A stretch of DNA of 64,000 nucleotides, taken from Alphaproteobacteria bacterium 46_93_T64 (lineage in GTDB: Bacteria; Pseudomonadota; Alphaproteobacteria; Sneathiellales; Sneathiellaceae). The notes beneath the pieces are model-generated. The model was not told where the DNA came from and did not search any database. It was given only the letters and a program-made list of their open reading frames with translations. Positions within the stretch are counted from its first letter, which is position 1. Each line of letters opens with the position of its first letter. The position numbers were made by a program, and so were the translations under genes. Where the stretch lies: positions 62,001 through 126,000 of the forward strand of contig MAAN01000025.1 of assembly GCA_002163135.1 (NCBI GenBank), read 5' to 3'. Shown here piece after piece: positions 1 to 64,000 of the stretch.

Positions 1-283
1 CGCAAGATGCAACGGAATTTTTGTTAATGTTCGGTGGTAGATTGAAAGTATTAGGTTGGACATTTCTATTTAATGGTGATTCCGAATAAAATTACTAAAT
101 AGATGGCTAGTAGTAATCAATATTCAACCACACGGATAAAAAAATAGTATTTATTGAAAAAAATAAACCGTTTATTAGCATTTAACACAATTTTAAGGTT
201 AAGCTAATATTGAATATTATTATATAAAGAGTTAATATTGAATGTCGGTGGGGGTCGATGACAGACGAAGTGGGAGTATCCTG

Positions 284-856
284 ATGTCAGCAAAAATCGA
301 ACAGTTGCATAGCAGTAATGAAGTAGAAATGACCTTTAATTCTGAAGAAGAAACATTTGAGCGTAAAGGTAGGGTGAAGTGGTTCAACACTGTAAAAGGC
401 TTTGGCTTTTTAGTACCAGAAGATGAACCCGGAGATATCTTCCTTCATTTATCATGCCTTAGAGAAAGCGGCCATGAATATGTGGCAGAAGGTGTGACTA
501 TCAGTTGTCAGGTCGCCCGCCGCGGAAAAGGCCTTCAAGCCATAAAAATCCTGGATATTGATACATCAACCGCCGTTCCATTCCAGCCAAGTCCGGTAGA
601 AGCATCGAATGTAACTCGTCATCCGGCTGTAAGAGCCGAGGGAGAGTTTGTTGATACTATTGTGAAATGGTTTGATCCTGTTAAGGGATATGGTTTTCTA
701 ACGCGAGGTGAGGGAACACAGGATATATTTATCCATATGGAGACAATCCGTAACGAAGGGGCTATGCCTGTTCAGGCAGGCCAGACCTTGCGTGTTCGTG
801 TAGGTGATAGTGATAAAGGTCCTCAGGCTGCAGAAATAGAAAGAACAACCTTATAA
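284..856 (+). CDS. Double cold-shock-domain protein
   Basis: This 190-residue protein has two cold-shock (CSD) domains joined by a linker. The first carries the RNP-1-like stretch KWFNTVKGFGF and the second KWFDPVKGYGF, each followed by an RNP-2-like segment (DIFLHLS, DIFIHME). Such double-CSD proteins are common in alphaproteobacteria and bind single-stranded RNA or DNA, acting as RNA chaperones in cold or stationary phase. An ATG at 242 is in frame, but the ATG at 284 has the better ribosome site (GGGAG, 7 bases upstream). The 240 bases before it are very A/T-rich, as expected for a long cold-shock leader. The family call is sure; which stress it answers is not visible. Confidence 0.93.
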   Translation: MSAKIEQLHSSNEVEMTFNSEEETFERKGRVKWFNTVKGFGFLVPEDEPGDIFLHLSCLRESGHEYVAEGVTISCQVARRGKGLQAIKILDIDTSTAVPFQPSPVEASNVTRHPAVRAEGEFVDTIVKWFDPVKGYGFLTRGEGTQDIFIHMETIRNEGAMPVQAGQTLRVRVGDSDKGPQAAEIERTTL

Positions 857-877
857 ACTTTAAGAAATAACTAAAAA

Positions 878-906
878 AAGGCAGGGCTTGTCCCCGCCTT
901 TTTTTG
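878..906. terminator. Bidirectional rho-independent terminator
   Basis: A stem GGCAGGG / CCCCGCC with one mismatch and a five-base loop is flanked by an A-run on the left and a T-run on the right. It lies between the convergent cold-shock gene and thiY, so it can end both transcripts. Confidence 0.8.
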
Positions 907-918
907 TGCCTAGATCAG

Positions 919-1857
919 TTATTTTATTTCAACGGCATAGTCGCTTGTTTTGCGAACTTCCTTGATTAAACCTGCTTCTTTCAGGAATTTTGCAAACCGT
1001 ACATATCGATTTGTATCAAACGCCGCAGGGCGAAGTGCAAAACGCGGAATTGTATCGCGCCACGCACGACGGTTTAACTCGTCATCCAAGTCTTTATGGT
1101 TTTTGATGAATAACTTCCAAGCATCATCGGGATGGTTCACGATATATTGGATGGATTCTTCAAGGCTGTTCAAGAATGGCTTGAAACGCGGGTCGTCTAG
1201 ATTGTCATTGTTCGCGACTATGATGAGTTCATCATAACTTGGAACTCCTTCTTCTTCAGGGTAGAACGCGAGACCTGGATGTCCTTCAATGTCCATCTGG
1301 TTAAGCTCAAAGTTACGGAACGCACCAATAACGGCGTCAACATTACCAGTAAGCAATGAAGGTGAGAGACTGAAATTAACATTGATCATTTCAATGTCGT
1401 CAAGTTTCAGGCCGTGACGATTAAGCATAACTTTTAGCAAAGCATCTTCAAAACCGCCAACAGAGAAACCTACTTTCTTACCCTTTAAGTCTTTGATGCT
1501 TTTAATCGGACCGTCTTTAAGTACAACAAGGCTGTTAAGTGGGGTTGCAACCAAAGTTCCTATACGTATCAAAGGCAGATCTTCACCTACCTGAACATGT
1601 AGTTGTGGTTGATAGGAAACAGCTAGCGGTGCTTTACCCGCAGCAACCAGCTTTGGAGGGTCGTTTGGATCAGCCGGTGCAATAAGTTCTACATTCAGTC
1701 CATTCTTTTTGAAAATGCCTTTTTCTTTCGCGATAATTAGGGGGGCATGATCAGGATTAACAAACCAGTCCAGAAGGACGGTAAGTTTCTCTGCGGCCAT
1801 TGCAGGTTTGATTGAAAAGAAGGCAACCATTAAAGCCGCGACGAGTTTTAGTTTCAT
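919..1857 (-). CDS. thiY: ThiY: substrate-binding protein for a thiamine pyrimidine precursor
   Basis: This 312-residue NMT1/THI5-like periplasmic binding protein begins with a signal peptide (MKLKLVAALMVAF... cleaved near AMAAEK). The mature N-terminus LTVLLDWFVNPDHAP is typical of the family that binds formylaminopyrimidine or related HMP precursors. The start is placed at the ATG after a GGAG ribosome site. A longer reading frame begins 16 codons earlier but overlaps the permease gene and would bury the signal peptide. It is the last gene of a three-gene operon behind a TPP riboswitch, which is the main reason to assign thiamine-precursor uptake rather than taurine or nitrate uptake. The ligand itself is inferred. 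Confidence 0.88.
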   Translation of the reverse strand: MKLKLVAALMVAFFSIKPAMAAEKLTVLLDWFVNPDHAPLIIAKEKGIFKKNGLNVELIAPADPNDPPKLVAAGKAPLAVSYQPQLHVQVGEDLPLIRIGTLVATPLNSLVVLKDGPIKSIKDLKGKKVGFSVGGFEDALLKVMLNRHGLKLDDIEMINVNFSLSPSLLTGNVDAVIGAFRNFELNQMDIEGHPGLAFYPEEEGVPSYDELIIVANNDNLDDPRFKPFLNSLEESIQYIVNHPDDAWKLFIKNHKDLDDELNRRAWRDTIPRFALRPAAFDTNRYVRFAKFLKEAGLIKEVRKTSDYAVEIK

Positions 1858-1874
1858 GTTTGTTAGCTCCAAAA

Positions 1875-2654
1875 TTAAGCGAGTGTTTCCTGATCCGGTT
1901 GCCATTTGAGAGCAACTTTCAAAGTGTAATCAATTAAATAAAACAATGTGATAGCCATAACTGTTAAAGTTAAAAGGCTGGCGAAGACGAGGTCTGTTTG
2001 CATACGTCCGTTTGCATGGAGCATTAAGTATCCAAGTCCGGAAGAAGAGCCGACCCATTCCCCGACGACGGCGCCAATCGGGGCCACAGCCGCGGCGACA
2101 CGAATACCAGATGCGAGCGCGGGAAGTGCAAACGGGATTTTTATATATCTGTAGAGGCGGAAAATCCTGAATATCGAATGTGAGCTCGAGCCTGCTTGCA
2201 TGACCATTGCCATATCCCGCCAGTCTCTGGATGTTCTATTCAAGCCATCCAGAAAACTAACTGTTACAGGGAAGTAAATGATCATAGTGGCCATAACCAC
2301 CTTTGATGTGATGCCATAGTCAAACCAAAGAACCAGCAGGGGGGCAATGGCAAAAACGGGCACAGCCTGACTTGCGATCAAAACGGGCATGACCCACTGT
2401 TTAACGCCGCGGTGTAAAGAGATGGAAATGGCCGATAGAATGCCAAGGCTAATTCCGAAGGCAAGGCCGAGCAGTATTTCTGTTGCAGTGGTCGCAGCAT
2501 TTTCAAAGATAGTATCATACCGAAGAATAAATTTTTCAAACACTTGCAACGGATTGGGTAAAATGAATTTGGGTAGTGAGGTTGCCCAGACCACAAGCCA
2601 CCAAATGGAAATCAATCCTGTAATTGTTACGATCAATCTGAAGAAGCGTTTCAT
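1875..2654 (-). CDS. thiX: ThiX: ABC transporter permease for a thiamine precursor
   Basis: This 259-residue BPD_transp_1 inner-membrane permease of the SsuC/TauC/ThiX class has about six hydrophobic segments. The EAA-type cytoplasmic loop (ALASGIRVAAAVAPIGAVVGEW) contacts the ATPase. Its start overlaps the end of the ATPase gene by four bases (ATGA), showing translational coupling, and thiY follows closely. The riboswitch upstream of the operon supports the ThiX assignment over a sulfonate permease. Confidence 0.88.
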   Translation of the reverse strand: MKRFFRLIVTITGLISIWWLVVWATSLPKFILPNPLQVFEKFILRYDTIFENAATTATEILLGLAFGISLGILSAISISLHRGVKQWVMPVLIASQAVPVFAIAPLLVLWFDYGITSKVVMATMIIYFPVTVSFLDGLNRTSRDWRDMAMVMQAGSSSHSIFRIFRLYRYIKIPFALPALASGIRVAAAVAPIGAVVGEWVGSSSGLGYLMLHANGRMQTDLVFASLLTLTVMAITLFYLIDYTLKVALKWQPDQETLA

Positions 2655-3478
2655 TCTTTGAGGTCCTTCTCCATTCCAAGCAGAGATAGGATCTGATTGT
2701 ATTTTTCCTTGAGAAGAATATCTGTTGGATCTCTGGGAATAGATCCCCCTATGTGATCAATGGGAGTTAGACGTACCGGTGAACCTGCCAATACATAGAC
2801 TTGATGCCCAAGGCGAAGAGCTTCCATTGGGTCATGGGTTATCATCAAAGTTGTTCGGCCGTCACATAATTTCGAAAGAAGGCCTTGTAGGCGATAGCGT
2901 GTAATGGCGTCGAGGGCTGAAAAGGGTTCGTCAACTAGCAGAAACTGCATGTCATCCATGAGAGTTCTTGCGAGTGCAACCCGTTGCCTCATTCCGCCCG
3001 ATAGGGTGTTGGGTAAATCGTTCTCTTTGCCGTTTAAACCAACATCTGCGAGCAATGCCATTGCTCGGTCGGGATCCGGTTTATTCCCTCGAAGGCGTGC
3101 CGCAATGAGTAAATTATCCAATACACTCGCCCACGGCAGCAACAAGTCTTTCTGATCCATATAGGATACTCGGTCTGCAATATTTTTACCGTCACTCGCA
3201 CGAAGAAAGCTCTGTTCTGCAAGAGGGATAATGCCAGCAACTGATTTTAGGATACTGGTTTTGCCAACACCGCTTGGTCCCAGAAGGCAACTAATGGAGC
3301 CCGGTTCAAGGTCAATGTTGAAGTTTTTGAGAACACTGGTTCCAGCATAGGATATATCGGATAACGAAATGGAGAGACCGATAGTGGTGTGTGCGACGTT
3401 CAGCTTTCCGCCAATTGCAGATGCAGCCTCGTCTTTCATTGCAGCTGTTGCTACAGATGATGTATCGTCTACGACCAT
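2651..3478 (-). CDS. thiZ: ThiZ: ABC transporter ATPase for a thiamine precursor
   Basis: This 275-residue ABC ATPase has Walker A GPSGVGKTS, signature LSGGMRQR, Walker B FLLVDEPFSALD and the H-loop MITHDP, all intact. It is the first gene of the thiZXY operon and starts about 10 bases after the 3' end of a TPP aptamer. The likely Shine-Dalgarno AGGAA is part of the aptamer's conserved GCGTAGGAA end, so TPP binding would block ribosome access. An N-terminal extension of roughly 35 residues before the ABC fold is poorly conserved in appearance, and an internal Met at residue 14 is an alternative start. Confidence 0.9.
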   Translation of the reverse strand: MVVDDTSSVATAAMKDEAASAIGGKLNVAHTTIGLSISLSDISYAGTSVLKNFNIDLEPGSISCLLGPSGVGKTSILKSVAGIIPLAEQSFLRASDGKNIADRVSYMDQKDLLLPWASVLDNLLIAARLRGNKPDPDRAMALLADVGLNGKENDLPNTLSGGMRQRVALARTLMDDMQFLLVDEPFSALDAITRYRLQGLLSKLCDGRTTLMITHDPMEALRLGHQVYVLAGSPVRLTPIDHIGGSIPRDPTDILLKEKYNQILSLLGMEKDLKE

Positions 3479-3486
3479 TTAATTCT

Positions 3487-3567
3487 CGTTCCTACGCAGG
3501 TTTTAACCTGATCAGGTACAGGGGTCGTTCTAGCACAGAACCTCTCAGCAATTACAGCTCCCCCCGA
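3487..3567 (-). ncRNA. TPP riboswitch (THI element)
   Basis: Read on the minus strand this stretch holds the hallmarks of the thi-box in order: a G-rich P1/P2 start, TGCTGAGAGG, a variable P3 arm, then ACCTGATCAGGTTAAAACC and TGCGTAGGAA. These match the conserved CUGAGA and ACCUGAUC...GCGUAGG blocks. No terminator hairpin with a T-run lies between the aptamer and the thiZ start, so control is probably at translation initiation. The promoter must overlap the region of the divergent DUF192 gene. Confidence 0.93.
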
Positions 3568-3597
3568 GGAAGCGCTACTATAGGGAAAAACAATTCA

Positions 3598-4056
3598 ATG
3601 GCAAAGAAAATTAGCATCGTGATGACAGTGCTCTTTTGTTGTGTCTTTGTGCCGCCATCTGCTCTCAGTGCCGATGAGGTGTTGTTGTCATTGATTATTG
3701 AGCAAGGCGATAATCAGGTGCGGTTGGATGTTGAATTCGCCAAAAGTCCAGACGACCGTGCAACGGGACTGATGCATCGGGAAACGCTTCCTGCATTAGG
3801 AGGTATGTTGTTTGATTTTGGAGATCAAAAATCTGTTACTATGTGGATGAAGAATACATTGATTTCGCTGGATATGATTTTTGCGAATGATCAGGGCGTC
3901 GTACATTTTATAAAACGAAACGCCGTGCCGGGGGATTTGGATTTTATCACGACGCCATACCCCACGCGTTATGTATTGGAGGTAAATGCTGGATTTGTGA
4001 AAACACACAATGTTCAAATTGGAAACCGCTTGGTATATACATCCCAAAGAAATTAA
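3598..4056 (+). CDS. Secreted DUF192 family protein
   Basis: This 152-residue protein has an N-terminal signal peptide (hydrophobic run after MAKKIS, cleavage near ALSADE). A DUF192 domain fills the rest, with the conserved block GMLFDFGDQKSVTMWMKNT and the ending YVLEVNAGFV. The biochemical role of DUF192 is unknown. The reading frame is open far upstream, but the start is set at the ATG that begins the signal peptide. The upstream DNA encodes the riboswitch on the other strand. A thioesterase follows within 20 bases and may be co-transcribed. Confidence 0.88.
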   Translation: MAKKISIVMTVLFCCVFVPPSALSADEVLLSLIIEQGDNQVRLDVEFAKSPDDRATGLMHRETLPALGGMLFDFGDQKSVTMWMKNTLISLDMIFANDQGVVHFIKRNAVPGDLDFITTPYPTRYVLEVNAGFVKTHNVQIGNRLVYTSQRN

Positions 4057-4073
4057 CGGTGTTGGAATCAAAA

Positions 4074-4526
4074 ATGACAATAATCACGAGATCCCGTTCG
4101 GAAACCCCTGAGGGGTTTGTTGAAGTTGAAGGGCATGCTGCATTCGCCACACGAAATGGCCCTTACTATGAAAAAATTATTGATGAGGAAACAGTTGTTC
4201 GGGCCTTTCGGGCAGATGGCCGGCATCTCAATGGTGTGAATTTTGTACATGGCGGGATGTTGATGTCTTTTGCTGACTCTGCTTTGGCACGCGCCATCAA
4301 CTACCGTTATAAAAAAAGATGCGTTACCGTCAAAATGAACTCGGAGTTTTTACTGCCTGTAAAAGAGGGCAATTGGGTAGAGGCGCACTGTGAAGTGGTT
4401 CGCGATACACGAACACTTGCTTTTGTTCGCGGGGAACTGAAAGTTGGCGCACGTACGGTTTTTAAAGCGGACGCGGTTTTTCAGTATATTAGGTCTGCAA
4501 ACAGAACGCTGAAAACTGCGGTTTGA
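4074..4526 (+). CDS. PaaI-type hot-dog fold thioesterase
   Basis: This 150-residue hot-dog protein has the PaaI/4HBT motif [20 protein letters not shown] (the HGG loop with the following acidic residue on the central helix). Relatives hydrolyse acyl-CoA thioesters in the cytoplasm; the acyl substrate cannot be read from sequence. Near-cognate starts exist at 4059 (GTG) and 4062 (TTG). The ATG at 4074 is preferred because GGA sits at a good distance before it. It lies 17 bases after the DUF192 gene. Confidence 0.88.
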
Positions 4527-4611
4527 AAATAAAAATGATCAGAAACGGGAAAAAATTGCAAAATTTGCTTGCAGGGGTCGCTGCAACCGTGTAGATCATC
4601 GCCACAGCCAA

Positions 4612-4689
<78 letters not shown>

Positions 4690-4693
4690 ACAA

Positions 4694-4729
4694 AAAGCCT
4701 TTTAAGCTAACCGCTTAGAAGGCTTTTTT
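4694..4729 (+). terminator. Rho-independent terminator of tRNA-Pro
   Basis: An inverted repeat AAGCCTTTTAAGC / GCTTAGAAGGCTT with a short loop, followed by a T-run, starts directly after the tRNA. Confidence 0.85.
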
Positions 4730-4846
4730 GTTTTCTGATCATTGATCTCTCAAATAAAAAATCACTTCTACGATCAAACTGCCTTTTCTTTGTCTCAAAT
4801 GAAACTTAAAGTATCGCTATCACTTTTTTGGGGAGGTGAGAGATTT

Positions 4847-5467
4847 ATGAAAATTCGGAACGAATTAAAAAACAAGCTGAATAGAGGCGCAAAAATCGGT
4901 TTCTTTGCTGCTGGACTTATAATGATGCCCGTAATGGCAACCACAGCTGGAGCAGGGACGTTAAAGGCAGCGTCGCCGCAACCAGTAGCGGGTAGCCTTA
5001 AGCCGGGCCTGGCGGTGCAATATTACGGCGTAAAGCTGAACAGTATCGATCAGTTCATTGAATGGATGGAATACGACAAGGGGAAACCGGGTATTCCTAT
5101 ACCCATGCTTAATTATCAAGTTGGGCAGGGCGATGTGCTGACGACAACTACGAACGATCTAGTTGGAGCAGATATTACCGGCTTTATCAATTTTGAAACT
5201 TCTGGCTCATATACCATTATGGTTCATTCAAATGATGGCGTGCGGTTGAATATCGGCGGAGTAATGGTATATGAAGACCCTGAAGTGCACGGAGATCGGT
5301 TTTCAGACGAAATAAGACTTGAGATTTCTGAGCCAGGCTGGTATCCGGTGCGTGTTCTTTACTTTGAGAAAAAGAACACGTCTACGCTGGAACTGTATTG
5401 GGACCCGCCAGGACCTGAAGAAATCGACTATGTGCCGGCATCGGCATTTGGGCATCGAGGAAAGTAG
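4847..5467 (+). CDS. Secreted PA14-domain protein
   Basis: This 206-residue protein has a signal peptide (hydrophobic stretch IGFFAAGLIMMPVMA, cleavage near TTAGAG). A single PA14 domain covers about residues 45-200, with the core VHSNDGVRLNIGG and the C-terminal strand STLELYWDPPG. PA14 domains are beta-barrels that often bind carbohydrate. With no catalytic domain attached, this is probably a small periplasmic or surface carbohydrate-binding protein. The start is fixed by a strong GGGAGGTGAG ribosome site. An upstream in-frame ATG at 4742 lies inside the tRNA-Pro terminator region and is unlikely. Confidence 0.85.
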   Translation: MKIRNELKNKLNRGAKIGFFAAGLIMMPVMATTAGAGTLKAASPQPVAGSLKPGLAVQYYGVKLNSIDQFIEWMEYDKGKPGIPIPMLNYQVGQGDVLTTTTNDLVGADITGFINFETSGSYTIMVHSNDGVRLNIGGVMVYEDPEVHGDRFSDEIRLEISEPGWYPVRVLYFEKKNTSTLELYWDPPGPEEIDYVPASAFGHRGK

Positions 5468-5472
5468 TGAGC

Positions 5473-5775
5473 ATGAGTTTGAAAGCTAAAATTTACAGAC
5501 CTGCAAAAAATGCTATGCAATCAGGGCGTGGTGGTTTGAAGAAGTGGCGTCTTGATTACACGCCGTCTGAAGCCCGATTTGCCGATCCACTTATGGGTTG
5601 GACAGGATCCAACGATATGGCGTCTCAGGTAACACTGAGCTTTGATGATAAAGAAAGCGCGATTGCGTATTGTGATGCAAATGGTATCGATTACCGTGTG
5701 TCTGATCCGAAAGAGCGTAAACTCAACCTCAAAGCTTACTCTGATAATTTCTCATACAGTCGCGTCAGAGGCTAA
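5473..5775 (+). CDS. Complex I accessory subunit, NDUFS4 family
   Basis: This 100-residue protein matches the ETC complex I conserved region (NDUFS4/18-kDa subunit). It has the opening AKIYRPAKNAMQSG, the core WRLDYTPSEARFADPLMGWTGS, and the ending LKAYSDNFSYSRVRG. In alphaproteobacteria and mitochondria this subunit sits on the peripheral arm of NADH:ubiquinone oxidoreductase. It marks the host as alphaproteobacterial. Starts at GTG 5467 (overlapping the PA14 stop) or ATG 5473 are both possible. The ATG has the better spacing from AGGAAAG. Confidence 0.93.
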   Translation: MSLKAKIYRPAKNAMQSGRGGLKKWRLDYTPSEARFADPLMGWTGSNDMASQVTLSFDDKESAIAYCDANGIDYRVSDPKERKLNLKAYSDNFSYSRVRG

Positions 5776-5787
5776 CAAAAGAAATTA

Positions 5788-5864
5788 GGCCCCATAGCTC
5801 AGCTGGATAGAGCAACAGATTTCTAATCTGTAGGTCGCAGGTTCGAGTCCTGCTGGGGTCACCA
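5788..5864 (+). tRNA. tRNA-Arg (anticodon TCT), integration target
   Basis: A full cloverleaf: acceptor GGCCCCA/TGGGGTC, D arm GCTC...GAGC, anticodon stem ACAGA/TCTGT with loop TTTCTAA (anticodon TCT at 5822-5824), T arm GCAGG-TTCGAGT-CCTGC, encoded CCA. Its 3' half is repeated at 39.76 and 53.80 kb, and a tyrosine integrase lies just downstream, so this gene is the attachment site of the island. The copy here is intact and should be functional. Confidence 0.97.
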
Positions 5865-6060
5865 GATCAAGCCCTTGAAAACATGAACGTTTTCAAGGGT
5901 TTTTCTTTTGTTCTCTCGTAAAACGCTGAAAAACCGTTCGTTTTGTTAAGTGTTTGTTTTTATTGATTAATACTGTTGAGTATTAATGTGTGTTATTTAG
6001 TAACGGGTAGATGAAAGGTAGATGGAACCGGCATTTGTTTCTAATTTGTTCTCCAATTAT
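5817..6060. repeat. att direct repeat, copy A (tRNA 3' end plus element left end)
   Basis: From the anticodon stem of tRNA-Arg through its terminator and on to the integrase 3' end, this DNA is repeated at 39757-39926 (copy B) and 53796-54207 (copy C). The match continues well past the tRNA. It includes the stretch around GTAAAACGCTGAAAAACCG and an AT-rich stretch ending in GTTGAGTATTA, so these bases belong to the element left ends and not only to the target gene. GGGTAGAT at 6005-6012 and GGTAGAT at 6017-6023 lie between the core and the integrase and may be arm-type integrase sites. Confidence 0.9.
5872..5904 (+). terminator. Terminator of tRNA-Arg
   Basis: A perfect 11-base inverted repeat CCCTTGAAAAC / GTTTTCAAGGG with a 6-base loop and a T-run. 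The same terminator, with small changes, follows both tRNA fragments further right. Confidence 0.88.
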
Positions 6061-6102
6061 TGTTGTGATTTTGAAAAGCTCCTGAGGCACTGCTTGGGCC
6101 AC

Positions 6103-7308
6103 TTAACCGAAAACTTCAATGCACATAGAGTTGGAACGTTCTGCTCGTTTTTCGTCGTCTTCTGGAAATAAATGCCCGTAGAATTGGTAGGTGACATCGA
6201 TGCTGCTGTGTCCCATTTCCTTTTTAATTTCCAAAGGAGATGCATCAGAGGCAATTAACATCGATGCATGAAAATGCCTAAGTGAATGAATACCAAACCA
6301 AGTTTCGACATGCTTTTTCTTCTTGCCGTTTTTTACGCGATAGGAAATTGTACAAAGCCCAGCTCGTTCGCAAATTGGTAGCCATCCTCGATTTCGGATA
6401 TTGGCGTAGCTCTCTATATTTCCTTGCCAATTTGGAAAGACGAGGTCTCCGTCAGGGCAATACATTTTCCAGTCTCTCAAGCACATCACAAGCTTAGTTG
6501 GGATTTGTACTGTTCTGCGCGCATGTTTAGTTTTTGGTGGGCCTATGGCGTTGGCTTTGTTGTCGGCACGCTGCTGTATTTTTATGGTTCTCTTTGAAAA
6601 ATTCACATTTATCCATTTAAGCCCTCTCAGTTCAGATATTCTAATGCCAGATAAAGCGAGGGTGAGAAAAATAGCATAATAACGATTGTATGATCGAATA
6701 TCCGTAGCTTTTGAAGCCTTTGGATAAGTAGCCGCAGCTTCAATAAGTTCTCTGACTTGATGTTTGGAAGGAATGGATAGCTCTTCACTAAACCTGCCGT
6801 CATCCTTAATTGTCACTCCAATCGCAGGGTTATATGCAAGCAGCTTTTTATCCAGTGCTACATTGAGCATTGTACTTAAAGTTCGCAATACACGCTTTGC
6901 CAATGGCCTGGAGCGACTGGTCAGCAGTTCAGCGCGGAAATGCTTGATTTTCTCACGATCCAGTTTATTGAGCCTTAACTCGCCAATCAGTGGGTTGATA
7001 TGTAGGCGAATTTCAGATTCATAGTTACTAATAGTTGCAGGTTCCAGGGGCATGCGGCCGTTAGGGCCGATTGCACATTCATGAAGCCAAACTGTGGCCA
7101 TCTCTTTAATCGATAGGGTTTTGCGATCGGGTACGTGGATGCCGTTCTTAAGTTCGATGTGTGATTTTGCATTAAAATCTACGGCTTCTTTTTTTGTAAG
7201 AAACTGCCTTTGATGCAGGTTACCGCTTTCGTCTAAATACTTGACTTTCCAAGCGACTTTTTCGATTCCCTTAGTGGTTTTCCATCTTACTTTGTACGGC
7301 TTTCCCAT
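6103..7308 (-). CDS. Tyrosine-recombinase integrase
   Basis: This 401-residue phage-type integrase has an N-terminal arm-binding (AP2-like) region with KYLDESGNLHQRQF. A SAM-like core-binding domain occupies about residues 65-170. The catalytic domain shows Arg in SGIRISELRGL, HSLRHFH (His341, Arg344), GHSS (His367) and the nucleophile Tyr377 in QFYGHLFP. All signature residues are present. It is transcribed towards tRNA-Arg, the usual layout for tRNA-targeting islands, and has a good ribosome site (AGGAGAG). It probably catalyses integration and excision at the tRNA-Arg 3' end. A decayed relative lies at 54.1 kb. Confidence 0.95.
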   Translation of the reverse strand: MGKPYKVRWKTTKGIEKVAWKVKYLDESGNLHQRQFLTKKEAVDFNAKSHIELKNGIHVPDRKTLSIKEMATVWLHECAIGPNGRMPLEPATISNYESEIRLHINPLIGELRLNKLDREKIKHFRAELLTSRSRPLAKRVLRTLSTMLNVALDKKLLAYNPAIGVTIKDDGRFSEELSIPSKHQVRELIEAAATYPKASKATDIRSYNRYYAIFLTLALSGIRISELRGLKWINVNFSKRTIKIQQRADNKANAIGPPKTKHARRTVQIPTKLVMCLRDWKMYCPDGDLVFPNWQGNIESYANIRNRGWLPICERAGLCTISYRVKNGKKKKHVETWFGIHSLRHFHASMLIASDASPLEIKKEMGHSSIDVTYQFYGHLFPEDDEKRAERSNSMCIEVFG

Positions 7309-7360
7309 GGCATCTCTCCTGAGTGTTCAGACTTAAATAAGATTTTAATTGCAAACTAGT

Positions 7361-8062
7361 TCATGTATTTTGCGCCTGCTTTAGTTTCCGATGCCACGCC
7401 ACTTTGCAGGCTTGCCTACAATAGACGGCGCGTTTTGTTTTTGGAATGAACCAGGTTTGGCAATTTTGGCAACGTAGCCAGCTCCTTTCGCCCGAAATTT
7501 CCTGCTCTATAAGCAGCCAGATGGCGGCATTTAAGTTTATGGGAGCATTAATGTAGCTATATTTTCCGCTCCTGGGATTATGTTCTAATTGCATTATACT
7601 TTGTATCCATTGAGTATTAAATGAATGGACGGCTGCCCGTTTATCGTTCCTATCCAAATGAGCGACGACGGATTGTACCTGCTCTTGAAGATGCCAAAAA
7701 TACTCTATGGACATAATATGATTAATTGGCATTGGTCCTAACTGCGGATGTACGCGAAACCCATAATTAAAGCCACTACCTGTATAAGGGCCATACTTCA
7801 TTTCATGCTCTAAAAGACCGTATTTTCCACAAAAACTAAGCACCTCCTCATCACCACTCTTACTTTGATCTAGCATCGCCAATTCTCGATGAATTGCTGC
7901 GTTTTGCAGCATTGGTGAATATTCTTTCTTTGGGCCTCCTTTTTGTACGATGTAACGCACCATGCCGTCGTAGGGTTCGGAACCGCTGTACAACCCTCGT
8001 TCACCTTCTAGTTCGATAATTTTGTATCCATCCTGATCAACCGACCAATCTAACCTATGCAT
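7361..8062 (-). CDS. Element protein with C-terminal zinc finger
   Basis: I do not recognise the N-terminal two thirds of this 233-residue protein. The C-terminus is a treble-clef-like zinc finger, CQNCQTWF...YCRQACKVAWHR, close to the CGNR-type fingers that end many small DNA-binding regulators. The start is the ATG preceded by AGGGAGT; a longer frame of 20 codons has no ribosome site. It lies between the integrase and the excisionase-like gene, divergent from the latter, with a 9-base inverted repeat in between. A regulatory role for the mobile element is inferred from position and the finger only. Confidence 0.75.
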   Translation of the reverse strand: MHRLDWSVDQDGYKIIELEGERGLYSGSEPYDGMVRYIVQKGGPKKEYSPMLQNAAIHRELAMLDQSKSGDEEVLSFCGKYGLLEHEMKYGPYTGSGFNYGFRVHPQLGPMPINHIMSIEYFWHLQEQVQSVVAHLDRNDKRAAVHSFNTQWIQSIMQLEHNPRSGKYSYINAPINLNAAIWLLIEQEISGERSWLRCQNCQTWFIPKTKRAVYCRQACKVAWHRKLKQAQNT

Positions 8063-8100
8063 ACTTGTACTCCCTATTTTTTGAATTATTTCTAAATGTA

Positions 8101-8132
8101 ACCGTAAAAATAGTTGAGTCAAGTTTTACGGT
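8101..8132. promoter_or_regulatory. Palindromic operator candidate in divergent promoter
   Basis: A perfect inverted repeat ACCGTAAAA - 14 bases - TTTTACGGT sits in the 128-base space between the divergent zinc-finger gene and the excisionase-like gene. There is no T-run that would make it a terminator for either gene. The likely use is binding of a dimeric element regulator controlling integration versus excision. Confidence 0.6.
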
Positions 8133-8190
8133 GTTTTTATTACTGTTGCTCAGTGTTATTCTTGATAATTGAGTTTCAAGGAGAAGGTGC

Positions 8191-8406
8191 ATGTACAGGA
8201 AAATAGAACGCGAAACACTGACAGTAGAAGAAACCGGTGTCTTACTTGGTATAGGTCGCAACCAAGCTTACGAGGCGATCAAAAACGGAAGCATTCCCTC
8301 AATTAGGTTTGGGCGAAGAATTGTTGTGCCACGAGCTCAACTTACTCAAATGCTGCGATCGGCAGTCGAGGACAACGACGACAAAGACCCGGCGTCCCTT
8401 GAATGA
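8191..8406 (+). CDS. Excisionase/AlpA-like helix-turn-helix protein
   Basis: This 71-residue HTH_17 (MerR-like, excisionase-type) protein has LTVEETGVLLGIGRNQAYEA as the helix-turn-helix and SIRFGRRIVVPRAQL as the wing. Small proteins of this kind act as recombination directionality factors or as activators of integrase. The ribosome site AAGGAGAAGG is strong. Position just behind the divergent promoter and before the replication genes fits an Xis role. Confidence 0.88.
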   Translation: MYRKIERETLTVEETGVLLGIGRNQAYEAIKNGSIPSIRFGRRIVVPRAQLTQMLRSAVEDNDDKDPASLE

Positions 8407-8565
8407 ATAAATTCGCAAACAACGCCAATACTCAACACAGATGGAGAGTTTTGGATAGCGCTCAGTGACTGCAAATAACTGAAAATTCAATACGCCAATC
8501 ACGGAAACTCTACAGAGGCTTCTGCGGCTGATTTTTAAAATTTTTCTGAAAATACGGGGACAGAA

Positions 8566-8835
8566 ATGAAAGACAAATTTCTTTTCGAACTAACCGACGG
8601 CTGGGCACTCCTCTACGATAACAGGCAATGGATGATCTGCAGAGCGCGAAAGCGCCATGCACAGGAGGTGTGGCATCCAGTTTCGTTCATAGAGAGCACA
8701 AAGACGGCATTGCTTGTCTGCATGCGGCAAAAAGGCATTGTCCCCACGCCGGAAGCTCAAGCCAAACTAGACAAAATGCCGGAACGTTTCCGAGATTGGC
8801 TGCAGGAACATCTAGGAGGAAATGTGAATGGTTGA
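8566..8835 (+). CDS. Hypothetical element protein
   Basis: This 89-residue soluble protein is one I do not recognise. It has an N-terminal beta-rich segment (FELTDGWALLYDNRQWMICR) and a charged helical C-terminus ending in ERFRDWLQEHLGG. It has a GGGGAC ribosome site and its stop overlaps the start of the primase gene by eight bases, so it is the first gene of the replication operon. A role as primase accessory or copy-control factor would be speculation. Confidence 0.7.
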   Translation: MKDKFLFELTDGWALLYDNRQWMICRARKRHAQEVWHPVSFIESTKTALLVCMRQKGIVPTPEAQAKLDKMPERFRDWLQEHLGGNVNG

Positions 8836-9991
8836 TCACATTACAATCTTAACGCAACTTCCCGGTAAAGGAGGCGCGCGCCGGGCTGCTGCGAAGACAC
8901 TTACCATAGATGAAAACGGGAATTGGTTGAAATCTAGCCAATATGCTCTCGGTAAGAACTTTGCGTATTCCACCATTGCCGCTACTGGCATTAATTCAGT
9001 GTATGAAGCGGTCTCGAAAATATCCGCGGACGTCTATTCATTCATTATTCGCGGAAAAATACGTCCGTTCGTGGATTTATCGAAACCTGTAAACCGCCGC
9101 ATTAACGACCGCCCGAATGATCCGGCGCATTTTCAGGAAGAGAAACGCAGTTGGGTTTGCCTTGATTTTGATCGGGTCAATATCGGTGGCCTTGAGGATA
9201 TAATCTTTGATCCCGAAGAGGCTGTTGAAGACCTTATATATCGGCATTTATGCAAAGAGTTTCATGATGTCACATGTGTTTGGCAACTCTCAAGTGGTGC
9301 TGGGACGACTGATCCTGACGGCACACTGTCAGTGCATTTATTCTTTTGGCTATCACGGCCAATGGGTAAAGAAGAGCTAAACTCGTACCTGAAGGAGCAC
9401 GCGCCGGAAGTTGACAGGTCTGTACTAGGGACTGTGCAGCCGATTTTTATCGCTAATCCACAGTTCGAAGCGCCCTTTAGCGACCCTCTTCTAAAAGGTA
9501 TTGGCTTGATGGAGCGTGAATATGATGAGCTGGACCTGCCTACGCTACCAATGCCGCCGGTTCAACTGCCGGTATCAAAGGTCAGAAAAACTAACCTTGG
9601 CAGAGTTGCTCCTGGTTATTACTCAAAAATACGCATGCTGGGTGATGGTCCTGGATTGGAAGGATTTAACGCCGTAATACCAGCCGCAGTCGCTTCATTG
9701 GTCTTTGGAAAGCACCCATACGAAATTGACGCTGCAGCCATAAAACTGCAGATGCGGACGGACATTGAGCTCGCTCCCAAAAACCCAAACCGAAGCTCTG
9801 CAGATATCGGACGTTACTTGTCGGATGAATACTTAGATGAATGCATAAGAACGGCGTCTGAGAAGTATGCAGAGCTTGCCATTGAGCCGCTTCACGAGGC
9901 GTCAGAAATGTCGACAGCAGACGTTAGACAACTGTTCCAGGCAGGTCTCAACGAATTCCTAACGAATGAAGTCATGAGGCTAGCAGCATGA
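8828..9991 (+). CDS. PrimPol-like replicative primase of the element
   Basis: This 387-residue protein carries the three signatures of archaeo-eukaryotic-type primase/polymerases. They are the metal-binding DxD in WVCLDFDRV (Asp113, Asp115), the sxH motif in GTLSVHLFFW (His170), and a third acidic motif followed by the VDRSV...VQPIFIANPQF block (Asp196). The C-terminal region (about 250-387) is helical and unassigned. Plasmids and integrative elements use such enzymes with a helicase to start their own replication. Here it overlaps the preceding small gene and the following helicase (ATGA). The motif reading is by eye; a profile search would settle it. Confidence 0.75.
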   Translation: MVDHITILTQLPGKGGARRAAAKTLTIDENGNWLKSSQYALGKNFAYSTIAATGINSVYEAVSKISADVYSFIIRGKIRPFVDLSKPVNRRINDRPNDPAHFQEEKRSWVCLDFDRVNIGGLEDIIFDPEEAVEDLIYRHLCKEFHDVTCVWQLSSGAGTTDPDGTLSVHLFFWLSRPMGKEELNSYLKEHAPEVDRSVLGTVQPIFIANPQFEAPFSDPLLKGIGLMEREYDELDLPTLPMPPVQLPVSKVRKTNLGRVAPGYYSKIRMLGDGPGLEGFNAVIPAAVASLVFGKHPYEIDAAAIKLQMRTDIELAPKNPNRSSADIGRYLSDEYLDECIRTASEKYAELAIEPLHEASEMSTADVRQLFQAGLNEFLTNEVMRLAA

Positions 9992-10557
9992 AGAAATTTT
10001 GTGATGGACCATTTATTGCCGCTGATTATTTGCCTCGACCTATTGGATGCGCCTCTGTTGACGTTGGGGTTGGTAAAACTGATGCTGCCGTTGGGATTAT
10101 TTCTCAGCTTTTGAAGCAGTCAATAGTCTGTAAACACCGTGATGAGCAGTCTGAACTAAAAGCTATTTACGCAGTCCCAACTCACAAGTTGGGGCAGGAA
10201 TTAGTGCAAAGATTTGTGGCTCGTGATGTGACTGCGGGGGTTTGGCGAGGACGGCTTGCGGATAATCCGGAAAAACCCGGTGAGAAAATGTGTTTAAAGC
10301 CTGCGGAAGTTGAAGAAGTTTCGGAAAGAGGGCTGCCTATCCAGCGATCAATGTGCCGGGTGAAAGTAGACGACATTCATTATACATGTGAGCATTTCCA
10401 GGATTGCCCTTATCAGATGCAAGCAGACCTTTTGTCACAAGTTGATGTTGTAATCGTTACACACGCGTCGCTGTTCTATGAGATGCCCAGCATTGGTCGG
10501 CGTCAGATACTTGTTATCGATGAAGCGTTTTGGTCAGCCGGATTGCGAGGGGTGTAG
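9988..10557 (+). CDS. Element helicase, N-terminal part (frameshifted)
   Basis: This 189-residue frame holds the start of a superfamily helicase: Walker A in VDVGVGKTDAA (around residues 25-33), a helicase Ia-like AIYAVPTHKLGQEL, and Walker B ILVIDEAFW near its end. It then hits a stop a few codons after the DEAF box. The reading frame one base back continues with plausible helicase sequence for another 540 residues. The switch point is a GGGG run at 10549-10552, and one extra G would restore a single protein of about 725 residues. It may be a sequencing or assembly error, a genuine inactivating indel, or a programmed -1 frameshift. It overlaps the primase gene by four bases. Confidence 0.75.
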   Translation: MKKFCDGPFIAADYLPRPIGCASVDVGVGKTDAAVGIISQLLKQSIVCKHRDEQSELKAIYAVPTHKLGQELVQRFVARDVTAGVWRGRLADNPEKPGEKMCLKPAEVEEVSERGLPIQRSMCRVKVDDIHYTCEHFQDCPYQMQADLLSQVDVVIVTHASLFYEMPSIGRRQILVIDEAFWSAGLRGV

Positions 10558-12182
10558 ATGTGGATGACAGAATATTTATCACTTTCGATGACATGGAAAA
10601 CCTTTCTGATTTGTTGGTTGAAGCAGGTGTGGCGTCTTCATTTGAGAGGTCTGAACTACATTCCATGTGGCTGCATTTGCAAAATGCACTGAAAGACTTG
10701 CCGCCTGGAAATCTGGAGCGATCTAAATCACTGGAACTATTTTCGCTGCGCCGAATAGACGATGCAATCGAGCTTGAATGGCGCCTAATCGGGATGACAA
10801 CCATATATCCGGGGATGAAGAGCGCCGAATTTACAGAAAATATCGATAAATCACCGAATTATAAAAAAGCGATGATGCGCATAAAAGTATGGAAGGCTCT
10901 GAAGGCGTTGATTTGTGAAGATGGTCCGGAGAAATCAGGATGGCTCATCATAAGCCAAGACAAAAAAGGACGGAAAGCGCTTCAATTGAGATGGCGAGAG
11001 GATATAAAAGTTGGCTGGGGAGGCTTTGTGGTTGTTACATTGGACGCAACTCAGGACGAACAAGTTGTTTCTCCCTATTTTGACCGGCCGTTGCAGCAGC
11101 TACCATCAAGTAATGTTGCGTTAGAGCATGTATCCGTATTGCAGGTGGTTGATCGGAGTTTTGGAGCTTCATCACTCATACCTGACGGGGGAAAGGATGA
11201 TCAGCGGCGCAAAAATCGTGCGTGGGAGACTTATCAATGGATTTGGCTGAGAGCCATCCAGTATCGGGGACAAAGCCAAGATGGCATTGATGTTCTGGTG
11301 GTTTGCCAACTGGGACTGGAAGAACTATTTCGCGCATGGGGCTTGCCGGATAATGTGGATATCACGCATTTTAACGCGCTTCGGGGGTTGGACAATTGGG
11401 GCGGCGTCGCGTGCCAAATTACGATTGGTCGCTTAATGCCAAAACCAACAGCGGTTGAGGACATTGCAGAAGCTCTAACCGGGAGAGCGGTGGATAAACG
11501 TTTGTCTCCTAATGACTGGTACCCGAAACAAACCGTTGGAATTCGTCTCGCAGATGGAAGTGGTTGGGCCGTTGAAAATGACCGCCATCCTGATCCGCTT
11601 GCTGAGAAAATCCGGTATCAAATCTGTGAAGGTGAACTCATTCAGGCTATCGGCCGCTCCCGAGGAGTAAATCGGTCACCCGAAACACCGTTACAAATAG
11701 ACATTCTCACTAATGTATGTCTGCTGCTTGTTGTACATCAGCCAATCCGCTGGGCAGAACATGCGCCGGGTATTGTTGAGGCAATGTTATCGCGCGGGCT
11801 CATGGTTGGCTCCTTCAAGGATGCAGCAGTCATAAGCGCTGACCTCTTTCCAACAGAGGATGCCGCGCGGAAAGCCGTCTGGAGAAGATCGAAGATACTC
11901 ACTTCAAACGTGCCTATTCCGGACATTCCCCATTATGTATGTACTATATGGGGTTTGTCCGGAATAGGCATCACTATTGCCCATAGCTTTACCCCGGCAC
12001 TCGCCACTTTCCGTCGCGGTGAACGATCCACTGTAATTCCAGTTATTTTTGACCCACATCGGATTGACGACCCTGCGGCTTGGTTGAGTTCGCGGCTTGA
12101 TGTTGATGTTCAAGTGATAACTGGTCCAGAGGCCAATGTTGAATGGGCGATACGGCAAAAACGAAAGGCAGGACGAAAATGA
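10530..12182 (+). CDS. Element helicase, C-terminal part (frameshifted)
   Basis: This is the continuation of the preceding helicase in the -1 frame. A natural start is hard to see (only a TTG inside the upstream gene), which supports a broken or frameshifted single gene. The region includes VVVTLDATQD and, near residue 385, the helicase motif VI-like stretch QAIGRSRGVNRS with its arginine finger. The last 150 residues are unassigned. The product would unwind DNA for the PrimPol-like primase encoded just upstream. The stop overlaps the ATG of the ribbon-helix-helix gene. Real translation probably enters from the upstream frame near 10550. Confidence 0.7.
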   Translation: MVSRIARGVDVDDRIFITFDDMENLSDLLVEAGVASSFERSELHSMWLHLQNALKDLPPGNLERSKSLELFSLRRIDDAIELEWRLIGMTTIYPGMKSAEFTENIDKSPNYKKAMMRIKVWKALKALICEDGPEKSGWLIISQDKKGRKALQLRWREDIKVGWGGFVVVTLDATQDEQVVSPYFDRPLQQLPSSNVALEHVSVLQVVDRSFGASSLIPDGGKDDQRRKNRAWETYQWIWLRAIQYRGQSQDGIDVLVVCQLGLEELFRAWGLPDNVDITHFNALRGLDNWGGVACQITIGRLMPKPTAVEDIAEALTGRAVDKRLSPNDWYPKQTVGIRLADGSGWAVENDRHPDPLAEKIRYQICEGELIQAIGRSRGVNRSPETPLQIDILTNVCLLLVVHQPIRWAEHAPGIVEAMLSRGLMVGSFKDAAVISADLFPTEDAARKAVWRRSKILTSNVPIPDIPHYVCTIWGLSGIGITIAHSFTPALATFRRGERSTVIPVIFDPHRIDDPAAWLSSRLDVDVQVITGPEANVEWAIRQKRKAGRK

Positions 12183-12352
12183 CCGGTAAATTTGACAAGA
12201 AAATTCTCTTCAATATCTCCCAAACTGACATCGACCGTATGACCGAGATGCGGAGAAAACGCGACCTAGATCAGTCGGAGTATATACGTCGGGCCATTCG
12301 TATGTATGTGGCCGAGCAAAAGTTAGCAGACCTCTCGTCACCGTATCAGTGA
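12179..12352 (+). CDS. Ribbon-helix-helix DNA-binding protein
   Basis: This 57-residue protein has the Arc/CopG-type ribbon-helix-helix pattern: a short basic strand (KKILFNIS) and two helices (QTDIDRMTEMRRKRD, QSEYIRRAIRMYVAEQ). It starts in an ATGA overlap with the helicase gene. Such proteins usually autoregulate a replication operon or act as antitoxins. No toxin-like partner is adjacent, so replication control is the better guess. Confidence 0.8.
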   Translation: MTGKFDKKILFNISQTDIDRMTEMRRKRDLDQSEYIRRAIRMYVAEQKLADLSSPYQ

Positions 12353-12393
12353 CAGTTGTTACACCCACGCGCCCACTTATCATGGAGTACGAA

Positions 12394-12582
12394 ATGAGAG
12401 ACAAGATTATTTGCGGTGCCAGAACCCGTAAAGGAACGGCATGTCAGGCTAAGGCGTTGGCGAATGGTCGGTGTCGGAATCATGGTGGGTTGTCTACCGG
12501 TCCACGGACGCCTGAGGGTCGTGCGCGGTCGCTGGCGGCGTTGCGTCGAGGGAATAAATCTTGGCGAGGGCGATCAGTTTGA
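12394..12582 (+). CDS. HGGxSTG-domain small protein
   Basis: This 62-residue protein matches the HGGxSTG family, with CGARTRKGTACQAKAL, NGRCRNHGGLSTGPRTPEGR and a basic tail. The Cys and His residues suggest a zinc-binding knuckle. The family occurs in phages and integrative elements and its function is unknown. The start is set at the ATG after GGAG; a GTG 15 codons earlier overlaps the preceding gene. It is the last gene of the element core before the cargo. Confidence 0.8.
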   Translation: MRDKIICGARTRKGTACQAKALANGRCRNHGGLSTGPRTPEGRARSLAALRRGNKSWRGRSV

Positions 12583-12744
12583 AGTGAGGAGAAGGCACCA
12601 TAGAAATTACGGTAAAAATGGCCGTTTATCGCTCCATAGCTGAAGTTATACGTCGTCTCTGGCGATGTCTGCTTTGTGCCAGAAGCCGACCTTGTCGTCT
12701 TTTAACGGTTACCATTTTAAACCCGTTTCATACTGAGTGAAATA
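12583..12744. other. Junction between element core and cargo, with a repeat fragment
   Basis: This is a non-coding gap. It contains a short copy of the dispersed repeat described elsewhere (ATGTCTGCTTTGTGCCAGAAGC near 12666). No convincing terminator is seen for the convergent sulfatase gene. Confidence 0.5.
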
Positions 12745-14100
12745 CTACCGATGACCGTGCCATCCGGCCCAAACACTAGAAGATCTTTGGCCAGCTGAAA
12801 TTTCGGGCGCTTTAACAATGTCGACAGTTCTGTTTTCAACAGATTTTGTTTGTTTGACCAGTTTAGCGCGCAATTCGGTGGAAACATCTGCAAACGCATC
12901 CATGCCGATCAAATTTGTCAGCTCATAAGGGTCGGCGTGTAAATCATAAAGATACTCCTCTTCATACTGGTCCGCCCCTAAATCATTCCATCCATCCGCA
13001 TTTGGCGCACGAACCCCATATTTCCATCGCTTGGTCCGCACCGCTCGGCCGACATGATCCTCACTAATTTGAATAAATACGTCTTCGGGCCAATCTGTTG
13101 ACGTTCGATTAACCACCGGTAATAGAGAATTTCCTTCAAAATTATCTGGAATATCGAGCCCAGCGGCATCTAGAAGTGTTGGCGCTATATCAATGGTGCT
13201 AACAAGATTTGTGACGCGACCGCCGCCGGTGAAAGGTCCCCCGATGAGAGCACCCGGAATTCTGACACAGGCATCATGGCAAGAGCGTTTGTATTCGGCG
13301 TTGCGTGTTTTGAAATGACTGCCATGGTCCGACGTATAGAGAATAGTCGTTTCTTCTGAAATACCTAGGGTCAGGAGCGCATCTTGGATGCGACCGAAGG
13401 CATCATCCAGACGCTTTATCATGCCGAAATATCCAGGCAAATGTTGTGCGGCTGAACCACCGAGCGCTTGCAGATCTGGCGGCATCCATCGACCTGCATA
13501 ACGTTGTTCATCCCCAACACGACCGGGGTAATTATCCAGGTGATTTTGGTGATGAGGCTCGAGGAAGGAGAGAAACAGGAAGAAGCGGTCGTCCTTGACG
13601 CCATCAATGTAGCGAATTGCAGCATCTGTAAGTGCGTCAACTCTGTAGCCCGGCAATTTTTGAGCTTTGCCATCGTTATCATAGAGCGTGGTGTCATATG
13701 CATCAGAGGTATATTCGAGCATATTCGATGCCAGCCAATATTCATACCCGCCGCGCTCTGGTTCCGGAACCGGATCCTGGGTTCCTAAATGCCATTTCCC
13801 CACATAGCCAGTTTTAAATCCGCTTTTGCGAAAGAGTGATCCGAGTGTGGCAGAATCTTTTGGCAACGGAATATTATTGCGATAACACCCCGTGGTTGTC
13901 GGATAAAGTCCGGTTTGCATCATGGAGCGAGCCGGGCCACAGACTGGCTGATTAGTGAAACAATTATATAGGTGCGTCCCAGCCATGGCCGCAGTATCAA
14001 AATTAGGCGTCAGGTCCAGCGGGTTTCCAAAAATTGCAGACGAATCCCATCGCTGCTGATCAGTAAAGAAAACAATGACGTTTTTAGCTGTTTCGGACAT
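12745..14100 (-). CDS. Cytoplasmic sulfatase, Cys-type
   Basis: This 451-residue alkaline-phosphatase-fold sulfatase has the formylglycine signature CGPAR with Cys54. The metal-binding start is FFTDQQR (Asp14), there is VGKWHLG in the middle, and TSDHGSHFKT supplies the second metal site and a lysine. No signal peptide is present, so the enzyme acts in the cytoplasm on an imported sulfate ester. Maturation of Cys54 needs a formylglycine-generating enzyme that is not in this window. It is the last gene of an operon with two Gfo/Idh/MocA dehydrogenases and a NitT/TauT-type importer, so the substrate is probably a small sulfated polyol or sugar. Phosphonate monoester hydrolase activity cannot be excluded. 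Confidence 0.9.
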   Translation of the reverse strand: MSETAKNVIVFFTDQQRWDSSAIFGNPLDLTPNFDTAAMAGTHLYNCFTNQPVCGPARSMMQTGLYPTTTGCYRNNIPLPKDSATLGSLFRKSGFKTGYVGKWHLGTQDPVPEPERGGYEYWLASNMLEYTSDAYDTTLYDNDGKAQKLPGYRVDALTDAAIRYIDGVKDDRFFLFLSFLEPHHQNHLDNYPGRVGDEQRYAGRWMPPDLQALGGSAAQHLPGYFGMIKRLDDAFGRIQDALLTLGISEETTILYTSDHGSHFKTRNAEYKRSCHDACVRIPGALIGGPFTGGGRVTNLVSTIDIAPTLLDAAGLDIPDNFEGNSLLPVVNRTSTDWPEDVFIQISEDHVGRAVRTKRWKYGVRAPNADGWNDLGADQYEEEYLYDLHADPYELTNLIGMDAFADVSTELRAKLVKQTKSVENRTVDIVKAPEISAGQRSSSVWAGWHGHR

Positions 14101-14118
14101 AAATGGATTTCCTATACC

Positions 14119-15195
14119 TTAAGAATTCTTTGATTGAGTTGTTCCGGAAATAGCGACAACCTGTCCGGTGTTTGCAGCTTCGTATGCAGCCAAGATCATC
14201 GCAAGTGATCGGCATCCATCCTCAAGCGTTACGGGCGGTGGGGTTCCCTCGATTAAGGTTCTCACGAAGCTCAACGCATTTTGTTGATGAAATTCGCCTT
14301 TTTTAAATTGCGTAACAATGTCTGGTATGGTCCATGATCCGCGTCGCAGCTCATCTGTATAAACTTTAAGGCTTTTTTCGGGAGAAAAATCCTTTGAAGC
14401 CAAATCGACCCCGGACAAAATGGCGCTGCCTTTAGTGCCGAACACTTCAACGGAGGAATCTGCTGCCTGAATGGTCGACGATGAAACGAGTTCCGCTAGG
14501 GCGCCGCCTTCAAATCGAAATACAGCCAATCCCAGATCATCAACACCTAGTTGCGCAGCATCTTCGGATAACATGGCCATTACAGATAGAGGTTCGCCTA
14601 GAAACCAGCGAATTAGATCAGCACCATGGATACCTTCATCAATCAACGCCCCCCCTCCTGACAGCGTCGCATCGGTGTGCCATTCTTTAGAAAATTCCGG
14701 ATCGAGGCCGTAAAAATGACAATGGCGAACGCGCATCAGGGTAATACGTCCTAACGCTTCGCTATCAATCAGACGCTTGATTTCGTGATTTACCGCATCA
14801 AAACGCTTTGGAAAACTTTGCTGGAAGACTATTCCTGAGTTCTGAACAGCGTCAATAATACGATCACATTCTAGATTTGACGTGGCCAATGGCTTTTCAC
14901 ATAGAACATGAACGCCATGCGCAGCCGCTTTTTCTATAACGTCAGCATGAAATGATGTTTCATTGCACAGACCAATTGCGTCGACCTGAGACAAAAGTTC
15001 TTCCAAGTCAGCGACATATTCGGTCTCGTAAGTATTGGCCGCGTTCTGGCCTCTAGCTTTGTTAGAATCCCATATTCCGACCAAATTGGTTTCTGGTGAA
15101 TCACGAAATACTTCGGACCAGAAATTTGCGTGATAGTGGGCAAAGCTGACCATTCCAATTCGAATGGGAGGCTTTATGTTGGCAGTGTTTATCAT
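14119..15195 (-). CDS. Gfo/Idh/MocA-family oxidoreductase
   Basis: This 358-residue NAD(P)-dependent dehydrogenase has an N-terminal Rossmann domain (IRIGMVSFAHYHANFW; note the unusual SFAHYH in place of a strict GxGxxG). It then shows the family motif CEKPLATS (EKP lysine) and a C-terminal alpha/beta domain with GGGALIDEGIHGADL. Members oxidise sugars, inositols or their derivatives. It sits 18 bases upstream of the sulfatase and 20 bases downstream of a second member of the same family, pointing to two successive oxidations or an oxidoreductive cleavage. The substrate is unknown. Confidence 0.9.
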   Translation of the reverse strand: MINTANIKPPIRIGMVSFAHYHANFWSEVFRDSPETNLVGIWDSNKARGQNAANTYETEYVADLEELLSQVDAIGLCNETSFHADVIEKAAAHGVHVLCEKPLATSNLECDRIIDAVQNSGIVFQQSFPKRFDAVNHEIKRLIDSEALGRITLMRVRHCHFYGLDPEFSKEWHTDATLSGGGALIDEGIHGADLIRWFLGEPLSVMAMLSEDAAQLGVDDLGLAVFRFEGGALAELVSSSTIQAADSSVEVFGTKGSAILSGVDLASKDFSPEKSLKVYTDELRRGSWTIPDIVTQFKKGEFHQQNALSFVRTLIEGTPPPVTLEDGCRSLAMILAAYEAANTGQVVAISGTTQSKNS

Positions 15196-15215
15196 GCGTA
15201 ACGTCGGATTGAATA

Positions 15216-16253
15216 TTAGACTTCAACCCATTCCTTTCTTTCATTTGACGTGTAAATAGCGTCAGCAATTTTCACAGCTTCCAATCCAGCTTGAGCAGTT
15301 CCTTCCGACGTCTCTGCTCCACCAAACACGTTCAACCAGTGCCTATGGTGCATTTGTCCAAACGGGGACTGCGCCAGTTCCGGAATAACCCAGTCATTCT
15401 GTCCCGTTACTTTTGGCGCAAAGATAGCAAGCCGGCCTCGCTGCGTTCGCAACAACAAGGTTCCTTCCTCGCAATAGATTTCCATTCTGAAACGGTCTGT
15501 ACCACTGAGCTCGTTAAAGCTGATTTCATGCGTCACATCAGCACCATTTTCCAATTTGTAATGCGCGACTGCATGGTCTTCGTTATCGGGATGGACAACC
15601 CTGCCATCAAGTAAAACTCGTTCAGGGCGCTGTATGCTACACGTGGCTGATAAAGATACTATTTCACCCAACACATAACGAACCAGATCGATCCCATGCA
15701 CGCCTAATTGCTTAACAACACCACCACCAACATTCTTTCGGAAGAAAAACCAATCGTTCCAGTTGGGACCCGGCGTAGCGTTTCGTATCCGCGCACTAAG
15801 AATCCGACCCATTTTTCCTTCAGCCAAGATTTGGCGCACAGCCTGCACTTCTTCCAAATAACGATGCATGAAACTCACGGATAGCTGGGCGTCGCTTCGA
15901 CTTGCAGCATCAATGACAGCCTGACATTCGACAACATCCCTACCCATGGGTTTTTGGAGCAATACTGCCTTGCCAGCCTGGAGCGACTGAATAGCGAAAT
16001 CCATATGCGTGTGGTCCGGGGTCGCAATGACAACAGCGTCAATATCATCGCGCCCAAGAACTTCGTCTATGTTTGTTGAAATTTGATCAATACCGTTTTC
16101 GTCCGCGATCGTTCGTGCAGCCTCCGCAGTACGGCTCATAATGACCCGAATATCCGCCATGCCTGTCGCTGCTAACCCGTGCAGATGATAGGCGCTGATT
16201 TCTCCAGCGCCTATCATCCCGATGCGGACTTTGTTTTGGTTAGTCAAAGACAT
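15216..16253 (-). CDS. Gfo/Idh/MocA-family oxidoreductase
   Basis: This 345-residue dehydrogenase of the same family as its neighbour has a canonical nucleotide-binding start (VRIGMIGAGEISAYH). Its lysine motif reads LLQKPMGRD (QKP rather than EKP), and the C-terminal catalytic block is GGGVVKQLGVHGIDLVRY. The difference in the EKP motif shows the two paralogues are not a recent duplication. It probably acts in the same pathway, on the intermediate before or after the other enzyme. Confidence 0.9.
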   Translation of the reverse strand: MSLTNQNKVRIGMIGAGEISAYHLHGLAATGMADIRVIMSRTAEAARTIADENGIDQISTNIDEVLGRDDIDAVVIATPDHTHMDFAIQSLQAGKAVLLQKPMGRDVVECQAVIDAASRSDAQLSVSFMHRYLEEVQAVRQILAEGKMGRILSARIRNATPGPNWNDWFFFRKNVGGGVVKQLGVHGIDLVRYVLGEIVSLSATCSIQRPERVLLDGRVVHPDNEDHAVAHYKLENGADVTHEISFNELSGTDRFRMEIYCEEGTLLLRTQRGRLAIFAPKVTGQNDWVIPELAQSPFGQMHHRHWLNVFGGAETSEGTAQAGLEAVKIADAIYTSNERKEWVEV

Positions 16254-16290
16254 GTAGTGAACCCTAATCTGACCAATGATCCATTCGTCT

Positions 16291-17337
16291 TTATGGCTTC
16301 CACTTGCCTTCGACTTTCACCAAAGACGGATCGATATTTTTTAGAGGATCCGTGTAAGTATAGTTCAAGGCATCCTGACGATTTTTAATGCGTCCGCCGT
16401 TCTCCAGGAAATCTGCAGTTGCGGCCATATCCCGAACATAAGCTTCGTCCATAGTTGGATCGAATTTATAGTTTGATGGATCAAGAAGAACCGAATTCAT
16501 CTTCGGGTCTTGTTTCTGGTAGTCGGAAAATAGCTTAATAACTTCATCCCGGTTTTTAGGGTCCGCAACAAATTTTTGCGCGCGAACCATTACGTTCATT
16601 ATTGCTTGAACAGTATTTGGACTAGATCGGACAAAATCCTGAGACGCAACAAATACGGAGCGAGCACTAGACAATTTGACGGACTTACCCTTGTTGTCAT
16701 CGAAATAGCTGATCTTTCCTGTGTGAATGACTTTAGAATCCACACCGTTTAGCGCTTTGTAGATCCAAGGTTCCCAAACGATTGTGCCATCAATATCGCC
16801 TGCTTTCATGGCCGCCAATGCTTCCGGCGGAGCCAAATTGACACCCGTGAGTGTCTTAATGCCATATTGCTCTTTTAACTTTCCGAGCAAGGCACCTGAA
16901 GAAGAGCCCAAGAACAATCCTACTTTTTTGCCTTCCAGATCGGCAGGTGAATTAATACCAGAATCTTTGCGAACAACAATCTTTTCAAGACCTGTATTGA
17001 TACTGTCAGTGCCCAGAATAACTATCGGCATTCCATTGTGGAACATGGCGATCGGCGGTAAATTGGCTGGCGTCCAAAGGTGAATTTCATCTGCAATCAA
17101 TGCCTGACCTGCCAGCGCTTGCGCCGAAAAGGATTTTGTACTGACGCTTTCAAATCCTTCGTCTTTGAACCAGCCTTTTTTCATACCAATAATGTGTGGC
17201 GCAAATGGCAGATCAACACCCATCCCAAAAGCAATATTCTTGATTTCTAGGGCGCCGGCAGCTTGTGCCGTCACAGCACTAAAACTCATGGCAGCAGCGA
17301 CGATTGTTCCCGTCACTATTTTTTTCAAATTACTCAT
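16291..17337 (-). CDS. NitT/TauT-family substrate-binding protein
   Basis: This 348-residue periplasmic binding protein has a clear signal peptide (MSNLKKIVTGTIVAAAMSFS, cleavage near AQAAG). Its NMT1/SsuA-like fold has the two-domain hinge, including KGWFKDEGF and LEGKKVGLFLGSSSGAL. It is the extracytoplasmic receptor for the two permeases and ATPase encoded upstream. Relatives bind taurine, alkanesulfonates, nitrate or aromatic acids. The sulfatase in the same operon suggests a sulfated or sulfonated ligand, which is inference. Confidence 0.9.
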   Translation of the reverse strand: MSNLKKIVTGTIVAAAMSFSAVTAQAAGALEIKNIAFGMGVDLPFAPHIIGMKKGWFKDEGFESVSTKSFSAQALAGQALIADEIHLWTPANLPPIAMFHNGMPIVILGTDSINTGLEKIVVRKDSGINSPADLEGKKVGLFLGSSSGALLGKLKEQYGIKTLTGVNLAPPEALAAMKAGDIDGTIVWEPWIYKALNGVDSKVIHTGKISYFDDNKGKSVKLSSARSVFVASQDFVRSSPNTVQAIMNVMVRAQKFVADPKNRDEVIKLFSDYQKQDPKMNSVLLDPSNYKFDPTMDEAYVRDMAATADFLENGGRIKNRQDALNYTYTDPLKNIDPSLVKVEGKWKP

Positions 17338-17398
17338 AACGTCTCCTCTGATTTAGATACTTCGTGAAACAACTCTCTTCAGGTCTTAGAATTTATTA

Positions 17399-18175
17399 TT
17401 AGTAGGTGTGCCATTTTCCGATTTGACGTCGTATGACAACGCCGATTGCATAATCGGTTACAAGATTAACCACACCAATTAGCACGATGCCGAATATGAT
17501 AATTCCCACCTGTCCAAGTTCTCGGGCATGCATGATCATGAACCCCATGCCTTCATTTGCAGCCACCAATTCAGCTGCGACCAACATGCCAAAGCTCAAT
17601 CCCCAGCCAATACGGATGCCGGTGGCAAGATCAGGTAGCGACGCTGGAAGAGCGACCTGAAACAGGATGCGCCATCCCTTCAAACCCATGGTCTGAGCAG
17701 CGCGCAGTAGAACCGGATCAACGGATATCATGCCTTTATAGGCGCTTGTCACGACAGGAAAAAACGCACCCAGGGAAATAACGAATATTTTGGATGGTTC
17801 ACCCAAGCCAAGCCAGATGATGGCCATGGGAATCCATGCCAGCGGCGGAATGGGACGCGTCAATTCGATGAGTGGGCGTGTTAAAACGCCAACCCATGCG
17901 TACCAACCTGATGCCACGCCCACTATAATGCCGAGCGACCCGCCGATGAGAAATCCCCAAAAGACACGGGTCAAACTGGCCCAAACATGGCCCCCAATTT
18001 CGCTCAACGGCATCGTCGTAAGTGTTGCCGTAACAGCTTGTGAGGGGGAGGGGAAAATCTCCTGGCTGATTATTCCGGTATATGAAACGATTTCCCAGAT
18101 CGCAAAAAGTGCGATCACCCCGATTAGGCCCAGAGCTGTATCATTCAGCTTACTTGAATTTTCCTGGGTGTTCAT
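17399..18175 (-). CDS. ABC transporter permease (SsuC/TauC class)
   Basis: This 258-residue inner-membrane permease has about six transmembrane segments and the EAA loop region LPASLPDLATGIRIGWGLSF. Its start overlaps the preceding permease gene by four bases. With its partner it forms the heterodimeric channel of the importer; most SsuC-type systems use a homodimer, so two distinct permeases are a distinguishing trait here. Confidence 0.9.
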   Translation of the reverse strand: MNTQENSSKLNDTALGLIGVIALFAIWEIVSYTGIISQEIFPSPSQAVTATLTTMPLSEIGGHVWASLTRVFWGFLIGGSLGIIVGVASGWYAWVGVLTRPLIELTRPIPPLAWIPMAIIWLGLGEPSKIFVISLGAFFPVVTSAYKGMISVDPVLLRAAQTMGLKGWRILFQVALPASLPDLATGIRIGWGLSFGMLVAAELVAANEGMGFMIMHARELGQVGIIIFGIVLIGVVNLVTDYAIGVVIRRQIGKWHTY

Positions 18176-18981
18176 CGACGCACCTCCTCAAGGCCTTTAT
18201 TCCAAGGCAAAAGGATACGCTCCAACAATTGCAGAACCCCTGAAATGCCCAATCCCAATAGTCCGATCAACGCCATACCGATCAATGTGATATCTGCTCG
18301 GTAAAAATTACGCGCTTCATTTATCAGCGCGCCCAGCCCTTGGATAGTACCGATCATTTCAGCGCCGACAATGACCATAAATGCGACCCCTAGAGCGACC
18401 CTGGCCCCGACGAAAATACGGGGCAGTGCAGCCGGTATGACAACATGCAGGAAGATAAATTTTTGGTCAGCCTCAAGCGTTCGTGCCGCACGAATTAAGA
18501 GTGGATCAACGAATTTTACCCCAGCAATTGTGTGTGCAATCATGGCCCAGAATGTGCCATAGGCAATAATGGCAATTTTTGGTGCTTCGCCTGTCCCAAA
18601 CCAAAAAATAACCAGTGGCAGTAAGCTCAACGCGGCAACAGAGCGACCAAAGGTTATGATTGGTGCGGTTAATTTGTCCAAAAGACTATAGGACCCGATT
18701 ACAACGCCCAATGGAACGGCTAACAAGCAGCCCAACACATAACCCTGGACAATCCGCCACAATGTCCACCCAATATGTATGTCGACGGTTTGCTCAATTG
18801 GGAAACCGCTAGTGAACAATTCAACGAAAGCCTCCCAGCATTTTGAGGGCGGCGGGAATTTATAAATTTTCAGCCATTTGAGATCAACGGCAACTTCCCA
18901 GGCAATGAGCAAAAAAATGATAAATACGGCACCGACAAGGCGGCTTTTGGTTGTTGTAGACAAACTAAATAAGGCGTTCAT
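18172..18981 (-). CDS. ABC transporter permease (SsuC/TauC class)
   Basis: This 269-residue permease has the loop VVIPAALPRIFVGARVALGVAF. The start is taken as the ATG that overlaps the ATPase stop (TGATG). An alternative five codons earlier lies within the ATPase gene. It pairs with the following permease. The N-terminal transmembrane run begins after SLSTTTKSRL. Confidence 0.9.
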   Translation of the reverse strand: MNALFSLSTTTKSRLVGAVFIIFLLIAWEVAVDLKWLKIYKFPPPSKCWEAFVELFTSGFPIEQTVDIHIGWTLWRIVQGYVLGCLLAVPLGVVIGSYSLLDKLTAPIITFGRSVAALSLLPLVIFWFGTGEAPKIAIIAYGTFWAMIAHTIAGVKFVDPLLIRAARTLEADQKFIFLHVVIPAALPRIFVGARVALGVAFMVIVGAEMIGTIQGLGALINEARNFYRADITLIGMALIGLLGLGISGVLQLLERILLPWNKGLEEVRR

Positions 18982-19820
18982 CACAGCCCCGCCCAAATAT
19001 CTTCATACATCTCTAGAAACTCGACCGAAGAGCGATGCCGTGGCCGGGAAAATGGAACTGAGAATTCCCTGCGAATGCCTCCCGGATTGCGACCCATGAG
19101 AAAAATTCGATCAGATAGAACCAAGGCCTCAGTAAGGCTGTGGGTAACAAAAACAACTGTTTTTTTACGAACTTCCCAAATGCGCAATAACTCGTCTTGC
19201 ATTTCCAAGCGCGTCATTTCATCCAGTGCACCGAACGGTTCGTCCATCAGCAAGATTTCTGGATCCAAAGCCAAGGCCCTTGCGATCGCCACTCTCTGCT
19301 GCATACCGCCTGACAACTCTCTGGGATAATGGTTCTGGTATCCGTCAAGCCCGACGAGCTTTACTAAATCCATGGCAATTTCTGTTCGATCGGCTTTGCG
19401 CATGCCTTTGCTTTTACAACCGAAGGCGACATTTTCTATCGTTGTGAGCCAGGGGAAAAGTGCGTGTTGTTGGAAAACCATGCCTTTTCCATCGCCGGGC
19501 CCGGTAACTGTTGTGCCATCAATACGCACAATGCCACTAGAAGGCGGCACCAATCCTGCCAATATATTGAGCAACGTTGTTTTTCCACATCCTGATCTGC
19601 CGACCAAGGAAACGAACTCGTTGTTGCGGATATCTATATTCACGTCTTTTAGGACGGGAACATCTTCCGCATCTGCCACCTGATATATTTTCGAGACATT
19701 TTCAACTGAGATTTTGACAGAGTTGTGCGATACCTTCTGCATATTCTCTGGTTTTGAATTAAGCTTGTGGTCAATATTTTCCACAATTCCCCCTTTTGCT
19801 CGAACCAATCCTTTGCTCAC
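18981..19820 (-). CDS. ABC transporter ATPase (SsuB/TauB class)
   Basis: This 279-residue ATPase has Walker A GRSGCGKTT, signature LSGGMQQR, Walker B ILLMDEPFGALD and H-loop FVTHSLTEAL, all intact. It opens with a GTG behind AGGGACG; an internal ATG at 19742 would trim a non-conserved extension. It is the first structural gene of the importer operon. The promoter region before it holds three ATTGTAT repeats resembling those in front of the regulator gene. Confidence 0.88.
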   Translation of the reverse strand: MSKGLVRAKGGIVENIDHKLNSKPENMQKVSHNSVKISVENVSKIYQVADAEDVPVLKDVNIDIRNNEFVSLVGRSGCGKTTLLNILAGLVPPSSGIVRIDGTTVTGPGDGKGMVFQQHALFPWLTTIENVAFGCKSKGMRKADRTEIAMDLVKLVGLDGYQNHYPRELSGGMQQRVAIARALALDPEILLMDEPFGALDEMTRLEMQDELLRIWEVRKKTVVFVTHSLTEALVLSDRIFLMGRNPGGIRREFSVPFSRPRHRSSVEFLEMYEDIWAGL

Positions 19821-19859
19821 GTCATTCGTCCCTCAAATAGTATTGAAATTGGACATTTC

Positions 19860-19895
19860 ATTGTATCGATTGTATTGTCAATATTGAAATTGTAT
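19860..19895. promoter_or_regulatory. ATTGTAT repeat operator upstream of the importer operon
   Basis: Three direct copies of ATTGTAT begin at 19860, 19869 and 19889 in the short gap between the regulator and the ATPase gene. The same heptamer occurs twice in inverse orientation before the regulator. The likely ligand is the GntR-type protein encoded next door. Confidence 0.55.
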
Positions 19896-19909
19896 TGTTT
19901 CTAATTTAT

Positions 19910-21034
19910 TTATTTCTTTGCCGCCGGCAGCATTTTGACGCTGTCCTTTCTATCTAATACTGCTTCAAGGTAAACCGTCCGGTATGATGCGTCGGCAAAC
20001 GTCAACCGGCGCTGAATGGACTCTTGTATGTTCTTTACGGCATCCATTGCGCAGGTCCCTGCGACGGTAAAAAAATTCTTGTGTTCAGATTCCACATCTA
20101 CGTGACCGAGCAATACAACGCTCACATCTTCCGGTATCCGCCAATCCAAACGACTAAGCGCATCCAGCAAAATTTCACCATTAGTCACACCCCATATCAT
20201 GAGGGCGCTAAATTCAGGCTTCCCGTCCGATCCTCGATATTCTACCAACTGTTTCTGGATCTCCTCGACACGCTCTTCTCCTGGAACATGATCTAGCAGA
20301 ATGGGAGGTAAAAGCTTGTCCTCCCAATCCCCCCACCGACGCATGGATTCGTAGTGTTGCCGGGTTGCGTCGATAGGCCTTGCTTCGGCAGAGGATGTTG
20401 CAAAAGCTATCTTTTGATGGCCTTGCTCAAAAAGATGCTGAAGCGCCAAGTCCAGTGCTGACCGCCAATCTGAGGCCACGGAATCCACGTCAATTCCGGT
20501 GATTGTTGCGCCATCAAGAACAATTATTCGACTGCGTTGGCGAAGAAACCAGAGCAAATCAATGTTGACCAACTCAAAGTGCGACTGCAACACACAGGCG
20601 TCAAATTTTGGTAACGCGCGAAGCGCCAGCAACGCATGATCAACGTCACTATAGGTAACCTGAAGCGATTGAATCCCGTCTTCGGATAGTTGTTTTTGCA
20701 ATTCGCGTGACGCCTGCCGACTGCGTGCTGTGGCAGCGTGACGCGATAGCATAAGCACGCTACGACCCTGTTCCAGGTTCGTATTATCTTCTGAAACAAG
20801 AGAGCTATTCGATGGAGCTATCTCTCCATCTACAGCAACAAAAGTACCACGCCCTACTTGCGCCGAAATCAGCTTTTCACCTCTTAACACTTCAAGAACA
20901 CTCTGGACGACGCCTTGGCTGATACCAAACCGGCTCATCATCGATCGTACCGTAGGCAAGCGATCTCCCGCTCGTCCGGACCGGATCAAATCTCTGAGCA
21001 TCTGCTCCAAACCTTCGCGGTTGGCATTTGTCAT
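19910..21034 (-). CDS. GntR-type HTH with LacI-like sensor domain
   Basis: This 374-residue regulator has an N-terminal GntR winged helix (about residues 8-75: RLPTVRSMMSRFGISQGVVQ, then GRGTFVA). A periplasmic-binding-protein-like sugar sensor follows (about 95-365), as in LacI proteins. Such AraR/GntR-LacI hybrids usually repress sugar-uptake operons until a sugar binds. It heads the minus-strand operon of importer, oxidoreductases and sulfatase, so the inducer is probably the imported compound. Ribosome site GAGGAGCG. Repeats of ATTGTAT lie both before this gene and after it. Confidence 0.88.
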   Translation of the reverse strand: MTNANREGLEQMLRDLIRSGRAGDRLPTVRSMMSRFGISQGVVQSVLEVLRGEKLISAQVGRGTFVAVDGEIAPSNSSLVSEDNTNLEQGRSVLMLSRHAATARSRQASRELQKQLSEDGIQSLQVTYSDVDHALLALRALPKFDACVLQSHFELVNIDLLWFLRQRSRIIVLDGATITGIDVDSVASDWRSALDLALQHLFEQGHQKIAFATSSAEARPIDATRQHYESMRRWGDWEDKLLPPILLDHVPGEERVEEIQKQLVEYRGSDGKPEFSALMIWGVTNGEILLDALSRLDWRIPEDVSVVLLGHVDVESEHKNFFTVAGTCAMDAVKNIQESIQRRLTFADASYRTVYLEAVLDRKDSVKMLPAAKK

Positions 21035-21050
21035 TACACGCTCCTCTCAA

Positions 21051-21068
21051 ATACAATATCAATACAAT
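21051..21068. promoter_or_regulatory. ATACAAT repeats upstream of the GntR-type regulator
   Basis: Two copies of ATACAAT (reverse complement of the ATTGTAT heptamer) start at 21051 and 21062, 11 bases apart, 17-34 bases before the regulator start. This is one helical turn and fits a dimeric repressor autoregulating its gene. Confidence 0.5.
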
Positions 21069-21298
21069 ATATATTGAAGAGCGTTTTTTGCAAGATATTA
21101 CCCGATCCATTAGCGAGGGCTGATCCAAGAATTTAATAACATGCGGAAGAAATGTGCGATCTCTTTCGCGCCCTTCACGCTAACTGGATAGCTCGGAGTA
21201 TTTAGCTATGACCAATGACAAAAAAGGAAATAATTTAAGATACGAGCAATTGAACGATCCGAGAAAATCGGCGGCAACATAAAAGCCTGTGTAGCTAA

Positions 21299-21457
21299 TG
21301 TCCGCAATGGGTCAAATTCAGACGTTTTTGGTGGTCTGAAATCACTTCCGCTTCCCCACACTTTACAGACGTTAATGCCTAACAGATCAGCTTGAAGTCC
21401 AAAAACGGAAGAAAATGAACGATCCTGATTTAGTCTCTTTAGTGCCAAAAGCGGAAG
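21299..21457. repeat. Dispersed degenerate repeat, long copy 1
   Basis: The segment begins TGTCCGCAATGGGTCAA and ends AGTGCCAAAAGCGGAA. It aligns along its whole length with 56238-56397 with frequent substitutions. Shared blocks include CTTTACAGACGTTAATG, TCAGCTTGA and GAACGATCCTGATTTAGT. Shorter or more diverged copies occur at 12666, 22743, 32791, 37378, 54871 and 59811. Confidence 0.8.
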
Positions 21458-21496
21458 ATTTGCAGGAAGCGTATGTTAAAGAATAATTGTTATTTC

Positions 21497-22675
21497 TTAT
21501 GTTTTGGCAGGCAAAGCGAATACCTCCTGCTTCTCGGCAATGCCTTTCATACCGTGGAACCCAAGAGACCGTGTATCCTCGCTTACAAGTGCCGAAAAAT
21601 CGGCGGACATCAACAAAGGTGATCCGAGATTTTTGGTCAAACTCTCTAGCCTGGCGGTCCTGTTCACCGCGGAACCTAATACAGTGAAATCCAATCGATC
21701 TGGTGCGCCCACATTACCGTAGATCAACTCGCCCAAATGAAGGCCAACACCAAATCTGATCGCCGGTTGGTCAGCCCGCTTACGACGCAAATTCAATGCT
21801 GCAAGTTCACCAAAGGCATCTTTGGCAGCGCCTAGTGCAGCTTCGCAGGCCTGATTGGGCGTGGATGTTTCCCCAACCGGGAAAACAATGAGCATTGCAT
21901 CACCAATGAATTTCAGCACCTCCCCACCACGTGCGGTTACCGCTGCGGAAACAATTTCGAAGTACGCATTGAGCAAATCTAGCAACGCCTGGGGTTCAAG
22001 GGCCTCGGTCAACGGCGTAAAGTCACGCAAGTCACTAAACCATATAGCGGAATGGATAAGTTCACCGTCGCCGCGTTTGATCTGACCGGACAACACACGT
22101 TCGCCTGTTCTCGGTCCCACATAGGTGTTGAGAATAGTTCGGGCCAGCCTGCGAATAGTGATTACTTCAAAAACAGGCGCAATATAGAGCGCTAGTTCTT
22201 CCATCAGGATGATGTCATCATCACTAAATCCTTGATCGGACTTGCTCGCCAACACAAAGTTAGCGGTGTTGCCATCGGACATCCTCATTGGTACGGCGAG
22301 GTAATCGGTTACACCTTCTGCTGCCAAATCGAATAATAATTGATGGTCCTTGTCCTCGTCCAACTCATGCATACGGCAGCGGAAAGACTTACCTGTCTCA
22401 ACAACGTACTGAAACGGGCTGCCGATATAGACGTCGTTTTCCAGAAACCCGTGTTTCGGTTGAAACTCCAAAGCTTGTTCCATTTCTCCAGACCAGGTAA
22501 AAGACAGCCCCCCAAATTGTGGATGAATAATCCGACACCCTAAGCGCAAGCGCCACACGGGAGCGCCACTATTTATCAACTGTTGTCCCAATTGCTCTAC
22601 AAATCGCTTACCGTCTAAGATCGTGCGGGATTCACAAAACAACCAATCAATAACTGTATCTAGTTTCCATGCCAT
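21497..22675 (-). CDS. Class III adenylate/guanylate cyclase with GAF-like N-terminus
   Basis: This 392-residue protein has an N-terminal half that resembles a GAF-type sensor (about 40-190). The C-terminal CHD cyclase domain (about 205-370) carries metal-binding Asp in IWFSDLRDFTPLTE and FIGDAMLIVFP, and the later GVGLHLGELIYGNVG. Cyclases of this layout make cAMP in the cytoplasm in response to a bound small molecule. Monocistronic, with no obvious partner nearby. Substrate choice (ATP or GTP) is not decided here. Confidence 0.9.
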   Translation of the reverse strand: MAWKLDTVIDWLFCESRTILDGKRFVEQLGQQLINSGAPVWRLRLGCRIIHPQFGGLSFTWSGEMEQALEFQPKHGFLENDVYIGSPFQYVVETGKSFRCRMHELDEDKDHQLLFDLAAEGVTDYLAVPMRMSDGNTANFVLASKSDQGFSDDDIILMEELALYIAPVFEVITIRRLARTILNTYVGPRTGERVLSGQIKRGDGELIHSAIWFSDLRDFTPLTEALEPQALLDLLNAYFEIVSAAVTARGGEVLKFIGDAMLIVFPVGETSTPNQACEAALGAAKDAFGELAALNLRRKRADQPAIRFGVGLHLGELIYGNVGAPDRLDFTVLGSAVNRTARLESLTKNLGSPLLMSADFSALVSEDTRSLGFHGMKGIAEKQEVFALPAKT

Positions 22676-23076
22676 GTTGATACCCTACGCGACAGTGCCT
22701 TAGGGGGCTAGATTTTTATTCCGGTATTGGGCGGCATTTCGGTCGTCCGAATTGGGTCAAATCCGGACTTGTTCATGTACGTAAATTGTTGACCAATCAC
22801 TGCATAATAGCAATGTCATACCTGGAGCATGAATGTGGAAGACACCGGTAAAGTGGGATGGAATCCACTACTTAGGACGGTCAATGCCGTGGCCGTTTTA
22901 TTGGTGAGTGAAGGGCCGAGAAGCGGTGGTTCCGAAAACCCCTTTGATTTTGTGTCACCAAACATCAATGAGATTGCGCCTTTCAGTACATATGTTGAAT
23001 GGTTCGAAAAATATTAGTTTACCGAACCTATTTGGCGTATACATTATGGCATCTCGAATATATTGGAGTTGATGCC
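22676..23076. other. Intergenic region with a short repeat copy
   Basis: This 400-base gap holds a short, diverged copy of the dispersed repeat (GTCCGAATTGGGTCAAATCCGG region near 22744). A 62-codon open frame begins at 22829 behind a GGAG site. Its product shows no recognisable family and I do not call it a gene. Confidence 0.5.
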
Positions 23077-23673
23077 ATGTCCCGCCGCGTCGCTATCTAT
23101 ACCCGCGTATCTACCGACGGTCAGACTGTCGATAATCAAACAATGGAGCTTCGGTCTGTAGCCGAGCGCCACGGCTGGGTGGTCGTAGAGGTGTTTTCCG
23201 ATAACGGCATAAGCGGTACGAAAGGGCGTGAAGGTCGTCCTGCATTTGATGCCCTTTGTAAGGGGGCTATACGCCGAGACTTTGACGTCATCATGGCATG
23301 GTCCGTTGATCGGTTAGGACGATCCCTGCAACATCTCGTAACCTTTCTCGGTGAAATCCATTCCAAGGGCGTCGATCTGTATCTCCACCAACAAGGCATT
23401 GACACGACAACTCCCGCAGGCAAAGCAATGTTTCAGATGTGTGGTGTATTTGCAGAATTCGAACGGACTATGATCCAAGAGCGGGTTAAAGCTGGCCTGG
23501 CGCGAGCGAAAGCGCAGGGTAGGGTATTAGGTCGTCCCAAGGTCAAAAGTGACGTTGAACTGGCGGTACTAACTGCAAGGGCCAAGGGAACCGGCAAGCG
23601 AAAGATTTCAAAGGAGCTTGGTATTGGCGTCAGCACTGTGAACAGAATACTACTTGAAGCGTCTACATCCTAG
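23077..23673 (+). CDS. Serine recombinase, resolvase/invertase type
   Basis: This 198-residue small serine recombinase has catalytic Ser12 in IYTRVSTDGQ. The conserved WSVDRLGRSLQHL and the long E-helix region FAEFERTMIQERVKAGLARA are present, as is a C-terminal helix-turn-helix (KISKELGIGVSTVNRILLEA). It is full length for Tn3-type resolvases or Hin-type invertases. Start chosen at the ATG behind TTGGAG; an upstream in-frame start at 22999 has no support. No transposase or invertible segment with clear inverted repeats is seen beside it, so it may be a transposon remnant that still codes for an intact protein. Confidence 0.92.
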   Translation: MSRRVAIYTRVSTDGQTVDNQTMELRSVAERHGWVVVEVFSDNGISGTKGREGRPAFDALCKGAIRRDFDVIMAWSVDRLGRSLQHLVTFLGEIHSKGVDLYLHQQGIDTTTPAGKAMFQMCGVFAEFERTMIQERVKAGLARAKAQGRVLGRPKVKSDVELAVLTARAKGTGKRKISKELGIGVSTVNRILLEASTS

Positions 23674-24618
23674 TTTAAGACGGTATAGAGACGCTTTGCG
23701 AGGAAAGTTCGATGATCTGCTGAGTGACCTGCCAGTCTAGCTAGAGATCTGTAAGAGTTATGCGTAGGGCCGTCAATTAAGACGTCGAAAAAATTCTTGC
23801 ATACTTGAAATTTGCACCGGCAAATAGGATGGAGGGGGGGTAGCTTAATCCAAATGTAATCAGTTAGTTTTACTGCCGTCAGACTTAATTTTATGAAAAA
23901 TCGCTACGGGCATCTGGTAACTTCATTTCACTTAGGCAATACGATCAAGCTAGTCGATATCTTTAGCTTGTTAGGTTGGTGAGCAACGAGTTAAGCGATC
24001 GAGAACAAGACTGAACATTGAAGGTATTCCTAGTACTCACTAAATTATGGGAATTGCCTGATTATAACAAATAGCTCGGCAATCTGTTGCTAAGCCGTCG
24101 TCAAATAATTGGTTGCGGGGGCACGCAATCATCTTTGTTTTCTTTTTAATACATATCAAATAAGAACACTCAAACCATTGTTCTAAACAACTAATGCTGA
24201 TTTCATCAAGAAGCTCAAATTGGAATAGATTCAGGCGAACAACAATCTACTTCAAAACAATGAGCCTTATACAAAGAGTGTACGAATACCAGCGTCCAAT
24301 CACAGGTGTGGATTGGGCTGTGAATCGGTTTAGCATTGAACAAACCATCAGCTACAAATCGGTCCACTTAGGGGATTTCAATTAAGGGGGCTCAATTTGT
24401 GAACTAGATATTTTTAGCGGTAGAAGCAAAGATGTCATAACTGTGCGATTTTCCTGCAATTCACTTGATATCTGCAAATTACATATCTGGGCTTATACAC
24501 TCTTTTTTCTCATCCTATTGGATTTTCTAGAATAAAATCGCCCGCACGAATACATTATATTGACGATTGTGGACTCTCACATTTGCAATAAAGGTAATTC
24601 TTCGACAGTAAATTCGGT
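23674..24618. other. Long non-coding region
   Basis: About 950 bases without a convincing gene. It is AT-rich, with scattered short frames up to 63 codons and no recognisable product. No RNA gene, repeat copy or transposon end was recognised. It separates the resolvase from the glycerol operon and may be decayed mobile DNA. Confidence 0.5.
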
Positions 24619-24625
24619 TGGCGTT

Positions 24626-24734
24626 CGAAAATTTTCGTTTTAATCGATTTTATTCATATAGATTTCATTTGACTTTCATATTAAGTACATATCTTCTAAA
24701 TCCGCCAAATTGAGTATGTTTCGTTCAAACGAAA
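24626..24734. promoter_or_regulatory. Two GlpR-like operators upstream of glpD
   Basis: A perfect palindrome CGAAAATTTTCG spans 24626-24637, and a second perfect palindrome TTTCGTTCAAACGAAA spans 24719-24734, five bases before glpD. DeoR-family GlpR repressors bind TTCG/CGAA half-sites of this kind. The second site covers the ribosome-binding region. No glpR is in the window, so the regulator would be encoded elsewhere. Confidence 0.6.
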
Positions 24735-24738
24735 GAAT

Positions 24739-26265
24739 ATGGAAAAAATCTTGTCTGCAGATTATGATATTTTCATCATTGGTGGGGGAATAAACGGCTG
24801 CGGTATTGCGCGTGATGCGGTTGGTCGTGGCTATTCTGTTGCCCTGTGCGAAAAGGATGATTTAGCAAGCGGAACCTCGTCTGGATCAACAAAGCTTATT
24901 CACGGCGGTCTGCGGTACCTGGAAAGTTATGAGTTTCGCTTGGTGCGCGAAGCATTGAGTGAACGGGAAATTTTGTGGAGTTCTGCACCGCACATTATTT
25001 GGCCACTTCGATTTGTACTTCCACATCACAACGATTTACGCCCTAAATGGTTGTTACGATTAGGATTATTCCTTTACGATCATATTGGCGGTCGTAAAAA
25101 ATTGCCCGCAACAGCAACATTAAATTTGGAATCCCACATTTCTGGATTGCCTCTCAAAAGTAAGTTTACCACAGGATTTGAATATTCTGATTGCTGGGTG
25201 AACGACTCGCGGATGGTGGTTCTAAACGCACAAGATGCCGCAGAGAAAGGCGCCGTAATAAAAACGCGAACTCGCTGTGTCAAGGCGGAGCGAGAAGACG
25301 GGCTGTGGAAAATCACAACCCACGACGTCAAGACAGGCGAAGAGCAATGCCAAACAGCTCGTATCCTTGTTAATGCGTCAGGTCCCTGGGTGGATGACGT
25401 ATTGAGATTGCCCCTTGCAGAAGAGACCGCAAAAAATGTTCGGCTGGTTCAAGGCAGCCACGTAGTCGTGCCCAAATTGTACGAGACTGATCAGTGTTAT
25501 ATTTTTCAAAATGCAGACGATCGAATTATTTTTGCGATCCCTTATGAGCAAGAGTTTACGCTCCTTGGAACAACGGATCAGGACTTTGTCGGTGATATAG
25601 ACAATATCAAAATCTCCGAAGATGAGATTTCCTATATCTGCACTGCTGCCAGCGAGTATTTTGAAAAACCGGTGGATGTCGCTGATGTTGTTTGGTCATA
25701 TTCTGCTGTCCGTCCTCTTTATGATGATGGCGCATCAAAGGCCCAAGAAGCGACACGTGATTATATTTTACGGAGTGACGGTGCAAGTGGCACGCCTAAG
25801 GTGATTAACGTTTTTGGCGGAAAAATCACAACGTTCAGAAGACTAGCAGACTCAATGTTGGAAAAGATAGAAACTGAACTTGGGAAGCGCGGAAGAAGCT
25901 GGACAGCAGCGGTATCCTTACCAGGGGGTGATTTTGAACCAGAAAATTTCAATAACCTTATAGACCGAATTAGGCTAGAGTTCCCATTCCTAGACGAACG
26001 TTCAGCATGGCGTCTAGGCCGTTCGTACGGCACCCAAACATTTAGACTGCTCGAAAATGTTTCATCCAAGGATGATTTGGGGAGAGATTTTGGCGCCGGA
26101 CTGACAGAGCAAGAAGTTAAGTATCTTATCCAGTATGAGTGGGCGCGAACAGCCAGTGATGTGGTTTGGCGGCGGAGTAAGCTTGGTCTGCGTATGAGCA
26201 AAGACCAAATCGCCGCATTGGATAAATGGATGAAAGAAAATGAAGTTACGGCTTCAAAGCAGTGA
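24739..26265 (+). CDS. glpD: GlpD: aerobic glycerol-3-phosphate dehydrogenase
   Basis: This 508-residue FAD enzyme has the dinucleotide-binding motif IFIIGGGINGCGIARDA, then SGTSSGSTKLIHGGLRYLE. A C-terminal DAO_C domain (about 390-500) ends with VVWRRSKLGLRMS. It oxidises glycerol-3-phosphate to dihydroxyacetone phosphate at the inner membrane and passes electrons to ubiquinone. It is the first gene of an operon with the GlpSTPQV importer, which gives uptake and the second catabolic step. Glycerol kinase (glpK) is absent here and must be elsewhere. Confidence 0.97.
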   Translation: MEKILSADYDIFIIGGGINGCGIARDAVGRGYSVALCEKDDLASGTSSGSTKLIHGGLRYLESYEFRLVREALSEREILWSSAPHIIWPLRFVLPHHNDLRPKWLLRLGLFLYDHIGGRKKLPATATLNLESHISGLPLKSKFTTGFEYSDCWVNDSRMVVLNAQDAAEKGAVIKTRTRCVKAEREDGLWKITTHDVKTGEEQCQTARILVNASGPWVDDVLRLPLAEETAKNVRLVQGSHVVVPKLYETDQCYIFQNADDRIIFAIPYEQEFTLLGTTDQDFVGDIDNIKISEDEISYICTAASEYFEKPVDVADVVWSYSAVRPLYDDGASKAQEATRDYILRSDGASGTPKVINVFGGKITTFRRLADSMLEKIETELGKRGRSWTAAVSLPGGDFEPENFNNLIDRIRLEFPFLDERSAWRLGRSYGTQTFRLLENVSSKDDLGRDFGAGLTEQEVKYLIQYEWARTASDVVWRRSKLGLRMSKDQIAALDKWMKENEVTASKQ

Positions 26266-26280
26266 ATTATTGGACAGTAA

Positions 26281-27369
26281 ATGTTTGAACTAAAAAATAT
26301 TAGTAAAAAAGTGGGGGACGGTTATCACATCCGTGATGTTTCCTTGCGTCTGGAGAAAGGGTCGCTCAATGTCTTGTTGGGACCAACTTTATCAGGCAAA
26401 ACTACGTTGATGCGGTTGATGGCTGGACTGGATAAGCCAACCGAGGGCGATATCATATTTAATGGCGAAAGCGTTCTGGGTGTTCCTGTCCAGAAACGCA
26501 ATATTGCCATGGTATATCAGCAATTTATCAATTATCCGGCGATGACTGTTTATGAAAACATCGCGTCTCCCATGCGAATTTCTGGATTAAGCAAATCCGA
26601 CATCGATAAAAAAGTGAGATCTGCCGCAGAATTGATGAAACTGAGCGAGTTTCTAGATCGCACGCCTCTCAATCTGTCCGGCGGACAACAGCAACGAACT
26701 GCTCTGGCCCGTGCACTAGTGAAAGGTGCCGAGCTTGTATTGTTGGATGAACCTCTCGCCAATCTGGATTACAAACTTCGCGAGGAACTCCGTGTTGAAT
26801 TGCCGCGACTCTTTGCGGAAACAGGTGCTGTATTAGTATATGCCACGACAGAACCGCATGAAGCTTTGTTGCTGGGTGGTAATACGGCAACTTTGTCGGA
26901 AGGACGTATTACACAATTTGGGAAATCAATTTCTGTCCATAACAATCCTGTTGATCTCAGCACCGCACAAATTTTTTCTGACCCCCCGATGAATATGCTG
27001 AATGTGAAAAAATCAAATGGGGAAATAGAATTCGAGGGCGAAAAGGCGTCTCTTCCTCAGGAGCTTGTGTCCCTGCCCGACGGAAACTATAAAGTGGGTG
27101 TCCGCCCTCATCACATTCAATTGGTCAAACCGAGCGAAGACACTCTAACAGTCACGGCCAAGATCGCGACCACAGAGATCACCGGTTCTGAAAGTTTCAT
27201 TCATATTGAAAAAAGCGATTATCAGTGGGTCGCTCTGACCCATGGAGTTCATCGTGTCGATATTGGAGAAACGGTTCCCGTTTATCTGAATCCATCTGAT
27301 TTTTTCTTTTTTGATGGGCACGATAAATTAGTTGCCTCACCGGCACGGCTTCAGGGGGAAAATAACTAG
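26281..27369 (+). CDS. glpS: GlpS: glycerol ABC transporter ATPase
   Basis: This 362-residue ATPase of the MalK-like group has the Walker A variant GPTLSGKTT, signature LSGGQQQR, Walker B LVLLDEPLANLD, and a TOBE-type regulatory C-terminal domain (about 240-360, with VGVRPHHIQLV). The H-loop histidine position reads VYATTEPHEAL, so the usual TH of the switch loop is replaced by TE. In Rhizobium the GlpS/GlpT pair energises glycerol import. It is 15 bases after glpD. Confidence 0.93.
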   Translation: MFELKNISKKVGDGYHIRDVSLRLEKGSLNVLLGPTLSGKTTLMRLMAGLDKPTEGDIIFNGESVLGVPVQKRNIAMVYQQFINYPAMTVYENIASPMRISGLSKSDIDKKVRSAAELMKLSEFLDRTPLNLSGGQQQRTALARALVKGAELVLLDEPLANLDYKLREELRVELPRLFAETGAVLVYATTEPHEALLLGGNTATLSEGRITQFGKSISVHNNPVDLSTAQIFSDPPMNMLNVKKSNGEIEFEGEKASLPQELVSLPDGNYKVGVRPHHIQLVKPSEDTLTVTAKIATTEITGSESFIHIEKSDYQWVALTHGVHRVDIGETVPVYLNPSDFFFFDGHDKLVASPARLQGENN

Positions 27370-27370
27370 T

Positions 27371-28444
27371 ATGGCTAAAATCACCCTTGAAAAACTCGCT
27401 CATTCTTACTTTCCATACCCCAAATCAGAAGCAGATTTCGCGTTAAAAGAAATCAATCATGTTTGGGATGATGGGGGTGCATACGCTTTGTTGGGCCCAT
27501 CAGGCTGCGGCAAGACAACACTTCTTAACATCATTTCTGGCCTTTTGACCCCGTCTACGGGAAACATCATATTTGGCGATCAGAATGTCACTCGTCTTCA
27601 GCCTGAACAGCGAGACATCGCGCAAGTTTTCCAGTTTCCGGTCATTTACGACACAATGACCGTCGCCGAAAATCTCGCTTTTCCGTTGATTAACCGCCAA
27701 GTTCCAAAAGATGAGATCAGCCGCCGTGTTGCGGAAATGATCGACATTCTCGACCTTGGAGCGAAAGCTAATCGAAAAGCAAAAGGATTAACCGCTGACG
27801 AAAAGCAAAAGATATCCTTGGGCCGGGGACTCGTACGACATGATGTGAATGCCATCCTATTTGATGAACCCCTTACGGTAATCGATCCGCATATGAAATG
27901 GCAGCTTCGAACCAAACTGAAGGATCTTCATCGTCAGTTCGAACACACAATGATTTATGTAACCCACGATCAGACAGAAGCACTGACTTTCGCAGACAAA
28001 GTAGTTGTGATGTATGAAGGTGAAGTGGTCCAGATCGGCACTCCAGAAGAACTCTTTGACCGGCCTGCACACACATTCGTAGGGTATTTTATTGGATCGC
28101 CCGGAATGAATGTTGTGCCCGCTGACGTGCAGGGACAGACTGCTCAAATCGGCAACTACAAAGTGGCCCTTACCAAATCTTACGGTGATTTGAACGGAAA
28201 TATTGAGCTTGGTATACGCCCGGAATTTGTGAAAATTTCTGAAGATACAAAAGGGATGCCAATTCAAATCACAGCTGTCGAGGATATTGGTCGGTACAAG
28301 ATCATTCGTGCCACCGTAGACGGGAAACCTCTCGACGCAGTTATGCCTGAGGGCGAAAGCGTTCCGACGCACCCCACGGCTTTGTTGGATAGTTCCAAAA
28401 TAAATATTTACAAAGATTCCCATCTCGTAAGAGTGGAGGCGTAA
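27371..28444 (+). CDS. glpT: GlpT: glycerol ABC transporter ATPase with degenerate signature motif
   Basis: This 357-residue MalK-like ATPase is not the GlpT antiporter of E. coli. Walker A GPSGCGKTT, Walker B AILFDEPLTVID and switch YVTHDQTEAL are normal. The LSGGQ signature is replaced by LTADEKQ, so only one composite ATP site of the GlpS/GlpT heterodimer should have a canonical signature. TOBE-like C-terminus (about 285-355). The start is the ATG two bases after the glpS stop. Confidence 0.93.
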   Translation: MAKITLEKLAHSYFPYPKSEADFALKEINHVWDDGGAYALLGPSGCGKTTLLNIISGLLTPSTGNIIFGDQNVTRLQPEQRDIAQVFQFPVIYDTMTVAENLAFPLINRQVPKDEISRRVAEMIDILDLGAKANRKAKGLTADEKQKISLGRGLVRHDVNAILFDEPLTVIDPHMKWQLRTKLKDLHRQFEHTMIYVTHDQTEALTFADKVVVMYEGEVVQIGTPEELFDRPAHTFVGYFIGSPGMNVVPADVQGQTAQIGNYKVALTKSYGDLNGNIELGIRPEFVKISEDTKGMPIQITAVEDIGRYKIIRATVDGKPLDAVMPEGESVPTHPTALLDSSKINIYKDSHLVRVEA

Positions 28445-28446
28445 TC

Positions 28447-29334
28447 ATGGATAAACCATTTAATAATAAGGCGTGGTTTTTAGTTCTCCCGGTTTTCATC
28501 TTGGTTGCGATTAGTGCGATTATTCCCTTGATGACAGTGGTAAATTATTCAGTTCAGGACACATTTGGTAACAACCAGTTTTTCTGGGCAGGAACCGAAT
28601 GGTTTGTTGAGGTTCTTCACTCTCAACGTTTCTGGGATGCATTTTTGAAAAACATTGCTTTCTCCGCGACCATTCTCGTCATTGAAATACCCCTTGGAAT
28701 TGTAATTGCGCTTTCCATGCCTAAGCGCGGAATTTGGGTTCCATTCTGTTTGGTATTGATGTCCCTTCCCCTTTTGATCCCCTGGAATGTCGTCGGCACA
28801 ATTTGGCAAGTTTTTGGTCGTGCCGATATTGGGCTGCTAGGATATTTTCTAGATTGGTTGGGCATATCTTATAACTATGCGACGAATGCTGTGGATGCGT
28901 GGATCACCATTATTATTATGGATGTCTGGCATTGGACCAGTTTGGTCGTCTTGTTGAGTTATGCGGGCCTTGTATCTATTCCTGAAGCGTATTATCAAGC
29001 TGCCCGAATTGATGGAGCTTCTAAGTGGAAAGTGTTCCGTTATATCCAGCTACCAAAGATGAACCGGGTTCTGTTGATCGCTGTATTGTTGAGATTTATG
29101 GACAGTTTCATGGTTTATACGGAACCGTTTGTCCTAACCGGCGGCGGCCCTGGAAATTCGACAACATTCCTTTCTATTGATTTGGTGAAGATGGCAATTG
29201 GTCAATTTGACCTTGGACCCGCTGCAGCGATGTCCCTTGTTTACTTCCTCGTCGTCCTATTGGTTTCTTGGGTATTCTTCACTGTCATGACAAATCTTGA
29301 CGCAGATGCCCCTGAAAAAGGAGTTCAAGACTAA
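28447..29334 (+). CDS. glpP: GlpP: glycerol ABC transporter permease
   Basis: This 295-residue MalF-type permease has about six transmembrane helices and the EAA loop EAYYQAARIDGASKWKVFRY contacting the ATPases. It lies between glpT and glpQ with one-base overlap to glpQ. It forms the channel with GlpQ. Confidence 0.94.
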   Translation: MDKPFNNKAWFLVLPVFILVAISAIIPLMTVVNYSVQDTFGNNQFFWAGTEWFVEVLHSQRFWDAFLKNIAFSATILVIEIPLGIVIALSMPKRGIWVPFCLVLMSLPLLIPWNVVGTIWQVFGRADIGLLGYFLDWLGISYNYATNAVDAWITIIIMDVWHWTSLVVLLSYAGLVSIPEAYYQAARIDGASKWKVFRYIQLPKMNRVLLIAVLLRFMDSFMVYTEPFVLTGGGPGNSTTFLSIDLVKMAIGQFDLGPAAAMSLVYFLVVLLVSWVFFTVMTNLDADAPEKGVQD

Positions 29335-30176
29335 TGAGCAATACTAGTCTGATGTCAGGTTCAAACACCCCGACAAAATTAAACTTCAAGTGGGTAACAC
29401 CTACGCTTTATATTGTGTTTTTGTTGTTGCCGATTTACTGGCTCGTCAATATGAGTTTCAAGACAAATCAGGAAATCCTATCGACTTTTACGCTCTTTCC
29501 GGACAACCCGACTTTGCATAACTATGCGGTCATTTTGACGGATCCCAGCTGGTATAATGGCTATATCAATTCGATGATTTATGTCGCCCTTAACACGGTG
29601 ATTACGCTTTCAGTGGCCTTACCTGCAGCTTATGCGTTTTCGCGCTATAGGTTCCTTGGTGACAAGCATCTCTTCTTTTGGCTTCTAACCAATCGCATGG
29701 CACCCCCTGCTGTTTTCGCGTTGCCATTTTTCCAGCTCTATTCATCTTTTGGCCTCATTGACACGCATATCGCGGTTGCTCTCGCCCATTGTCTTTTCAG
29801 TGTGCCCCTCGCGGTTTGGATCTTGGAAGGGTTTATGTCTGGTATTCCCAAAGAAATTGATGAAACTGCCTATATTGATGGCTATTCGTTCCCGAAATTC
29901 TTTGTGAAAATTTTCATGCCTCTGGCATCCTCTGGAATTGGTGTCACTGCATTCTTTTGTTTCATGTTCTCCTGGGTAGAATTGTTGCTTGCCCGGACTT
30001 TGACCGTAACCGATGCAAAGCCAATTACAGCAACAATGACACGAACTGTATCGGCATCCGGTCTTGATTGGGGCGTGTTGGCTGCAGCCGGCGTTTTAAC
30101 AATTATTCCAGGGGCTTTGGTTATTTATTTCGTTCGCAACTACATTGCCAAGGGCTTTGCCCTCGGTCGTGTTTAA
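29334..30176 (+). CDS. glpQ: GlpQ: glycerol ABC transporter permease
   Basis: This 280-residue MalG-type permease (not the glycerophosphodiesterase also called GlpQ) has six transmembrane helices. The EAA loop reads KEIDETAYIDGYSFPKFF and the C-terminus IPGALVIYFVRNYIAKGFALG is typical. Operon position and partner genes fix the assignment. Confidence 0.94.
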   Translation: MSNTSLMSGSNTPTKLNFKWVTPTLYIVFLLLPIYWLVNMSFKTNQEILSTFTLFPDNPTLHNYAVILTDPSWYNGYINSMIYVALNTVITLSVALPAAYAFSRYRFLGDKHLFFWLLTNRMAPPAVFALPFFQLYSSFGLIDTHIAVALAHCLFSVPLAVWILEGFMSGIPKEIDETAYIDGYSFPKFFVKIFMPLASSGIGVTAFFCFMFSWVELLLARTLTVTDAKPITATMTRTVSASGLDWGVLAAAGVLTIIPGALVIYFVRNYIAKGFALGRV

Positions 30177-30193
30177 CGGATAGGAGACGAAAT

Positions 30194-30475
30194 ATGGATT
30201 TTTCATGGATGGGCTGGACAGTGCCGACAGCACTGTTTTTTAGCACAATTATCTCATTACTAATCGGGATGGCTGTTTGGGAATACGCCGTTCCTGGTGG
30301 GCATCCTCGTGTCGGAATATTGCGATTTGAAACGACACGTGGGGACCGCTTGTTTTTGTCACTGCTTGGCAGTGCTTTTATTCACCTTGCATGGTTAGGG
30401 CTTGTTGGTCCTGATCTGTGGTGGGCGCTTGGACTTTCACTGATATACGCGGTTTGCGTATTTCGGTGGGTATAA
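30194..30475 (+). CDS. DUF2160 small membrane protein of the glycerol transporter
   Basis: This 93-residue protein has three predicted membrane helices (starting at ALFFSTIISLLIGMAVW, LFLSLLGSAFIHLAWLGL and LWWALGLSLIYAVCVF), matching DUF2160. Genes of this family regularly sit between the permeases and glpV in GlpSTPQV operons. The function is unknown, with a transporter accessory role likely. The start follows TAGGAGACG. Confidence 0.9.
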   Translation: MDFSWMGWTVPTALFFSTIISLLIGMAVWEYAVPGGHPRVGILRFETTRGDRLFLSLLGSAFIHLAWLGLVGPDLWWALGLSLIYAVCVFRWV

Positions 30476-30548
30476 AGCTCAAGTATCAATGGGGATGACA
30501 TTAGAAGTTATCCCTTAACTACGAATATAACTTCAGGGAGAAGATTTT

Positions 30549-32258
30549 ATGCGTAAATACATGTTAGCGACCTCAGCTGTTGTCGCGCTTATGGTAGGGC
30601 CAACCCTTGCCAAAGCGGATATGGCTGCGGCAGAAAAATTCCTACAAAAGGAAATTTCTGGTCTTTCGACTTTGTCAGCCGACCAACAAAAAGCAGAAAT
30701 GCAGTGGTTTGTTGACGCTTCTGCACCGTTTAAAGGCATGAAAATTAAAGTGGTGTCCGAAACCATCGGAACCCATGAATACGAGTCAAAAGTTCTGGCT
30801 CCTGCCTTTACAGCAATTACCGGTATTCAAGTTACTCATGACTTGATCGGTGAAGGCGATGTAGTTGAAAAACTGCAAACTCAGATGCAAACCGGCGAAA
30901 ATATCTATGATGGTTACATCAATGACTCTGATCTGATCGGTACTCATTGGCGCTATCAACAAGCGCGTAATCTTACTGACTGGATGTCAGGTGAAGGTAA
31001 AGGCGTTACTTCGCCAACACTGGATCTTAAAGATTTCGTAGGTAGCTCATTTACAACTGGTCCAGACGGAAAACTCTATCAGTTGCCAGATCAGCAATTC
31101 GCAAACCTTTACTGGTTTCGGTATGATTGGTTCAATGACGCTAAAAACAAAGCTGATTTTAAAGCGAAATACGGCTACGAACTTGGTGTTCCAGTAAACT
31201 GGTCAGCCTACGAAGATATCGCTGAATTCTTTACTGGCCGCACAATCGATGGCCAAAAAGTTTACGGTCACATGGATTACGGTAAAAAAGATCCATCCCT
31301 TGGCTGGCGTTTCACTGATGCATGGCTTTCAATGGCTGGTAACGGCGACAAAGGTGAGCCAAACGGACTACCAGTTGATGAATGGGGCATCCGCGTAAAT
31401 GAAAAAAGCCAACCTGTTGGTTCTTGTGTCTCTCGTGGCGGTGACACCAACGGTCCAGCCTCTGTTTACGCGATCACCAAATATATTGAGTGGCTGACAA
31501 AATATGCGCCACCTGAAGCCGCTGGTATGGTCTTTGGTGAAGCAGGCCCAGTTCCAGCTCAAGGTGCTATCGCTCAACAGATCTTCTGGTACACAGCCTT
31601 TACGGCTGACATGGTAAAAGACGGCATCCCTGTTGTGAATGCTGACGGATCACCAAAATGGCGTATGGCTCCTTCTCCGCGCGGTGCGTATTGGGAAAAA
31701 GGCCAGAAGCTCGGTTATCAGGATGCTGGTTCCTGGACACTTATGAAATCTACACCGGTTGATAATGCGAAGGCTGCTTGGTTGTATGCACAGTTCGTAA
31801 CATCCAAAACTGTTGACGTTAAAAAATCTCATGTCGGCCTTACGTTCATTCGCGAGTCCACAATTCAGCATGAGAGCTTTACAAAACGTGCTCCAAATTT
31901 GGGCGGCTTGGTTGAGTTCTATCGCTCACCAGCACGTGTACAGTGGTCACCAACTGGTACCAACGTTCCTGATTATCCAAAACTGGCTCAGCTTTGGTGG
32001 CAGAACATTGGTGATGCGTCTTCTGGTGCTAAAACACCACAAGAAGCAATGGATGCTCTTTGTGCAGCTCAAGAAAAAGTTTTGGCACGTATCGAACGCG
32101 CAGGCGTTCAAGGAGCGGTTGGTCCAAAACTTAATGAGAAAAAAGATCCTGGTTACTGGCTCAGCCAACCTGGTGCTCCAAAAGCAAAACTTGCTAACGA
32201 GAAACCAAAACCAATTACTGTGAACTACGATGAATTAGTAAAAAGCTGGAATAAATAA
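30549..32258 (+). CDS. glpV: GlpV: glycerol-binding periplasmic protein
   Basis: This 569-residue extracellular solute-binding protein has a signal peptide (MRKYMLATSAVVALMVG, cleavage near AKADM). At over 550 residues it is longer than MalE-type binding proteins, as is usual for GlpV. The mid-region includes GDTNGPASVYAITKYIEW and SPRGAYWEKGQKLG. It captures glycerol for the GlpPQST importer. The codon pattern looks optimised (many CCA, GGT, AAA), consistent with high expression. A terminator follows. Confidence 0.94.
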   Translation: MRKYMLATSAVVALMVGPTLAKADMAAAEKFLQKEISGLSTLSADQQKAEMQWFVDASAPFKGMKIKVVSETIGTHEYESKVLAPAFTAITGIQVTHDLIGEGDVVEKLQTQMQTGENIYDGYINDSDLIGTHWRYQQARNLTDWMSGEGKGVTSPTLDLKDFVGSSFTTGPDGKLYQLPDQQFANLYWFRYDWFNDAKNKADFKAKYGYELGVPVNWSAYEDIAEFFTGRTIDGQKVYGHMDYGKKDPSLGWRFTDAWLSMAGNGDKGEPNGLPVDEWGIRVNEKSQPVGSCVSRGGDTNGPASVYAITKYIEWLTKYAPPEAAGMVFGEAGPVPAQGAIAQQIFWYTAFTADMVKDGIPVVNADGSPKWRMAPSPRGAYWEKGQKLGYQDAGSWTLMKSTPVDNAKAAWLYAQFVTSKTVDVKKSHVGLTFIRESTIQHESFTKRAPNLGGLVEFYRSPARVQWSPTGTNVPDYPKLAQLWWQNIGDASSGAKTPQEAMDALCAAQEKVLARIERAGVQGAVGPKLNEKKDPGYWLSQPGAPKAKLANEKPKPITVNYDELVKSWNK

Positions 32259-32276
32259 GCTTTTTTTTAATCAGAA

Positions 32277-32306
32277 GGGAGCCGGATTAATTTCGGCTTC
32301 CTTTTT
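32277..32306 (+). terminator. Terminator of the glp operon
   Basis: The stem GGGAGCCG / CGGCTTCC (one G-T pair) with a nine-base loop is followed by five T, 18 bases after glpV. Confidence 0.85.
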
Positions 32307-33191
32307 CGTTAACTGAGTAGATGTTGCACAGGATGTGTTGCCAGAGAAAAATGGCTTGAGCAAATAGAATACCTGATTTGTATTCAGTAACTGGATAACA
32401 TTTTTCACAGACGGAGATATCTTTGACGTATGGAGCGGAGAGCGTTAAACGGATGGTTGTGGAATAAAGGACGGCAAAAAATGTTTATCGACTATATCGA
32501 AAGCCGAAATATAGGATGGGGGGAGGCCCTGAATTGAAATAGTACGCCCCCCTATTAATACAGAGTACTTCCTCAAAAAATTGCTGAGTACATTTTATCG
32601 AGCTCAAATGCATGCAGGCTGGCAGGAGTTTCATTTGGCTCTGCTGTTTCAAAGTCCCGCGCTTCCTTTGTGCGCATGAATATGGAGTTCTCAGCTTATA
32701 TCAAAGGCACAGTCGCTGTCGTCGCTTTGGTATTAGCGTCTGGTTACCACCCAGTAGCGGACGTCGTCCGGAATCTGTGTTAACGTCAGTAATGTGCCAA
32801 AAGCAGACATGGACCAAATCGGTTCCACCAGTAACAGATTGTTTCATGGCAAATATCAATTCCACGTTCATGAAGAAGGTCTTCCACATTCCGCAGTGAT
32901 AGGGGTAACCGAACAAACATTATCACGGCCAGCCGGATAACCTCAGGGGATGTTTTGAAATAGCGAAATGGGTTGGTTTTTTCATTTCGAAACTTTGTGA
33001 AAGCATCATACTGCCGTCAAAACGAGTTTTCTTCTGACAGGGCCTTGTCGGTTGCTGAATGAATATTTAGAAACCTTTGAGCTGATTCTGGTGGCTTAAA
33101 TTTCTACATCTTTCGTTGTCGTCGTCGATTATAAGTATTTTAAAATACTTAAAATTTTTCGATATTTATATAATTCCAAGTTCGATAAATT
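32307..33191. other. Intergenic region with decayed mobile DNA
   Basis: No intact gene is present. The right part holds an IS6-type transposase relic (see below) and a short dispersed-repeat fragment at 32791-32812. At 32613-32783 a plus-strand frame reads LAGVSFGSAVSKSRASF and then a hydrophobic stretch. It faintly recalls the start of a YeeE/YedE sulfur-transport protein but is too short to call. Confidence 0.5.
32810..32992 (-). pseudogene. IS6-family transposase relic (N-terminal part)
   Basis: Read on the minus strand, the frame gives NPFRYFKTSPEVIRLAV, then LPLSLRNVEDLLHERGID and ETICYWWNRFGP. This is the unmistakable N-terminal region of IS6/IS26-type transposases. The match stops abruptly after GP, exactly where a fragment of the dispersed repeat (TCTGCTTTTGGCAC on this strand) begins. 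The DDE catalytic core is missing. A possible left IS end (GGCCCTGTCAGAAG on the minus strand) lies near 33044. Confidence 0.85.
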
Positions 33192-33797
33192 CTATTGAGG
33201 AAATGTTTCAACAAGCTCTTTCAGCTGAGATTTCGCATCTTGTAGGATTGACGCACCATCACCAACAAGCAAAATATCAAAGTCAATATTAAGGAGATTT
33301 CGCACGTTGTTTTTGAGGAGAGTGGCGTCATCCATAACTCGTTCGGGCAAAAACAGGCAATGGCCTGGTGGATTACCAATCACGGCATCGCCAACGATCA
33401 GAATACTACGTTCTTTCCAGTGTAAGGCGACCTCGCCCGGCGACTTGCCCGCAGCGTCAACAATCTCAAGTGGACCTATTCGGCTTCCGATGCTTAATTC
33501 ACCGTCGATTTTAGTCCCTTGGGATTCTGCATGCACCCTATCGTCAACATGGATCAGCGTCTTCGCTCCAGTTCTTTCCTGCACTCGATTTGCCGCTCGT
33601 GAATGATTGCGGTTGGTCAGAATAATTGTCGAGACGCCTGTTTTGACAATAGCGTCAAGATCCTCATCTGTCGGCTCAACAGGGTCAATGCAAATATTGC
33701 CGTCTGGATGGCAAATAAGGTAGCCATTAAAGTTATATCCATGAGGGTCTGAAAACCACGACCAAGTGAGGATATCTGTGACAATCTCCAACATCAT
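33192..33797 (-). CDS. Metallo-beta-lactamase-fold protein lacking most metal ligands
   Basis: This 201-residue protein has the fold pattern of MBL hydrolases (FNGYLICHPDGNICIDP, then SIGSRIGPLEIVDAAGKSPGEVALHW and ILIVGDAV). The HxHxDH metal motif is replaced by NRNHSRAAN, and the next ligand histidine (GHTPG in the family) by GKSPG. Only the Asp of GD is kept. It is therefore unlikely to be an ordinary zinc hydrolase. It ends a minus-strand series with ATP-grasp, NifU and rhodanese proteins. Ribosome site AAGGTAAG. Confidence 0.8.
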   Translation of the reverse strand: MMLEIVTDILTWSWFSDPHGYNFNGYLICHPDGNICIDPVEPTDEDLDAIVKTGVSTIILTNRNHSRAANRVQERTGAKTLIHVDDRVHAESQGTKIDGELSIGSRIGPLEIVDAAGKSPGEVALHWKERSILIVGDAVIGNPPGHCLFLPERVMDDATLLKNNVRNLLNIDFDILLVGDGASILQDAKSQLKELVETFPQ

Positions 33798-33868
33798 TCT
33801 TACCTTTCTTACTTTGCGATCAGATATAGAATTTGTCTGTTAGAAATAGACTATTGAGTGAGGGATGG

Positions 33869-35119
33869 CTAGTTAGTTGGGCTATCTTCCTCAGCTTCAA
33901 TAACAAACTCAAGAAGATTGTAGGCGTCCCGCAAGGTCGCTTCAACGGTTGCCGGTGTGTCGCCTGATGCGAAAATAAAACCCAGATAGCGGTTTCCTTC
34001 GGGTAATGGGATCAAAGTTGCCCCGAGTGGAATGCTAAGGGTGATATCGTCTATCTTAGTCAGTGCCCTTGCGTCCTCAACCCCCAAGACCTGGCGGAGC
34101 ACGCCAGCCGTTGGAATTGGCATCATCATAACACCCGATGCAGGACAATCGAGCGCGGTGCGGGGAATGGGCTGCCCTGAGGCGTGTTTTAGGATCAAAT
34201 CTTCCAGCGATCCGTTCGGGCCAAAGGACAAAGTCCGTGAACAGAGGCCACCAATAGAGCGGGCCGCAACTTCGATCAGCCATACACCTCTGTCATTGAT
34301 CCGCAGTTCTGCGTGGATGGGGCCATGCCTCAGACCTAACTCGGCAACAGCACGGCTCACGGTGGCGGCGATGTCTTTTTGGACGCACGGCGATAGGCGC
34401 GATGGCGTGATATAGAGGGTTTCTTCGAAATACGGGCCAACCAGGGAGTCGGGCTTGTCAAAGAGAGCCAATATTGTGAGATTGCCCCCCTCCAATAACC
34501 CTTCCAACGCGACTTCATCACCCGGGATGTAGTCTTCGATTAAAATATGACCTGCGGCATCCTCGTTAATGTCAGCCTTATTCAGGATGCTTTTGATCCG
34601 CTCGAACGCTGTCACAAATTCTGATGGATCATTAGCGCGAATGACCCCGCGGCTTGCTGAAAGCGCCAAGGGTTTCAGCACTACAGGATAATTCACCAAT
34701 ACTGAGGCCTCTATTGGATCGGCCTCTACTGGCTGCAGAGTAAAGCGCGGTGCCAGCAAGCCAGAGTTGGCAAGGCGCGTGCGAAACCGATATTTATTGC
34801 CCGCTGTCTCGACAGATTCCTGACTGTTATGGACAAGTTTTAGTGCATTCGCCGCTTTGGCCGCAATGAGAGTGGTTTCATCATCGACGCCAATAATAGC
34901 GGTTATGGGATAGGTTTCATTATAAGCGATGACCTCGGTGACCCCTTTATCGACATTATTGAAATCCAACGTCACCGTTCGGCCTTCGGAGAATTGTTCC
35001 AGTACTTGCCGTTGATTGGAGCCGACGGCCACATCAATGCCAAGCCGATCAGCCGCAGCGAGGAAATCACCGATGCGGTAGGATGTTGTTGGGACAAGTA
35101 ACAGGACTCTGCCGGTCAC
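33869..35119 (-). CDS. ATP-grasp ligase of unknown substrate
   Basis: This 416-residue protein has a pre-ATP-grasp domain (about 1-100, RVLLLVPTTSYRIGDF). The ATP-grasp fold follows (about 110-310), with VVLKPLALSASRGV as the phosphate-clamp region and HAELRINDRGVWLIEVAARSIGG as the metal-binding end. A C-terminal domain completes it. Members ligate carboxylates to amines, making dipeptides or similar. It begins 12 bases after the NifU-like gene. The reaction cannot be named from sequence. Confidence 0.88.
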   Translation of the reverse strand: MTGRVLLLVPTTSYRIGDFLAAADRLGIDVAVGSNQRQVLEQFSEGRTVTLDFNNVDKGVTEVIAYNETYPITAIIGVDDETTLIAAKAANALKLVHNSQESVETAGNKYRFRTRLANSGLLAPRFTLQPVEADPIEASVLVNYPVVLKPLALSASRGVIRANDPSEFVTAFERIKSILNKADINEDAAGHILIEDYIPGDEVALEGLLEGGNLTILALFDKPDSLVGPYFEETLYITPSRLSPCVQKDIAATVSRAVAELGLRHGPIHAELRINDRGVWLIEVAARSIGGLCSRTLSFGPNGSLEDLILKHASGQPIPRTALDCPASGVMMMPIPTAGVLRQVLGVEDARALTKIDDITLSIPLGATLIPLPEGNRYLGFIFASGDTPATVEATLRDAYNLLEFVIEAEEDSPTN

Positions 35120-35131
35120 AGCGAACTTCGC

Positions 35132-35995
35132 CTAAACAGCACTCATGCCGCCTTTTCCTGGTTGGTAATATGGGTTGGCGCCATCTGCATGATCTGTAAC
35201 ATCGAGGACATTTTTAATGCTTGGAAGCTGCGACATGATGGTTGTGGCAATGCCTTGCTTCAAGGTAACATCTGCCATACCGCAGCCTTGGCAGCCTCCC
35301 TCCAAGCGAATGTAAACAGTATCCTCTTTTACATCGACGAGGGCAATATGGCCGCCATGTTGGGCCACTTGCGGATTTATTTGATCCGCCAGGATTTTCT
35401 GAACAGCGTTGCCGTCTGGTGTATCAAGACCCGGTTTGTCCAAGGCTTCACGGTAGTCCATAACACCTTGGACTTCGGGAACGTAATGGCGCAGCATATT
35501 TTCAATACCGACCAGCAGGTTGTACGCGGACCCTGAAAATTCCAACAGAACTTTACCGGCCTTAAAACCGCGGAAACTTATATTGCCGCCCTGTTGCTTC
35601 GCAGCGGGTTTGATACGGGTTTCAATGAGGTCTTTAATCTGATCGATCAAGTCCAGATCAGTGTCCTGCGCCAAAATAAAATCCTCTTGTGTTGTGTCAT
35701 CTCCCTTGGCATCAAGCATCACTGGAGTCCCTGATGTAAAATGCGCCATGATTCCAACAAGGATAGCGGGCTTCAGATCGTCCCAACTAGACTCGCTTGA
35801 TTTTGCAACGGTAATCGACTCTAGATCAAGGTAGATGCCGGTCACGCCGTCGATCTCAAACAGGCGTCTAGCCAGAGGGGAGCGTTCTGCCGCTTCGGCA
35901 TCGGAAAAATGAGCCTGACCTGTTGCCAGTACGGTTCGGCCAGGCAGAAAGCTCATGCGTGCCGGGTTTGCTTTGATCTCGGTCTGGATAAACAC
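35132..35995 (-). CDS. NifU/Nfu-type Fe-S carrier with an extra NifU-like domain
   Basis: This 287-residue protein starts as an Nfu N-terminal domain (MFIQTEIKANPARMSFLPG, about 1-90). It ends with a NifU scaffold domain (about 195-270) with the cluster-binding GCQGCG. Between them lies another NifU-like repeat (about 113-175, LIDQIKDLIETRIKPA...GGNISFRG) with no CxxC. Standard alphaproteobacterial Nfu proteins are about 185-190 residues with one scaffold domain, so this is an enlarged version. It probably delivers 4Fe-4S clusters to target enzymes. The rhodanese gene is just upstream. Confidence 0.9.
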   Translation of the reverse strand: MFIQTEIKANPARMSFLPGRTVLATGQAHFSDAEAAERSPLARRLFEIDGVTGIYLDLESITVAKSSESSWDDLKPAILVGIMAHFTSGTPVMLDAKGDDTTQEDFILAQDTDLDLIDQIKDLIETRIKPAAKQQGGNISFRGFKAGKVLLEFSGSAYNLLVGIENMLRHYVPEVQGVMDYREALDKPGLDTPDGNAVQKILADQINPQVAQHGGHIALVDVKEDTVYIRLEGGCQGCGMADVTLKQGIATTIMSQLPSIKNVLDVTDHADGANPYYQPGKGGMSAV

Positions 35996-36017
35996 GGATA
36001 TTTCTCCTTATTTCGCT

Positions 36018-36056
36018 CGGCTCTGTGGATCGGCTCTGTGGATCGGCTCTGTGGAT
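36018..36056. repeat. Three 13-base tandem repeats
   Basis: The unit CGGCTCTGTGGAT occurs three times exactly, in the gap between the rhodanese and NifU-like genes. The repeat lies just before the ribosome site of the NifU-like gene on the minus strand, so unit number could alter the intercistronic spacing. Confidence 0.9.
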
Positions 36057-36062
36057 CGGGTC

Positions 36063-36377
36063 TTAGTATCGGGGCATAGTCGTATCAACAAGTTGTGCCC
36101 AATGATCGATACCACCTTCCAAATTGATGGCCTTGTCGAACCCTTGCTGAAAAAGCCACTGCGTGACTTGCATCGAGCGCCCACCATGATGACACATGAT
36201 CACCAGTGTTTTGTCGCGTGGCAATTCGTCAAATCGCTGTGGAATTTGCGTCATTGGAATGGTTAAACTGCCTTTTATGCTGCAAATATCCAACTCATTG
36301 GGTTCGCGCACATCCAGCAACAGAAGATCGTCACCGTTTTGTCGCATTTCATTCAGTTGCTGAACATTGATCTGCAT
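36063..36377 (-). CDS. Single-domain rhodanese
   Basis: This 104-residue rhodanese-fold protein has LLLLDVREPNELDICSIKGS and the active-site loop IMCHHGGRSMQV with the catalytic Cys. Single-domain rhodaneses move sulfane sulfur between carriers. It precedes the NifU-like gene, suggesting sulfur supply for Fe-S or thiol chemistry. The ATG after GGTGGA is preferred over a TTG six codons earlier. Confidence 0.92.
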   Translation of the reverse strand: MQINVQQLNEMRQNGDDLLLLDVREPNELDICSIKGSLTIPMTQIPQRFDELPRDKTLVIMCHHGGRSMQVTQWLFQQGFDKAINLEGGIDHWAQLVDTTMPRY

Positions 36378-36872
36378 GAATCCACCATATCTCAATTTCT
36401 AGGGCACTTATTATACTCCGTTTGCGCCGGTGAAGATAGGGCGGCTAGGCATTGATCCATCGTTTCAATCAGGGCCTGCTACATGATGTTGCACATAGAG
36501 GCCGGATAGATGACAATCCCCTTTCATGAGTGCCTATCTTGTTCCAGCCAGATAAATACCAGAGAAAACTCTCATTAAACCGACCCGGTTTTAGGGTGCA
36601 CAGCAGTGAGTGGTGGACTGAGTATTGAAAAGTTTTTGCACTGATCCTGATGGTTTGAATTTAGGCATTTTTTTCTTCCTTCTTCATACTGGAAGATGAG
36701 AACCCTCAGTTCCATAGTTCCATAGTTCCATAGTTCCATAGTTCCATAGTTCCATAGTTCCAAAGTTCCATAGTTCGATCATTTATTATTTCATATTGGG
36801 TTGTTGAGCCGTTCGTCATGTTTATATGGTATGATGGAGAACAAGATTTGGAATTGAATCCTCAATGGACGG
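36378..36872. other. Intergenic region with 8-base tandem repeat array
   Basis: Apart from the tandem array (next entry) nothing is recognised: no gene, no RNA, no transposon end. Confidence 0.5.
36710..36775. repeat. Tandem array of an 8-base unit
   Basis: About eight copies of TTCCATAG in a row, one with a single change (TTCCAAAG). Eight is not a multiple of three, so this is not a protein repeat. Such simple arrays vary in length by slipped-strand pairing. It lies about 100 bases before hspQ. Confidence 0.93.
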
Positions 36873-37199
36873 GTGATTGCGGTGGATGTGCAAAAAGTAA
36901 ATTTTCAAATTGGGCAGATTGTCCACCATGTTCTATTTGATTATATCGGCGTTATTTACGATGTAGATCCAGTATTTGAAGGTACAGATGAATGGTACAA
37001 TCAAATGGCGCGCTCTCAGCCTCCTAAAGATAAGCCATGGTACAATATTTTGGTACATAATGCTCTGCACACAACATATGTTGCTGAACAAAATTTGGAA
37101 TCAGTGAAAACACCTCAGAAAATTCAACACCCTATGATTGATGAGCTCTTCAGTACCTTTGATGGTATAAAATATGAGCAACGTCGGCGGAGCAACTAA
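36873..37199 (+). CDS. hspQ: HspQ heat-shock/hemimethylated-DNA-binding-type protein
   Basis: This 108-residue protein has the HspQ (YccV-like) fold: QIGQIVHHVLFDYIGVIYDVDP, then WYNILVHNALHTTYVAEQNLE. E. coli HspQ is a specificity factor for the Lon protease and binds hemimethylated DNA. The start is a GTG; a nearby ATG at 36865 is out of frame. Second possible start GTG 36882. Monocistronic. Confidence 0.9.
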   Translation: MIAVDVQKVNFQIGQIVHHVLFDYIGVIYDVDPVFEGTDEWYNQMARSQPPKDKPWYNILVHNALHTTYVAEQNLESVKTPQKIQHPMIDELFSTFDGIKYEQRRRSN

Positions 37200-37377
37200 A
37201 TACCCAGAACCTCAGTTCTAGGATTTCGATTGAGTCCCGGTCCATGCTATTTCTTCCTGAAAAAGCTTTACTTTGGGTGAGCATTTAGCTTTTTACATGA
37301 CAAAGCCATTTGCCGAATACCATTGTTATGTTCAGCCAAAATGCATGCGTCCAATTTTCCTAATCCTGCTACTGTAA

Positions 37378-37560
37378 ATGTCTGCTGTGGGTCAATTTGA
37401 GAAGCCTTGACGCCCACTTATTTGAGTCCGCTCAGCCCCCTCTATCCGGACATTGAAAATGGATTTTCAGATTTCTCTGAAATAACTTCCGCTTACAGCA
37501 TAGCTACCGACATAAACTCGCCGATCTTAAAGGGTCTGAAAAGTGCCAAAAGCAGAAATT
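37378..37560. repeat. Dispersed degenerate repeat, copy 3
   Basis: Begins TGTCTGCTGTGGGTCAA and ends AAGTGCCAAAAGCAGAA, the same end motifs as the other copies, with a different interior that includes CAGATTTCTCTGAAATAACTT. That interior recurs in the copy at 54871-54998, so the family has at least two subtypes. Confidence 0.7.
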
Positions 37561-37630
37561 CAGGACGACTGATAATTACAGTGAGGCATGTCTATTTTCG
37601 ATTTATCATTGATCGAGAAAAGCAGCCCAT

Positions 37631-37658
37631 TTGACAATTATATATAAATCGATATATT
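37631..37658 (+). promoter_or_regulatory. Sigma-70-type promoter of the arsR-like gene
   Basis: TTGACA at 37631 and TATATT at 37653 with a 16-base spacer. Transcription would begin at about 37665-37666, at the first base of the ATG, so the message should be leaderless. Repeated CGATATAT motifs at the -10 and start region could be the operator of the ArsR-type protein. Confidence 0.65.
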
Positions 37659-37665
37659 TCGATAT

Positions 37666-37974
37666 ATGGAACTAGACAAAGCTATTGCAGCCCTAAATAA
37701 CCCTGTTCGACGTAACATTCTTATGTGGCTTAAGGACAGATCAAACTTTCCACCAGCATTGCCAGAACACGGTGATCTGGAAGGTGTATGCGTTCAATAC
37801 ATTCGAGAAAAAGCCAATCTGTCACAATCCACCATTTCCAACTACATGGGAGTGCTCAAACATGCCGGACTAGTAGCCTCGGAACGACACGGTCAGTGGA
37901 CGTTTTACCGTCGCAATGAAGAAGCTATCCGCACACTGTTAGCGGCCATCGAGGAAGAATTACTAAATTCATGA
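37666..37974 (+). CDS. ArsR-family transcriptional regulator
   Basis: This 102-residue winged-helix protein has LNNPVRRNILMWLKD, then ANLSQSTISNYMGVLKHAGLV as the recognition helix and the wing SERHGQWTFYRRN. No cysteine cluster for metal sensing is visible (single Cys in GVCVQ), so it is not an obvious arsenic sensor. It overlaps the downstream flavin oxidoreductase gene by four bases, suggesting it controls that gene. No Shine-Dalgarno is present; see the promoter entry. Confidence 0.92.
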   Translation: MELDKAIAALNNPVRRNILMWLKDRSNFPPALPEHGDLEGVCVQYIREKANLSQSTISNYMGVLKHAGLVASERHGQWTFYRRNEEAIRTLLAAIEEELLNS

Positions 37975-39191
37975 AGGGCAAGACGTCAAGTCCAGACCAA
38001 ATCTTGGGAAGCCCGATAAAACTTCCATGCGGTGCAGTATTTAAAAACCGCTTTGCGAAGTCCGCAATGTCGGATTCTCTTGGGAATGGTAATGGTGATA
38101 CCAACGAGGAACAAGTAAGGCTTTACGAAAGATGGTCTGATGGTGGAGCTGCGGTGTCTTTTATCGGTGAAGTACAAGTGGATCCTCGCTTTCCAGAAAA
38201 ACCAGGTAATATTGTGTTGGGAGAAAACACTAACGAGCTGACATTAAAGTTATTAGCCAGCCGTGGTCAGGTTAATGGGGCGCAGCTGTGGCCACAACTT
38301 GGTCACGCTGGAGCTCTCTCTCATCTCCCGATTAGTCAGCCAAAGGGGCCATCTGCTCTCAACATTGACGGTCTTCAATGTGCGGGAATGTCACTTGAAG
38401 ATATTCAAGAATTGCCTGATATGTATGCGAGAGCCGCGACATCCGCGAAGCGCCTAGGATTTGGTGGCGTACTTCTTCACGCAGGGCACGGGTTCTTACT
38501 CAGTCAATTTCTTTCCCCATTATTTAACCATCGCACGGACGGTTTCGGAGGTTCAGTTGACGCTCGATGCCGCATCGTGCTGGAAATCATCGACAAAATA
38601 AGATGTGCCGTCGGTCCGTCGTATCCTGTCGGGATCAGAATTAATTCGACGGACCAACTCGGCGGCGGATTGTCTGAAGTTGATGCTCTTGAGTTCGTCC
38701 GCCTTCTCCATCGCACTTCAATCGATTTGATTGATATTAGTGGAGGGACGTATTTTCCCGGAGCAAAAGCAAGCTCTGAGGGTTCGACAAAAGGAGGGCC
38801 GTACTTTGTCGAGTTCGCCCGGCGGGCTAAAAAATTAACTAGTATACCTCTTATGGCTAGTGGCGGATTCAAAAAGCGTGAACAGGCATTGGATGCTGTT
38901 GCTAGTGGCGCTGTTGACATGGTTGGTATTGGACGTGCCATGGTTCTCAATCCTCGGCTTGCGAATGACTGGTTGACTAACAAAGGTGGCGACCCTGAGT
39001 TTCCAAAATTCAAATCTCCACCTCACGGCGCAATAACAGCTTGGTACACCATGCGAATAGCTGCGTTGGCAGAAGATAACGAGGGCAAATTCGCACTAGA
39101 CTTGGAATCTGCGTTACGGATTTACAATGAACGCGATGAACGACGATGCAATAAATGGAGAGAGAAGTTTTTTCATCTATCTGCGAAATGA
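37971..39191 (+). CDS. Old Yellow Enzyme-family NADH:flavin oxidoreductase
   Basis: This 406-residue TIM-barrel FMN enzyme has NRFAKSAMSDSLGN, the substrate-site QLWPQLGHAG, the highly conserved HAGHGFLLSQFLSPLFNHRTDG, and the phosphate-binding LMASGGF...GIGRAM. Such enzymes reduce activated C=C bonds or xenobiotic nitro groups. Translationally coupled to the ArsR-type regulator, giving a small electrophile-response unit; this pairing is seen in other bacteria. The substrate is unknown. Confidence 0.93.
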   Translation: MKGKTSSPDQILGSPIKLPCGAVFKNRFAKSAMSDSLGNGNGDTNEEQVRLYERWSDGGAAVSFIGEVQVDPRFPEKPGNIVLGENTNELTLKLLASRGQVNGAQLWPQLGHAGALSHLPISQPKGPSALNIDGLQCAGMSLEDIQELPDMYARAATSAKRLGFGGVLLHAGHGFLLSQFLSPLFNHRTDGFGGSVDARCRIVLEIIDKIRCAVGPSYPVGIRINSTDQLGGGLSEVDALEFVRLLHRTSIDLIDISGGTYFPGAKASSEGSTKGGPYFVEFARRAKKLTSIPLMASGGFKKREQALDAVASGAVDMVGIGRAMVLNPRLANDWLTNKGGDPEFPKFKSPPHGAITAWYTMRIAALAEDNEGKFALDLESALRIYNERDERRCNKWREKFFHLSAK

Positions 39192-39677
39192 CGAGAAACA
39201 ATTCACTGAACCATGTAATTCCGCCTTGGATCATAAGCGGATCTGTTTTTCGGAGTAAAATTTAGACCGGTTAGCACCTGATTGCGGACATTGGTGAAGG
39301 GGGGAGCCCCCAACAGAGAAAACACCCATCCCCCCAATTATTCACGGTCCTTCCTCAAAAAACTCGAATGATCTGAAATTAAAGCATGTCAGCCAGAAAT
39401 AATCTGCTCTGGCAGGCTATTCACTAATATGACTTACAACCGCTGTGCATGCAGCTGTGGCAGTGGGTCGCCTTATTTTGTGTTGGGCCGACAACGGAGC
39501 ACTGGCGATAATTGTGAATGAAGCTTGCCTTTTATCCCTGAGCGGAAAAATACAGAAACGAATTGTTAGGCATACTAGGTTGACGGCGACCACCTTGTTG
39601 TTTGCGGCGCGGGCAGTGAGAATTACAGGGGGCAAGGGAACTTTTTGGGGATTGAAGGCCCTTGGAGGATTTTCTCC
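39192..39677. other. Non-coding right end of the first att segment
   Basis: No recognisable gene. A plus-strand frame (39445-39699) and a minus-strand one (39417-39635) overlap each other, have no ribosome site and no family resemblance. The right-end repeat of the element follows immediately. Confidence 0.5.
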
Positions 39678-39708
39678 TCAAATCCTAGTTTCTTGTTAAA
39701 GGGTAGAT
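39678..39708. repeat. Element right-end repeat, copy 1
   Basis: A 31-base sequence ending in TTAAAGGGTAGAT is identical to 53765-53795. Both lie just left of a tRNA-Arg fragment, so they mark the right ends of two related elements. A second GGTAGAT follows at 39713-39719. Confidence 0.88.
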
Positions 39709-39756
39709 AAAAGGTAGATGTTGATACTAAGTGATTGATAATAAACAAGTAAAAAT

Positions 39757-39926
39757 AGATTTCTAATCTGTAGGTCGCAGGTTCGAGTCCTACTGGGGTC
39801 ACCAGATCAAACCCTTGAAAACATAGACGTTTTCAAGGGTTTTTCTTTTGTTCTCTCGTAAAACGCTGAAAAACCGTTCATTTTGTTAAATGTTTGTTTT
39901 TATTGATTAATACTGTTGAATATTAG
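39757..39926. repeat. att direct repeat, copy B (tRNA-Arg 3' fragment)
   Basis: The 3' part of tRNA-Arg from the anticodon stem to CCA (one change, CCTACTGGGG for CCTGCTGGGG) is followed by the tRNA terminator and about 120 bases matching the left end next to the integrase. The match breaks at about 39926, before any integrase sequence. It is not a functional tRNA. It is attR of the first segment and attL of the second. Confidence 0.9.
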
Positions 39927-40052
39927 CCCGCGTGTCATAAAACAAATCCTACCTGAACAAGCAGATTGCTAGTCCATACATTTTATTAACAATTTTACGC
40001 TAATTTCAACGGAACCAAGTTTTCTGGTCAGCGGATTGTGGAATTTAATGTA

Positions 40053-41792
40053 ATGGATATACTGGTAATTGACGATGATGAAGTCGATTTCCTACATATT
40101 AAGCGCCTTCTAAAACTCGCCTTCAAAAAACAGGAACTAAATATTAACTGGGTACAAAACCCAGCAAATCATGATGTGGCTCATGAAATAGCAACTTCTG
40201 AAATATGCCTTATAGATCAAAATATAGGGATGTACTCTGGTATTGATCTCATTAATAAATCTCAAGATACCAGTGGTCTCATTCCAATGATATTATTGAC
40301 CGGACAAGGGAACACTGAAATTGATCGGCAGGCTTCGGAAGTTGGTGCCTCCGATTACTTAGTAAAGGAAGATCTAACTCCGGAGCTTCTCAATAGATCA
40401 ATTCGCTTTAGTATCGCACAAAAGCAACATGAAAGAAAACTTACAAAACTTGCGTTTACTGATGGTCTAACAAGGGTGGCTAATCGGGCAAAATTTGACG
40501 AAACTCTAGAATTGGCGCTGTATGCCAGAGAAAGAGTGAATAAGTATCTAGCCCTGTTCATAATAGATCTGGATGATTTCAAACTAATTAATGATTCAAT
40601 GGGGCATCCAGCAGGAGATGCTCTTCTTATTGAGATTTCCAAAAGGCTTCAAGATGCTGTAAGGCGAACAGATACAGTAGCTCGATTGGGCGGAGACGAA
40701 TTTGGGATAATCATTGATGGGTATAAAAATGAGGAAGACGTTTTTGTCATTAGAGATAAGATATTAGAAGCCTTCAATGCCCCCATTCCCTTTAATAAAG
40801 AGACACTTAATGCAAAAGCAAGCATTGGCGTTGTTGTTTTAGCCCCTGGCCAAGCGATCAATGGATCAGAAGAAGCATTGCAAGCTGCTGATATGGCTCT
40901 TTATGTTGCTAAAAGAAGCGGAAAGAACAGTTGCGAATTCTACGGCGAAGAAAAAATGAAAATTCTGGAACAGCAATTTGATATCCAGAAAGCACTGACG
41001 ACAGCTGTTAGCGACAATGAACTCGAACTCTTTTTCCAACCAAAAGTAAGTGTTGCTGACCATATCATTTGTGGTGCCGAAGCTTTATTGCGATGGAACA
41101 GAAAAGACGGTCAAGAGATCGGCCCTAGCGTCTTCATTCCATTCGCTGAAAAGTCGTCAAATATAATTGAAATTGGCCGGTGGGTAATAGAGGAAGCTTG
41201 TCGGAAACTCAAGAGTTGGATTGATATGGGCATGGATGTTGTCCCAATCGCTGTCAACGTTTCCGCAATTCAAATACGTTCGGACACTTTTGTTCCTCAT
41301 ATCGAGCAAACACTCTCCAAATTTTCCATTGATCCTAGTTTACTTGAATTGGAGATTACGGAAACGGCATTGATGGAAAACCTTCCTACATTAAATGCTC
41401 GCCTTCTCGCTATTTCTAATCTTGGATGTAAAGTGGTAATTGACGATTTTGGAGTTGGGCATTCTTCTTTGAGCCGGCTTCAGGATTTACCGGTTTCTAA
41501 AATAAAGATCGACCGGTCGTTTATTGCTAAAATAGAAAGCTCCGAAACAAGCCTCAAAATATGTAATATCGTTATATTACTAGCAAAAGAACTTAATCTT
41601 CAGTTGGTGATCGAGGGCATCGAAAATTGGTCCCAGATTGAGTTACTTTCACTCACCGATGAGATCCTTTTACAAGGATTTTTATTTAGCAAGCCGCTCC
41701 CAGATATAGCCTTCCAAGAATGGCTGAAGGGAGGCGATCCAAAATCTACCTCCGAAACAGATTTAGTCTCTCAAACATCCAGATCCAATTGA
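40053..41792 (+). CDS. REC-GGDEF-EAL cyclic-di-GMP protein
   Basis: This protein of about 579 residues has three domains. The REC receiver (about 1-120) has acidic DDDE and phospho-acceptor Asp in CLIDQNIG. The GGDEF domain (about 135-295) has intact ARLGGDEFG. The EAL domain (about 310-560) has intact GAEALLRW plus DDFGVGHSSLSRL. Both cyclase and phosphodiesterase sites look complete, so it may make and break c-di-GMP. It starts at ATG 40053; a GTG five codons earlier (40038) is possible. It leads an operon with a histidine kinase and a response regulator. Confidence 0.92.
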   Translation: MDILVIDDDEVDFLHIKRLLKLAFKKQELNINWVQNPANHDVAHEIATSEICLIDQNIGMYSGIDLINKSQDTSGLIPMILLTGQGNTEIDRQASEVGASDYLVKEDLTPELLNRSIRFSIAQKQHERKLTKLAFTDGLTRVANRAKFDETLELALYARERVNKYLALFIIDLDDFKLINDSMGHPAGDALLIEISKRLQDAVRRTDTVARLGGDEFGIIIDGYKNEEDVFVIRDKILEAFNAPIPFNKETLNAKASIGVVVLAPGQAINGSEEALQAADMALYVAKRSGKNSCEFYGEEKMKILEQQFDIQKALTTAVSDNELELFFQPKVSVADHIICGAEALLRWNRKDGQEIGPSVFIPFAEKSSNIIEIGRWVIEEACRKLKSWIDMGMDVVPIAVNVSAIQIRSDTFVPHIEQTLSKFSIDPSLLELEITETALMENLPTLNARLLAISNLGCKVVIDDFGVGHSSLSRLQDLPVSKIKIDRSFIAKIESSETSLKICNIVILLAKELNLQLVIEGIENWSQIELLSLTDEILLQGFLFSKPLPDIAFQEWLKGGDPKSTSETDLVSQTSRSN

Positions 41793-41804
41793 ACAGATTC
41801 AACC

Positions 41805-43952
41805 ATGATGAAATTTAAACAAAATTTTGCTCCCTTTTTCTGCCTCGCTATTGGCTCAATCGTTTCTATTCTTGTGTTTCTGCAAATAGAAAAACTGGAT
41901 ACTCAGGAAAGGCGTTCAGCATTTGATCATCAAGCAGATACTCACTTTTCAACAGTGGAAGAACAATTATTTGCTACACAAGATATCCTTTCTTCACTAA
42001 AGGCATTCATAGAAAATAATGATGTTCTTAAGCGATCGCAGTTTGATAGTTTTGCAAAATCACTAATGAGCCGACATCAAGATATTCAAGCGCTTGAGTG
42101 GATCCCTAAAATTCCTCATCACAAAAAACTTGAAAGTGAACAGAGTGCTCGCAATGAAGGCTTAGAAGGGTTTTCAATTAGGGAACGCAAATCGGGAACT
42201 CTAGAAGATGTAGCGCATCGAGATTATTATTTTCCTGTGTATTATGTCTACCCTTACAAAAACAATAAAGCCGCAGTAGGCTTCGATTTAGGGTCTAACC
42301 CCGCACGATTGAAGGCATTAGAATTAGCAAGAGATACTGGTGAAATCGTTATGACCCGCCGTATCACACTCGTGCAAGAAGAAGCTTCGCAAGCCGGAGT
42401 GCTAATGTTTTTCGCACTTTATGAAGGGGGAATTGCTCCTGCTACAACGGCTGAAAAGCGTGAAAATCTAATTGGGTTTGTACTTGCGGTTATTCGAGTC
42501 GGTGATTTGATTGAGCAATCGAGAGCAAAATTACAACCGAATATAGATTTTTCTGTGAATGACGCGCAGAGCCAGGAAAGTTTGCACGACAGTCGCCAAG
42601 GCCCTGATTCAGTTGAGGTTTTTTCGAAGAACTATATACGAGAAGTTGGACTGCGTAAGTGGAGTTTCGATTTATTTCCAAAACCTGGCTCGGCTTTTTT
42701 ACAAAAATCCCCTCAAAAATGGTTTGCCTTGTTTGGAACATTTTCTATTTCGTTGCTTTTATCCTTATATTTATTCTTACTCGTAAGGTCGCGAGGAAAA
42801 ATACAACAGGAAGTATCCCGAAGAACTGAGGAACTGGCTTCCAGTGAACAGCGGTTTGTGCTAGCAACACAAGGCTCTAGCGTTGGGTTATGGGACTGGC
42901 AAACCAAAGATGGGGATAAAGAATATTGGTCGCCTCAATTTTACAAACTGCTTGACTATTACCAAGGAGACATTGACCCCACAGCTACTAACTTCCAAGG
43001 TCTTATTCATCCAGAAGATAAGGAAATGACGGAAAAAAGGTTGCGGGCTCATATTGAAGGCAAGCAATCTTTTGAAGTGGAATTCAGGCTACGTACAAAA
43101 AATGGAAACTACAAATGGTTTCTCGGCACAGGAATGGCCGCGCTATACGATAATGGAAAATTAAAACGTATGGTAGGTTCAATCCAAGACATTCACGGAC
43201 GAAAGTCGGCAGAAATTTCCATTAATGCTTATGCAAAAGATCTAAAGCGCTCGAATGCAGACCTTGAGCATTTCGCATACGTCGCTTCCCATGATTTAAA
43301 AGCGCCCCTTCGTGGCATCTTCAACTTGGCCACATGGATAGAAGGCAATATAAAGGATACGATGGATGAAGAGACAGAGTCATACATGTCTCTGCTTAAA
43401 AATCGAGTCAAACGATTAGAAACACTTCTTGCAAGTTTACTTGAGTATTCAAGGGTTGGCCAAAATATTGAAGAACAAAATAAAACTGATCTAAACGAAC
43501 TCATCAGTGGAATTTCGGATTTACTTTCTGCTTCCGAACAAGGGTTTCAAATAAACCATGATATTCCCAACCTGCAAGTCCCTACCGCCATGCTCAATCA
43601 AGTCTTTCATAATTTGATCAATAATTCAATGAAACATCATGACAAGGACGAAGGCCAAATAGACTTAAAATATGAAGCGTCAGGTAAAGAGCATATTTTC
43701 TCGGTTACTGACGATGGTCCTGGAATTCCCGAAGACATGTATGGGAAGGTATTCGAAATGTTTCAGACTTTACGCCCCCGGGATGAAGTTGAAGGAAGTG
43801 GAATGGGTCTTGCTATCGTAAAAAAACTGGTAAATTGTCACGACGGTAAAATATGGTTGGAGAAAAACAGTGACTCGCACGGCACAACAGTTAAATTTAC
43901 AGTCCCGATGGAACAAAAACTAAATCAAATTGAAGAGGCCTTAGATGGATAA
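41805..43952 (+). CDS. CHASE-PAS sensor histidine kinase
   Basis: This 715-residue membrane kinase has an N-terminal transmembrane helix. A periplasmic CHASE domain (about 35-290) contains ALEWIPKIPHH and EDVAHRDYYFPV. A second transmembrane helix follows near 300-320, then a PAS/PAC domain (about 345-460). HisKA has the phospho-His in YVASHDLKAPLRG, and HATPase_c has NLINNSMKHH, DDGPGIPEDMYG and GSGMGLAIVKKL. It is placed between a REC-GGDEF-EAL protein and a single-domain receiver, its likely partners. The stop overlaps the next gene. Confidence 0.92.
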   Translation: MMKFKQNFAPFFCLAIGSIVSILVFLQIEKLDTQERRSAFDHQADTHFSTVEEQLFATQDILSSLKAFIENNDVLKRSQFDSFAKSLMSRHQDIQALEWIPKIPHHKKLESEQSARNEGLEGFSIRERKSGTLEDVAHRDYYFPVYYVYPYKNNKAAVGFDLGSNPARLKALELARDTGEIVMTRRITLVQEEASQAGVLMFFALYEGGIAPATTAEKRENLIGFVLAVIRVGDLIEQSRAKLQPNIDFSVNDAQSQESLHDSRQGPDSVEVFSKNYIREVGLRKWSFDLFPKPGSAFLQKSPQKWFALFGTFSISLLLSLYLFLLVRSRGKIQQEVSRRTEELASSEQRFVLATQGSSVGLWDWQTKDGDKEYWSPQFYKLLDYYQGDIDPTATNFQGLIHPEDKEMTEKRLRAHIEGKQSFEVEFRLRTKNGNYKWFLGTGMAALYDNGKLKRMVGSIQDIHGRKSAEISINAYAKDLKRSNADLEHFAYVASHDLKAPLRGIFNLATWIEGNIKDTMDEETESYMSLLKNRVKRLETLLASLLEYSRVGQNIEEQNKTDLNELISGISDLLSASEQGFQINHDIPNLQVPTAMLNQVFHNLINNSMKHHDKDEGQIDLKYEASGKEHIFSVTDDGPGIPEDMYGKVFEMFQTLRPRDEVEGSGMGLAIVKKLVNCHDGKIWLEKNSDSHGTTVKFTVPMEQKLNQIEEALDG

Positions 43953-44373
43953 CAGTGTAAAACTTCTATTGGTTGAAGATGACGAAATTGATGTAATGGG
44001 TATTCGAAGAGCTTTAAAATCAATGAAAATTGTCAATTCACTTTGTATTGCAAGAGATGGAATTGAAGCTTTGGAATATTTACGAGGTGAAAACGGGAAA
44101 GAAAAACTTGAACAGCCATACATTATTCTACTTGATCTAAACATGCCTAGAATGGGCGGACTTGAATTCCTTGAAGAGGTTCGCAAAGACGAAAAACTGC
44201 AGAAAAGCACTATATTTGTCATGACCACATCTTCCGACGAAAAAGATATATGTGCCGCTTACGATAAAAATATCGCCGGTTACATAGTAAAATCTAAAGC
44301 GGAGGAAACTTTTCTGGAAGCAATAAATATGATCGGTCATTATTGGAAAATAGTGGAATTCCCACAACAATAG
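43945..44373 (+). CDS. Single-domain response regulator
   Basis: This 142-residue REC-only protein of the Rcp1-like group has LLVEDDEIDVMGIRRAL, phospho-acceptor Asp in ILLDLNMPRMGG, FVMTTSSDEKD and the conserved Lys in YIVKSKAEE. No output domain, so it works by protein contact or as a phosphate shuttle. It overlaps the kinase gene by eight bases. Confidence 0.93.
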   Translation: MDNSVKLLLVEDDEIDVMGIRRALKSMKIVNSLCIARDGIEALEYLRGENGKEKLEQPYIILLDLNMPRMGGLEFLEEVRKDEKLQKSTIFVMTTSSDEKDICAAYDKNIAGYIVKSKAEETFLEAINMIGHYWKIVEFPQQ

Positions 44374-44499
44374 TTTGCGAATGAGAGTTGGCTACTTAAT
44401 CAGTTAATTGTTGTCAGCTTTCCAAGATTAGTTGGCTTAAATACACCTACACACTATATTTTGTAATACATATGTAGTGTGGAAGTATCAGGTGATTTT

Positions 44500-44550
44500 A
44501 TGGAAAAGCCAACTGCCGCCGTATATTATAGGACCTCATCTGCATCAAAT
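44500..44550 (+). pseudogene. Relic of a serine recombinase N-terminus
   Basis: The frame MEKPTAAVYYRTSSASN matches the start of site-specific serine recombinases (catalytic Ser in YYRTSS). It then runs into the 3' end of the LysR gene on the other strand and is lost. It may have been cut off when the neighbouring block was inserted or deleted. Confidence 0.55.
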
Positions 44551-45477
44551 TTTAACAATTCCATTGCGAATATTCGGGGCTTGGCTTTGAGGCGAAACAA
44601 ATGCCTGTCTGAAGTAATCACTGAGCACAGTTTGAGCGTGATTGAACTCTAGCCCACGCCTCCAGGCGAGACCAACATCCATACTGGGAATTTCATATTC
44701 TGTTTGGACAGTGCTTATTCGTTTTCCTTCCAGTGACCAAGGGCGGTAGACCATATCAGATAGAATTGTAACGCCCTGATTATTTGCAACCATTGACCGA
44801 ACAGCTTCGACAGATGAGGTTCTGAGTTTTACCTTTGGTTGAAAATTTGTCAGGCCCCAGTATTGCATTGTGGTATGAGCCGCTTCGTCAATCGTCAGCA
44901 TGATATAATCTTCTTCCGCGATTTCCTCAAAATGTACTTTTCCCTGCCGCGATAAAGGATTGCTATGCGAAGCCCATAACCTGCGTGTTGAGCGTAACAG
45001 GGTTTCTGATTCCAATTCAGGATTATTCAAGTTTGAGGTGAGAACCATCGCCATATCAAAACGGTTGGCAAGAAGACCTTCTTCAATGCTTTCTCGGCTT
45101 AACTCATGCAGTTTTATTTCAAGATTTGGATGCAGATGGGATAATCGGTCCAGATGATAGGGTAGAAAATATCCAAGGACTGTGTAAGTCGCGGCAAGAG
45201 AAATAACGCCGCCTGCAGAAGACTTCTTTTGCGTAAGCTTTTTTGCTTCTTCTACTTTTTCCAAAATTTCATAGGAAGAGGATAAAAATTCGCGACCTGC
45301 ATCCGTGAGTTCCATGCCATGAGCGGAGCGCCGAAATAATTCGGTACCTAAAATTGTTTCAAGTTCTTTGATCGCACTAGTGACGGATGATTGGGAAATC
45401 GACAATACAGTTGCCGCGCGACTGACTTGTCCTGACTCTGCGGTCGCCACAAAGTATTTTAAGTGTCTTAAGTTCAT
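44545..45477 (-). CDS. LysR-family regulator of the pxp-type operon
   Basis: This 310-residue LysR protein has an N-terminal HTH (MNLRHLKYFVATAESGQVSR, SISQSSVTSAIKELE) and a LysR substrate domain (about 90-295). It is divergent from the pxpA-type gene with a 232-base shared regulatory region, so it probably controls that operon in response to its substrate. Confidence 0.92.
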   Translation of the reverse strand: MNLRHLKYFVATAESGQVSRAATVLSISQSSVTSAIKELETILGTELFRRSAHGMELTDAGREFLSSSYEILEKVEEAKKLTQKKSSAGGVISLAATYTVLGYFLPYHLDRLSHLHPNLEIKLHELSRESIEEGLLANRFDMAMVLTSNLNNPELESETLLRSTRRLWASHSNPLSRQGKVHFEEIAEEDYIMLTIDEAAHTTMQYWGLTNFQPKVKLRTSSVEAVRSMVANNQGVTILSDMVYRPWSLEGKRISTVQTEYEIPSMDVGLAWRRGLEFNHAQTVLSDYFRQAFVSPQSQAPNIRNGIVKI

Positions 45478-45709
45478 GCCGTTGAGCTCCTAGATCATAG
45501 AACGTTGGTTTTTATTATTTAATTTTTCGATAATGCATAATGATAAATCAAATAATCTAAAATATGAAAAACAAAATATAGAGGGTTTGTCTGGCATTTA
45601 TCTAAACTGTATCGGAAAAGTTGATATTGCAATAACGAATTTTAGAATTTTACAAGATGCCAACGGGTCTGCCACTGTTTGTGAAACCAGAATACTAGGA
45701 AGGTCCGGA

Positions 45710-46495
45710 ATGCGTGACATCGTTGATTTGAATTGTGATATGGGCGAAGGATTTGGCCAGTGGACGTTAGGAGAAGCGCCTGATGAAGAAATCATGGCAC
45801 TGATCAGTTCAGCAAATATCGCAGCAGGATTTCACGCTGGAGATCCCAACTCCATGGATAGAGTTGTGAGGCTGGCCCAAAATTATGGTGTCGGGTTAGG
45901 GGCGCATCCCGGTTACCACGATCTGAGGGGTTTCGGACGGCGACATATTCAAATGAATCCCGAAGAACTGATAAACGACATTTTGTATCAGGTTGGTGCT
46001 TTGAGAGAATTTGGTCGTCGGTATGGCACTACGCTGCAACACATCAAGTTGCATGGCGCCTTGTATATGGAAGCGGCAAAGAATGAGAAGTTGTCCCAAC
46101 TGTTAATAGATACGCTTCAGAAAACCTCCCCTGATGTGATCATCTTTTGCATGGGCATGTCGAAGACTTACGATGTGGCCAAACGAAATGGATATGCGGT
46201 TATTCGAGAATTTTATGCAGACCGCGACTATGCCAAAAGCGGATCCATCGTTTTCAAACGTCAAGTTAACCGCCCTGATCCAAAAGCAATTGCACAAAAA
46301 TGCGTTCGGGCTTGCCAGGAAGGTAAGGTCACAACAGTGGATGGAGAGGATATCGACATCGACTTTGAATCAATTTGCTTTCATTCAGACACCCCGGGAG
46401 CTTTGGCTGTCGGTACCGCAATTCGTCAAGCGCTGATCGACAATGGTATTTCAATCGTCCCTGCAGCAACAGTTCTCCAACACGGTACTCTTTAA
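45710..46495 (+). CDS. pxpA: PxpA / LamB-YcsF family protein
   Basis: This 261-residue LamB/YcsF protein has [13 protein letters not shown] at the N-terminus, then [35 protein letters not shown] and REFYADRDY, all family hallmarks. In E. coli-type PxpABC it acts with PxpB and PxpC to hydrolyse 5-oxoproline using ATP. Start at the ATG behind AGGAAGG; an open frame runs 59 codons upstream without ribosome site. First gene of a five-enzyme operon that also has a biotin carrier and carboxylase. Confidence 0.93.
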
Positions 46496-46505
46496 GGATA
46501 AAAAT

Positions 46506-46742
46506 ATGGCAAATATTCAATCACCGCTGCCCGGGACTTTCTACCAGAAACCTTCACCTGAAGAAGCCCCGTACAAATCAAACGGGGACTCGGTGAATAT
46601 CGGAGATACAATTGGTTTGGTCGAAGTGATGAAAACCTTCATCGAGGTAAAATCTGACATCAGAGGAACCTTTTCGGAGTATCTCGCGGTTGATGCTGCC
46701 CCGATACAGGCTGGAGACTTTCTTGCAGAGCTGATGGCCTGA
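46506..46742 (+). CDS. Short biotin carboxyl carrier protein
   Basis: This 78-residue biotinyl domain has the attachment motif EVMKTF (Lys43), where the usual EAMKM has changed to EVMKT, as in carriers of non-acetyl-CoA carboxylases. The N-terminal linker of AccB is missing. It lies 10 bases after pxpA and just before a biotin carboxylase. Confidence 0.92.
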   Translation: MANIQSPLPGTFYQKPSPEEAPYKSNGDSVNIGDTIGLVEVMKTFIEVKSDIRGTFSEYLAVDAAPIQAGDFLAELMA

Positions 46743-46745
46743 CAG

Positions 46746-48131
46746 ATGAACATTAACCGCCTATTCATTGCAAACAGAGGCGAGATTGCAGTCCGAATAA
46801 TCAAAGCTGCAAATGCTCTGGGTGTGAAAACGATCCAAGCTTTCTCAGAAGCTGACAAAGACATGCTTTCTGTCCGTTTGGCGGATGAATCAATTTGCAT
46901 AGGTCCCGCATCCGCATCGGCTTCTTATCTGGATATTAATGCAGTTGTGAGTGCTGCGGTTCGTATGAAAGCAGATGCTGTTCATCCGGGCTACGGCTTT
47001 TTAGCCGAGAACGCTGATTTTGCAAAAGCCGTTAAAGACGCGGGCATGATTTTTGTTGGTCCTGACGCTGAAACAATTGAACGGATGGGGGATAAAGTCT
47101 CTGCCCGGCAAGTTGCAGAAGCCGCTGGCGTACCAGTTGTTCCTGGCTCCAAAGGGCGCGTTGAGTCAACTGATGATGCAGCCAAGATTGCAAAGACTAT
47201 CGGATATCCGGTGATGATCAAAGCGGCAGCTGGCGGCGGGGGTCGGGGTATTCGCATCGCGCAAAATGAAGAAGAATTACGAAACTTTGCGCCGCAGGCA
47301 CAGGCTGAAGCTCTTGCTGCATTTGGTGACGGTGGTTTGTATCTGGAAAGAGCCATTAGATCTCCACGTCATATTGAAGTTCAAATCCTGGGGGATGGTG
47401 TGAACGCCATTCACTGTTTTGAGCGAGAATGTTCGCTACAACGAAGACGCCAAAAAGTCTGGGAAGAGGCGGGAGCCGTTAATTTGAAAAAGGCCACGGT
47501 AGCGCATCTTTGTCAGGCTGCTGTGGATTTGGCTAAAGCCGTGCAGTATCGCGGTGCTGGTACGATTGAGTATTTGTATGATGATGATACAGGTGAGTTT
47601 TACTTCATAGAAATGAACACGCGGATCCAGGTTGAGCATACGGTCAGTGAAATGATCACTGGAATTGATCTGGTTCAGGAGATGATCCGCATTGCAGGCG
47701 GCGGAAAACTCAATCTTCGTCAGGATCAGATTATTCGCAATGGTCACGCCATTGAAGTGCGGATCAATGCAGAAGACCCCTTTATGCAGTTTATGCCATT
47801 TCCCGGAAAAGTTGGGACAATGAGTATCCCTAAGGGCGATGGTGTTCGCGTAGATCATTTCCTGTATGAGGGATATCAAATCCCCCCTTTCTATGACTCA
47901 TTACTCGGAAAATTGATCGTTCATGCGCCGTCGCGGGATGAAGCAATAAACAAATTGTTGGTAGCGTTGAAAGAGTTCCAGATTGGCGGCCTCAAGACAA
48001 CGATGCCTCTACATATTGCGCTGGCAAGTGATCGCGATGTACGGGCTGGAAAATTCCATACCCAGTGGCTGGAAGCCTGGTTGGCCGCAGGTAATTTGGA
48101 TGCCACTATGAGAGAGGGAGCGTTGCTTTGA
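46746..48131 (+). CDS. Biotin carboxylase (AccC-type)
   Basis: This 461-residue ATP-grasp biotin carboxylase has FIANRGEIAVRIIKAA, the glycine-rich KAAAGGGGRGIRIA, ERECSLQRRRQKVWEEAGA, and EMNTRIQVEHTVSEMITGIDLV with the catalytic Arg. It charges the biotin carrier with CO2. Being inside the pxp-type operon, it probably serves that system rather than fatty-acid synthesis. The start is four bases after the carrier stop; it overlaps the next gene by four bases. Confidence 0.94.
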   Translation: MNINRLFIANRGEIAVRIIKAANALGVKTIQAFSEADKDMLSVRLADESICIGPASASASYLDINAVVSAAVRMKADAVHPGYGFLAENADFAKAVKDAGMIFVGPDAETIERMGDKVSARQVAEAAGVPVVPGSKGRVESTDDAAKIAKTIGYPVMIKAAAGGGGRGIRIAQNEEELRNFAPQAQAEALAAFGDGGLYLERAIRSPRHIEVQILGDGVNAIHCFERECSLQRRRQKVWEEAGAVNLKKATVAHLCQAAVDLAKAVQYRGAGTIEYLYDDDTGEFYFIEMNTRIQVEHTVSEMITGIDLVQEMIRIAGGGKLNLRQDQIIRNGHAIEVRINAEDPFMQFMPFPGKVGTMSIPKGDGVRVDHFLYEGYQIPPFYDSLLGKLIVHAPSRDEAINKLLVALKEFQIGGLKTTMPLHIALASDRDVRAGKFHTQWLEAWLAAGNLDATMREGALL

Positions 48132-49003
48132 AAACAAGATACACATTCGGCGGCGACGAGCATATTTATGTGGAAATGGATGAAGAGATGTCTCTGGACG
48201 CCTTCTTCAAAAGTCTTTCCATGAGTACGGAAGTTCGGAAGGCGAATATTTCGGGAGTAACCGAGATATGCCCTGCGAATGCGTCGTTTCAAGTCAAATT
48301 TAACCCGGATGTCATTCATCCTGATGATATGATGAAGAAACTGAAAGAACTGGAACATCTGGCCGAAAATGCAGAAAAGCGGCTGGAAACACGGATTGTT
48401 GAAATTCCGGTTTATTATCAGGATCCCTGGACTCATGAGACAGTTATGCGGTTCCGCGAACGCCATCAGGATCCAAGCGGGACTGATTTGGAATATGCCG
48501 CATCAATAAATGGATTTGACAGCGTAGAAGCCTTTATCGAAGCACATCACTCTCAGCCCTGGTTTGTATCTATGGTCGGATTTGTTTCCGGATTACCTTT
48601 CCTCTACCAACTTGTTGAAAAAGAGAAACAATTACAGGTACCGAAATACTTAAGCCCGAGAACAGACACGCCAAAATTGACGGTGGGATATGGTGGCTGT
48701 TTCTCGTGTATCTATTCGGTTCGGGGAGCTGGCGGTTATCAAATGTTTGGCATAACGCCCATGCCCATTTTTGATCCTGAACAGAAAGTCTCCTATCTTT
48801 CCGATTTCATGGTTTTTTTCAAACCCGGTGACATCGTTAAATGGAACCCAATTGACCGGGCAGAATATGACCGGATTGTCAATGAAGTGGCAGCTGGTAC
48901 GTATGTGCCAAAAATCGCAAATGTCTCCTTTGATCTTAATGAATTCAACGAAGATATTCCCAAATCAAATGCTAAGCTGATGGAGGCCCTCCATGGCGCT
49001 TAA
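48128..49003 (+). CDS. pxpB: PxpB-like (KipI / carboxyltransferase subunit 1)
   Basis: This 291-residue protein of the KipI/allophanate hydrolase subunit 1 family is recognised by RIVEIPVYYQDP, MVGFVSGLPFLYQL, and the loop KLTVGYGGCFSCIYSVRGAGGYQMFG. Typical PxpB is about 220 residues; the family core (SPGGWQLIG-like) is diverged to GAGGYQMFG and there is an extra insertion around residues 95-140. Such a divergent form next to a biotin carboxylase suggests a carboxyltransferase for a substrate other than 5-oxoproline. Confidence 0.85.
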   Translation: MKTRYTFGGDEHIYVEMDEEMSLDAFFKSLSMSTEVRKANISGVTEICPANASFQVKFNPDVIHPDDMMKKLKELEHLAENAEKRLETRIVEIPVYYQDPWTHETVMRFRERHQDPSGTDLEYAASINGFDSVEAFIEAHHSQPWFVSMVGFVSGLPFLYQLVEKEKQLQVPKYLSPRTDTPKLTVGYGGCFSCIYSVRGAGGYQMFGITPMPIFDPEQKVSYLSDFMVFFKPGDIVKWNPIDRAEYDRIVNEVAAGTYVPKIANVSFDLNEFNEDIPKSNAKLMEALHGA

Positions 49004-49964
49004 AATTCTTAACTCTGGACTGTCAACAAGCATACAGGACCTGGGGCGACCCGGATATTTTCATATTGGCATTCCTATTGGTGGGGCTATGGATCGGCTT
49101 GCATTGCAATCGGCAAATATGCTTGTTGGGAATGATGCCGGGGCGGCAGGACTCGAAGCCGTGTTTATGGGCCCAGAAATCGAATTTACTCAAGATGCCT
49201 CAATTGCTGTTACGGGGGCCGATATTCCCATCAAACTGGACGGAGAGCTTCGAGAGGCCTGGAAATCGTTTAATGTAAAGGCTGGCCAAAAGCTGAGTTT
49301 CGATTTTCTGAAAACAGGGGCCCGTATCTATATTGCGATCTCCGGTGGGATCGATACACCAATCGCATTGGGAAGTCGCTCAACTTATACAATCGGTGCA
49401 CTGGGCGGCTTTGAGGGCCGTAACCTCGCTGCTGGAGATGAAGTGCCAATAGGGAATGGTAGGCTTGTTCCTGAAGGCCGAACAGTTCCTGAGGCCCTGA
49501 GGCGGATGCCGGAAAGCTCTGCTGAACTTCGCGTCTTACCGGGTCTGTATTGGCACCGGATCACTGAGCAGTCAGGAAAGAATTTTTTCGACGACGAATG
49601 GAAAGTTGCACCGGAGGCCGACCGTATGGGTTACCGCTTCAGAGGCGGGAGGCCACTTGACTTTGTCGATCGTAATCAGCCATTTGGCGCAGGCTCGGAT
49701 CCATCAAATATCGTTGATGGATGTTATTCCTACGGGTCAATACAAGTGCCTGGCGGAACCGAGCCAATCATACTTCACCGGGATGCGGTTTCCGGAGGTG
49801 GCTATTTCACCTTGGGAGCAATTATTTCAGCCGACATGGATTTTGTCGGGCAACTGCAACCCCATACATCGGTTCGATTTAGACGCGTTGATATGAAAGA
49901 AGCTTTGTCCGCACGTAAAGAGAGAAAAGACATACTGACTAAAATCACAGAAGCGCTCGCCTAA
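48993..49964 (+). CDS. pxpC: PxpC-like (carboxyltransferase subunit 2)
   Basis: This 323-residue biotin-dependent carboxyltransferase family protein (allophanate hydrolase subunit 2 / KipA) has STSIQDLGRPGYFHIGIPIGG at the start, AISGGIDTPIALGSRSTYTIGALGG in the middle, and GGTEPIILHRDAVSGGGYFTLG near the end. It overlaps PxpB by 11 bases. With PxpB it resembles the carboxyltransferase half of urea carboxylase. Confidence 0.9.
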   Translation: MALKILNSGLSTSIQDLGRPGYFHIGIPIGGAMDRLALQSANMLVGNDAGAAGLEAVFMGPEIEFTQDASIAVTGADIPIKLDGELREAWKSFNVKAGQKLSFDFLKTGARIYIAISGGIDTPIALGSRSTYTIGALGGFEGRNLAAGDEVPIGNGRLVPEGRTVPEALRRMPESSAELRVLPGLYWHRITEQSGKNFFDDEWKVAPEADRMGYRFRGGRPLDFVDRNQPFGAGSDPSNIVDGCYSYGSIQVPGGTEPIILHRDAVSGGGYFTLGAIISADMDFVGQLQPHTSVRFRRVDMKEALSARKERKDILTKITEALA

Positions 49965-50019
49965 GAAGCGTCCCAATTTCCACACCGTATTTTCCCAACT
50001 GACAGAGGAGATCAGAACG

Positions 50020-51093
50020 ATGAGACTTGCCCTAAAAACAACCCTGCTAACGGGTGCAGCGCTATTGTTGCCAACAATCGGTAACGCAGCCGACGCTTGG
50101 TATCCGTATACTGCAGAAGCAGTAAATCCCGCTTTCTCAAGCGACGGAGCCAGCAGTAAAATTGTTTATAATCCACTCGAAAAAACGGAAAAAGCATGGA
50201 ATATCTGCGTTTCTTTTCCGCATATGAAAGATGCCTACTGGTTAGGCGTTGATTATGGTGTTGCGGATGAAGCCGCACGACTAGGTGTCAAAATGAACCT
50301 GGTTGAAGCTGGCGGATATACAGAACTGAACAAGCAGATAAGTCAAATTGAGGATTGTGTTGCAGGGGGAGCAAATGCAGTTGTGATTGGTGCGATTTCT
50401 TATGATGGCCTCAATAATGTGATCGGAGAAATAAAAGCAAAAGGTATTCCGGTTATTGATCTAGTGAACGGCGTGTCGTCTAAGGATATTTCCGCCAAGT
50501 CGCTCGTCTCATTTCGCACTATGGGATACGAAACAGGGGCCTATCTCGCGGCCAAGCATAAAGCAGGTACAACTCCTGTAAAAGTTGGATGGTTCCCTGG
50601 ACCTGCGGGCGCTGGTTGGGTTGAAGCGGCCCACTCAGGCTTTATGGATGCTGTAAAAGGCTCCGCCGTACAGGTTCTCGAGCCTCGCTTCGGCGATACA
50701 GGCAAAGAAACCCAGTTGAAGCTTGTTGAAGATGTTCTACAGGCCAATCCTGATGTTCGGTATATCGCCGGCACAGCCGTGACTGCAGAAGCGGCGCAGG
50801 GTTTGATCCGTGAACGCGGGCTCAAGGGAAAAGTCGATTTGTTAGCGTTCTATATGACACCGGGTGTTTATACCGGGATCAAGCGCGGGTTTATCTTGGC
50901 TGCACCGGCAGACAGTATGGTGGTTCAGGGACGAATTGCGATCGATCAGGCTGTCCGTATTCTCGAAGGAAAAGAGTACGTGAAACATGTAGGACCGAAG
51001 ATTTTCGTCGTCGATCCACAAAACATCAATGATGTGTCACGTGCTAACATTCTTCCACCCGAAGGATATAAGCCTGTGTTCTCTGTTAAGTAA
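50020..51093 (+). CDS. TorT-like periplasmic sugar-type binding protein
   Basis: This 357-residue Peripla_BP (type 1) protein has a signal peptide (LALKTTLLTGAALLLPTIG, cleavage near GNAAD). The mid-region WNICVSFPHMKDAYWLGVDYGVADEA resembles TorT-type binding proteins. It is followed by an ATPase and permease of the ribose class, so here it is the receptor of an importer. TorT proper senses TMAO with a kinase, but no TorS partner is adjacent. The ligand is probably the substrate of the upstream carboxylase system. Confidence 0.88.
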   Translation: MRLALKTTLLTGAALLLPTIGNAADAWYPYTAEAVNPAFSSDGASSKIVYNPLEKTEKAWNICVSFPHMKDAYWLGVDYGVADEAARLGVKMNLVEAGGYTELNKQISQIEDCVAGGANAVVIGAISYDGLNNVIGEIKAKGIPVIDLVNGVSSKDISAKSLVSFRTMGYETGAYLAAKHKAGTTPVKVGWFPGPAGAGWVEAAHSGFMDAVKGSAVQVLEPRFGDTGKETQLKLVEDVLQANPDVRYIAGTAVTAEAAQGLIRERGLKGKVDLLAFYMTPGVYTGIKRGFILAAPADSMVVQGRIAIDQAVRILEGKEYVKHVGPKIFVVDPQNINDVSRANILPPEGYKPVFSVK

Positions 51094-51115
51094 CGGACAT
51101 CTCATAGAGGCTATT

Positions 51116-51147
51116 TGGGTTGGATATGCGCATGCGTATCCAGCCCA
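51116..51147 (+). promoter_or_regulatory. Intercistronic hairpin downstream of the binding-protein gene
   Basis: An 11-base stem TGGGTTGGATA / TATCCAGCCCA (one G-T pair) with a 10-base loop lies between the binding-protein stop and the ATPase start. No T-run follows, so it is not a terminator. Such hairpins protect the upstream message and raise binding-protein over ATPase levels. Confidence 0.7.
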
Positions 51148-51165
51148 CTTTCCTGGGAGGAAGAA

Positions 51166-52662
51166 TTGCTTATAGAAACGACAGGGCTCACGAAAAAATA
51201 TCCGGGAGTTTTGGCTCTTAATGGTGTCGATTTCAACTTGAAACGCGGCGAAGTCCATGTTTTGTTTGGTGAAAATGGGGCAGGAAAATCGACGCTGATT
51301 TCCATTCTAGCGGGTGCAATTACACCTTCGGACGGGAAGATTACAGTCGAGGGAGAAGTCGCGCATTTTAACTCAGTCGCTGAGGCTCAAGCTCATGGAA
51401 TATTTACTGTATTTCAAGAATTTTCTCTCATTCCAACTCTCACAGCGGCTCAGAATATCTTCTTGGGCTGGGAGCCGAAAATTGGGCCGTTTATCAACCA
51501 TCGGGAAATGCGTGAGCGTTCTCGTGAATTATTTGAAGAACTGGGATTTGACATTAATCCAGATGAAATTGTTGCACGCCTTTCAAGGGGGCAGCAACAG
51601 ATGGTTGAAATTACAAAAGCATTCCACGGTGATCTTTCCACTCTCATTTTGGATGAGCCAACAGCGTCACTGACAGACCAGGAAGTTGATCATCTTTTCG
51701 ACTTTATCAAATCGCTGCAGGCCCGCGGTGTCGGAATTATTTACATTTCCCACCGAATTCAGGAATTTGTTCGGATCGCAGATCGGGTAACCGTGCTGCG
51801 TGATGGGGCTAAGATTGGTACAGTTTCCATGAAGGAAACGGATGATAGCGCCTTGTTGGAGATGATGACAGGCCGCGTAATTTCTGAAATATACCCAAAG
51901 ATCAATCATAACCCTGGAGCGGAGATCTTAAGAGTAAATGACCTTAAGACAAATGGCGTTGAAGGTGTTTCTCTTTCTGTTCGAGCCGGTGAGGTATTGG
52001 GCGTGGCAGGGTTGGTTGGATCCGGAAAATCCCGCCTTTTCCGGGCAATAATGGGACTGACAGGCAAGCAATCGGGAAGTGTATATTTTAATAATCTGAA
52101 TATCAGTGCATTGCCAACAAGAAAAATTATCAAGATGGGCATGTATTATCTGTCACCAGATCGGAAAACAGAAGGTCTGGACCTTGCGAAAACGGCAACA
52201 GAGAACCTTGCGGTAAATTTGATTATGGGCGGATTAGCGAGCGGTCCCGCCGGATTTATCAACTGGGACGCAATCACATTGGAAAGCGGAAAAATTGCTG
52301 ACCGTGTTGAGCTGTCGTCATCCTACAGGATGAAACCGGTTTCTCAACTGTCGGGTGGTAACCAGCAAAAAGTGCTCTTTGCCAAGTGTTTTGGACAAGA
52401 TGTTGATTTGTACATCTTTGATGAGCCCACTGTCGGCGTCGATATGGGAACCCGGGTGGCGCTGTACTTGCTAATCAAACAACTGGCAGAGGCCGGTAAA
52501 GCCGTGATCGTGATTTCCTCGGACTTACCAGAGGTAATGAACCTTGCTCACAGACTTATTGTGCTGTCACGGGGACATATATCTGCTGAGCTGAGCGGCG
52601 ATGACATCGAAGAGGATCAAGTCCTCAAATATTTCTTTGAGGAAAATGGGACGGAACAATGA
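51166..52662 (+). CDS. Ribose-class ABC transporter ATPase (RbsA-like)
   Basis: This protein of about 498 residues has two ABC domains. The first has Walker A GENGAGKST, signature LSRGQQQ and LILDEPTASLT. The second has a changed Walker A (GLVGSGKSR), signature LSGGNQQK and IFDEPTVGVD. One canonical and one degenerate site is normal for RbsA/MglA. The start appears to be a TTG right after GGGAGGAAGAA. An earlier in-frame start at 51115 would read through the hairpin. It overlaps the permease by four bases. Confidence 0.91.
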   Translation: MLIETTGLTKKYPGVLALNGVDFNLKRGEVHVLFGENGAGKSTLISILAGAITPSDGKITVEGEVAHFNSVAEAQAHGIFTVFQEFSLIPTLTAAQNIFLGWEPKIGPFINHREMRERSRELFEELGFDINPDEIVARLSRGQQQMVEITKAFHGDLSTLILDEPTASLTDQEVDHLFDFIKSLQARGVGIIYISHRIQEFVRIADRVTVLRDGAKIGTVSMKETDDSALLEMMTGRVISEIYPKINHNPGAEILRVNDLKTNGVEGVSLSVRAGEVLGVAGLVGSGKSRLFRAIMGLTGKQSGSVYFNNLNISALPTRKIIKMGMYYLSPDRKTEGLDLAKTATENLAVNLIMGGLASGPAGFINWDAITLESGKIADRVELSSSYRMKPVSQLSGGNQQKVLFAKCFGQDVDLYIFDEPTVGVDMGTRVALYLLIKQLAEAGKAVIVISSDLPEVMNLAHRLIVLSRGHISAELSGDDIEEDQVLKYFFEENGTEQ

Positions 52663-53669
52663 AAGTTGCACAAATAAAAATTAATCCGGTAGGCCTAATC
52701 AGTCAGACTTTTATAAAAGTAGGCGTTCTACCTTTCTTCCTCATTGGCGCTTTGATTATCTTCACAGCATTGTCGCCCAAATTTCTGACAGCAGACAATT
52801 TCGTTAATGTAGCGCGTCAGTCGGTGTATTTAGTGCTGGTGTCTCTTGGGCAAATGCTGGTCTTGATTTCGGGTGGTTTCGATCTTTCGGTAGGAACCGC
52901 AATTGCTATCACCTCCGTCGTCTCTGCGACTGCTATGGTCTGGTTTTCAGGCATTTTTCCTGAAATGATATGGCTCGTAATACTATTAGGCGCACTCGTC
53001 GGATTGAGTTCAGCTTTTCTTGTCGGTTTGGTGAACGGGATCGGTGTTGCTTATTTCAGTGTATCACCCTTCATTATGACCTTGGGTGTTTCCTCCGTTG
53101 GGGCGGGACTAGCTCTTTTCCTAACCGGAGGCGTTCCGGTATCTGGTCTTCCGTTTGCGTTCGGTGATATTTTCGGATTTGGCCGAATATGGGGGATCCC
53201 AACTCCGGTTCTCATTGCGTTTGTTCTGATTGCTTTTATGTGGGTGCTCATGTCGCGAACGAGCCTTGGGACACAAGTGTATGCTGTGGGTGGGAACATC
53301 AAGGCAGCGCATCTTTCTGCGATCAATACCAAGCGTACTTTGTTGTTTACATACATAATCTGCTCCCTGATCGGATCCTTGACTGGCTTGTTGCTTACAG
53401 CGCGGGTTGAATCCGGTGAAGCCAATCTTGGTAGCACAATCGCTCTTGAATCAATTGCCGCCTGTGTGATTGCGGGCGTCTCTTTGCGAGGAGGCATCGG
53501 ACGGGTTGAAAGTGTTGTTCTCGGGGCGTTTTTCATTGTCCTCGCACAAAACGGTATGAACCTCGCTCAGATCAGTTCCTACATGCAGATGGTTTTGCTC
53601 GGACTAGTGCTCATACTTGCAGTTATTTTTGATCAGGTACGATACAAAATGATCATGGGTGGCAAGTAA
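52659..53669 (+). CDS. Ribose-class ABC transporter permease (RbsC-like)
   Basis: This 336-residue BPD_transp_2 permease has many transmembrane helices and the family motif GGFDLSVGTAIAITS, with ALESIAACVIAGVSLRGGIGR near the C-terminus. It completes the importer with the preceding ATPase and binding protein. Last gene of the second att segment; the right-end repeat begins about 100 bases downstream. Confidence 0.92.
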   Translation: MKVAQIKINPVGLISQTFIKVGVLPFFLIGALIIFTALSPKFLTADNFVNVARQSVYLVLVSLGQMLVLISGGFDLSVGTAIAITSVVSATAMVWFSGIFPEMIWLVILLGALVGLSSAFLVGLVNGIGVAYFSVSPFIMTLGVSSVGAGLALFLTGGVPVSGLPFAFGDIFGFGRIWGIPTPVLIAFVLIAFMWVLMSRTSLGTQVYAVGGNIKAAHLSAINTKRTLLFTYIICSLIGSLTGLLLTARVESGEANLGSTIALESIAACVIAGVSLRGGIGRVESVVLGAFFIVLAQNGMNLAQISSYMQMVLLGLVLILAVIFDQVRYKMIMGGK

Positions 53670-53764
53670 CCTAGATCTCTTTATAGGCGGCTCTGTTGGG
53701 AACAAATACTAACACTAATCATTAGGTGTACAATGTTGCCTCCGCCTTTTTTAGAATTGTTTTT

Positions 53765-53795
53765 TCAAATCCTAGTTTCTTGTTAAAGGGTAGAT
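53765..53795. repeat. Element right-end repeat, copy 2
   Basis: Identical over 31 bases to 39678-39708. Here the tRNA fragment joins directly after GGGTAGAT, whereas copy 1 has about 48 more bases, including a second GGTAGAT, before the tRNA fragment. A small deletion has occurred in one of them. Confidence 0.88.
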
Positions 53796-54050
53796 GCAGG
53801 TTCGAGTCCTGCTGGGGTCACCAGATCAAACCCTTGAAAACATAGACGTTTTCAAGGGTTTTTCTTTTATTCTCTCGTAAAACGCTGAAAAACCGTTCGT
53901 TTTGTTAAATGTTTGTTTTTATTGATTAATCCTGTTGAGTATTAGTGCGTATCATTTAGTAACGGGTAGATGGTGCCGGCCTTTGTTTCAAATTTGTTTT
54001 CCAGCTATCGTTGCGGTTTAGCAAAGTACCTAAGGCACGGCTCAAAACTA
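53796..54050. repeat. att direct repeat, copy C
   Basis: Begins at GCAGGTTCGAG of the tRNA T arm, continues through CCA, the terminator and the left-end sequence, then GGGTAGAT at 53964-53971, and leads into the integrase relic. It matches copy A over its whole length with scattered changes. It is attR of the second segment and the left end of a third, decayed element. Confidence 0.9.
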
Positions 54051-54051
54051 C

Positions 54052-54207
54052 TTATCCGAAAAACTCAATGCATATGGTATTGGAGCGTCCTGCTCGTTTT
54101 TCGTTGTCATCTGAAGATAGATACCCGTAGAACTGATATATGACACTAATGCTGCTGTGTCCCATTTCCTTTTAATTTCCAAAGGAGATACACCAGAAGC
54201 ATTTAAC
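54052..54207 (-). pseudogene. Integrase relic (C-terminal 50 codons)
   Basis: The minus-strand frame gives MGHSSISVIYQFYGYLSSDDNEK and ends in CIEFFG, matching the C-terminus of the intact integrase at 6.1 kb, including the catalytic Tyr. One A is missing in the AAAAAGG run just upstream, shifting the frame. Homology stops at about 54207. The rest of the gene is gone. Confidence 0.92.
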
Positions 54208-55163
54208 TTCTTTTGAACCTAAGTCAACAGATGAACGCATGCTTTCAACTTGGCTAAGTCATGAAGACGGAACGCATATATCTAATCGTAGTATTGAAGC
54301 GCCAAACCATCAAACCATCATTTCTACTGAGTATATGGAGTGTCAAATAATACAAGAAGTCGTGTAGATAATTCTCATTTGGCTTGGTTAGGTTATGAAC
54401 CCAAATTGAATGTGGAAGATTTTTGGATGAAATTCTAAAAACGGCGAAGCTTTAGGCCCCTTAGCAGGAAGAACGCATGGCAGTGGAGCGTGTAACGGTA
54501 GTTTTTCAGGTGATATGAAGATTTCATTATCTTTTGACTAAAACTAGGCCAAACACATAAAATATTGAAGTGCTTCTGGTGGGCGCCCAAATACAAATTT
54601 ATGACTAGAAGACGGGGCAGGGAACTTCCAAACCACAAACTAGTTGGGGCTACACTTTTGGAAATAAAATGTTGGAAAAGCGCTGCGGCTAGATCCAAAT
54701 GGAAAGCATCTCGGGGAAGGCATCGACTTTCTGTGTATGTTTACCTATGTACTAAAAACGAACAGTTATACACGAACCTCATTGGCTATCCATTCACCAT
54801 GACATCAAATTGAATTAAGACTTTTAAGGTCCGAGTCGGATCATGAGCCGTCCTTTTTAGGCACTGAAAATGGAGTCCGCAATACCCATCAATAATGGAC
54901 ATCGATTTTGAATTTTCAGATTTCTCTGAAATAACTTCCGCTTACCCTGAAGATACAAATTCGTTAATCCCAAAGAGTCTGAAAAGTGCCAATGGGAGAC
55001 TAGCTGATAACCTAATGGACACAGTTGAATTTTCTGCGCACCCATATTGATATATACTAATACTGGTATTGACATCTCCGAAATGCCGCTTTTGTATATA
55101 TTGAATTAATCTAATATATCAGTTAAGTTGATAGCTGAAAAAACAACGGAATGGTGGTGTAAT
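54208..55163. other. Intergenic region with a repeat copy
   Basis: No convincing gene. A diverged copy of the dispersed repeat lies at about 54871-54998 (CAGATTTCTCTGAAATAACTT interior, ending GAAAAGTGCCAATGGGA). An open frame of about 46 codons near 54216-54365 and one at 54565-54813 have no recognisable product and no ribosome site. Confidence 0.5.
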
Positions 55164-55871
55164 ATGTTGAAGAAATTCAGACAAACGATCCTTTCTCAAG
55201 CGCTGGCTGCAGTATTGCTGTTTGGCGGAGCAACTAATGCGTCGGCTATTCCCGTTATTTCGGTGGATTTGGATCCGACAACACCAGGGATACAGACGAC
55301 CCTGAATGTCATCGCTGGATCTTCGTTTACGTTTGATATGGTTTTGACAGGCGATGGTAGCAGTTTATTTGACCTTTTTGCATTCGCAGCTGACTTCAAC
55401 AGTTCCGGGGCAGTACTCGGGTTGCCGGGAGGTATGCGAGTAGCAGGCACTATAGCAGGCACTGCGCCAGTAACAGCACTAGACATATCTACAGCTGCAA
55501 CAACAGTACCCGGTTCGCTTTTGGGGACCCTCCCTTTCCCAGTTACACCCGGATTTACAACATCCAGCGGTGGAGTTGGTATAATTTCATTAACCACACC
55601 GTTTGCAGGGCCAATTCCAGCAGGTACGACAATCGATCTATTCAGTCTGACATTGAACGCCCTGACACCGGGCACGAGCCGGATAATACCAAGCACTGGC
55701 GGAGGTTTAGGTGGATTAGTGTATGCCGGTGCTTTCGTGCCGACTACATTGCGGGGCGGCAGCGTCACCGTTAGTGCCATCCCCTTGCCAGCCGCCTTTC
55801 CTCTCTTCGCGGCGGCCCTCGCAGGATTTGGTTTCGCCGGATATCGGCGCAGGAGAATGCCGATTGAATAA
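55164..55871 (+). CDS. VPLPA-CTERM protein (exported, exosortase-type sorting)
   Basis: This 235-residue exported protein has a signal peptide (ILSQALAAVLLFGG, cleavage near NASA). A beta-rich cohesin-like middle (VDLDPTTPGIQTTLNVIAGSSFTFDMVL) follows. The C-terminal sorting signal is AIPLPAAFPLFAAAL, then hydrophobic residues and the basic end YRRRR. This is the VPLPA variant of PEP-CTERM, which is cleaved by an exosortase-like enzyme not seen in this window. It is likely surface-exposed or secreted into extracellular polysaccharide. Start at the ATG after GGTGGTG; a longer frame of 12 codons is possible. Confidence 0.88.
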   Translation: MLKKFRQTILSQALAAVLLFGGATNASAIPVISVDLDPTTPGIQTTLNVIAGSSFTFDMVLTGDGSSLFDLFAFAADFNSSGAVLGLPGGMRVAGTIAGTAPVTALDISTAATTVPGSLLGTLPFPVTPGFTTSSGGVGIISLTTPFAGPIPAGTTIDLFSLTLNALTPGTSRIIPSTGGGLGGLVYAGAFVPTTLRGGSVTVSAIPLPAAFPLFAAALAGFGFAGYRRRRMPIE

Positions 55872-55957
55872 CGTTTGGTCGAAGATATGGAGGCTCAAGG
55901 GGCCCCGATTGCACTCAGTGTAGGTACTTGAGCGATCAAAAATTCGCGATTTTGCTC

Positions 55958-56053
55958 GTCCGCCCCTCTGCAACCTTACCGTTATACGGGGCGGGTCTCG
56001 CCGCAGTGTAGGGCTTTATGGGATGGCGCCGTAAACGCAACGCTGCGGCATAG
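55958..56053 (+). pseudogene. Relic of a second VPLPA-CTERM tail
   Basis: The frame reads PSATLPLYGAGLAAV, a stop, then GFMGWRRKRNAAA and a stop. This is a second sorting tail like that at the end of the 60-kb protein (PLYGAGIAIMGFIGWRKKRRAA). It has no gene body in front, only an in-frame stop inside the membrane segment, so it is the remnant of a deleted paralogue. Confidence 0.8.
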
Positions 56054-56532
56054 CTTAGACAACTTTACGCAGCCACTCTCGGTTCCACATCACAGCCTCT
56101 ACTTCCCTCGAAAAGTGTTGTTTGTAGCCATAATGCATGTACCTTTTCGTGTGGTATGAAAACTAGAAATGAGCCTTTATGGGATCACTTTAGAAGGTCA
56201 TTAAACTTCAATAACTATTTTGCTTAGATTAATTGAAATGTCCGCTTTGGGTCAACTTCAGAAGTTTTTGGTGATATGAAATCTCTTCCGCTTTGCCATG
56301 CTTTACAGACGTTAATGTCTAACAAGTCAGCTTGATGTCCGAAAACGGAAGCACTTGAACGATCCTGATTTAGTTCCGGTAAGTGCCACGAGCAGTCATT
56401 CTGGATTGATTTAGAACCGTCTGAAACGGGAACTTTGCAAACGTTCATTTGCATCAAGGGTTTTGATGTTTTAGGCTCGAAACACCCTTGCTGGTGACCA
56501 CCTTCTCTTTAGAACAACTGGGAACGCATTTT
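56054..56532. other. Intergenic region with repeat copy 2
   Basis: No gene. The dispersed repeat copy at 56238-56397 fills its middle. Confidence 0.5.
56238..56397. repeat. Dispersed degenerate repeat, long copy 2
   Basis: Begins ATGTCCGCTTTGGGTCAA and ends AAGTGCCACGAGCAG. It aligns end to end with 21299-21457. On the minus strand both copies share a similar open frame (QADLL.INVCK.W and PKTSE.DP.RT), which could be chance or a trace of former coding. Confidence 0.8.
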
Positions 56533-57360
56533 ATGAGGCCTTTATCCGGAAAAGTAGCAATTGTGACGGGAACATCTGCACCTCGGGGAATAGGACGCGC
56601 AATTGCGATGCGTCTTGCCGAAAATGGAGCTTCGGTTGTTGCAACTGATATGGCTGGCTACTTACATATTGACGACGATATATATAAGAAAGACGAACTC
56701 TTAAACGCTTTGGTCACTGATATTAGAAATATGGGCAATACAGCAATGTCGTTAAAATTGGATATCACCGATGCTAACGATGTTCAGGCTTGCATATCAG
56801 CAACAAAGCAGGAGTTTGGTCGCATTGATATATTGGTGAACAATGCAGGATCATTGGCGGGTTCTGATAACTTTTTGTCAACGACATGTGATCAGTGGGA
56901 AACTAGTTTTCGCGTGAATATACTCGGCCCAATGATGCTTTCTCAGGCAGTTATTCCGGAGATGCGCAAGGTTGGCGGGGGACGCATTATCAATATCGGG
57001 TCTACTCGCAGTCTGGGAGTTGATGCAGGGTTTGGGGCCTATACCGCGATGAAGCATGGACTGGTTGGCATGACAAAGACAATTGCTGCGGAATTTGGTG
57101 CCGATGGAATTTTGTGCAACACCGTCTGCCCCGGATACATAATGACTGATATGCACGCAGCGGCGAATACGCGTTTGGCAAAAGAAAATGAAATCTCTGT
57201 AGAAGAGATGCAAAAGCGGCGCTATGCAAATGTTGCGGTTCGGGACGCCGGGCGCCCCGAAGATGTAGCCGAAGCCGTAGCTTATTTGGCAGGACCGAAT
57301 TCAACCTATGTAACAGGAATAAATTTGCCCGTTAGTGGTGGTGTTCCACTTGGCATTTAA
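56533..57360 (+). CDS. Short-chain dehydrogenase/reductase
   Basis: This 275-residue SDR has a Rossmann start VAIVTGTSAPRGIGRAIA, NNAG, catalytic Ser in NIGSTRS, and YxxxK as YTAMK, with the ending VTGINLPVSGG. All catalytic residues are present. It probably oxidises or reduces an alcohol/ketone with NAD(P). A TTG start 15 codons earlier is less likely than this ATG after GGGAA. Its context (LysR, M24 hydrolase) does not name the substrate. Confidence 0.92.
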   Translation: MRPLSGKVAIVTGTSAPRGIGRAIAMRLAENGASVVATDMAGYLHIDDDIYKKDELLNALVTDIRNMGNTAMSLKLDITDANDVQACISATKQEFGRIDILVNNAGSLAGSDNFLSTTCDQWETSFRVNILGPMMLSQAVIPEMRKVGGGRIINIGSTRSLGVDAGFGAYTAMKHGLVGMTKTIAAEFGADGILCNTVCPGYIMTDMHAAANTRLAKENEISVEEMQKRRYANVAVRDAGRPEDVAEAVAYLAGPNSTYVTGINLPVSGGVPLGI

Positions 57361-57506
57361 GGTTCACAATTACGCCTGCAAAGGATTGAAACCGGCCCTG
57401 TGAGGCGGATGAGTGGCTGGTCCCCGTTGCCTTCTATAAGCCGATCCTTTTAAAAAATTCGTTCTATATGGAACCAGTTCTTTGTTCAGTTATGTTCCAT
57501 AAGCAG

Positions 57507-58421
57507 TCATATAGAATTTAATAGAAAATCGAACACTTGTTGGGTTGTCGGCTGAACATTCTTGTTAGAGGGATGTGCAAGATAATAACCGCGATCGGTT
57601 GCGAGCTTTTCAGATCCAAGTCTAACAAGCTGGCCTGATTTTAACTCGTCGTCTAACAAGGCAAGGCTTCCCAAAGCAATGCCTTCTCCCTCAAGCGCTC
57701 TGCCAATAGTATGCGCATAGGTCATACAGGGCTTCGTCGGCCATTCGAGCAATTCAGGGATGTTGATTTTCTCTATCCACACGCCCCAATTGATCCAATC
57801 GGGTGCAGCTCGCTCATAATTCAGGAGTGTTGTAGGTGGAAAATCTGCTAGAGAGCCAGAAACGCAATCAGTTTGGGTTGTCACAAGGCGACTAATCATG
57901 TCGGGAGATGCAACAGGCGCGAGTTCCTCTTTAAACAACAACGTGCAGTTCCATTCAGCACTCTTACCGTCCGAATAGATGATCGACAGATCGCAGCCCG
58001 TGGAGGTCAGTTCGCCCTGTTTGTCTGTAGTGACCAAGTCAACGGCACAGGCCAGATCGCTGAGCCCAAATATCTTCATACGTGGCAACAGCCAGAACAA
58101 TGAAACCGCACTGTTGGACGAAATGCGCACGGTATCAATATTGCTGCTCGTAAGGTCATTGATAGCTGTTTCAAGGTAATCCAACGCAATGGCAGTTTTG
58201 CCGCGTAACTGCTTACCTTGTTCTGTGAGCTCAAGGTGTCTACCTACACGGAAGAACAATTGAACGCCGAGCGTGCTTTCCAGTTGCTGAATGCGTTTGC
58301 TCACGGCTGCTTGGTTAACGTATAGCTCTGAAGCAGCCTCCGTAAAATTCATGTACCGTGAGGCGGCCTCAAAAAACTTCAAACTATCCAATGATGGTAA
58401 TGTGCGCCGATAATTTTTCAT
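57507..58421 (-). CDS. LysR-family regulator (GcvA-like)
   Basis: This 304-residue LysR protein has LPSLDSLKFFEAASRYMNFT and LYVNQAAVSKRIQQLE for the HTH. The TEAASELYVNQAAVS pattern puts it near GcvA. It is divergent from the DddP-like gene with an 87-base shared promoter region, so it most likely regulates that gene. Confidence 0.92.
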   Translation of the reverse strand: MKNYRRTLPSLDSLKFFEAASRYMNFTEAASELYVNQAAVSKRIQQLESTLGVQLFFRVGRHLELTEQGKQLRGKTAIALDYLETAINDLTSSNIDTVRISSNSAVSLFWLLPRMKIFGLSDLACAVDLVTTDKQGELTSTGCDLSIIYSDGKSAEWNCTLLFKEELAPVASPDMISRLVTTQTDCVSGSLADFPPTTLLNYERAAPDWINWGVWIEKINIPELLEWPTKPCMTYAHTIGRALEGEGIALGSLALLDDELKSGQLVRLGSEKLATDRGYYLAHPSNKNVQPTTQQVFDFLLNSI

Positions 58422-58520
58422 AACACCAGGTTATCATCAATCGTAAATATTTGTACAGTTTACAGGATAATTTTGCCAAATTATTCTATCTAATAATAAC
58501 TGGCCATAATGGAGGCAAGG

Positions 58521-59777
58521 ATGAATAATTTTGATTGGCATGCTGAACGGAATGGCCGTCCTCGGGCAATGATGTTGGAGACTGCTCCAGAGAGCGCTGG
58601 CATTGATCTGGCCGCTGTTAGGCGTTACAGGCAGGCAAGTATCCGGTCCGAAATGGCGAGACGAAATATCGACGCGGTGATCTTGTCCGATCCCATAAAC
58701 ATCCGGTACGCAACGGAAGCCCGAAACATGCAGGTTTTTTCCCAGCGCAATGCGCCCTCAAGATATCTCTTGATGACAGCGGCACGTTCCATTTTGTTCG
58801 AGTTTACAGGGTGTATGCACCTTGCCGACGGCTTTGAGACGATCGATGAAGTGCGACCTGCTTTTACGGCGAGTTTCGTTGCCGCCGGTCCCGACATTGC
58901 CAACCGCGAGAAACGATGGGTGTTGGAAATGACGGATCTGATTTCCAATCTGACCGGTCCGACTGCAACAGTTGGATTGGAAAGAATGAATGCTGGGGTC
59001 TCAATCGGTTTAAAAGAGATGGGTTTCAACATTGTTGATGCTCAGGAGTCAATAGAAATGGCGCGTGCGATCAAATCTGATGAAGAGATAAAATGCGTCA
59101 TCGCATCACTCCGTGCTACTGAAGTTGCCGTCGGAAAGTTGCGGGATGCTCTTGTGCCCGGCATTACTGAAAACGAATTGTGGTCCGTCCTCCACAAATC
59201 CGTCATCGAGCAAAATGGCGATTACTGCGAGACCCGCTTGCTGAATGCCGGGCAAAGATCAAACCCATGGTTTCAGGAAACATCTCACAACGTAATCGGT
59301 GCAAACGAGCTTGTCGCGCTGGATACTGATGTCGTTGGATGCCACGGCTACTATTCTGACTTTTCACGTACATTCCACGCGGGGCCCGGCACGCCCACGG
59401 AAATCCAAAAGACGCTTTACAAAGTGGCATATGAACAAGTTCACCATAATATGAACATTCTAAAACCGGGTCTCAGTTTTAGAGAATACGCGGACATGGC
59501 TTGGGATATTCCAGAGAAATACTACAATAACCGTTACTACCTATCCTCTCATGGCGTTGGCATGACCGGCGAGTATCCGTACCTTTACCACCATGGGGAT
59601 TTTCCTGACGCTGGTTATGACGGAATTATTGAGCCAGGCATGACTATTTGTGTGGAAAGCTATATTGGAGAGGATGGTGGTGATTGTGGTGTAAAACTTG
59701 AAGAGCAAGTTCTTATTACTGAAGACGGTGTTGAATTACTTTCGAGGTTTCCGTTTGAAAAATCATTACTCTCCTAA
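58521..59777 (+). CDS. DddP-like M24 hydrolase lacking the catalytic aspartate
   Basis: This 418-residue M24 (pita-bread fold) protein is closely similar to the DMSP lyase DddP: SDPINIRYATEARNMQVF, NPWFQET, LDTDVVG then SDFSRTF, SHGVG, TICVESYIG, KLEEQVLIT. The metal ligands (two Asp in DTD, Asp in SDF, His344, Glu in VES, Glu in EEQ) are all there. From memory of the DddP structures, the general-base Asp lies six residues after that His (HGVGLCD in DddP). Here the position is Gly350 (HGVGMTGE), so DMSP cleavage by that mechanism is unlikely. The start is the ATG directly behind GGAGGCAAGG; an earlier ATG at 58509 has no ribosome site. Confidence 0.9.
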   Translation: MNNFDWHAERNGRPRAMMLETAPESAGIDLAAVRRYRQASIRSEMARRNIDAVILSDPINIRYATEARNMQVFSQRNAPSRYLLMTAARSILFEFTGCMHLADGFETIDEVRPAFTASFVAAGPDIANREKRWVLEMTDLISNLTGPTATVGLERMNAGVSIGLKEMGFNIVDAQESIEMARAIKSDEEIKCVIASLRATEVAVGKLRDALVPGITENELWSVLHKSVIEQNGDYCETRLLNAGQRSNPWFQETSHNVIGANELVALDTDVVGCHGYYSDFSRTFHAGPGTPTEIQKTLYKVAYEQVHHNMNILKPGLSFREYADMAWDIPEKYYNNRYYLSSHGVGMTGEYPYLYHHGDFPDAGYDGIIEPGMTICVESYIGEDGGDCGVKLEEQVLITEDGVELLSRFPFEKSLLS

Positions 59778-59810
59778 AGCATAAAAGAAACTGATGGCTA
59801 GTCGTCTTTC

Positions 59811-59841
59811 GATGTCCGCTTTGGGTCAACATCAGAAGTGT
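59811..59841. repeat. Dispersed repeat, short end fragment
   Basis: ATGTCCGCTTTGGGTCAACA, nearly identical to the left end of copy 2, follows the M24 gene without the rest of the element. Confidence 0.75.
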
Positions 59842-60066
59842 CGCGTACAATGGAATTTTTGGTTAGTTATACTCGCGTAGAAGGTATATTAAATTACGAT
59901 AACATAACGTGTTGAAGTAGCTAAAATTTTATGCTAATTTTAAGTGGAATAGAAGATTTACTCAAAAGCACTACGAGATTTACTGGGGAGATCGGTATTC
60001 TGCGTCTGTTCGTTGAAACTTCTTGGAATTGTTTACCTTTGATTTGTAATGAATTGAGTAGCTGAC

Positions 60067-61194
60067 ATGAAACTTAGAACAACAAAATCCGTGCGCTTAT
60101 TTGCATGCAGTGCCATTGTCGCTTCGGGGGCAATCTTATCTGGCATAACACCAGCCGTATCAGCGACCTATTTGCCTGATTACATGGTTATTGCAACTGG
60201 ACAAAGTAACAGTAGCAATAACAATGTTGGCAACCCCTTGCATTTATCAACTTCTGAACTAGGTGCTATCGGTGCTAACGGTGCGGTGTCCCCGCCCGGT
60301 AGTGTTCCCTCTATCCCGGGAGCCCATGGGAGTTCCAGGGCGTCAAGCGGCATAACATATGACGGTGATGTGGCCATTACAGAGACGAACGGCGTTATTA
60401 CGAGTAGTAATTCTCATGTTTATTCTGCAAATACGGGAGCAGGGAACCAAGGGACACAGGGTATAGATTGCGCTGGATCATACAACACCTGCACAGATAG
60501 TGGTAGCCAGATTAGTAGCAATAATAAGCACGGAACACCGGGTCCTACTTTGACTAATCTTGGAAATAACAAGGGTGTTCAGGGTGGGTTTGCAGCGCAT
60601 ATGGCAGACCTGAAAACCGAAGCTCAGACTTTGACTACCGACTATTGGAATTTGGCGGCGACTGACACATTTGGTTTTGAGAAAATAGATGGCAACAGAT
60701 TAGACGTGTTTGGTTCAGGTGATCACGTGATTGATTTGGGTACAAAGGATAAATTCCTTTTGCAAAACGGTACTTGGACAATTTCAGGTGCGGCAGATAC
60801 AACCGTTATATTCCGCCTAGTGAATGACTCAATATTTGATATTTCGCAAGCAAACCTAGTGGTTGGCGGCGCGATGGGACTTAATAATGTTCTGTTCCTG
60901 GTCGATGGAAAAGACGGCACCGGTAGTTTTACATTCAACAACGTTTTCTTTAATGGCATGTCTTTCTGGGATTATGGCGGGCAAGGCGAGAAAAATGAAG
61001 CCGTTTGGAACAATGTCGCCGGTTGTGGTCAGGTCATGACAGATAAGATTAATTTCAACAATGTTAGTATGACAGGTTGTGAATTTAATCCAACGGTAAC
61101 TGTAGTTCCTCTGCCGGCAGCATTTCCCTTATACGGTGCAGGTATTGCTATAATGGGCTTTATCGGATGGCGTAAAAAACGGCGTGCTGCATGA
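60067..61194 (+). CDS. VPLPA-CTERM protein, secreted adhesin-like
   Basis: This 375-residue exported protein has a signal peptide (LFACSAIVASGAILSGI, cleavage near PAVSA). A Ser/Asn/Gly-rich body (NSSNNNVGNP, GSSRAS, SSNNK) precedes a beta-helical-looking region (about 195-345) recalling choice-of-anchor proteins. The C-terminal sorting tail is VVPLPAAFPLYGAG...GWRKKRRAA. Cys residues in GIDCAGSYNTC could form disulfides. Probably anchored or released by an exosortase-type enzyme elsewhere in the genome. Function unknown. Confidence 0.87.
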   Translation: MKLRTTKSVRLFACSAIVASGAILSGITPAVSATYLPDYMVIATGQSNSSNNNVGNPLHLSTSELGAIGANGAVSPPGSVPSIPGAHGSSRASSGITYDGDVAITETNGVITSSNSHVYSANTGAGNQGTQGIDCAGSYNTCTDSGSQISSNNKHGTPGPTLTNLGNNKGVQGGFAAHMADLKTEAQTLTTDYWNLAATDTFGFEKIDGNRLDVFGSGDHVIDLGTKDKFLLQNGTWTISGAADTTVIFRLVNDSIFDISQANLVVGGAMGLNNVLFLVDGKDGTGSFTFNNVFFNGMSFWDYGGQGEKNEAVWNNVAGCGQVMTDKINFNNVSMTGCEFNPTVTVVPLPAAFPLYGAGIAIMGFIGWRKKRRAA

Positions 61195-61241
61195 ACCTGA
61201 ACAACGGTGCGTCTTAGCACTTCAGATATTATCTGATTTAT

Positions 61242-61285
61242 TTTTTAGGCGGAAGAGAGATGTATTTCTCTCCTCCGCCTAAAAA
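61242..61285. terminator. Strong bidirectional terminator
   Basis: A near-perfect 19-base inverted repeat (TTTTTAGGCGGA with GAGAGA and its complement, one mismatch, six-base loop) has T- and A-runs at the ends. It lies between two convergent genes. Confidence 0.9.
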
Positions 61286-61333
61286 TTTATAAATATTAGA
61301 TTTTCTAACATATAATTGCTTCTTGCGTTCTGG

Positions 61334-62473
61334 CTACAGTTTATTCAATCCTTGCAGGACGCGGAACTTGCTCCAAGCCTGATCACAATCCACATAACAG
61401 CCCCGAAGTTTTCTGGGTCCGCTTTGCGGATCGAATGCCGCTCGTCCGTGTAGGACCCGCCGGTTCTGAAATACCATAACCTCTCCCGGCATCAGTTTGA
61501 ATTTCAACTCGTATTCTGGGCGGCGTAAAATTTCAGTAAAAGCCCTCAATCCATTGTACAACGCTTCCATGTCATCAAAGCTTGTATCCAGTGCTCCAGT
61601 AAGCGCAGTATGATAGCGGATTTCTTCTAACTGTCCGTTATGGTCCAGACGGATAGCCGGGCTGTGCCAGCGTAAATCCCATTCTTTATCTAAAAATCGA
61701 TAGAGAACAGGTATTCGAGTCAAATTATCAAACGCAGTCGGGTTTTCTTTCTTCAATTGCTCTGCAACTGCAAATCCATCAACTAGAATACTTTCCCCGC
61801 CCTCTGCGTCAAACTGCAAGCAATGGAGAAATTGTATTCCTGGCGGCATCTCAAGATTTGGGAGATCAGTGTGAGCTTTCAATTCAATCGCTGTATATGC
61901 CACATTATTCGGATCAGGCTTGGACTCGACCGTGAAGTCCACACCAAAGTGCGTTTCCCGAAGAAAACCAATTCGCTTGGCTAATTCTTCAACCATTCCC
62001 TCGTCAGGAGATAGATCAGTTACGATCGAAAATCCAAATTCTCTTAATTGACGGATGAAAGTCATCGTACCTTGATCACTCCCCAGCACACTTTGCGCTG
62101 AAATGCTGGGTCGTGATTTTAAACTGTTCACGCTCCAGGGTGTAGGGTCAGGTAATCCATCGCTCACACGTTCAGTGTCATAGGAATGGGATCGCAGCCA
62201 CACACTGGAGTATTCACTTAAATGGCCATCTGGCCAGGTTAATTGTAGGTTTGTTCCGGAATCTGCAATCTTGTAGTCTTCCGACACAATTTGTGTATCC
62301 AGCGACCAAGTATCTACAACTCTTTCCAGTGTTTGCGGGTGATGGCACTTTTGACACAGGCAATTATCTCGCAACCAGATCCAATGAAATCTGCTTTGCT
62401 CGCCGGTTGAAAAATCAATAACTAGATAGTTATCACGAGCCTGAACTTTTGAAAGCAGCGATGTAATTTTCAT
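61334..62473 (-). CDS. Gamma-butyrobetaine-hydroxylase-like dioxygenase
   Basis: This 379-residue 2-oxoglutarate/Fe(II) oxygenase has an N-terminal zinc domain with WLRDNCLCQKCHHPQT (GBBH N-domain Cys cluster, about 32-48). The TauD-like catalytic domain has HxD in AHTDLPNLEMPPG and the distal His in RRVLHGRAAF. Gamma-butyrobetaine hydroxylase makes carnitine; close relatives hydroxylate other trimethylammonium or sulfonated substrates, so the substrate is only probable. Confidence 0.9.
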   Translation of the reverse strand: MKITSLLSKVQARDNYLVIDFSTGEQSRFHWIWLRDNCLCQKCHHPQTLERVVDTWSLDTQIVSEDYKIADSGTNLQLTWPDGHLSEYSSVWLRSHSYDTERVSDGLPDPTPWSVNSLKSRPSISAQSVLGSDQGTMTFIRQLREFGFSIVTDLSPDEGMVEELAKRIGFLRETHFGVDFTVESKPDPNNVAYTAIELKAHTDLPNLEMPPGIQFLHCLQFDAEGGESILVDGFAVAEQLKKENPTAFDNLTRIPVLYRFLDKEWDLRWHSPAIRLDHNGQLEEIRYHTALTGALDTSFDDMEALYNGLRAFTEILRRPEYELKFKLMPGEVMVFQNRRVLHGRAAFDPQSGPRKLRGCYVDCDQAWSKFRVLQGLNKL

Positions 62474-62743
62474 TTAAACCGTCCTGTTCGAAATTTGTTA
62501 AGAGACGCTATCTGTTATGTGATGCGACGTCTAGTCTTCGTCGTTGACCCTCTCAGCGTGGGCATCTTTTTAGTGCAATGAAAATTATCTATTGGTTTAT
62601 TACTTTTCAATATGTGCGAGTTTTAATAAACTTGTATGCTATGTAAGAATGTAGTTCTGTATCAGTATGTATATTGGAGTTTGATAAGCTTACATTCAGG
62701 CTTCTTGGAGTTATGGAAGCTTGTTTGAGAATTGTGGGGGGAA

Positions 62744-64000
62744 ATGTCTAAGGGAGAGAAATGGTTGCGTTCCGTAAAGGACAGCGTACGCCCGCTTTTT
62801 GTGGAACTTGTTGTGTATTCTTTCTTCGTCAATATTCTGGCGCTTGTGATCCCGTTATTCGTTCTTCAAGTTTATAATCGCGTTGTTGCCTTCGGCAATA
62901 TCTCCACCCTGCAAGGTCTCGTTGCTGGCGTGTTTGTCGCTCTCATATTTGATTTCTCATTACGCCAAATCAGAAGCAGATTGCTTCAAAAAGCGGCCAT
63001 GCGTATTGACATCGGGGTAGGTGAAACCTTGATGAAAAAATTCTGGTCACTGCCTTTGAAAGTTTTAGAAAGCAGGCCAAGTGTATACTGGCAGAGCCTG
63101 TTTCGTGATGTGGATACAGTCCGAAATACGATCGCAGGCGCACCATTTTTACTCCTCATTGACCTTCCATTTGCTGCCGTGTTTATCGTTCTCATTTTTC
63201 TTATTGCAGAACCAATTGCTTGGGTATTTGTCTCAATTGTGCCGGTGTTTGTTCTTCTCGCTGTTGTTTCCGGGAAGTTAGTTGGTCAAGCCAGTCAAGA
63301 AGAGAAGGAAAGCCAACGGTCACGCGACTCCCTCGTTGGGGATATGATAAATAGCAGAAGTACTGTTAAAGCTTTATCGCTGGATGTAGGAATTTCTCCG
63401 CACTGGGAAAATGTACATTCAAATAATATTGAGAGCGCTTTGCGCAGGGGCATGAAGCATGACGGGTTTGTAAATGCAGGCACTGTGTTTACCCTCGCGA
63501 CTACGGTAATTATTACGAGCTTTGGTGCTCTTGCCATTATAGATCAAAAGCTAAGCATCGGCGCATTGATTGCTGCCAATATGCTTTCAAATCGTGTCAT
63601 TGGCCCGTTCAGTCAATTGGTGGGGGCTTGGAAAAGTTTTTCTGCATATCGCCAATCAAAGGATCGCCTTGACGAAGTCATGAATATTCCGACAGAACGT
63701 TTGACGGAGACAATTCAACTGGAAAATCCAGCCGGTGATATCAAGTTGGAAAATATTTCCTTTCGGTACTTTGACGATGGTGAACACGTTCTGGAGAATC
63801 TATCAGCGCATTTCACACCAAACGCGGTTCATATGATTATGGGACCAAATGGGGGTGGTAAAAGTACACTAATCAAATTGTTGAAGGGGCTCTATGTTTC
63901 CGATAAAGGGCGTATTCTGATTGATGATGCTGATATCACTCAATTTACCCGAAAACAATTGTCACGCTGGATAGGATATGTCCCTCAGGAAACGGTCCTT
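62744..64000 (+). CDS. Type I secretion ABC permease/ATPase (5' part)
   Basis: Only the first 419 codons are in the window. The N-terminal half is an exporter membrane domain (LVVYSFFVNILALVIPLFVL, RVVAFGNISTLQGL, LLLIDLPFAAVFIVLIFL). The ATPase domain begins about residue 340 (FRYFDDGEHVLENL), with Walker A GPNGGGKST. It looks like PrtD/HlyB-type exporters without a visible peptidase domain. Ribosome site GGGGGG. The rest, with signature and Walker B, lies beyond 64000. Confidence 0.9.
   Translation, partial: MSKGEKWLRSVKDSVRPLFVELVVYSFFVNILALVIPLFVLQVYNRVVAFGNISTLQGLVAGVFVALIFDFSLRQIRSRLLQKAAMRIDIGVGETLMKKFWSLPLKVLESRPSVYWQSLFRDVDTVRNTIAGAPFLLLIDLPFAAVFIVLIFLIAEPIAWVFVSIVPVFVLLAVVSGKLVGQASQEEKESQRSRDSLVGDMINSRSTVKALSLDVGISPHWENVHSNNIESALRRGMKHDGFVNAGTVFTLATTVIITSFGALAIIDQKLSIGALIAANMLSNRVIGPFSQLVGAWKSFSAYRQSKDRLDEVMNIPTERLTETIQLENPAGDIKLENISFRYFDDGEHVLENLSAHFTPNAVHMIMGPNGGGKSTLIKLLKGLYVSDKGRILIDDADITQFTRKQLSRWIGYVPQETVL

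Follow-up and report, generated by a model that had tools for sequence, protein, structure and literature searches.

Mobile genomic islands (MGIs) and tandem CIMEs have been described in Streptococcus salivarius (PMC7563491), and genomic islands inserted at ssrA in Dehalococcoides (PMC3146451). The S. salivarius elements carry their own integrase and no recognised relaxase, stand in tandem with integrase-less segments bounded by att sites, and include metabolic genes on some of the integrase-less segments. In Dehalococcoides, multiple islands follow one another behind a single RNA gene; a copy of the gene's 3' end bounds every island, and many lack an integration module. The array reported here, from an alphaproteobacterium of the genus Sneathiella, has the same architecture, and we thus regard it as a further case of a known kind. 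It differs from the S. salivarius tandems so described in its host, in its tRNA-Arg target and in the truncated distal att site of the integrase-less segment; and whereas the Dehalococcoides islands are there associated with a serine recombinase and a tmRNA, a tyrosine integrase and a tRNA are involved here.

The literature searched on the genus name and genomic islands gave no island study for Sneathiella. Our reading, in which we have good confidence, is that the locus was built up as integrase-borne genomic islands inserted in tandem at the 3' end of tRNA-Arg(TCT), at least two and probably three islands being stacked at one tRNA gene. Tandem accretion at a tRNA is well supported, and the structure is already known in kind, such stacking being a familiar route by which bacteria gather genes. 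Since it is well described elsewhere, the locus adds an example and testable detail, no new principle. It is a clean case in which a tentative order can be given for successive islands at one tRNA and the sequence predicts which segment can still leave, and whole catabolic operons (glycerol uptake and 5-oxoproline use) are located between the att sites.

Three Copies of the tRNA-Arg 3' End

The window, the stretch of 64,000 nucleotides that was analysed, lies on contig C24 (135,084 bases) of a 4.0-Mb Sneathiella genome in 41 contigs. A preliminary description of it had claimed that the 3' end of tRNA-Arg, together with its terminator and adjoining element DNA, is present three times and that the gene is complete only at the first site. 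We confirmed the repeats at 5817, 39757 and 53796, and the gene at 5788–5864 is the sole complete tRNA-Arg(TCT) in the window (Table 1). In the alignment of the three repeats, which that description had proposed as a check, copy B is full from the anticodon stem and copy C has the T arm onward only. As a repeat family (D1) with a 177-nt reference at 5837–6013, the copies lie at 39777–39953 (84%) and 53796–53972 (94%). Identity between copies A and B sets in exactly at the anticodon stem (5817 and 39757), with 48 of 49 nt matching and no common base to the left. The likeness of copy B to the other two copies tapers off near 39926–39940, as judged by eye on the alignment, ahead of the integrase-side arm repeat. 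A 25-nt pattern from T arm to CCA was found five times genome-wide with at most three mismatches, att copies A, B and C matching at 0–1 and two sites on other contigs at 3; beyond these three T-arm copies and two three-mismatch matches, no further att copy was found elsewhere in the genome. The GC content of the array is flat (44.3–46.9%).

Table 1. Features of the tRNA-Arg(TCT) locus, in window coordinates
Feature	Position	Strand	Basis or remark
Complete tRNA-Arg(TCT)	5788–5864	+	ARAGORN, Rfam; att copy A begins with its 3' half, at 5817
att copy A, from the anticodon stem through CCA and terminator into the element left end	5817–6013	+	Repeat comparison
Proposed arm site of the integrase, a paired repeat on the integrase side of segment 1	6005–6024	+	Function inferred from position
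Intact tyrosine integrase, 401 aa, C-terminus facing the tRNA	6103–7308	-	Phage_integrase and SAM-like domains
Integrase-adjacent protein, 253 aa, no Pfam match	7361–8122	-	Counterpart precedes related integrase of G011, 47% identity
Primase-like protein	8828–9991	+	PHROG 16950, E 6e-17
Helicase region, two overlapping frames (9988–10557, 10530–12182)	9988–12182	+	DEAD domain in first frame
Two small ORFs: 57 aa (weak repressor match) and 62-aa HGGxSTG protein	12179–12582	+	82% DNA identity over 515 bp
Segment 1 cargo, ~27 kb	12745–39191		Pfam
31-nt sequence at the right end of segment 1	39678–39708	+	Matches the 31 nt left of copy C exactly
Proposed arm site, a paired repeat at the right end of segment 1	39701–39720	+	Function inferred from position
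att copy B, full from anticodon stem	39757–39940	+	Alignment with A and C
Segment 2 cargo	40038–53669		Pfam
Right-end sequence of segment 2, single repeat unit GGGTAGAT	53765–53795	+	Identical to that left of copy B
att copy C, truncated, starting in T arm, no anticodon arm	53796–53972	+	Repeat comparison
Remainder, probable relic of third island	53973–62700		Absent beside 62.7-kb block in four congeners
Decayed 3' end of third integrase	54050–54210	-	81–85% DNA identity to intact gene
Conserved chromosome resumes, first gene of block	62732–64000	+	Colinear in G007, G015, G012 and G011

Integrases and Element Ends

The frames found agree with the earlier account of an intact integrase after copy A, none after copy B and a decayed integrase end after copy C. 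The frame at 6103–7308 is open throughout, with R, HxxR, H and Y positions present, which we take to be the motif expected of a tyrosine recombinase. Behind copy C, 40 residues of an integrase end (54055–54174) are 70% identical to it and contain one stop, and between copies B and C (39757–53795) no integrase-like frame was found. A scan of genome contigs with the integrase alone as query gave no relative, and with a two-sequence integrase alignment it gave three loci, one in Sneathiella chinensis LMG23452 at 43% and the others at 25%. The viral contigs scanned with the alignment contained no match. Plasmid matches to the integrase numbered 218 records, all below 60% identity and the best among the matches listed at ~32%.

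An integron cassette array was considered and rejected. The integrase scores 25.7 bits against TIGR02249, whose cut-off is 265, and is thus not integron-type; the repeat considered as a sign of integron-like cassettes (at 12665, 21298, 37378, 56238 and 59812) has looser copies on contig C19 and on contigs of genome G007.

Within the window, the paired repeat GGTAGATRNAAGGTAGATG is confined to both ends of the segment between copies A and B (segment 1), at 6006 and 39702. Allowing up to three mismatches, 2 matches compare with 0.04 expected, for a pattern derived from the same two sites on which it was then scored. From their position, we propose that the paired repeats are arm-type sites. The 31 nt immediately left of copy B (39678–39708) and of copy C (53765–53795) are identical, so segment 1 and the segment between copies B and C (segment 2) have one common right-end type; genome-wide, this sequence was found only at these two ends. 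Copy C has a GGGTAGAT to its left and another to its right, having lost a unit of the paired arm repeat, and the single GGGTAGAT is not significant alone (4 found against 1.17 expected, with 6 of 100 shuffles reaching 4). At the left end of segment 2, the integrase-side arm repeat is gone. Segment 1, at 33.9 kb, is the sole segment with two complete sites.

Backbone and Cargo of the Segments

Segment 1 has the marks of a tRNA island, namely a tyrosine integrase at an att site, a distal tRNA 3' repeat and content absent at this site in relatives. The integrase of S. chinensis (G011), related at 43%, adjoins a counterpart of the 253-aa protein (47%), and the 515 bp with both small ORFs recur, at 82%, in another tRNA-end element on a G007 contig that has a different integrase (31% over part of its length) and a tRNA-like 3' fragment at its end. 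On the strength of this gene pair and this recurrence, the integrase, the 253-aa protein, the primase, the helicase and the two small ORFs look like a mobile backbone. The second helicase frame has plasmid-protein matches at 23–42% (in the ten listed of 23 records), and the primase-like protein gave no match to phages. Pfam recognised no relaxase or conjugation genes among 49 distinct window proteins (all ORFs of at least 150 aa in both segments, bar five overlapping a longer gene on the opposite strand), hence we do not call the segment an IME or ICE; nor was an excisionase recognised among the window proteins scanned.

The cargo of segment 1 includes a sulfatase, two Gfo/Idh proteins, an ABC uptake system, a GntR-type regulator, a cyclase and a serine resolvase, as well as a glycerol operon, presumably glp-type, a metallo-hydrolase, ATP-grasp, NifU and YccV-like proteins and a flavin oxidoreductase. 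Searching six congeners with 24–44 kb as query, we found the glycerol block (24749–32249) colinear elsewhere in the genomes of G009 and G012 (73% DNA identity) and in a more diverged version (67–70%) in G015; in G005, G007 and G011 the first gene alone was matched. Being colinear elsewhere in two congeners, the glycerol cargo belongs to the genus gene pool.

Segment 2 carries GGDEF-EAL, CHASE histidine kinase, response regulator and LysR genes, together with a 5-oxoprolinase-type operon (which we take to be pxpABC) that includes a biotin carboxylase and a biotinyl domain, and a TorT-like ABC uptake system. Matches to it in the same six congeners were all shorter than 200 bp, att copies included. 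A CIME has no recombination genes of its own and both att sites usable. No recombinase was present among the scanned proteins at 39757–53795; tested on sequence, copy C is without the anticodon arm and the integrase-side arm repeat is lost. Because two retained sites are required, segment 2 is, on this test, a relic of the CIME kind that we do not class as a member, and it is unlikely to be mobile at present.

Rightward of copy C, the stretch 53973–62700 encodes two proteins without a Pfam match, an SDR, a LysR regulator, an M24 peptidase and a TauD-like protein. The conserved block from 62732 resembles type I secretion, a name given by eye. In four congeners none of the 53.8–62.7 kb proteins was found beside this 62.7-kb block (>42% identity, half coverage), which makes the stretch, too, specific to this genome at this site and points to a probable relic of a third island; one M24 match lies at another place in G005. 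No distal site of the third island was found. In G005, G009 and G015, tRNA-Arg is followed by a block that is located here on contig C16 without a tRNA remnant, so rearrangement is also part of the history of the locus. No T-arm match marking a native right junction occurs in the 19 kb adjoining the C16 block.

The tRNA-Arg Locus and Other tRNA Arrays in the Genus

Among 23 congeners searched, 20 had a match to NDUS4–tRNA-Arg, and 19 loci were compared, G019 being omitted as its contig ends at the locus. The PA14 and NDUS4 genes lie upstream of tRNA-Arg(TCT) in all 19. For 44 window proteins (6–62 kb), the best match downstream of the tRNA in these loci was 37.7% at half coverage. The downstream sequence measured 14–38 kb in 13 of the 19 congeners and less than 6 kb in the other 6, which were not judged for second copies. 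With at most 4 mismatches in 26, no second tRNA-end copy was found in 11 of the 13, within 14–38 kb beyond which copies would be missed; G010 (+10.7 kb) and G003 (+35.5 kb) have one each, an integrase frame adjoining both. The closest to a plainly empty site are G001, G016 and G018, with a gene of 372–374 aa 52–56 bp after the tRNA. A weak 141-residue integrase trace lies next to the tRNA in G012 (E 4e-4) and an integrase-like frame at +30.6 kb in G009 (E 6e-8), so absence of a second copy does not equal a site never visited.

The preliminary description had called for a search of relatives for empty and single-segment sites, and named as contrary evidence either the same gene order across all repeats in relatives without an integrase or the lack of any empty or partly filled site. 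None of the 19 congener loci shows such a gene order, and within the 14–38 kb behind the tRNA both copy-free and single-element congeners exist. Its account of two tandem islands, the second without its own integrase, with traces of a third, is thus borne out by the repeats, the integrase finds and the congener loci.

Arrays at other tRNA genes were also found. In G018, a complete tRNA-Phe(GAA) at C9:1256536–1256611 has four copies of its 3' end behind it, as far as 1331089, and one 319-residue and one 143-residue frame are related to the 401-aa integrase. In its complete tRNA, its series of 3'-end copies and these related frames the array resembles ours; it differs in the tRNA used, in having integrase frames before distal copies and in that every copy spans the anticodon loop. 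Elements of 10.5 and 20.2 kb lie at tRNA-Met in G005 and G011, respectively. The latter has the closest integrase found (43%) and the same neighbour protein (47%); unlike segment 1, it has the integrase at its distal end, carries other cargo and shows a single distal copy within the 59 kb of sequence read. All nine distal copies in six congeners (four in G018 and one each in G003, G005, G010, G011 and contig C209 of G007, the last with no complete tRNA seen beside it) run through the anticodon loop, with a few substitutions in it (e.g., in G010 and in one G018 copy). Set against these nine, copy C stands out by its truncation.

A wider and speculative reading, to which we give a small chance, is that the tRNA-anchored att arrays of Sneathiella are a slow genus-wide cassette store of operon-sized cargo drawn from the genus gene pool. 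Different integrases with common backbone modules would insert at tRNA-Arg, tRNA-Phe, tRNA-Met and other tRNA genes, and later integrase loss and att trimming would lock segments in place.

Probable Accretion History and Predicted Mobility

In the accretion reading, the outermost island Z (5817–39756, 33.9 kb) consists of the backbone and ~27 kb of cargo, with complete att sites at both ends, and behind it stand the integrase-less island Y (39757–53795) and, from 53796, the left end of island X with its integrase remnant. Crossover in the anticodon loop, which restores the tRNA, is established for integrases of this type. From the boundaries and the decay, X, Y and Z would have entered in that order, each through such a crossover and each supplying its own 3' half to rebuild the tRNA. 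Later losses would have removed the integrase and integrase-side arm of Y, and the distal site and most of the length of X. When the left ends are compared over their first 126 aligned positions, a count that leaves out the fading end of B, A and B differ at 6, A and C at 6, and B and C at 4; these substitutions add slight support to the order, which we tentatively read from decay.

These left ends also bear on whether at least 48 kb arrived as one composite element, with copy B already inside and a single integration at the tRNA. The intact integrase at the outer end would suit such an event, copy C could be a former full distal site before truncation, and transfer of composite CIME–ICE tandems is reported (PMC5704250); but among the left-end states four unite those behind B and C against A, with two each for the other pairings, a slight signal, and Z and Y are each closed by a copy of one right-end sequence, as for separate elements. 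We consider a composite arrival improbable. Neither the left-end states nor the right-end copies of Z and Y date the joining of Z to Y. Far less probable still is an origin of copies B and C by duplication or homologous recombination instead of integrase action. Dispersed repeats and chromosomal rearrangement around the locus would lend themselves to it, yet copy B begins exactly at the anticodon stem and comes with element-end repeats, and the same anticodon-stem onset is seen in all nine congener distal copies, some with quite different integrases.

Accretion with an active integrase carries predictions for each segment. The preliminary description had held that the intact integrase could mobilise one or both segments and that the metabolic operons are mobile cargo. 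For segment 1, the first claim stands, both sites being full, and the integrase is predicted to excise Z alone (A × B), leaving tRNA-Arg intact ahead of Y; it is weakened for segment 2, with copy C truncated and the arm repeat lost. Copy C being without the anticodon arm, B × C and A × C are predicted to be poor or dead, and after this loss and that of the integrase and arm repeat at the left end of segment 2, only A × B has both full sites. The second claim is upheld as history but is unlikely to hold for segment 2 now, and the glycerol block is also found elsewhere in congeners. A serious contender, though we put it somewhat below an even chance, is that the array had the same history and is now fixed, its integrase inactive or without a directionality factor and nothing moving. 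The helicase is divided between two frames, the neighbouring islands have decayed, and the proteins scanned included no recognised excisionase or relaxase; on the other hand, the integrase frame and the expected active-site residues are intact, and copies A and B retain their cores and paired repeats. A fixed array is in keeping with the accretion history and bears on present mobility alone.

A Dispersed Repeat and the SDR Genes

A repeat of up to about 140 bp is dispersed through the island array behind tRNA-Arg(TCT). Allowing at most three mismatches, its 27-nt pattern matched the genome at four places, all of them inside this array, while looser copies were seen on contig C19 of the source genome and on several contigs of the congener G007. 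The same contig C19 carries a gene that, judged by eye, is very similar to the SDR gene right of att copy C, and the two genes have an upstream repeat in common (73% over 206 nt). The SDR-like gene on C19 adjoins a gene whose counterpart comes after tRNA-Arg in G007.

Cargo Genes and Other Features

The helicase region of the element consists of two overlapping frames, a split that reflects either decay or a sequence error. After the pxp operon, a TorT-like periplasmic protein is encoded as the partner of an ABC ATPase and a permease, and the TorT-like protein scored above the cut-off of NF008185 and just below that of TIGR02955. For the M24 peptidase right of copy C, the top NCBIfam match was the DMSP lyase DddP, scoring 300 bits where the model's cut-off is 600, and a relative at 71% is present in the congener G005. 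The integrative element of G005 contains a regular repeat array with a period of 66 bp that looks like CRISPR.

Coordinates of the features, in the window unless prefixed (L087, fetched sequence with contig C19; L090, with the G005 element at tRNA-Met)
Feature	Position	Orientation	Location or unit
Dispersed repeat	12665, 21298, 37378, 56238, 59812	all five the same	intergenic, within the array
Helicase region	9988-12182
TorT-like protein, ABC ATPase, permease	50020-53669
SDR gene	56180-57360
SDR-like gene	L087:11865-12989
M24 peptidase	58509-59777
66-bp-period array	L090:1930-3300		immediately behind tRNA-Met
TPP riboswitch	3472-3574	minus	before ABC transporter genes (919-3478)
Short tandem repeat	36692-36795		8 bp (AGTTCCAT)
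Short tandem repeat	36017-36068		13 bp

Follow-up and report, generated by a model that had tools for sequence, protein, structure and literature searches.

An island-borne operon combining a NitT/TauT-type importer, two Gfo/Idh/MocA proteins and a signal-less sulfatase: a candidate pathway for small sulfate esters

Bacteria carry many NitT/TauT importers (8–17 NMT1-type proteins in each f128 genome searched), and their usual annotation as transporters of taurine, sulfonate or nitrate is guesswork. The 64,000-nucleotide stretch of DNA analysed here (the window) raises the question of what such an importer carries when its genes lie together with those of two Gfo/Idh/MocA proteins and a sulfatase. 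The same-strand operon with short gaps proposed in the first-pass annotation is borne out by coordinates and Pfam domains: positions 12,745–21,034 hold eight open genes (open reading frames and Pfam), all on the minus strand, in the order regulator, ATPase, permease, permease, substrate-binding protein (SBP), GfoA, GfoB and sulfatase (Table 1). The regulator and ATPase genes are separated by 89 bp, the ATPase and permease 1 genes overlap by 1 bp and the two permease genes by 4 bp, with later gaps of 61 bp (permease 2/SBP), 37 bp (SBP/GfoA), 20 bp (GfoA/GfoB) and 18 bp (GfoB/sulfatase). The corresponding Pfam domains are GntR plus Peripla_BP_3, ABC_tran, two BPD_transp_1, NMT1/NMT1_2, two GFO_IDH_MocA with C-terminal domains, and Sulfatase plus SGSH_C. 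With moderate confidence, we read this gene content as a probable catabolic route for a small sulfate ester whose organic part resembles a sugar, sugar acid or cyclitol. The operon lies inside a mobile tRNA-Arg island (5.8–39.8 kb of the window) and was probably acquired horizontally.

Table 1 Features of the operon and of the island that carries it (window coordinates).
Feature	Position	Strand	Evidence
tRNA-Arg(tct), integration target, left island edge	5788..5864	+	
Island tyrosine integrase	6103..7308	-	PF00589 7.6e-18
S1-type sulfatase, 451 aa, C54-G-P-A-R	12745..14100	-	PF00884 4.9e-48, SGSH_C 6.9e-17
GfoB, Gfo/Idh/MocA protein	14119..15195	-	PF22725/PF01408
GfoA, classical Gfo/Idh/MocA dehydrogenase	15216..16253	-	PF01408 1.2e-24
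Periplasmic SBP, NMT1/SsuA type	16291..17337	-	PF13379 8.8e-21
Permease 2	17399..18175	-	PF00528 1.6e-25
Permease 1, ATG overlapping ATPase stop (TGATG)	18172..18981	-	PF00528 1.5e-20
Importer ABC ATPase	18981..19820	-	PF00005 2.3e-33
Two CAATACAAT sites, regulator-ATPase gap, candidate operator	19869..19897	-	Motif picked by eye
GntR-LacI hybrid regulator	19910..21034	-	PF00392 1.1e-11, PF13377 1.3e-08
Third CAATACAAT site, just upstream of regulator start	21060..21068	+	
172-bp direct repeat (95%) of tRNA-Arg 3' end and downstream sequence, right island edge	39754..39925	+	

The hydrolase had been described as a signal-less CGPAR sulfatase, and this description held: the N-terminus (MSETAKNVIVFFTDQQRW) carries no signal peptide, as judged by eye, and the protein belongs to the Cys-type S1 sulfatases (164 bits against PF00884, cut-off 25). 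Alignment with 80 homologues showed at least 97% conservation of D14, Q15, C54, R58, N75, K102, H104, H183, D258, H259 and K271, and the K102-x-H104 pair (GKWHL) falls on identical residues of the N-acetylglucosamine-6-sulfatase 5g2v. Judged from its sequence, the product is probably a desulfation enzyme. More specific identities were rejected on score, namely choline sulfatase (TIGR03417, 115.7 bits against a cut-off of 433.45), PehA (NF045661, 124.9 bits against 900) and arylsulfatase (curated cut-off missed). No canonical formylglycine-generating enzyme (FGE) was found in the window genome, whose two PF03781 proteins were ruled out by the missing FGE cysteine motif, and the radical-SAM maturase model TIGR03942, which matched nine control genomes, had no match there, so that Cys-type sulfatase activity is not assured, although maturation may take another route. 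A DUF3604 search gave no match in this genome and none in the controls either, and is thus uninformative. Within the genus the sulfatase was found in the window species only, and its subfamily is widespread, with 58–65% identity in Paenibacillus, Chloroflexota, Poribacteria and others. Clustering of the neighbours of the 80 homologues returned mostly antisense or spurious frames together with CUT1 permeases in ~30 loci, the latter set aside because permeases of this kind abound in those genomes. Relatives in Martelella, Microvirga and Rhizobium leguminosarum are encoded directly after sugar ABC permeases, with a LacI regulator following.

The importer fits the NitT/TauT (NMT1-type) family, with an NMT1-type SBP, BPD_transp_1 permeases and an ATPase, so that the earlier assignment stands at family level; it does not extend to a particular substrate, as no such NCBIfam model reaches its cut-off. 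The nearest models for the ATPase (SaoA, TauB and NtrC/D) all fell below cut-off, as did SsuA_fam TIGR01728 (132 bits, cut-off 163.5) and the taurine model TIGR01729 (64 bits, cut-off 304) for the SBP, which has a plain N-terminal signal peptide. TauA and SsuA were the top SBP matches in both a profile search (6ssy and 2x26, respectively) and a fold search, the latter with a weak model (pLDDT only 65) and with further matches to thiamin, pyrimidine and bicarbonate binders, taken here as sulfur-free ligands. Structure models were built from seven or eight sequences, with the RAC02 rows left out.

The two dehydrogenases had been assigned to different subtypes, and both are indeed GFO_IDH_MocA proteins, GfoA being classical and GfoB atypical at the Gly-rich loop. 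GfoA has a GAGxI loop, QKP and Q181-x3-H185 in alignment, with profile matches to 6nor, levoglucosan dehydrogenase 6a3f and scyllo-inositol dehydrogenase 6ktj. In GfoB, SFAHYHA (SFAHYHANFW) replaces the GxGxxG loop and is largely conserved among orthologues, whose alignments also retain EKP, D185 and H189; its model (pLDDT 82) best matches the fold of 1,5-anhydrofructose reductase 2glx. Neither protein reached the cut-offs of IolG (TIGR04380; GfoA 143, GfoB 142, cut-off 355) or levoglucosan dehydrogenase (NF052479; GfoA 110, GfoB 78, cut-off 650).

Comparative support for the sulfate-ester reading comes from the recurrence of the block ATPase-permease-permease-SBP-GfoA-GfoB, hereafter the core. 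Its gene order is kept in Sinorhizobium sp. RAC02 and, contigs permitting, in seven of 23 genomes of one alphaproteobacterial family, contig ends interrupting it in two (G254 and G419). A sulfatase lies within ~5 kb of the core in seven of eight testable loci, the window included and G408 left out on account of its 7.8-kb contig. The window's own sulfatase adjoins the core; in G411 and G254 a sulfatase stands beside the ATPase gene, in G418 and G419 ~1 kb beyond gfoB, in G416 ~5 kb upstream on the same strand, and in RAC02 in an operon that diverges from the regulator and also encodes a CUT1 importer. In the eighth locus (G406) the core is present with the nearest detected sulfatase ~50 kb away. 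Across seven genomes, six of seven core SBPs have a PF00884 gene no more than 10 kb away, as against three of 70 other NMT1-type SBPs (Fisher p 2.4e-6, relatedness ignored), and since G418 and G419 are near-duplicates the independent cases are fewer than the raw count. Two of the three non-core SBPs near a sulfatase belong to a second layout, GntR-sulfatase-SBP-ATPase-permeases. The core-associated sulfatases fall into four groups with 21–29% identity between groups; the window's subfamily stands beside no other core, and the core beside none of the 80 genomic homologue loci of this sulfatase. In view of the four groups, a reading of the sulfatase as a fixed part of the gene set is rejected, whereas the first-pass annotation's proposal of a small sulfate-ester pathway gains from the recurrence of the core beside cytoplasmic sulfatases. 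Its sugar or polyol substrate is favoured indirectly, by the LacI-type effector domain of the regulator, by the closest solved dehydrogenases, which act on sugars and inositols, and by homologous CUT1 SBPs (42–51% identity) flanking four core loci.

The same distribution bears on the possibility that the importer and dehydrogenases serve a compound without sulfur, such as an organic acid, a cyclitol or a sugar acid, and that the sulfatase became attached to the operon's end on the island and has another target or is a bystander. The restriction of the window's sulfatase subfamily to one core, the locus without a sulfatase inside ~50 kb and the many sulfur-free ligands of NMT1-type proteins are all in keeping with this; the enrichment around the core, the convergence of four unrelated sulfatase groups on it and the start of the sulfatase gene so soon after gfoB argue against it, and we regard it as unlikely. 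Still less probable is sulfur scavenging in the manner of atsACBR, where a sulfonate-type ABC importer accompanies an arylsulfatase; esters would then be imported mainly for their sulfur and the dehydrogenases would merely clear the alcohol part. Such a role would suit an SBP closest to TauA and SsuA, but the two dehydrogenases are part of the conserved core, the eight operon genes include no sulfonatase or oxygenase by Pfam, and the regulator is a GntR-LacI protein, a type associated with carbon sources. That the hydrolase is instead a member of the superfamily that cleaves phosphonate monoesters or phosphodiesters seems very improbable. PehA does count among the better NCBIfam matches of the protein, and its D258-H259 pair is nearer to choline sulfatase and phosphonate hydrolases than to D-N arylsulfatases, but the PehA score is far below the cut-off and the lysine-histidine pair shared with 5g2v is kept.

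Under the sulfate-ester reading, the SBP would bind the ester in the periplasm, the two-permease ABC importer would carry it into the cell intact, the Cys-type sulfatase would take off the sulfate in the cytoplasm, and GfoA and GfoB would act on the polyol part by NAD(P)-linked oxidation and/or by reduction or epimerisation. The importer and dehydrogenases form the conserved part, and the sulfatase would be a swappable one, perhaps matched to sulfate position. The regulator, which has a divergent orthologue in L090 (32% identical), may sense the substrate or an intermediate and regulate both itself and the operon, acting at sites in the regulator-ATPase gap and just ahead of its own start. The three CAATACAAT copies at these places are the only ones in the 64 kb, a suggestive candidate operator and no stronger, because the motif was chosen by eye; promoter and terminator scans gave results around chance level. 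More broadly, and only tentatively, the core could represent an undescribed type of catabolic module: small sulfated sugars or cyclitols enter intact by way of a NitT/TauT importer, a coupled Gfo/Idh/MocA pair processes the desulfated product, sulfatases are exchanged between lineages according to sulfate position, and spread is partly by tRNA-targeted islands. The reproducible link to cytoplasmic sulfatases gives one NitT/TauT importer family a testable ligand class and suggests a route by which Gram-negative bacteria could exploit small organic sulfates with no need of a periplasmic sulfatase, and a constant SBP and dehydrogenases with swappable sulfatases would permit comparative substrate mapping.

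A search of open-licence papers returned no description of this gene set, and several known systems share parts of it. GfoA and GfoB resemble IolG, levoglucosan dehydrogenase, scyllo-inositol dehydrogenase and 1,5-anhydrofructose reductase in fold, domain set, the lysine of EKP/QKP and the active-site histidine, but differ from known sugar and cyclitol dehydrogenases in that no equivalog cut-off is reached, GfoB lacks the Gly-rich loop and GfoA carries Gln at a position that is usually Asp in the family. Paired Gfo/Idh/MocA enzymes are also used in oxidoreductive glycoside cleavage (BT2157-BT2160, DgpA/DgpBC), whereas none of the eight operon genes encodes the lyase partner of that system. Clusters of a CUT1 importer, sulfatase and LacI regulator on Rhizobium, Microvirga and Martelella plasmids contain the same sulfatase subfamily (56–58% identity) and, like the window operon, a dedicated importer and a sugar-type regulator; their importer is CUT1 rather than NitT/TauT, no Gfo pair accompanies the sulfatase, and in R. 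leguminosarum 248 a canonical FGE gene, of a kind not found in the window genome, immediately precedes the cluster. A precedent is Pseudomonas atsACBR, a sulfate-ester importer with an arylsulfatase described in strain UW4 (PMC3596284), for which a sulfur-scavenging role was proposed. In both systems a sulfonate-type ABC importer adjoins a sulfatase gene, but atsACBR lists one permease (AtsB) against two here, no Gfo/Idh/MocA genes against two, and the LysR-type regulator SftR in place of GntR-LacI, the window operon having no LysR-type gene by Pfam. The pairing of importer and sulfatase is thus already known from atsACBR, and what the present locus adds is the dehydrogenase pair and the interchangeable sulfatases.

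The operon comprises eight genes, all on the minus strand (12745-21034) with intergenic gaps of at most 89 bp and two overlaps, in the order GntR-LacI regulator, ABC ATPase, two permeases, NMT1-type (NitT/TauT) substrate-binding protein (SBP), two Gfo/Idh/MocA dehydrogenases (GfoA and GfoB) and sulfatase. Pfam domains agree with all eight gene labels, bearing out the gene set, single strand and short gaps described in the first-pass annotation, as well as its signal-less CGPAR sulfatase (C54-G-P-A-R present, no signal peptide visible). The SBP, dehydrogenases and sulfatase fall below the cut-off in every substrate-specific NCBIfam model, and the names taurine transporter, IolG and choline sulfatase are therefore unjustified.

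An SBP search at E 1e-50 across the class (385 genomes) and the phylum (398) gave a single match besides the window genome, in G254, and the protein is present in 7 of the 23 genomes of the alphaproteobacterial family to which G254 belongs; a plasmid collection added Sinorhizobium sp. RAC02, originating from an algal phycosphere. The order ATPase-permease-permease-SBP-GfoA-GfoB (the core) is kept, within contig reach, in RAC02 and the seven family members (G254, G406, G408, G411, G416, G418 and G419), with ~41–64% identity for nearly all complete genes; the core is truncated within gfoB in G254, and the stretch read of G419 ends within permease 2. Of the gene set for which the first-pass annotation proposed a cluster search, these searches recovered the core; the sulfatases near it fall into groups, with 21–29% identity between groups.

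The window sulfatase lies behind gfoB, while a CCPAR sulfatase precedes the ATPase gene in G411 and G254 (62% identity between the two) and a CMPAR sulfatase is found ~1 kb past gfoB, beyond a LysR gene, in G418 and G419. In G416 the core is preceded on its own strand by genes for a CQPSR sulfatase, GntR-UTRA, a DUF3604 protein and another Gfo, in that order. The RAC02 operon diverging from the regulator encodes DUF3604, an SBP of the CUT1 sugar importer class, permeases, a CMPAR sulfatase (52–53% identity to those of G418 and G419) and an ATPase. Judged by eye, none of the core-associated sulfatases has an obvious signal peptide. No sulfatase was found within ~50 kb of the core in G406, and the G408 core lies on a contig of only 7.8 kb. 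In a control covering seven genomes, 6/7 core SBPs versus 3/70 other NMT1-type SBPs share a contig with a PF00884 match no more than 10 kb away (Fisher p 2.4e-6, ignoring relatedness), many of these 70 being on short contigs, which biases against detecting their sulfatase neighbours. Two of the three exceptions belong to a different sulfatase-NitT/TauT operon. DUF3604/CehA-McbA-like metallohydrolases adjoin the core in four loci.

Features located in the window and in stretches read elsewhere (L numbers)
Feature	Location	Details
tRNA-Arg	5788-5864	followed by integrase gene
Tyrosine integrase gene	6103-7308	after tRNA-Arg
tRNA-Arg 3' end and downstream, copy 1	5788-5985	direct orientation
tRNA-Arg 3' end and downstream, copy 2	39754-39925	direct orientation; 172 bp, 95%
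tRNA-Arg 3' end and downstream, copy 3	53796-54210	direct orientation; 427 bp, 83%
138-bp intergenic repeat	21297-21434; 56237-56374	86% identity
Exported proteins, VPLPA-like anchor	55128-55871; 60067-61194	IPLPAAFPLF...RRRR; VPLPAAFPLY...KKRR
PF03781 proteins, window genome	L085:1492-2367; L086:1492-3486	without FGE cysteine signature
Second sulfatase-NitT/TauT layout	L114:7195-12440 (G418); L115:8303-12892 (G406)	GntR, cytoplasmic CVPSR sulfatase, SBP, ATPase, permeases
DUF3604/CehA-McbA-like proteins	L090:6518-8068; L110:2629-4785; L111:2417-4558; L113:4789-6930	adjoin core
TIM-barrel and QuiC-like genes	L108:9650-13340 (G411)	beyond core

The tRNA-Arg, integrase gene and repeated tRNA 3' ends, the third also retaining 39 residues of an integrase C-terminus, place the operon within a 34-kb island, the first of a tandem tRNA-Arg island array. 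The base composition of the operon is close to that of its surroundings and so does not reveal a distant source. An intergenic repeat also occurs twice in the window, and two exported proteins end in VPLPA-like anchors, which suggests a PEP-CTERM-type sorting system.

In an alignment with 80 homologues, sulfatase residues D14, Q15, C54, R58, N75, K102, H104, H183, D258, H259 and K271 are at least 97% conserved; a search at E 1e-60 found the enzyme in no other member of the genus (24 other genomes, some incomplete). Cys-type sulfatases require formylglycine, and the window genome encodes three sulfatase-family proteins of this type. Of its two proteins with the formylglycine-generating enzyme (FGE) domain, one reads GGSWDDKGCGVC against GGSYLCHASYC in the Rhizobium leguminosarum 248 FGE, and the other has no cysteine at the site aligned with that signature. 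The radical-SAM maturase TIGR03942 was not detected in this genome; either the window sulfatase is matured by an unrecognised route or it is not fully active.

Several indirect lines suggest that the substrate is a sugar, sugar acid or cyclitol: the LacI-type ligand domain of the regulator (Pfam), the GfoA and GfoB matches, the CUT1 neighbours and the context of the sulfatase's relatives. GfoA is closest by profile to a putative NAD-dependent dehydrogenase (6nor), levoglucosan dehydrogenase and scyllo-inositol dehydrogenase, and the best fold match of the GfoB model is 1,5-anhydrofructose reductase. Homologous CUT1 sugar-binding proteins (42–51%) flank the core in RAC02, G254, G418 and G419, and on Martelella, Microvirga and R. 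leguminosarum plasmids close relatives of the window sulfatase lie directly behind CUT1 permeases and ahead of a LacI gene. TauA and SsuA are the nearest solved relatives of the SBP by profile and fold (model confidence only moderate), which fits an anionic sulfo group. Beyond the G411 core lie genes for a xylose-isomerase-like TIM-barrel and a protein resembling 3-dehydroshikimate dehydratase QuiC (below cut-off), a possible hint of cyclitol metabolism.

GfoA has Gln at a position usually occupied by Asp in the Gfo/Idh/MocA family, and in GfoB the GxGxxG nucleotide-binding loop is replaced by SFAHYHA, largely conserved in aligned orthologues, while EKP, D185 and H189 are kept; cofactor binding by GfoB may be unusual, and with these departures in both proteins so may the chemistry. 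The importer would take up an intact ester, to be desulfated in the cytoplasm and oxidised or epimerised by GfoA/GfoB under control of the hybrid regulator; the ligand, the sequence of these reactions and what GfoB does in them are inferred. Three copies of CAATACAAT occur in the 64 kb, two in the regulator-ATPase gap and one ahead of the regulator; as the motif was chosen by eye, their role as candidate regulator sites is a suggestion only.

In agreement with the first-pass annotation, which knew of no pathway with exactly this set, no description of it was found in the literature searched. Pairing of an importer with a sulfatase is itself known, since the Pseudomonas atsACBR cluster already combines an arylsulfatase with a sulfonate-type importer (PMC3596284), and on rhizobial and related plasmids sulfatases of the window subfamily lie behind sugar importers. 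The novelty lies in a variation on this known pairing: a Gfo pair that is conserved alongside the importer, and sulfatases that are exchangeable.
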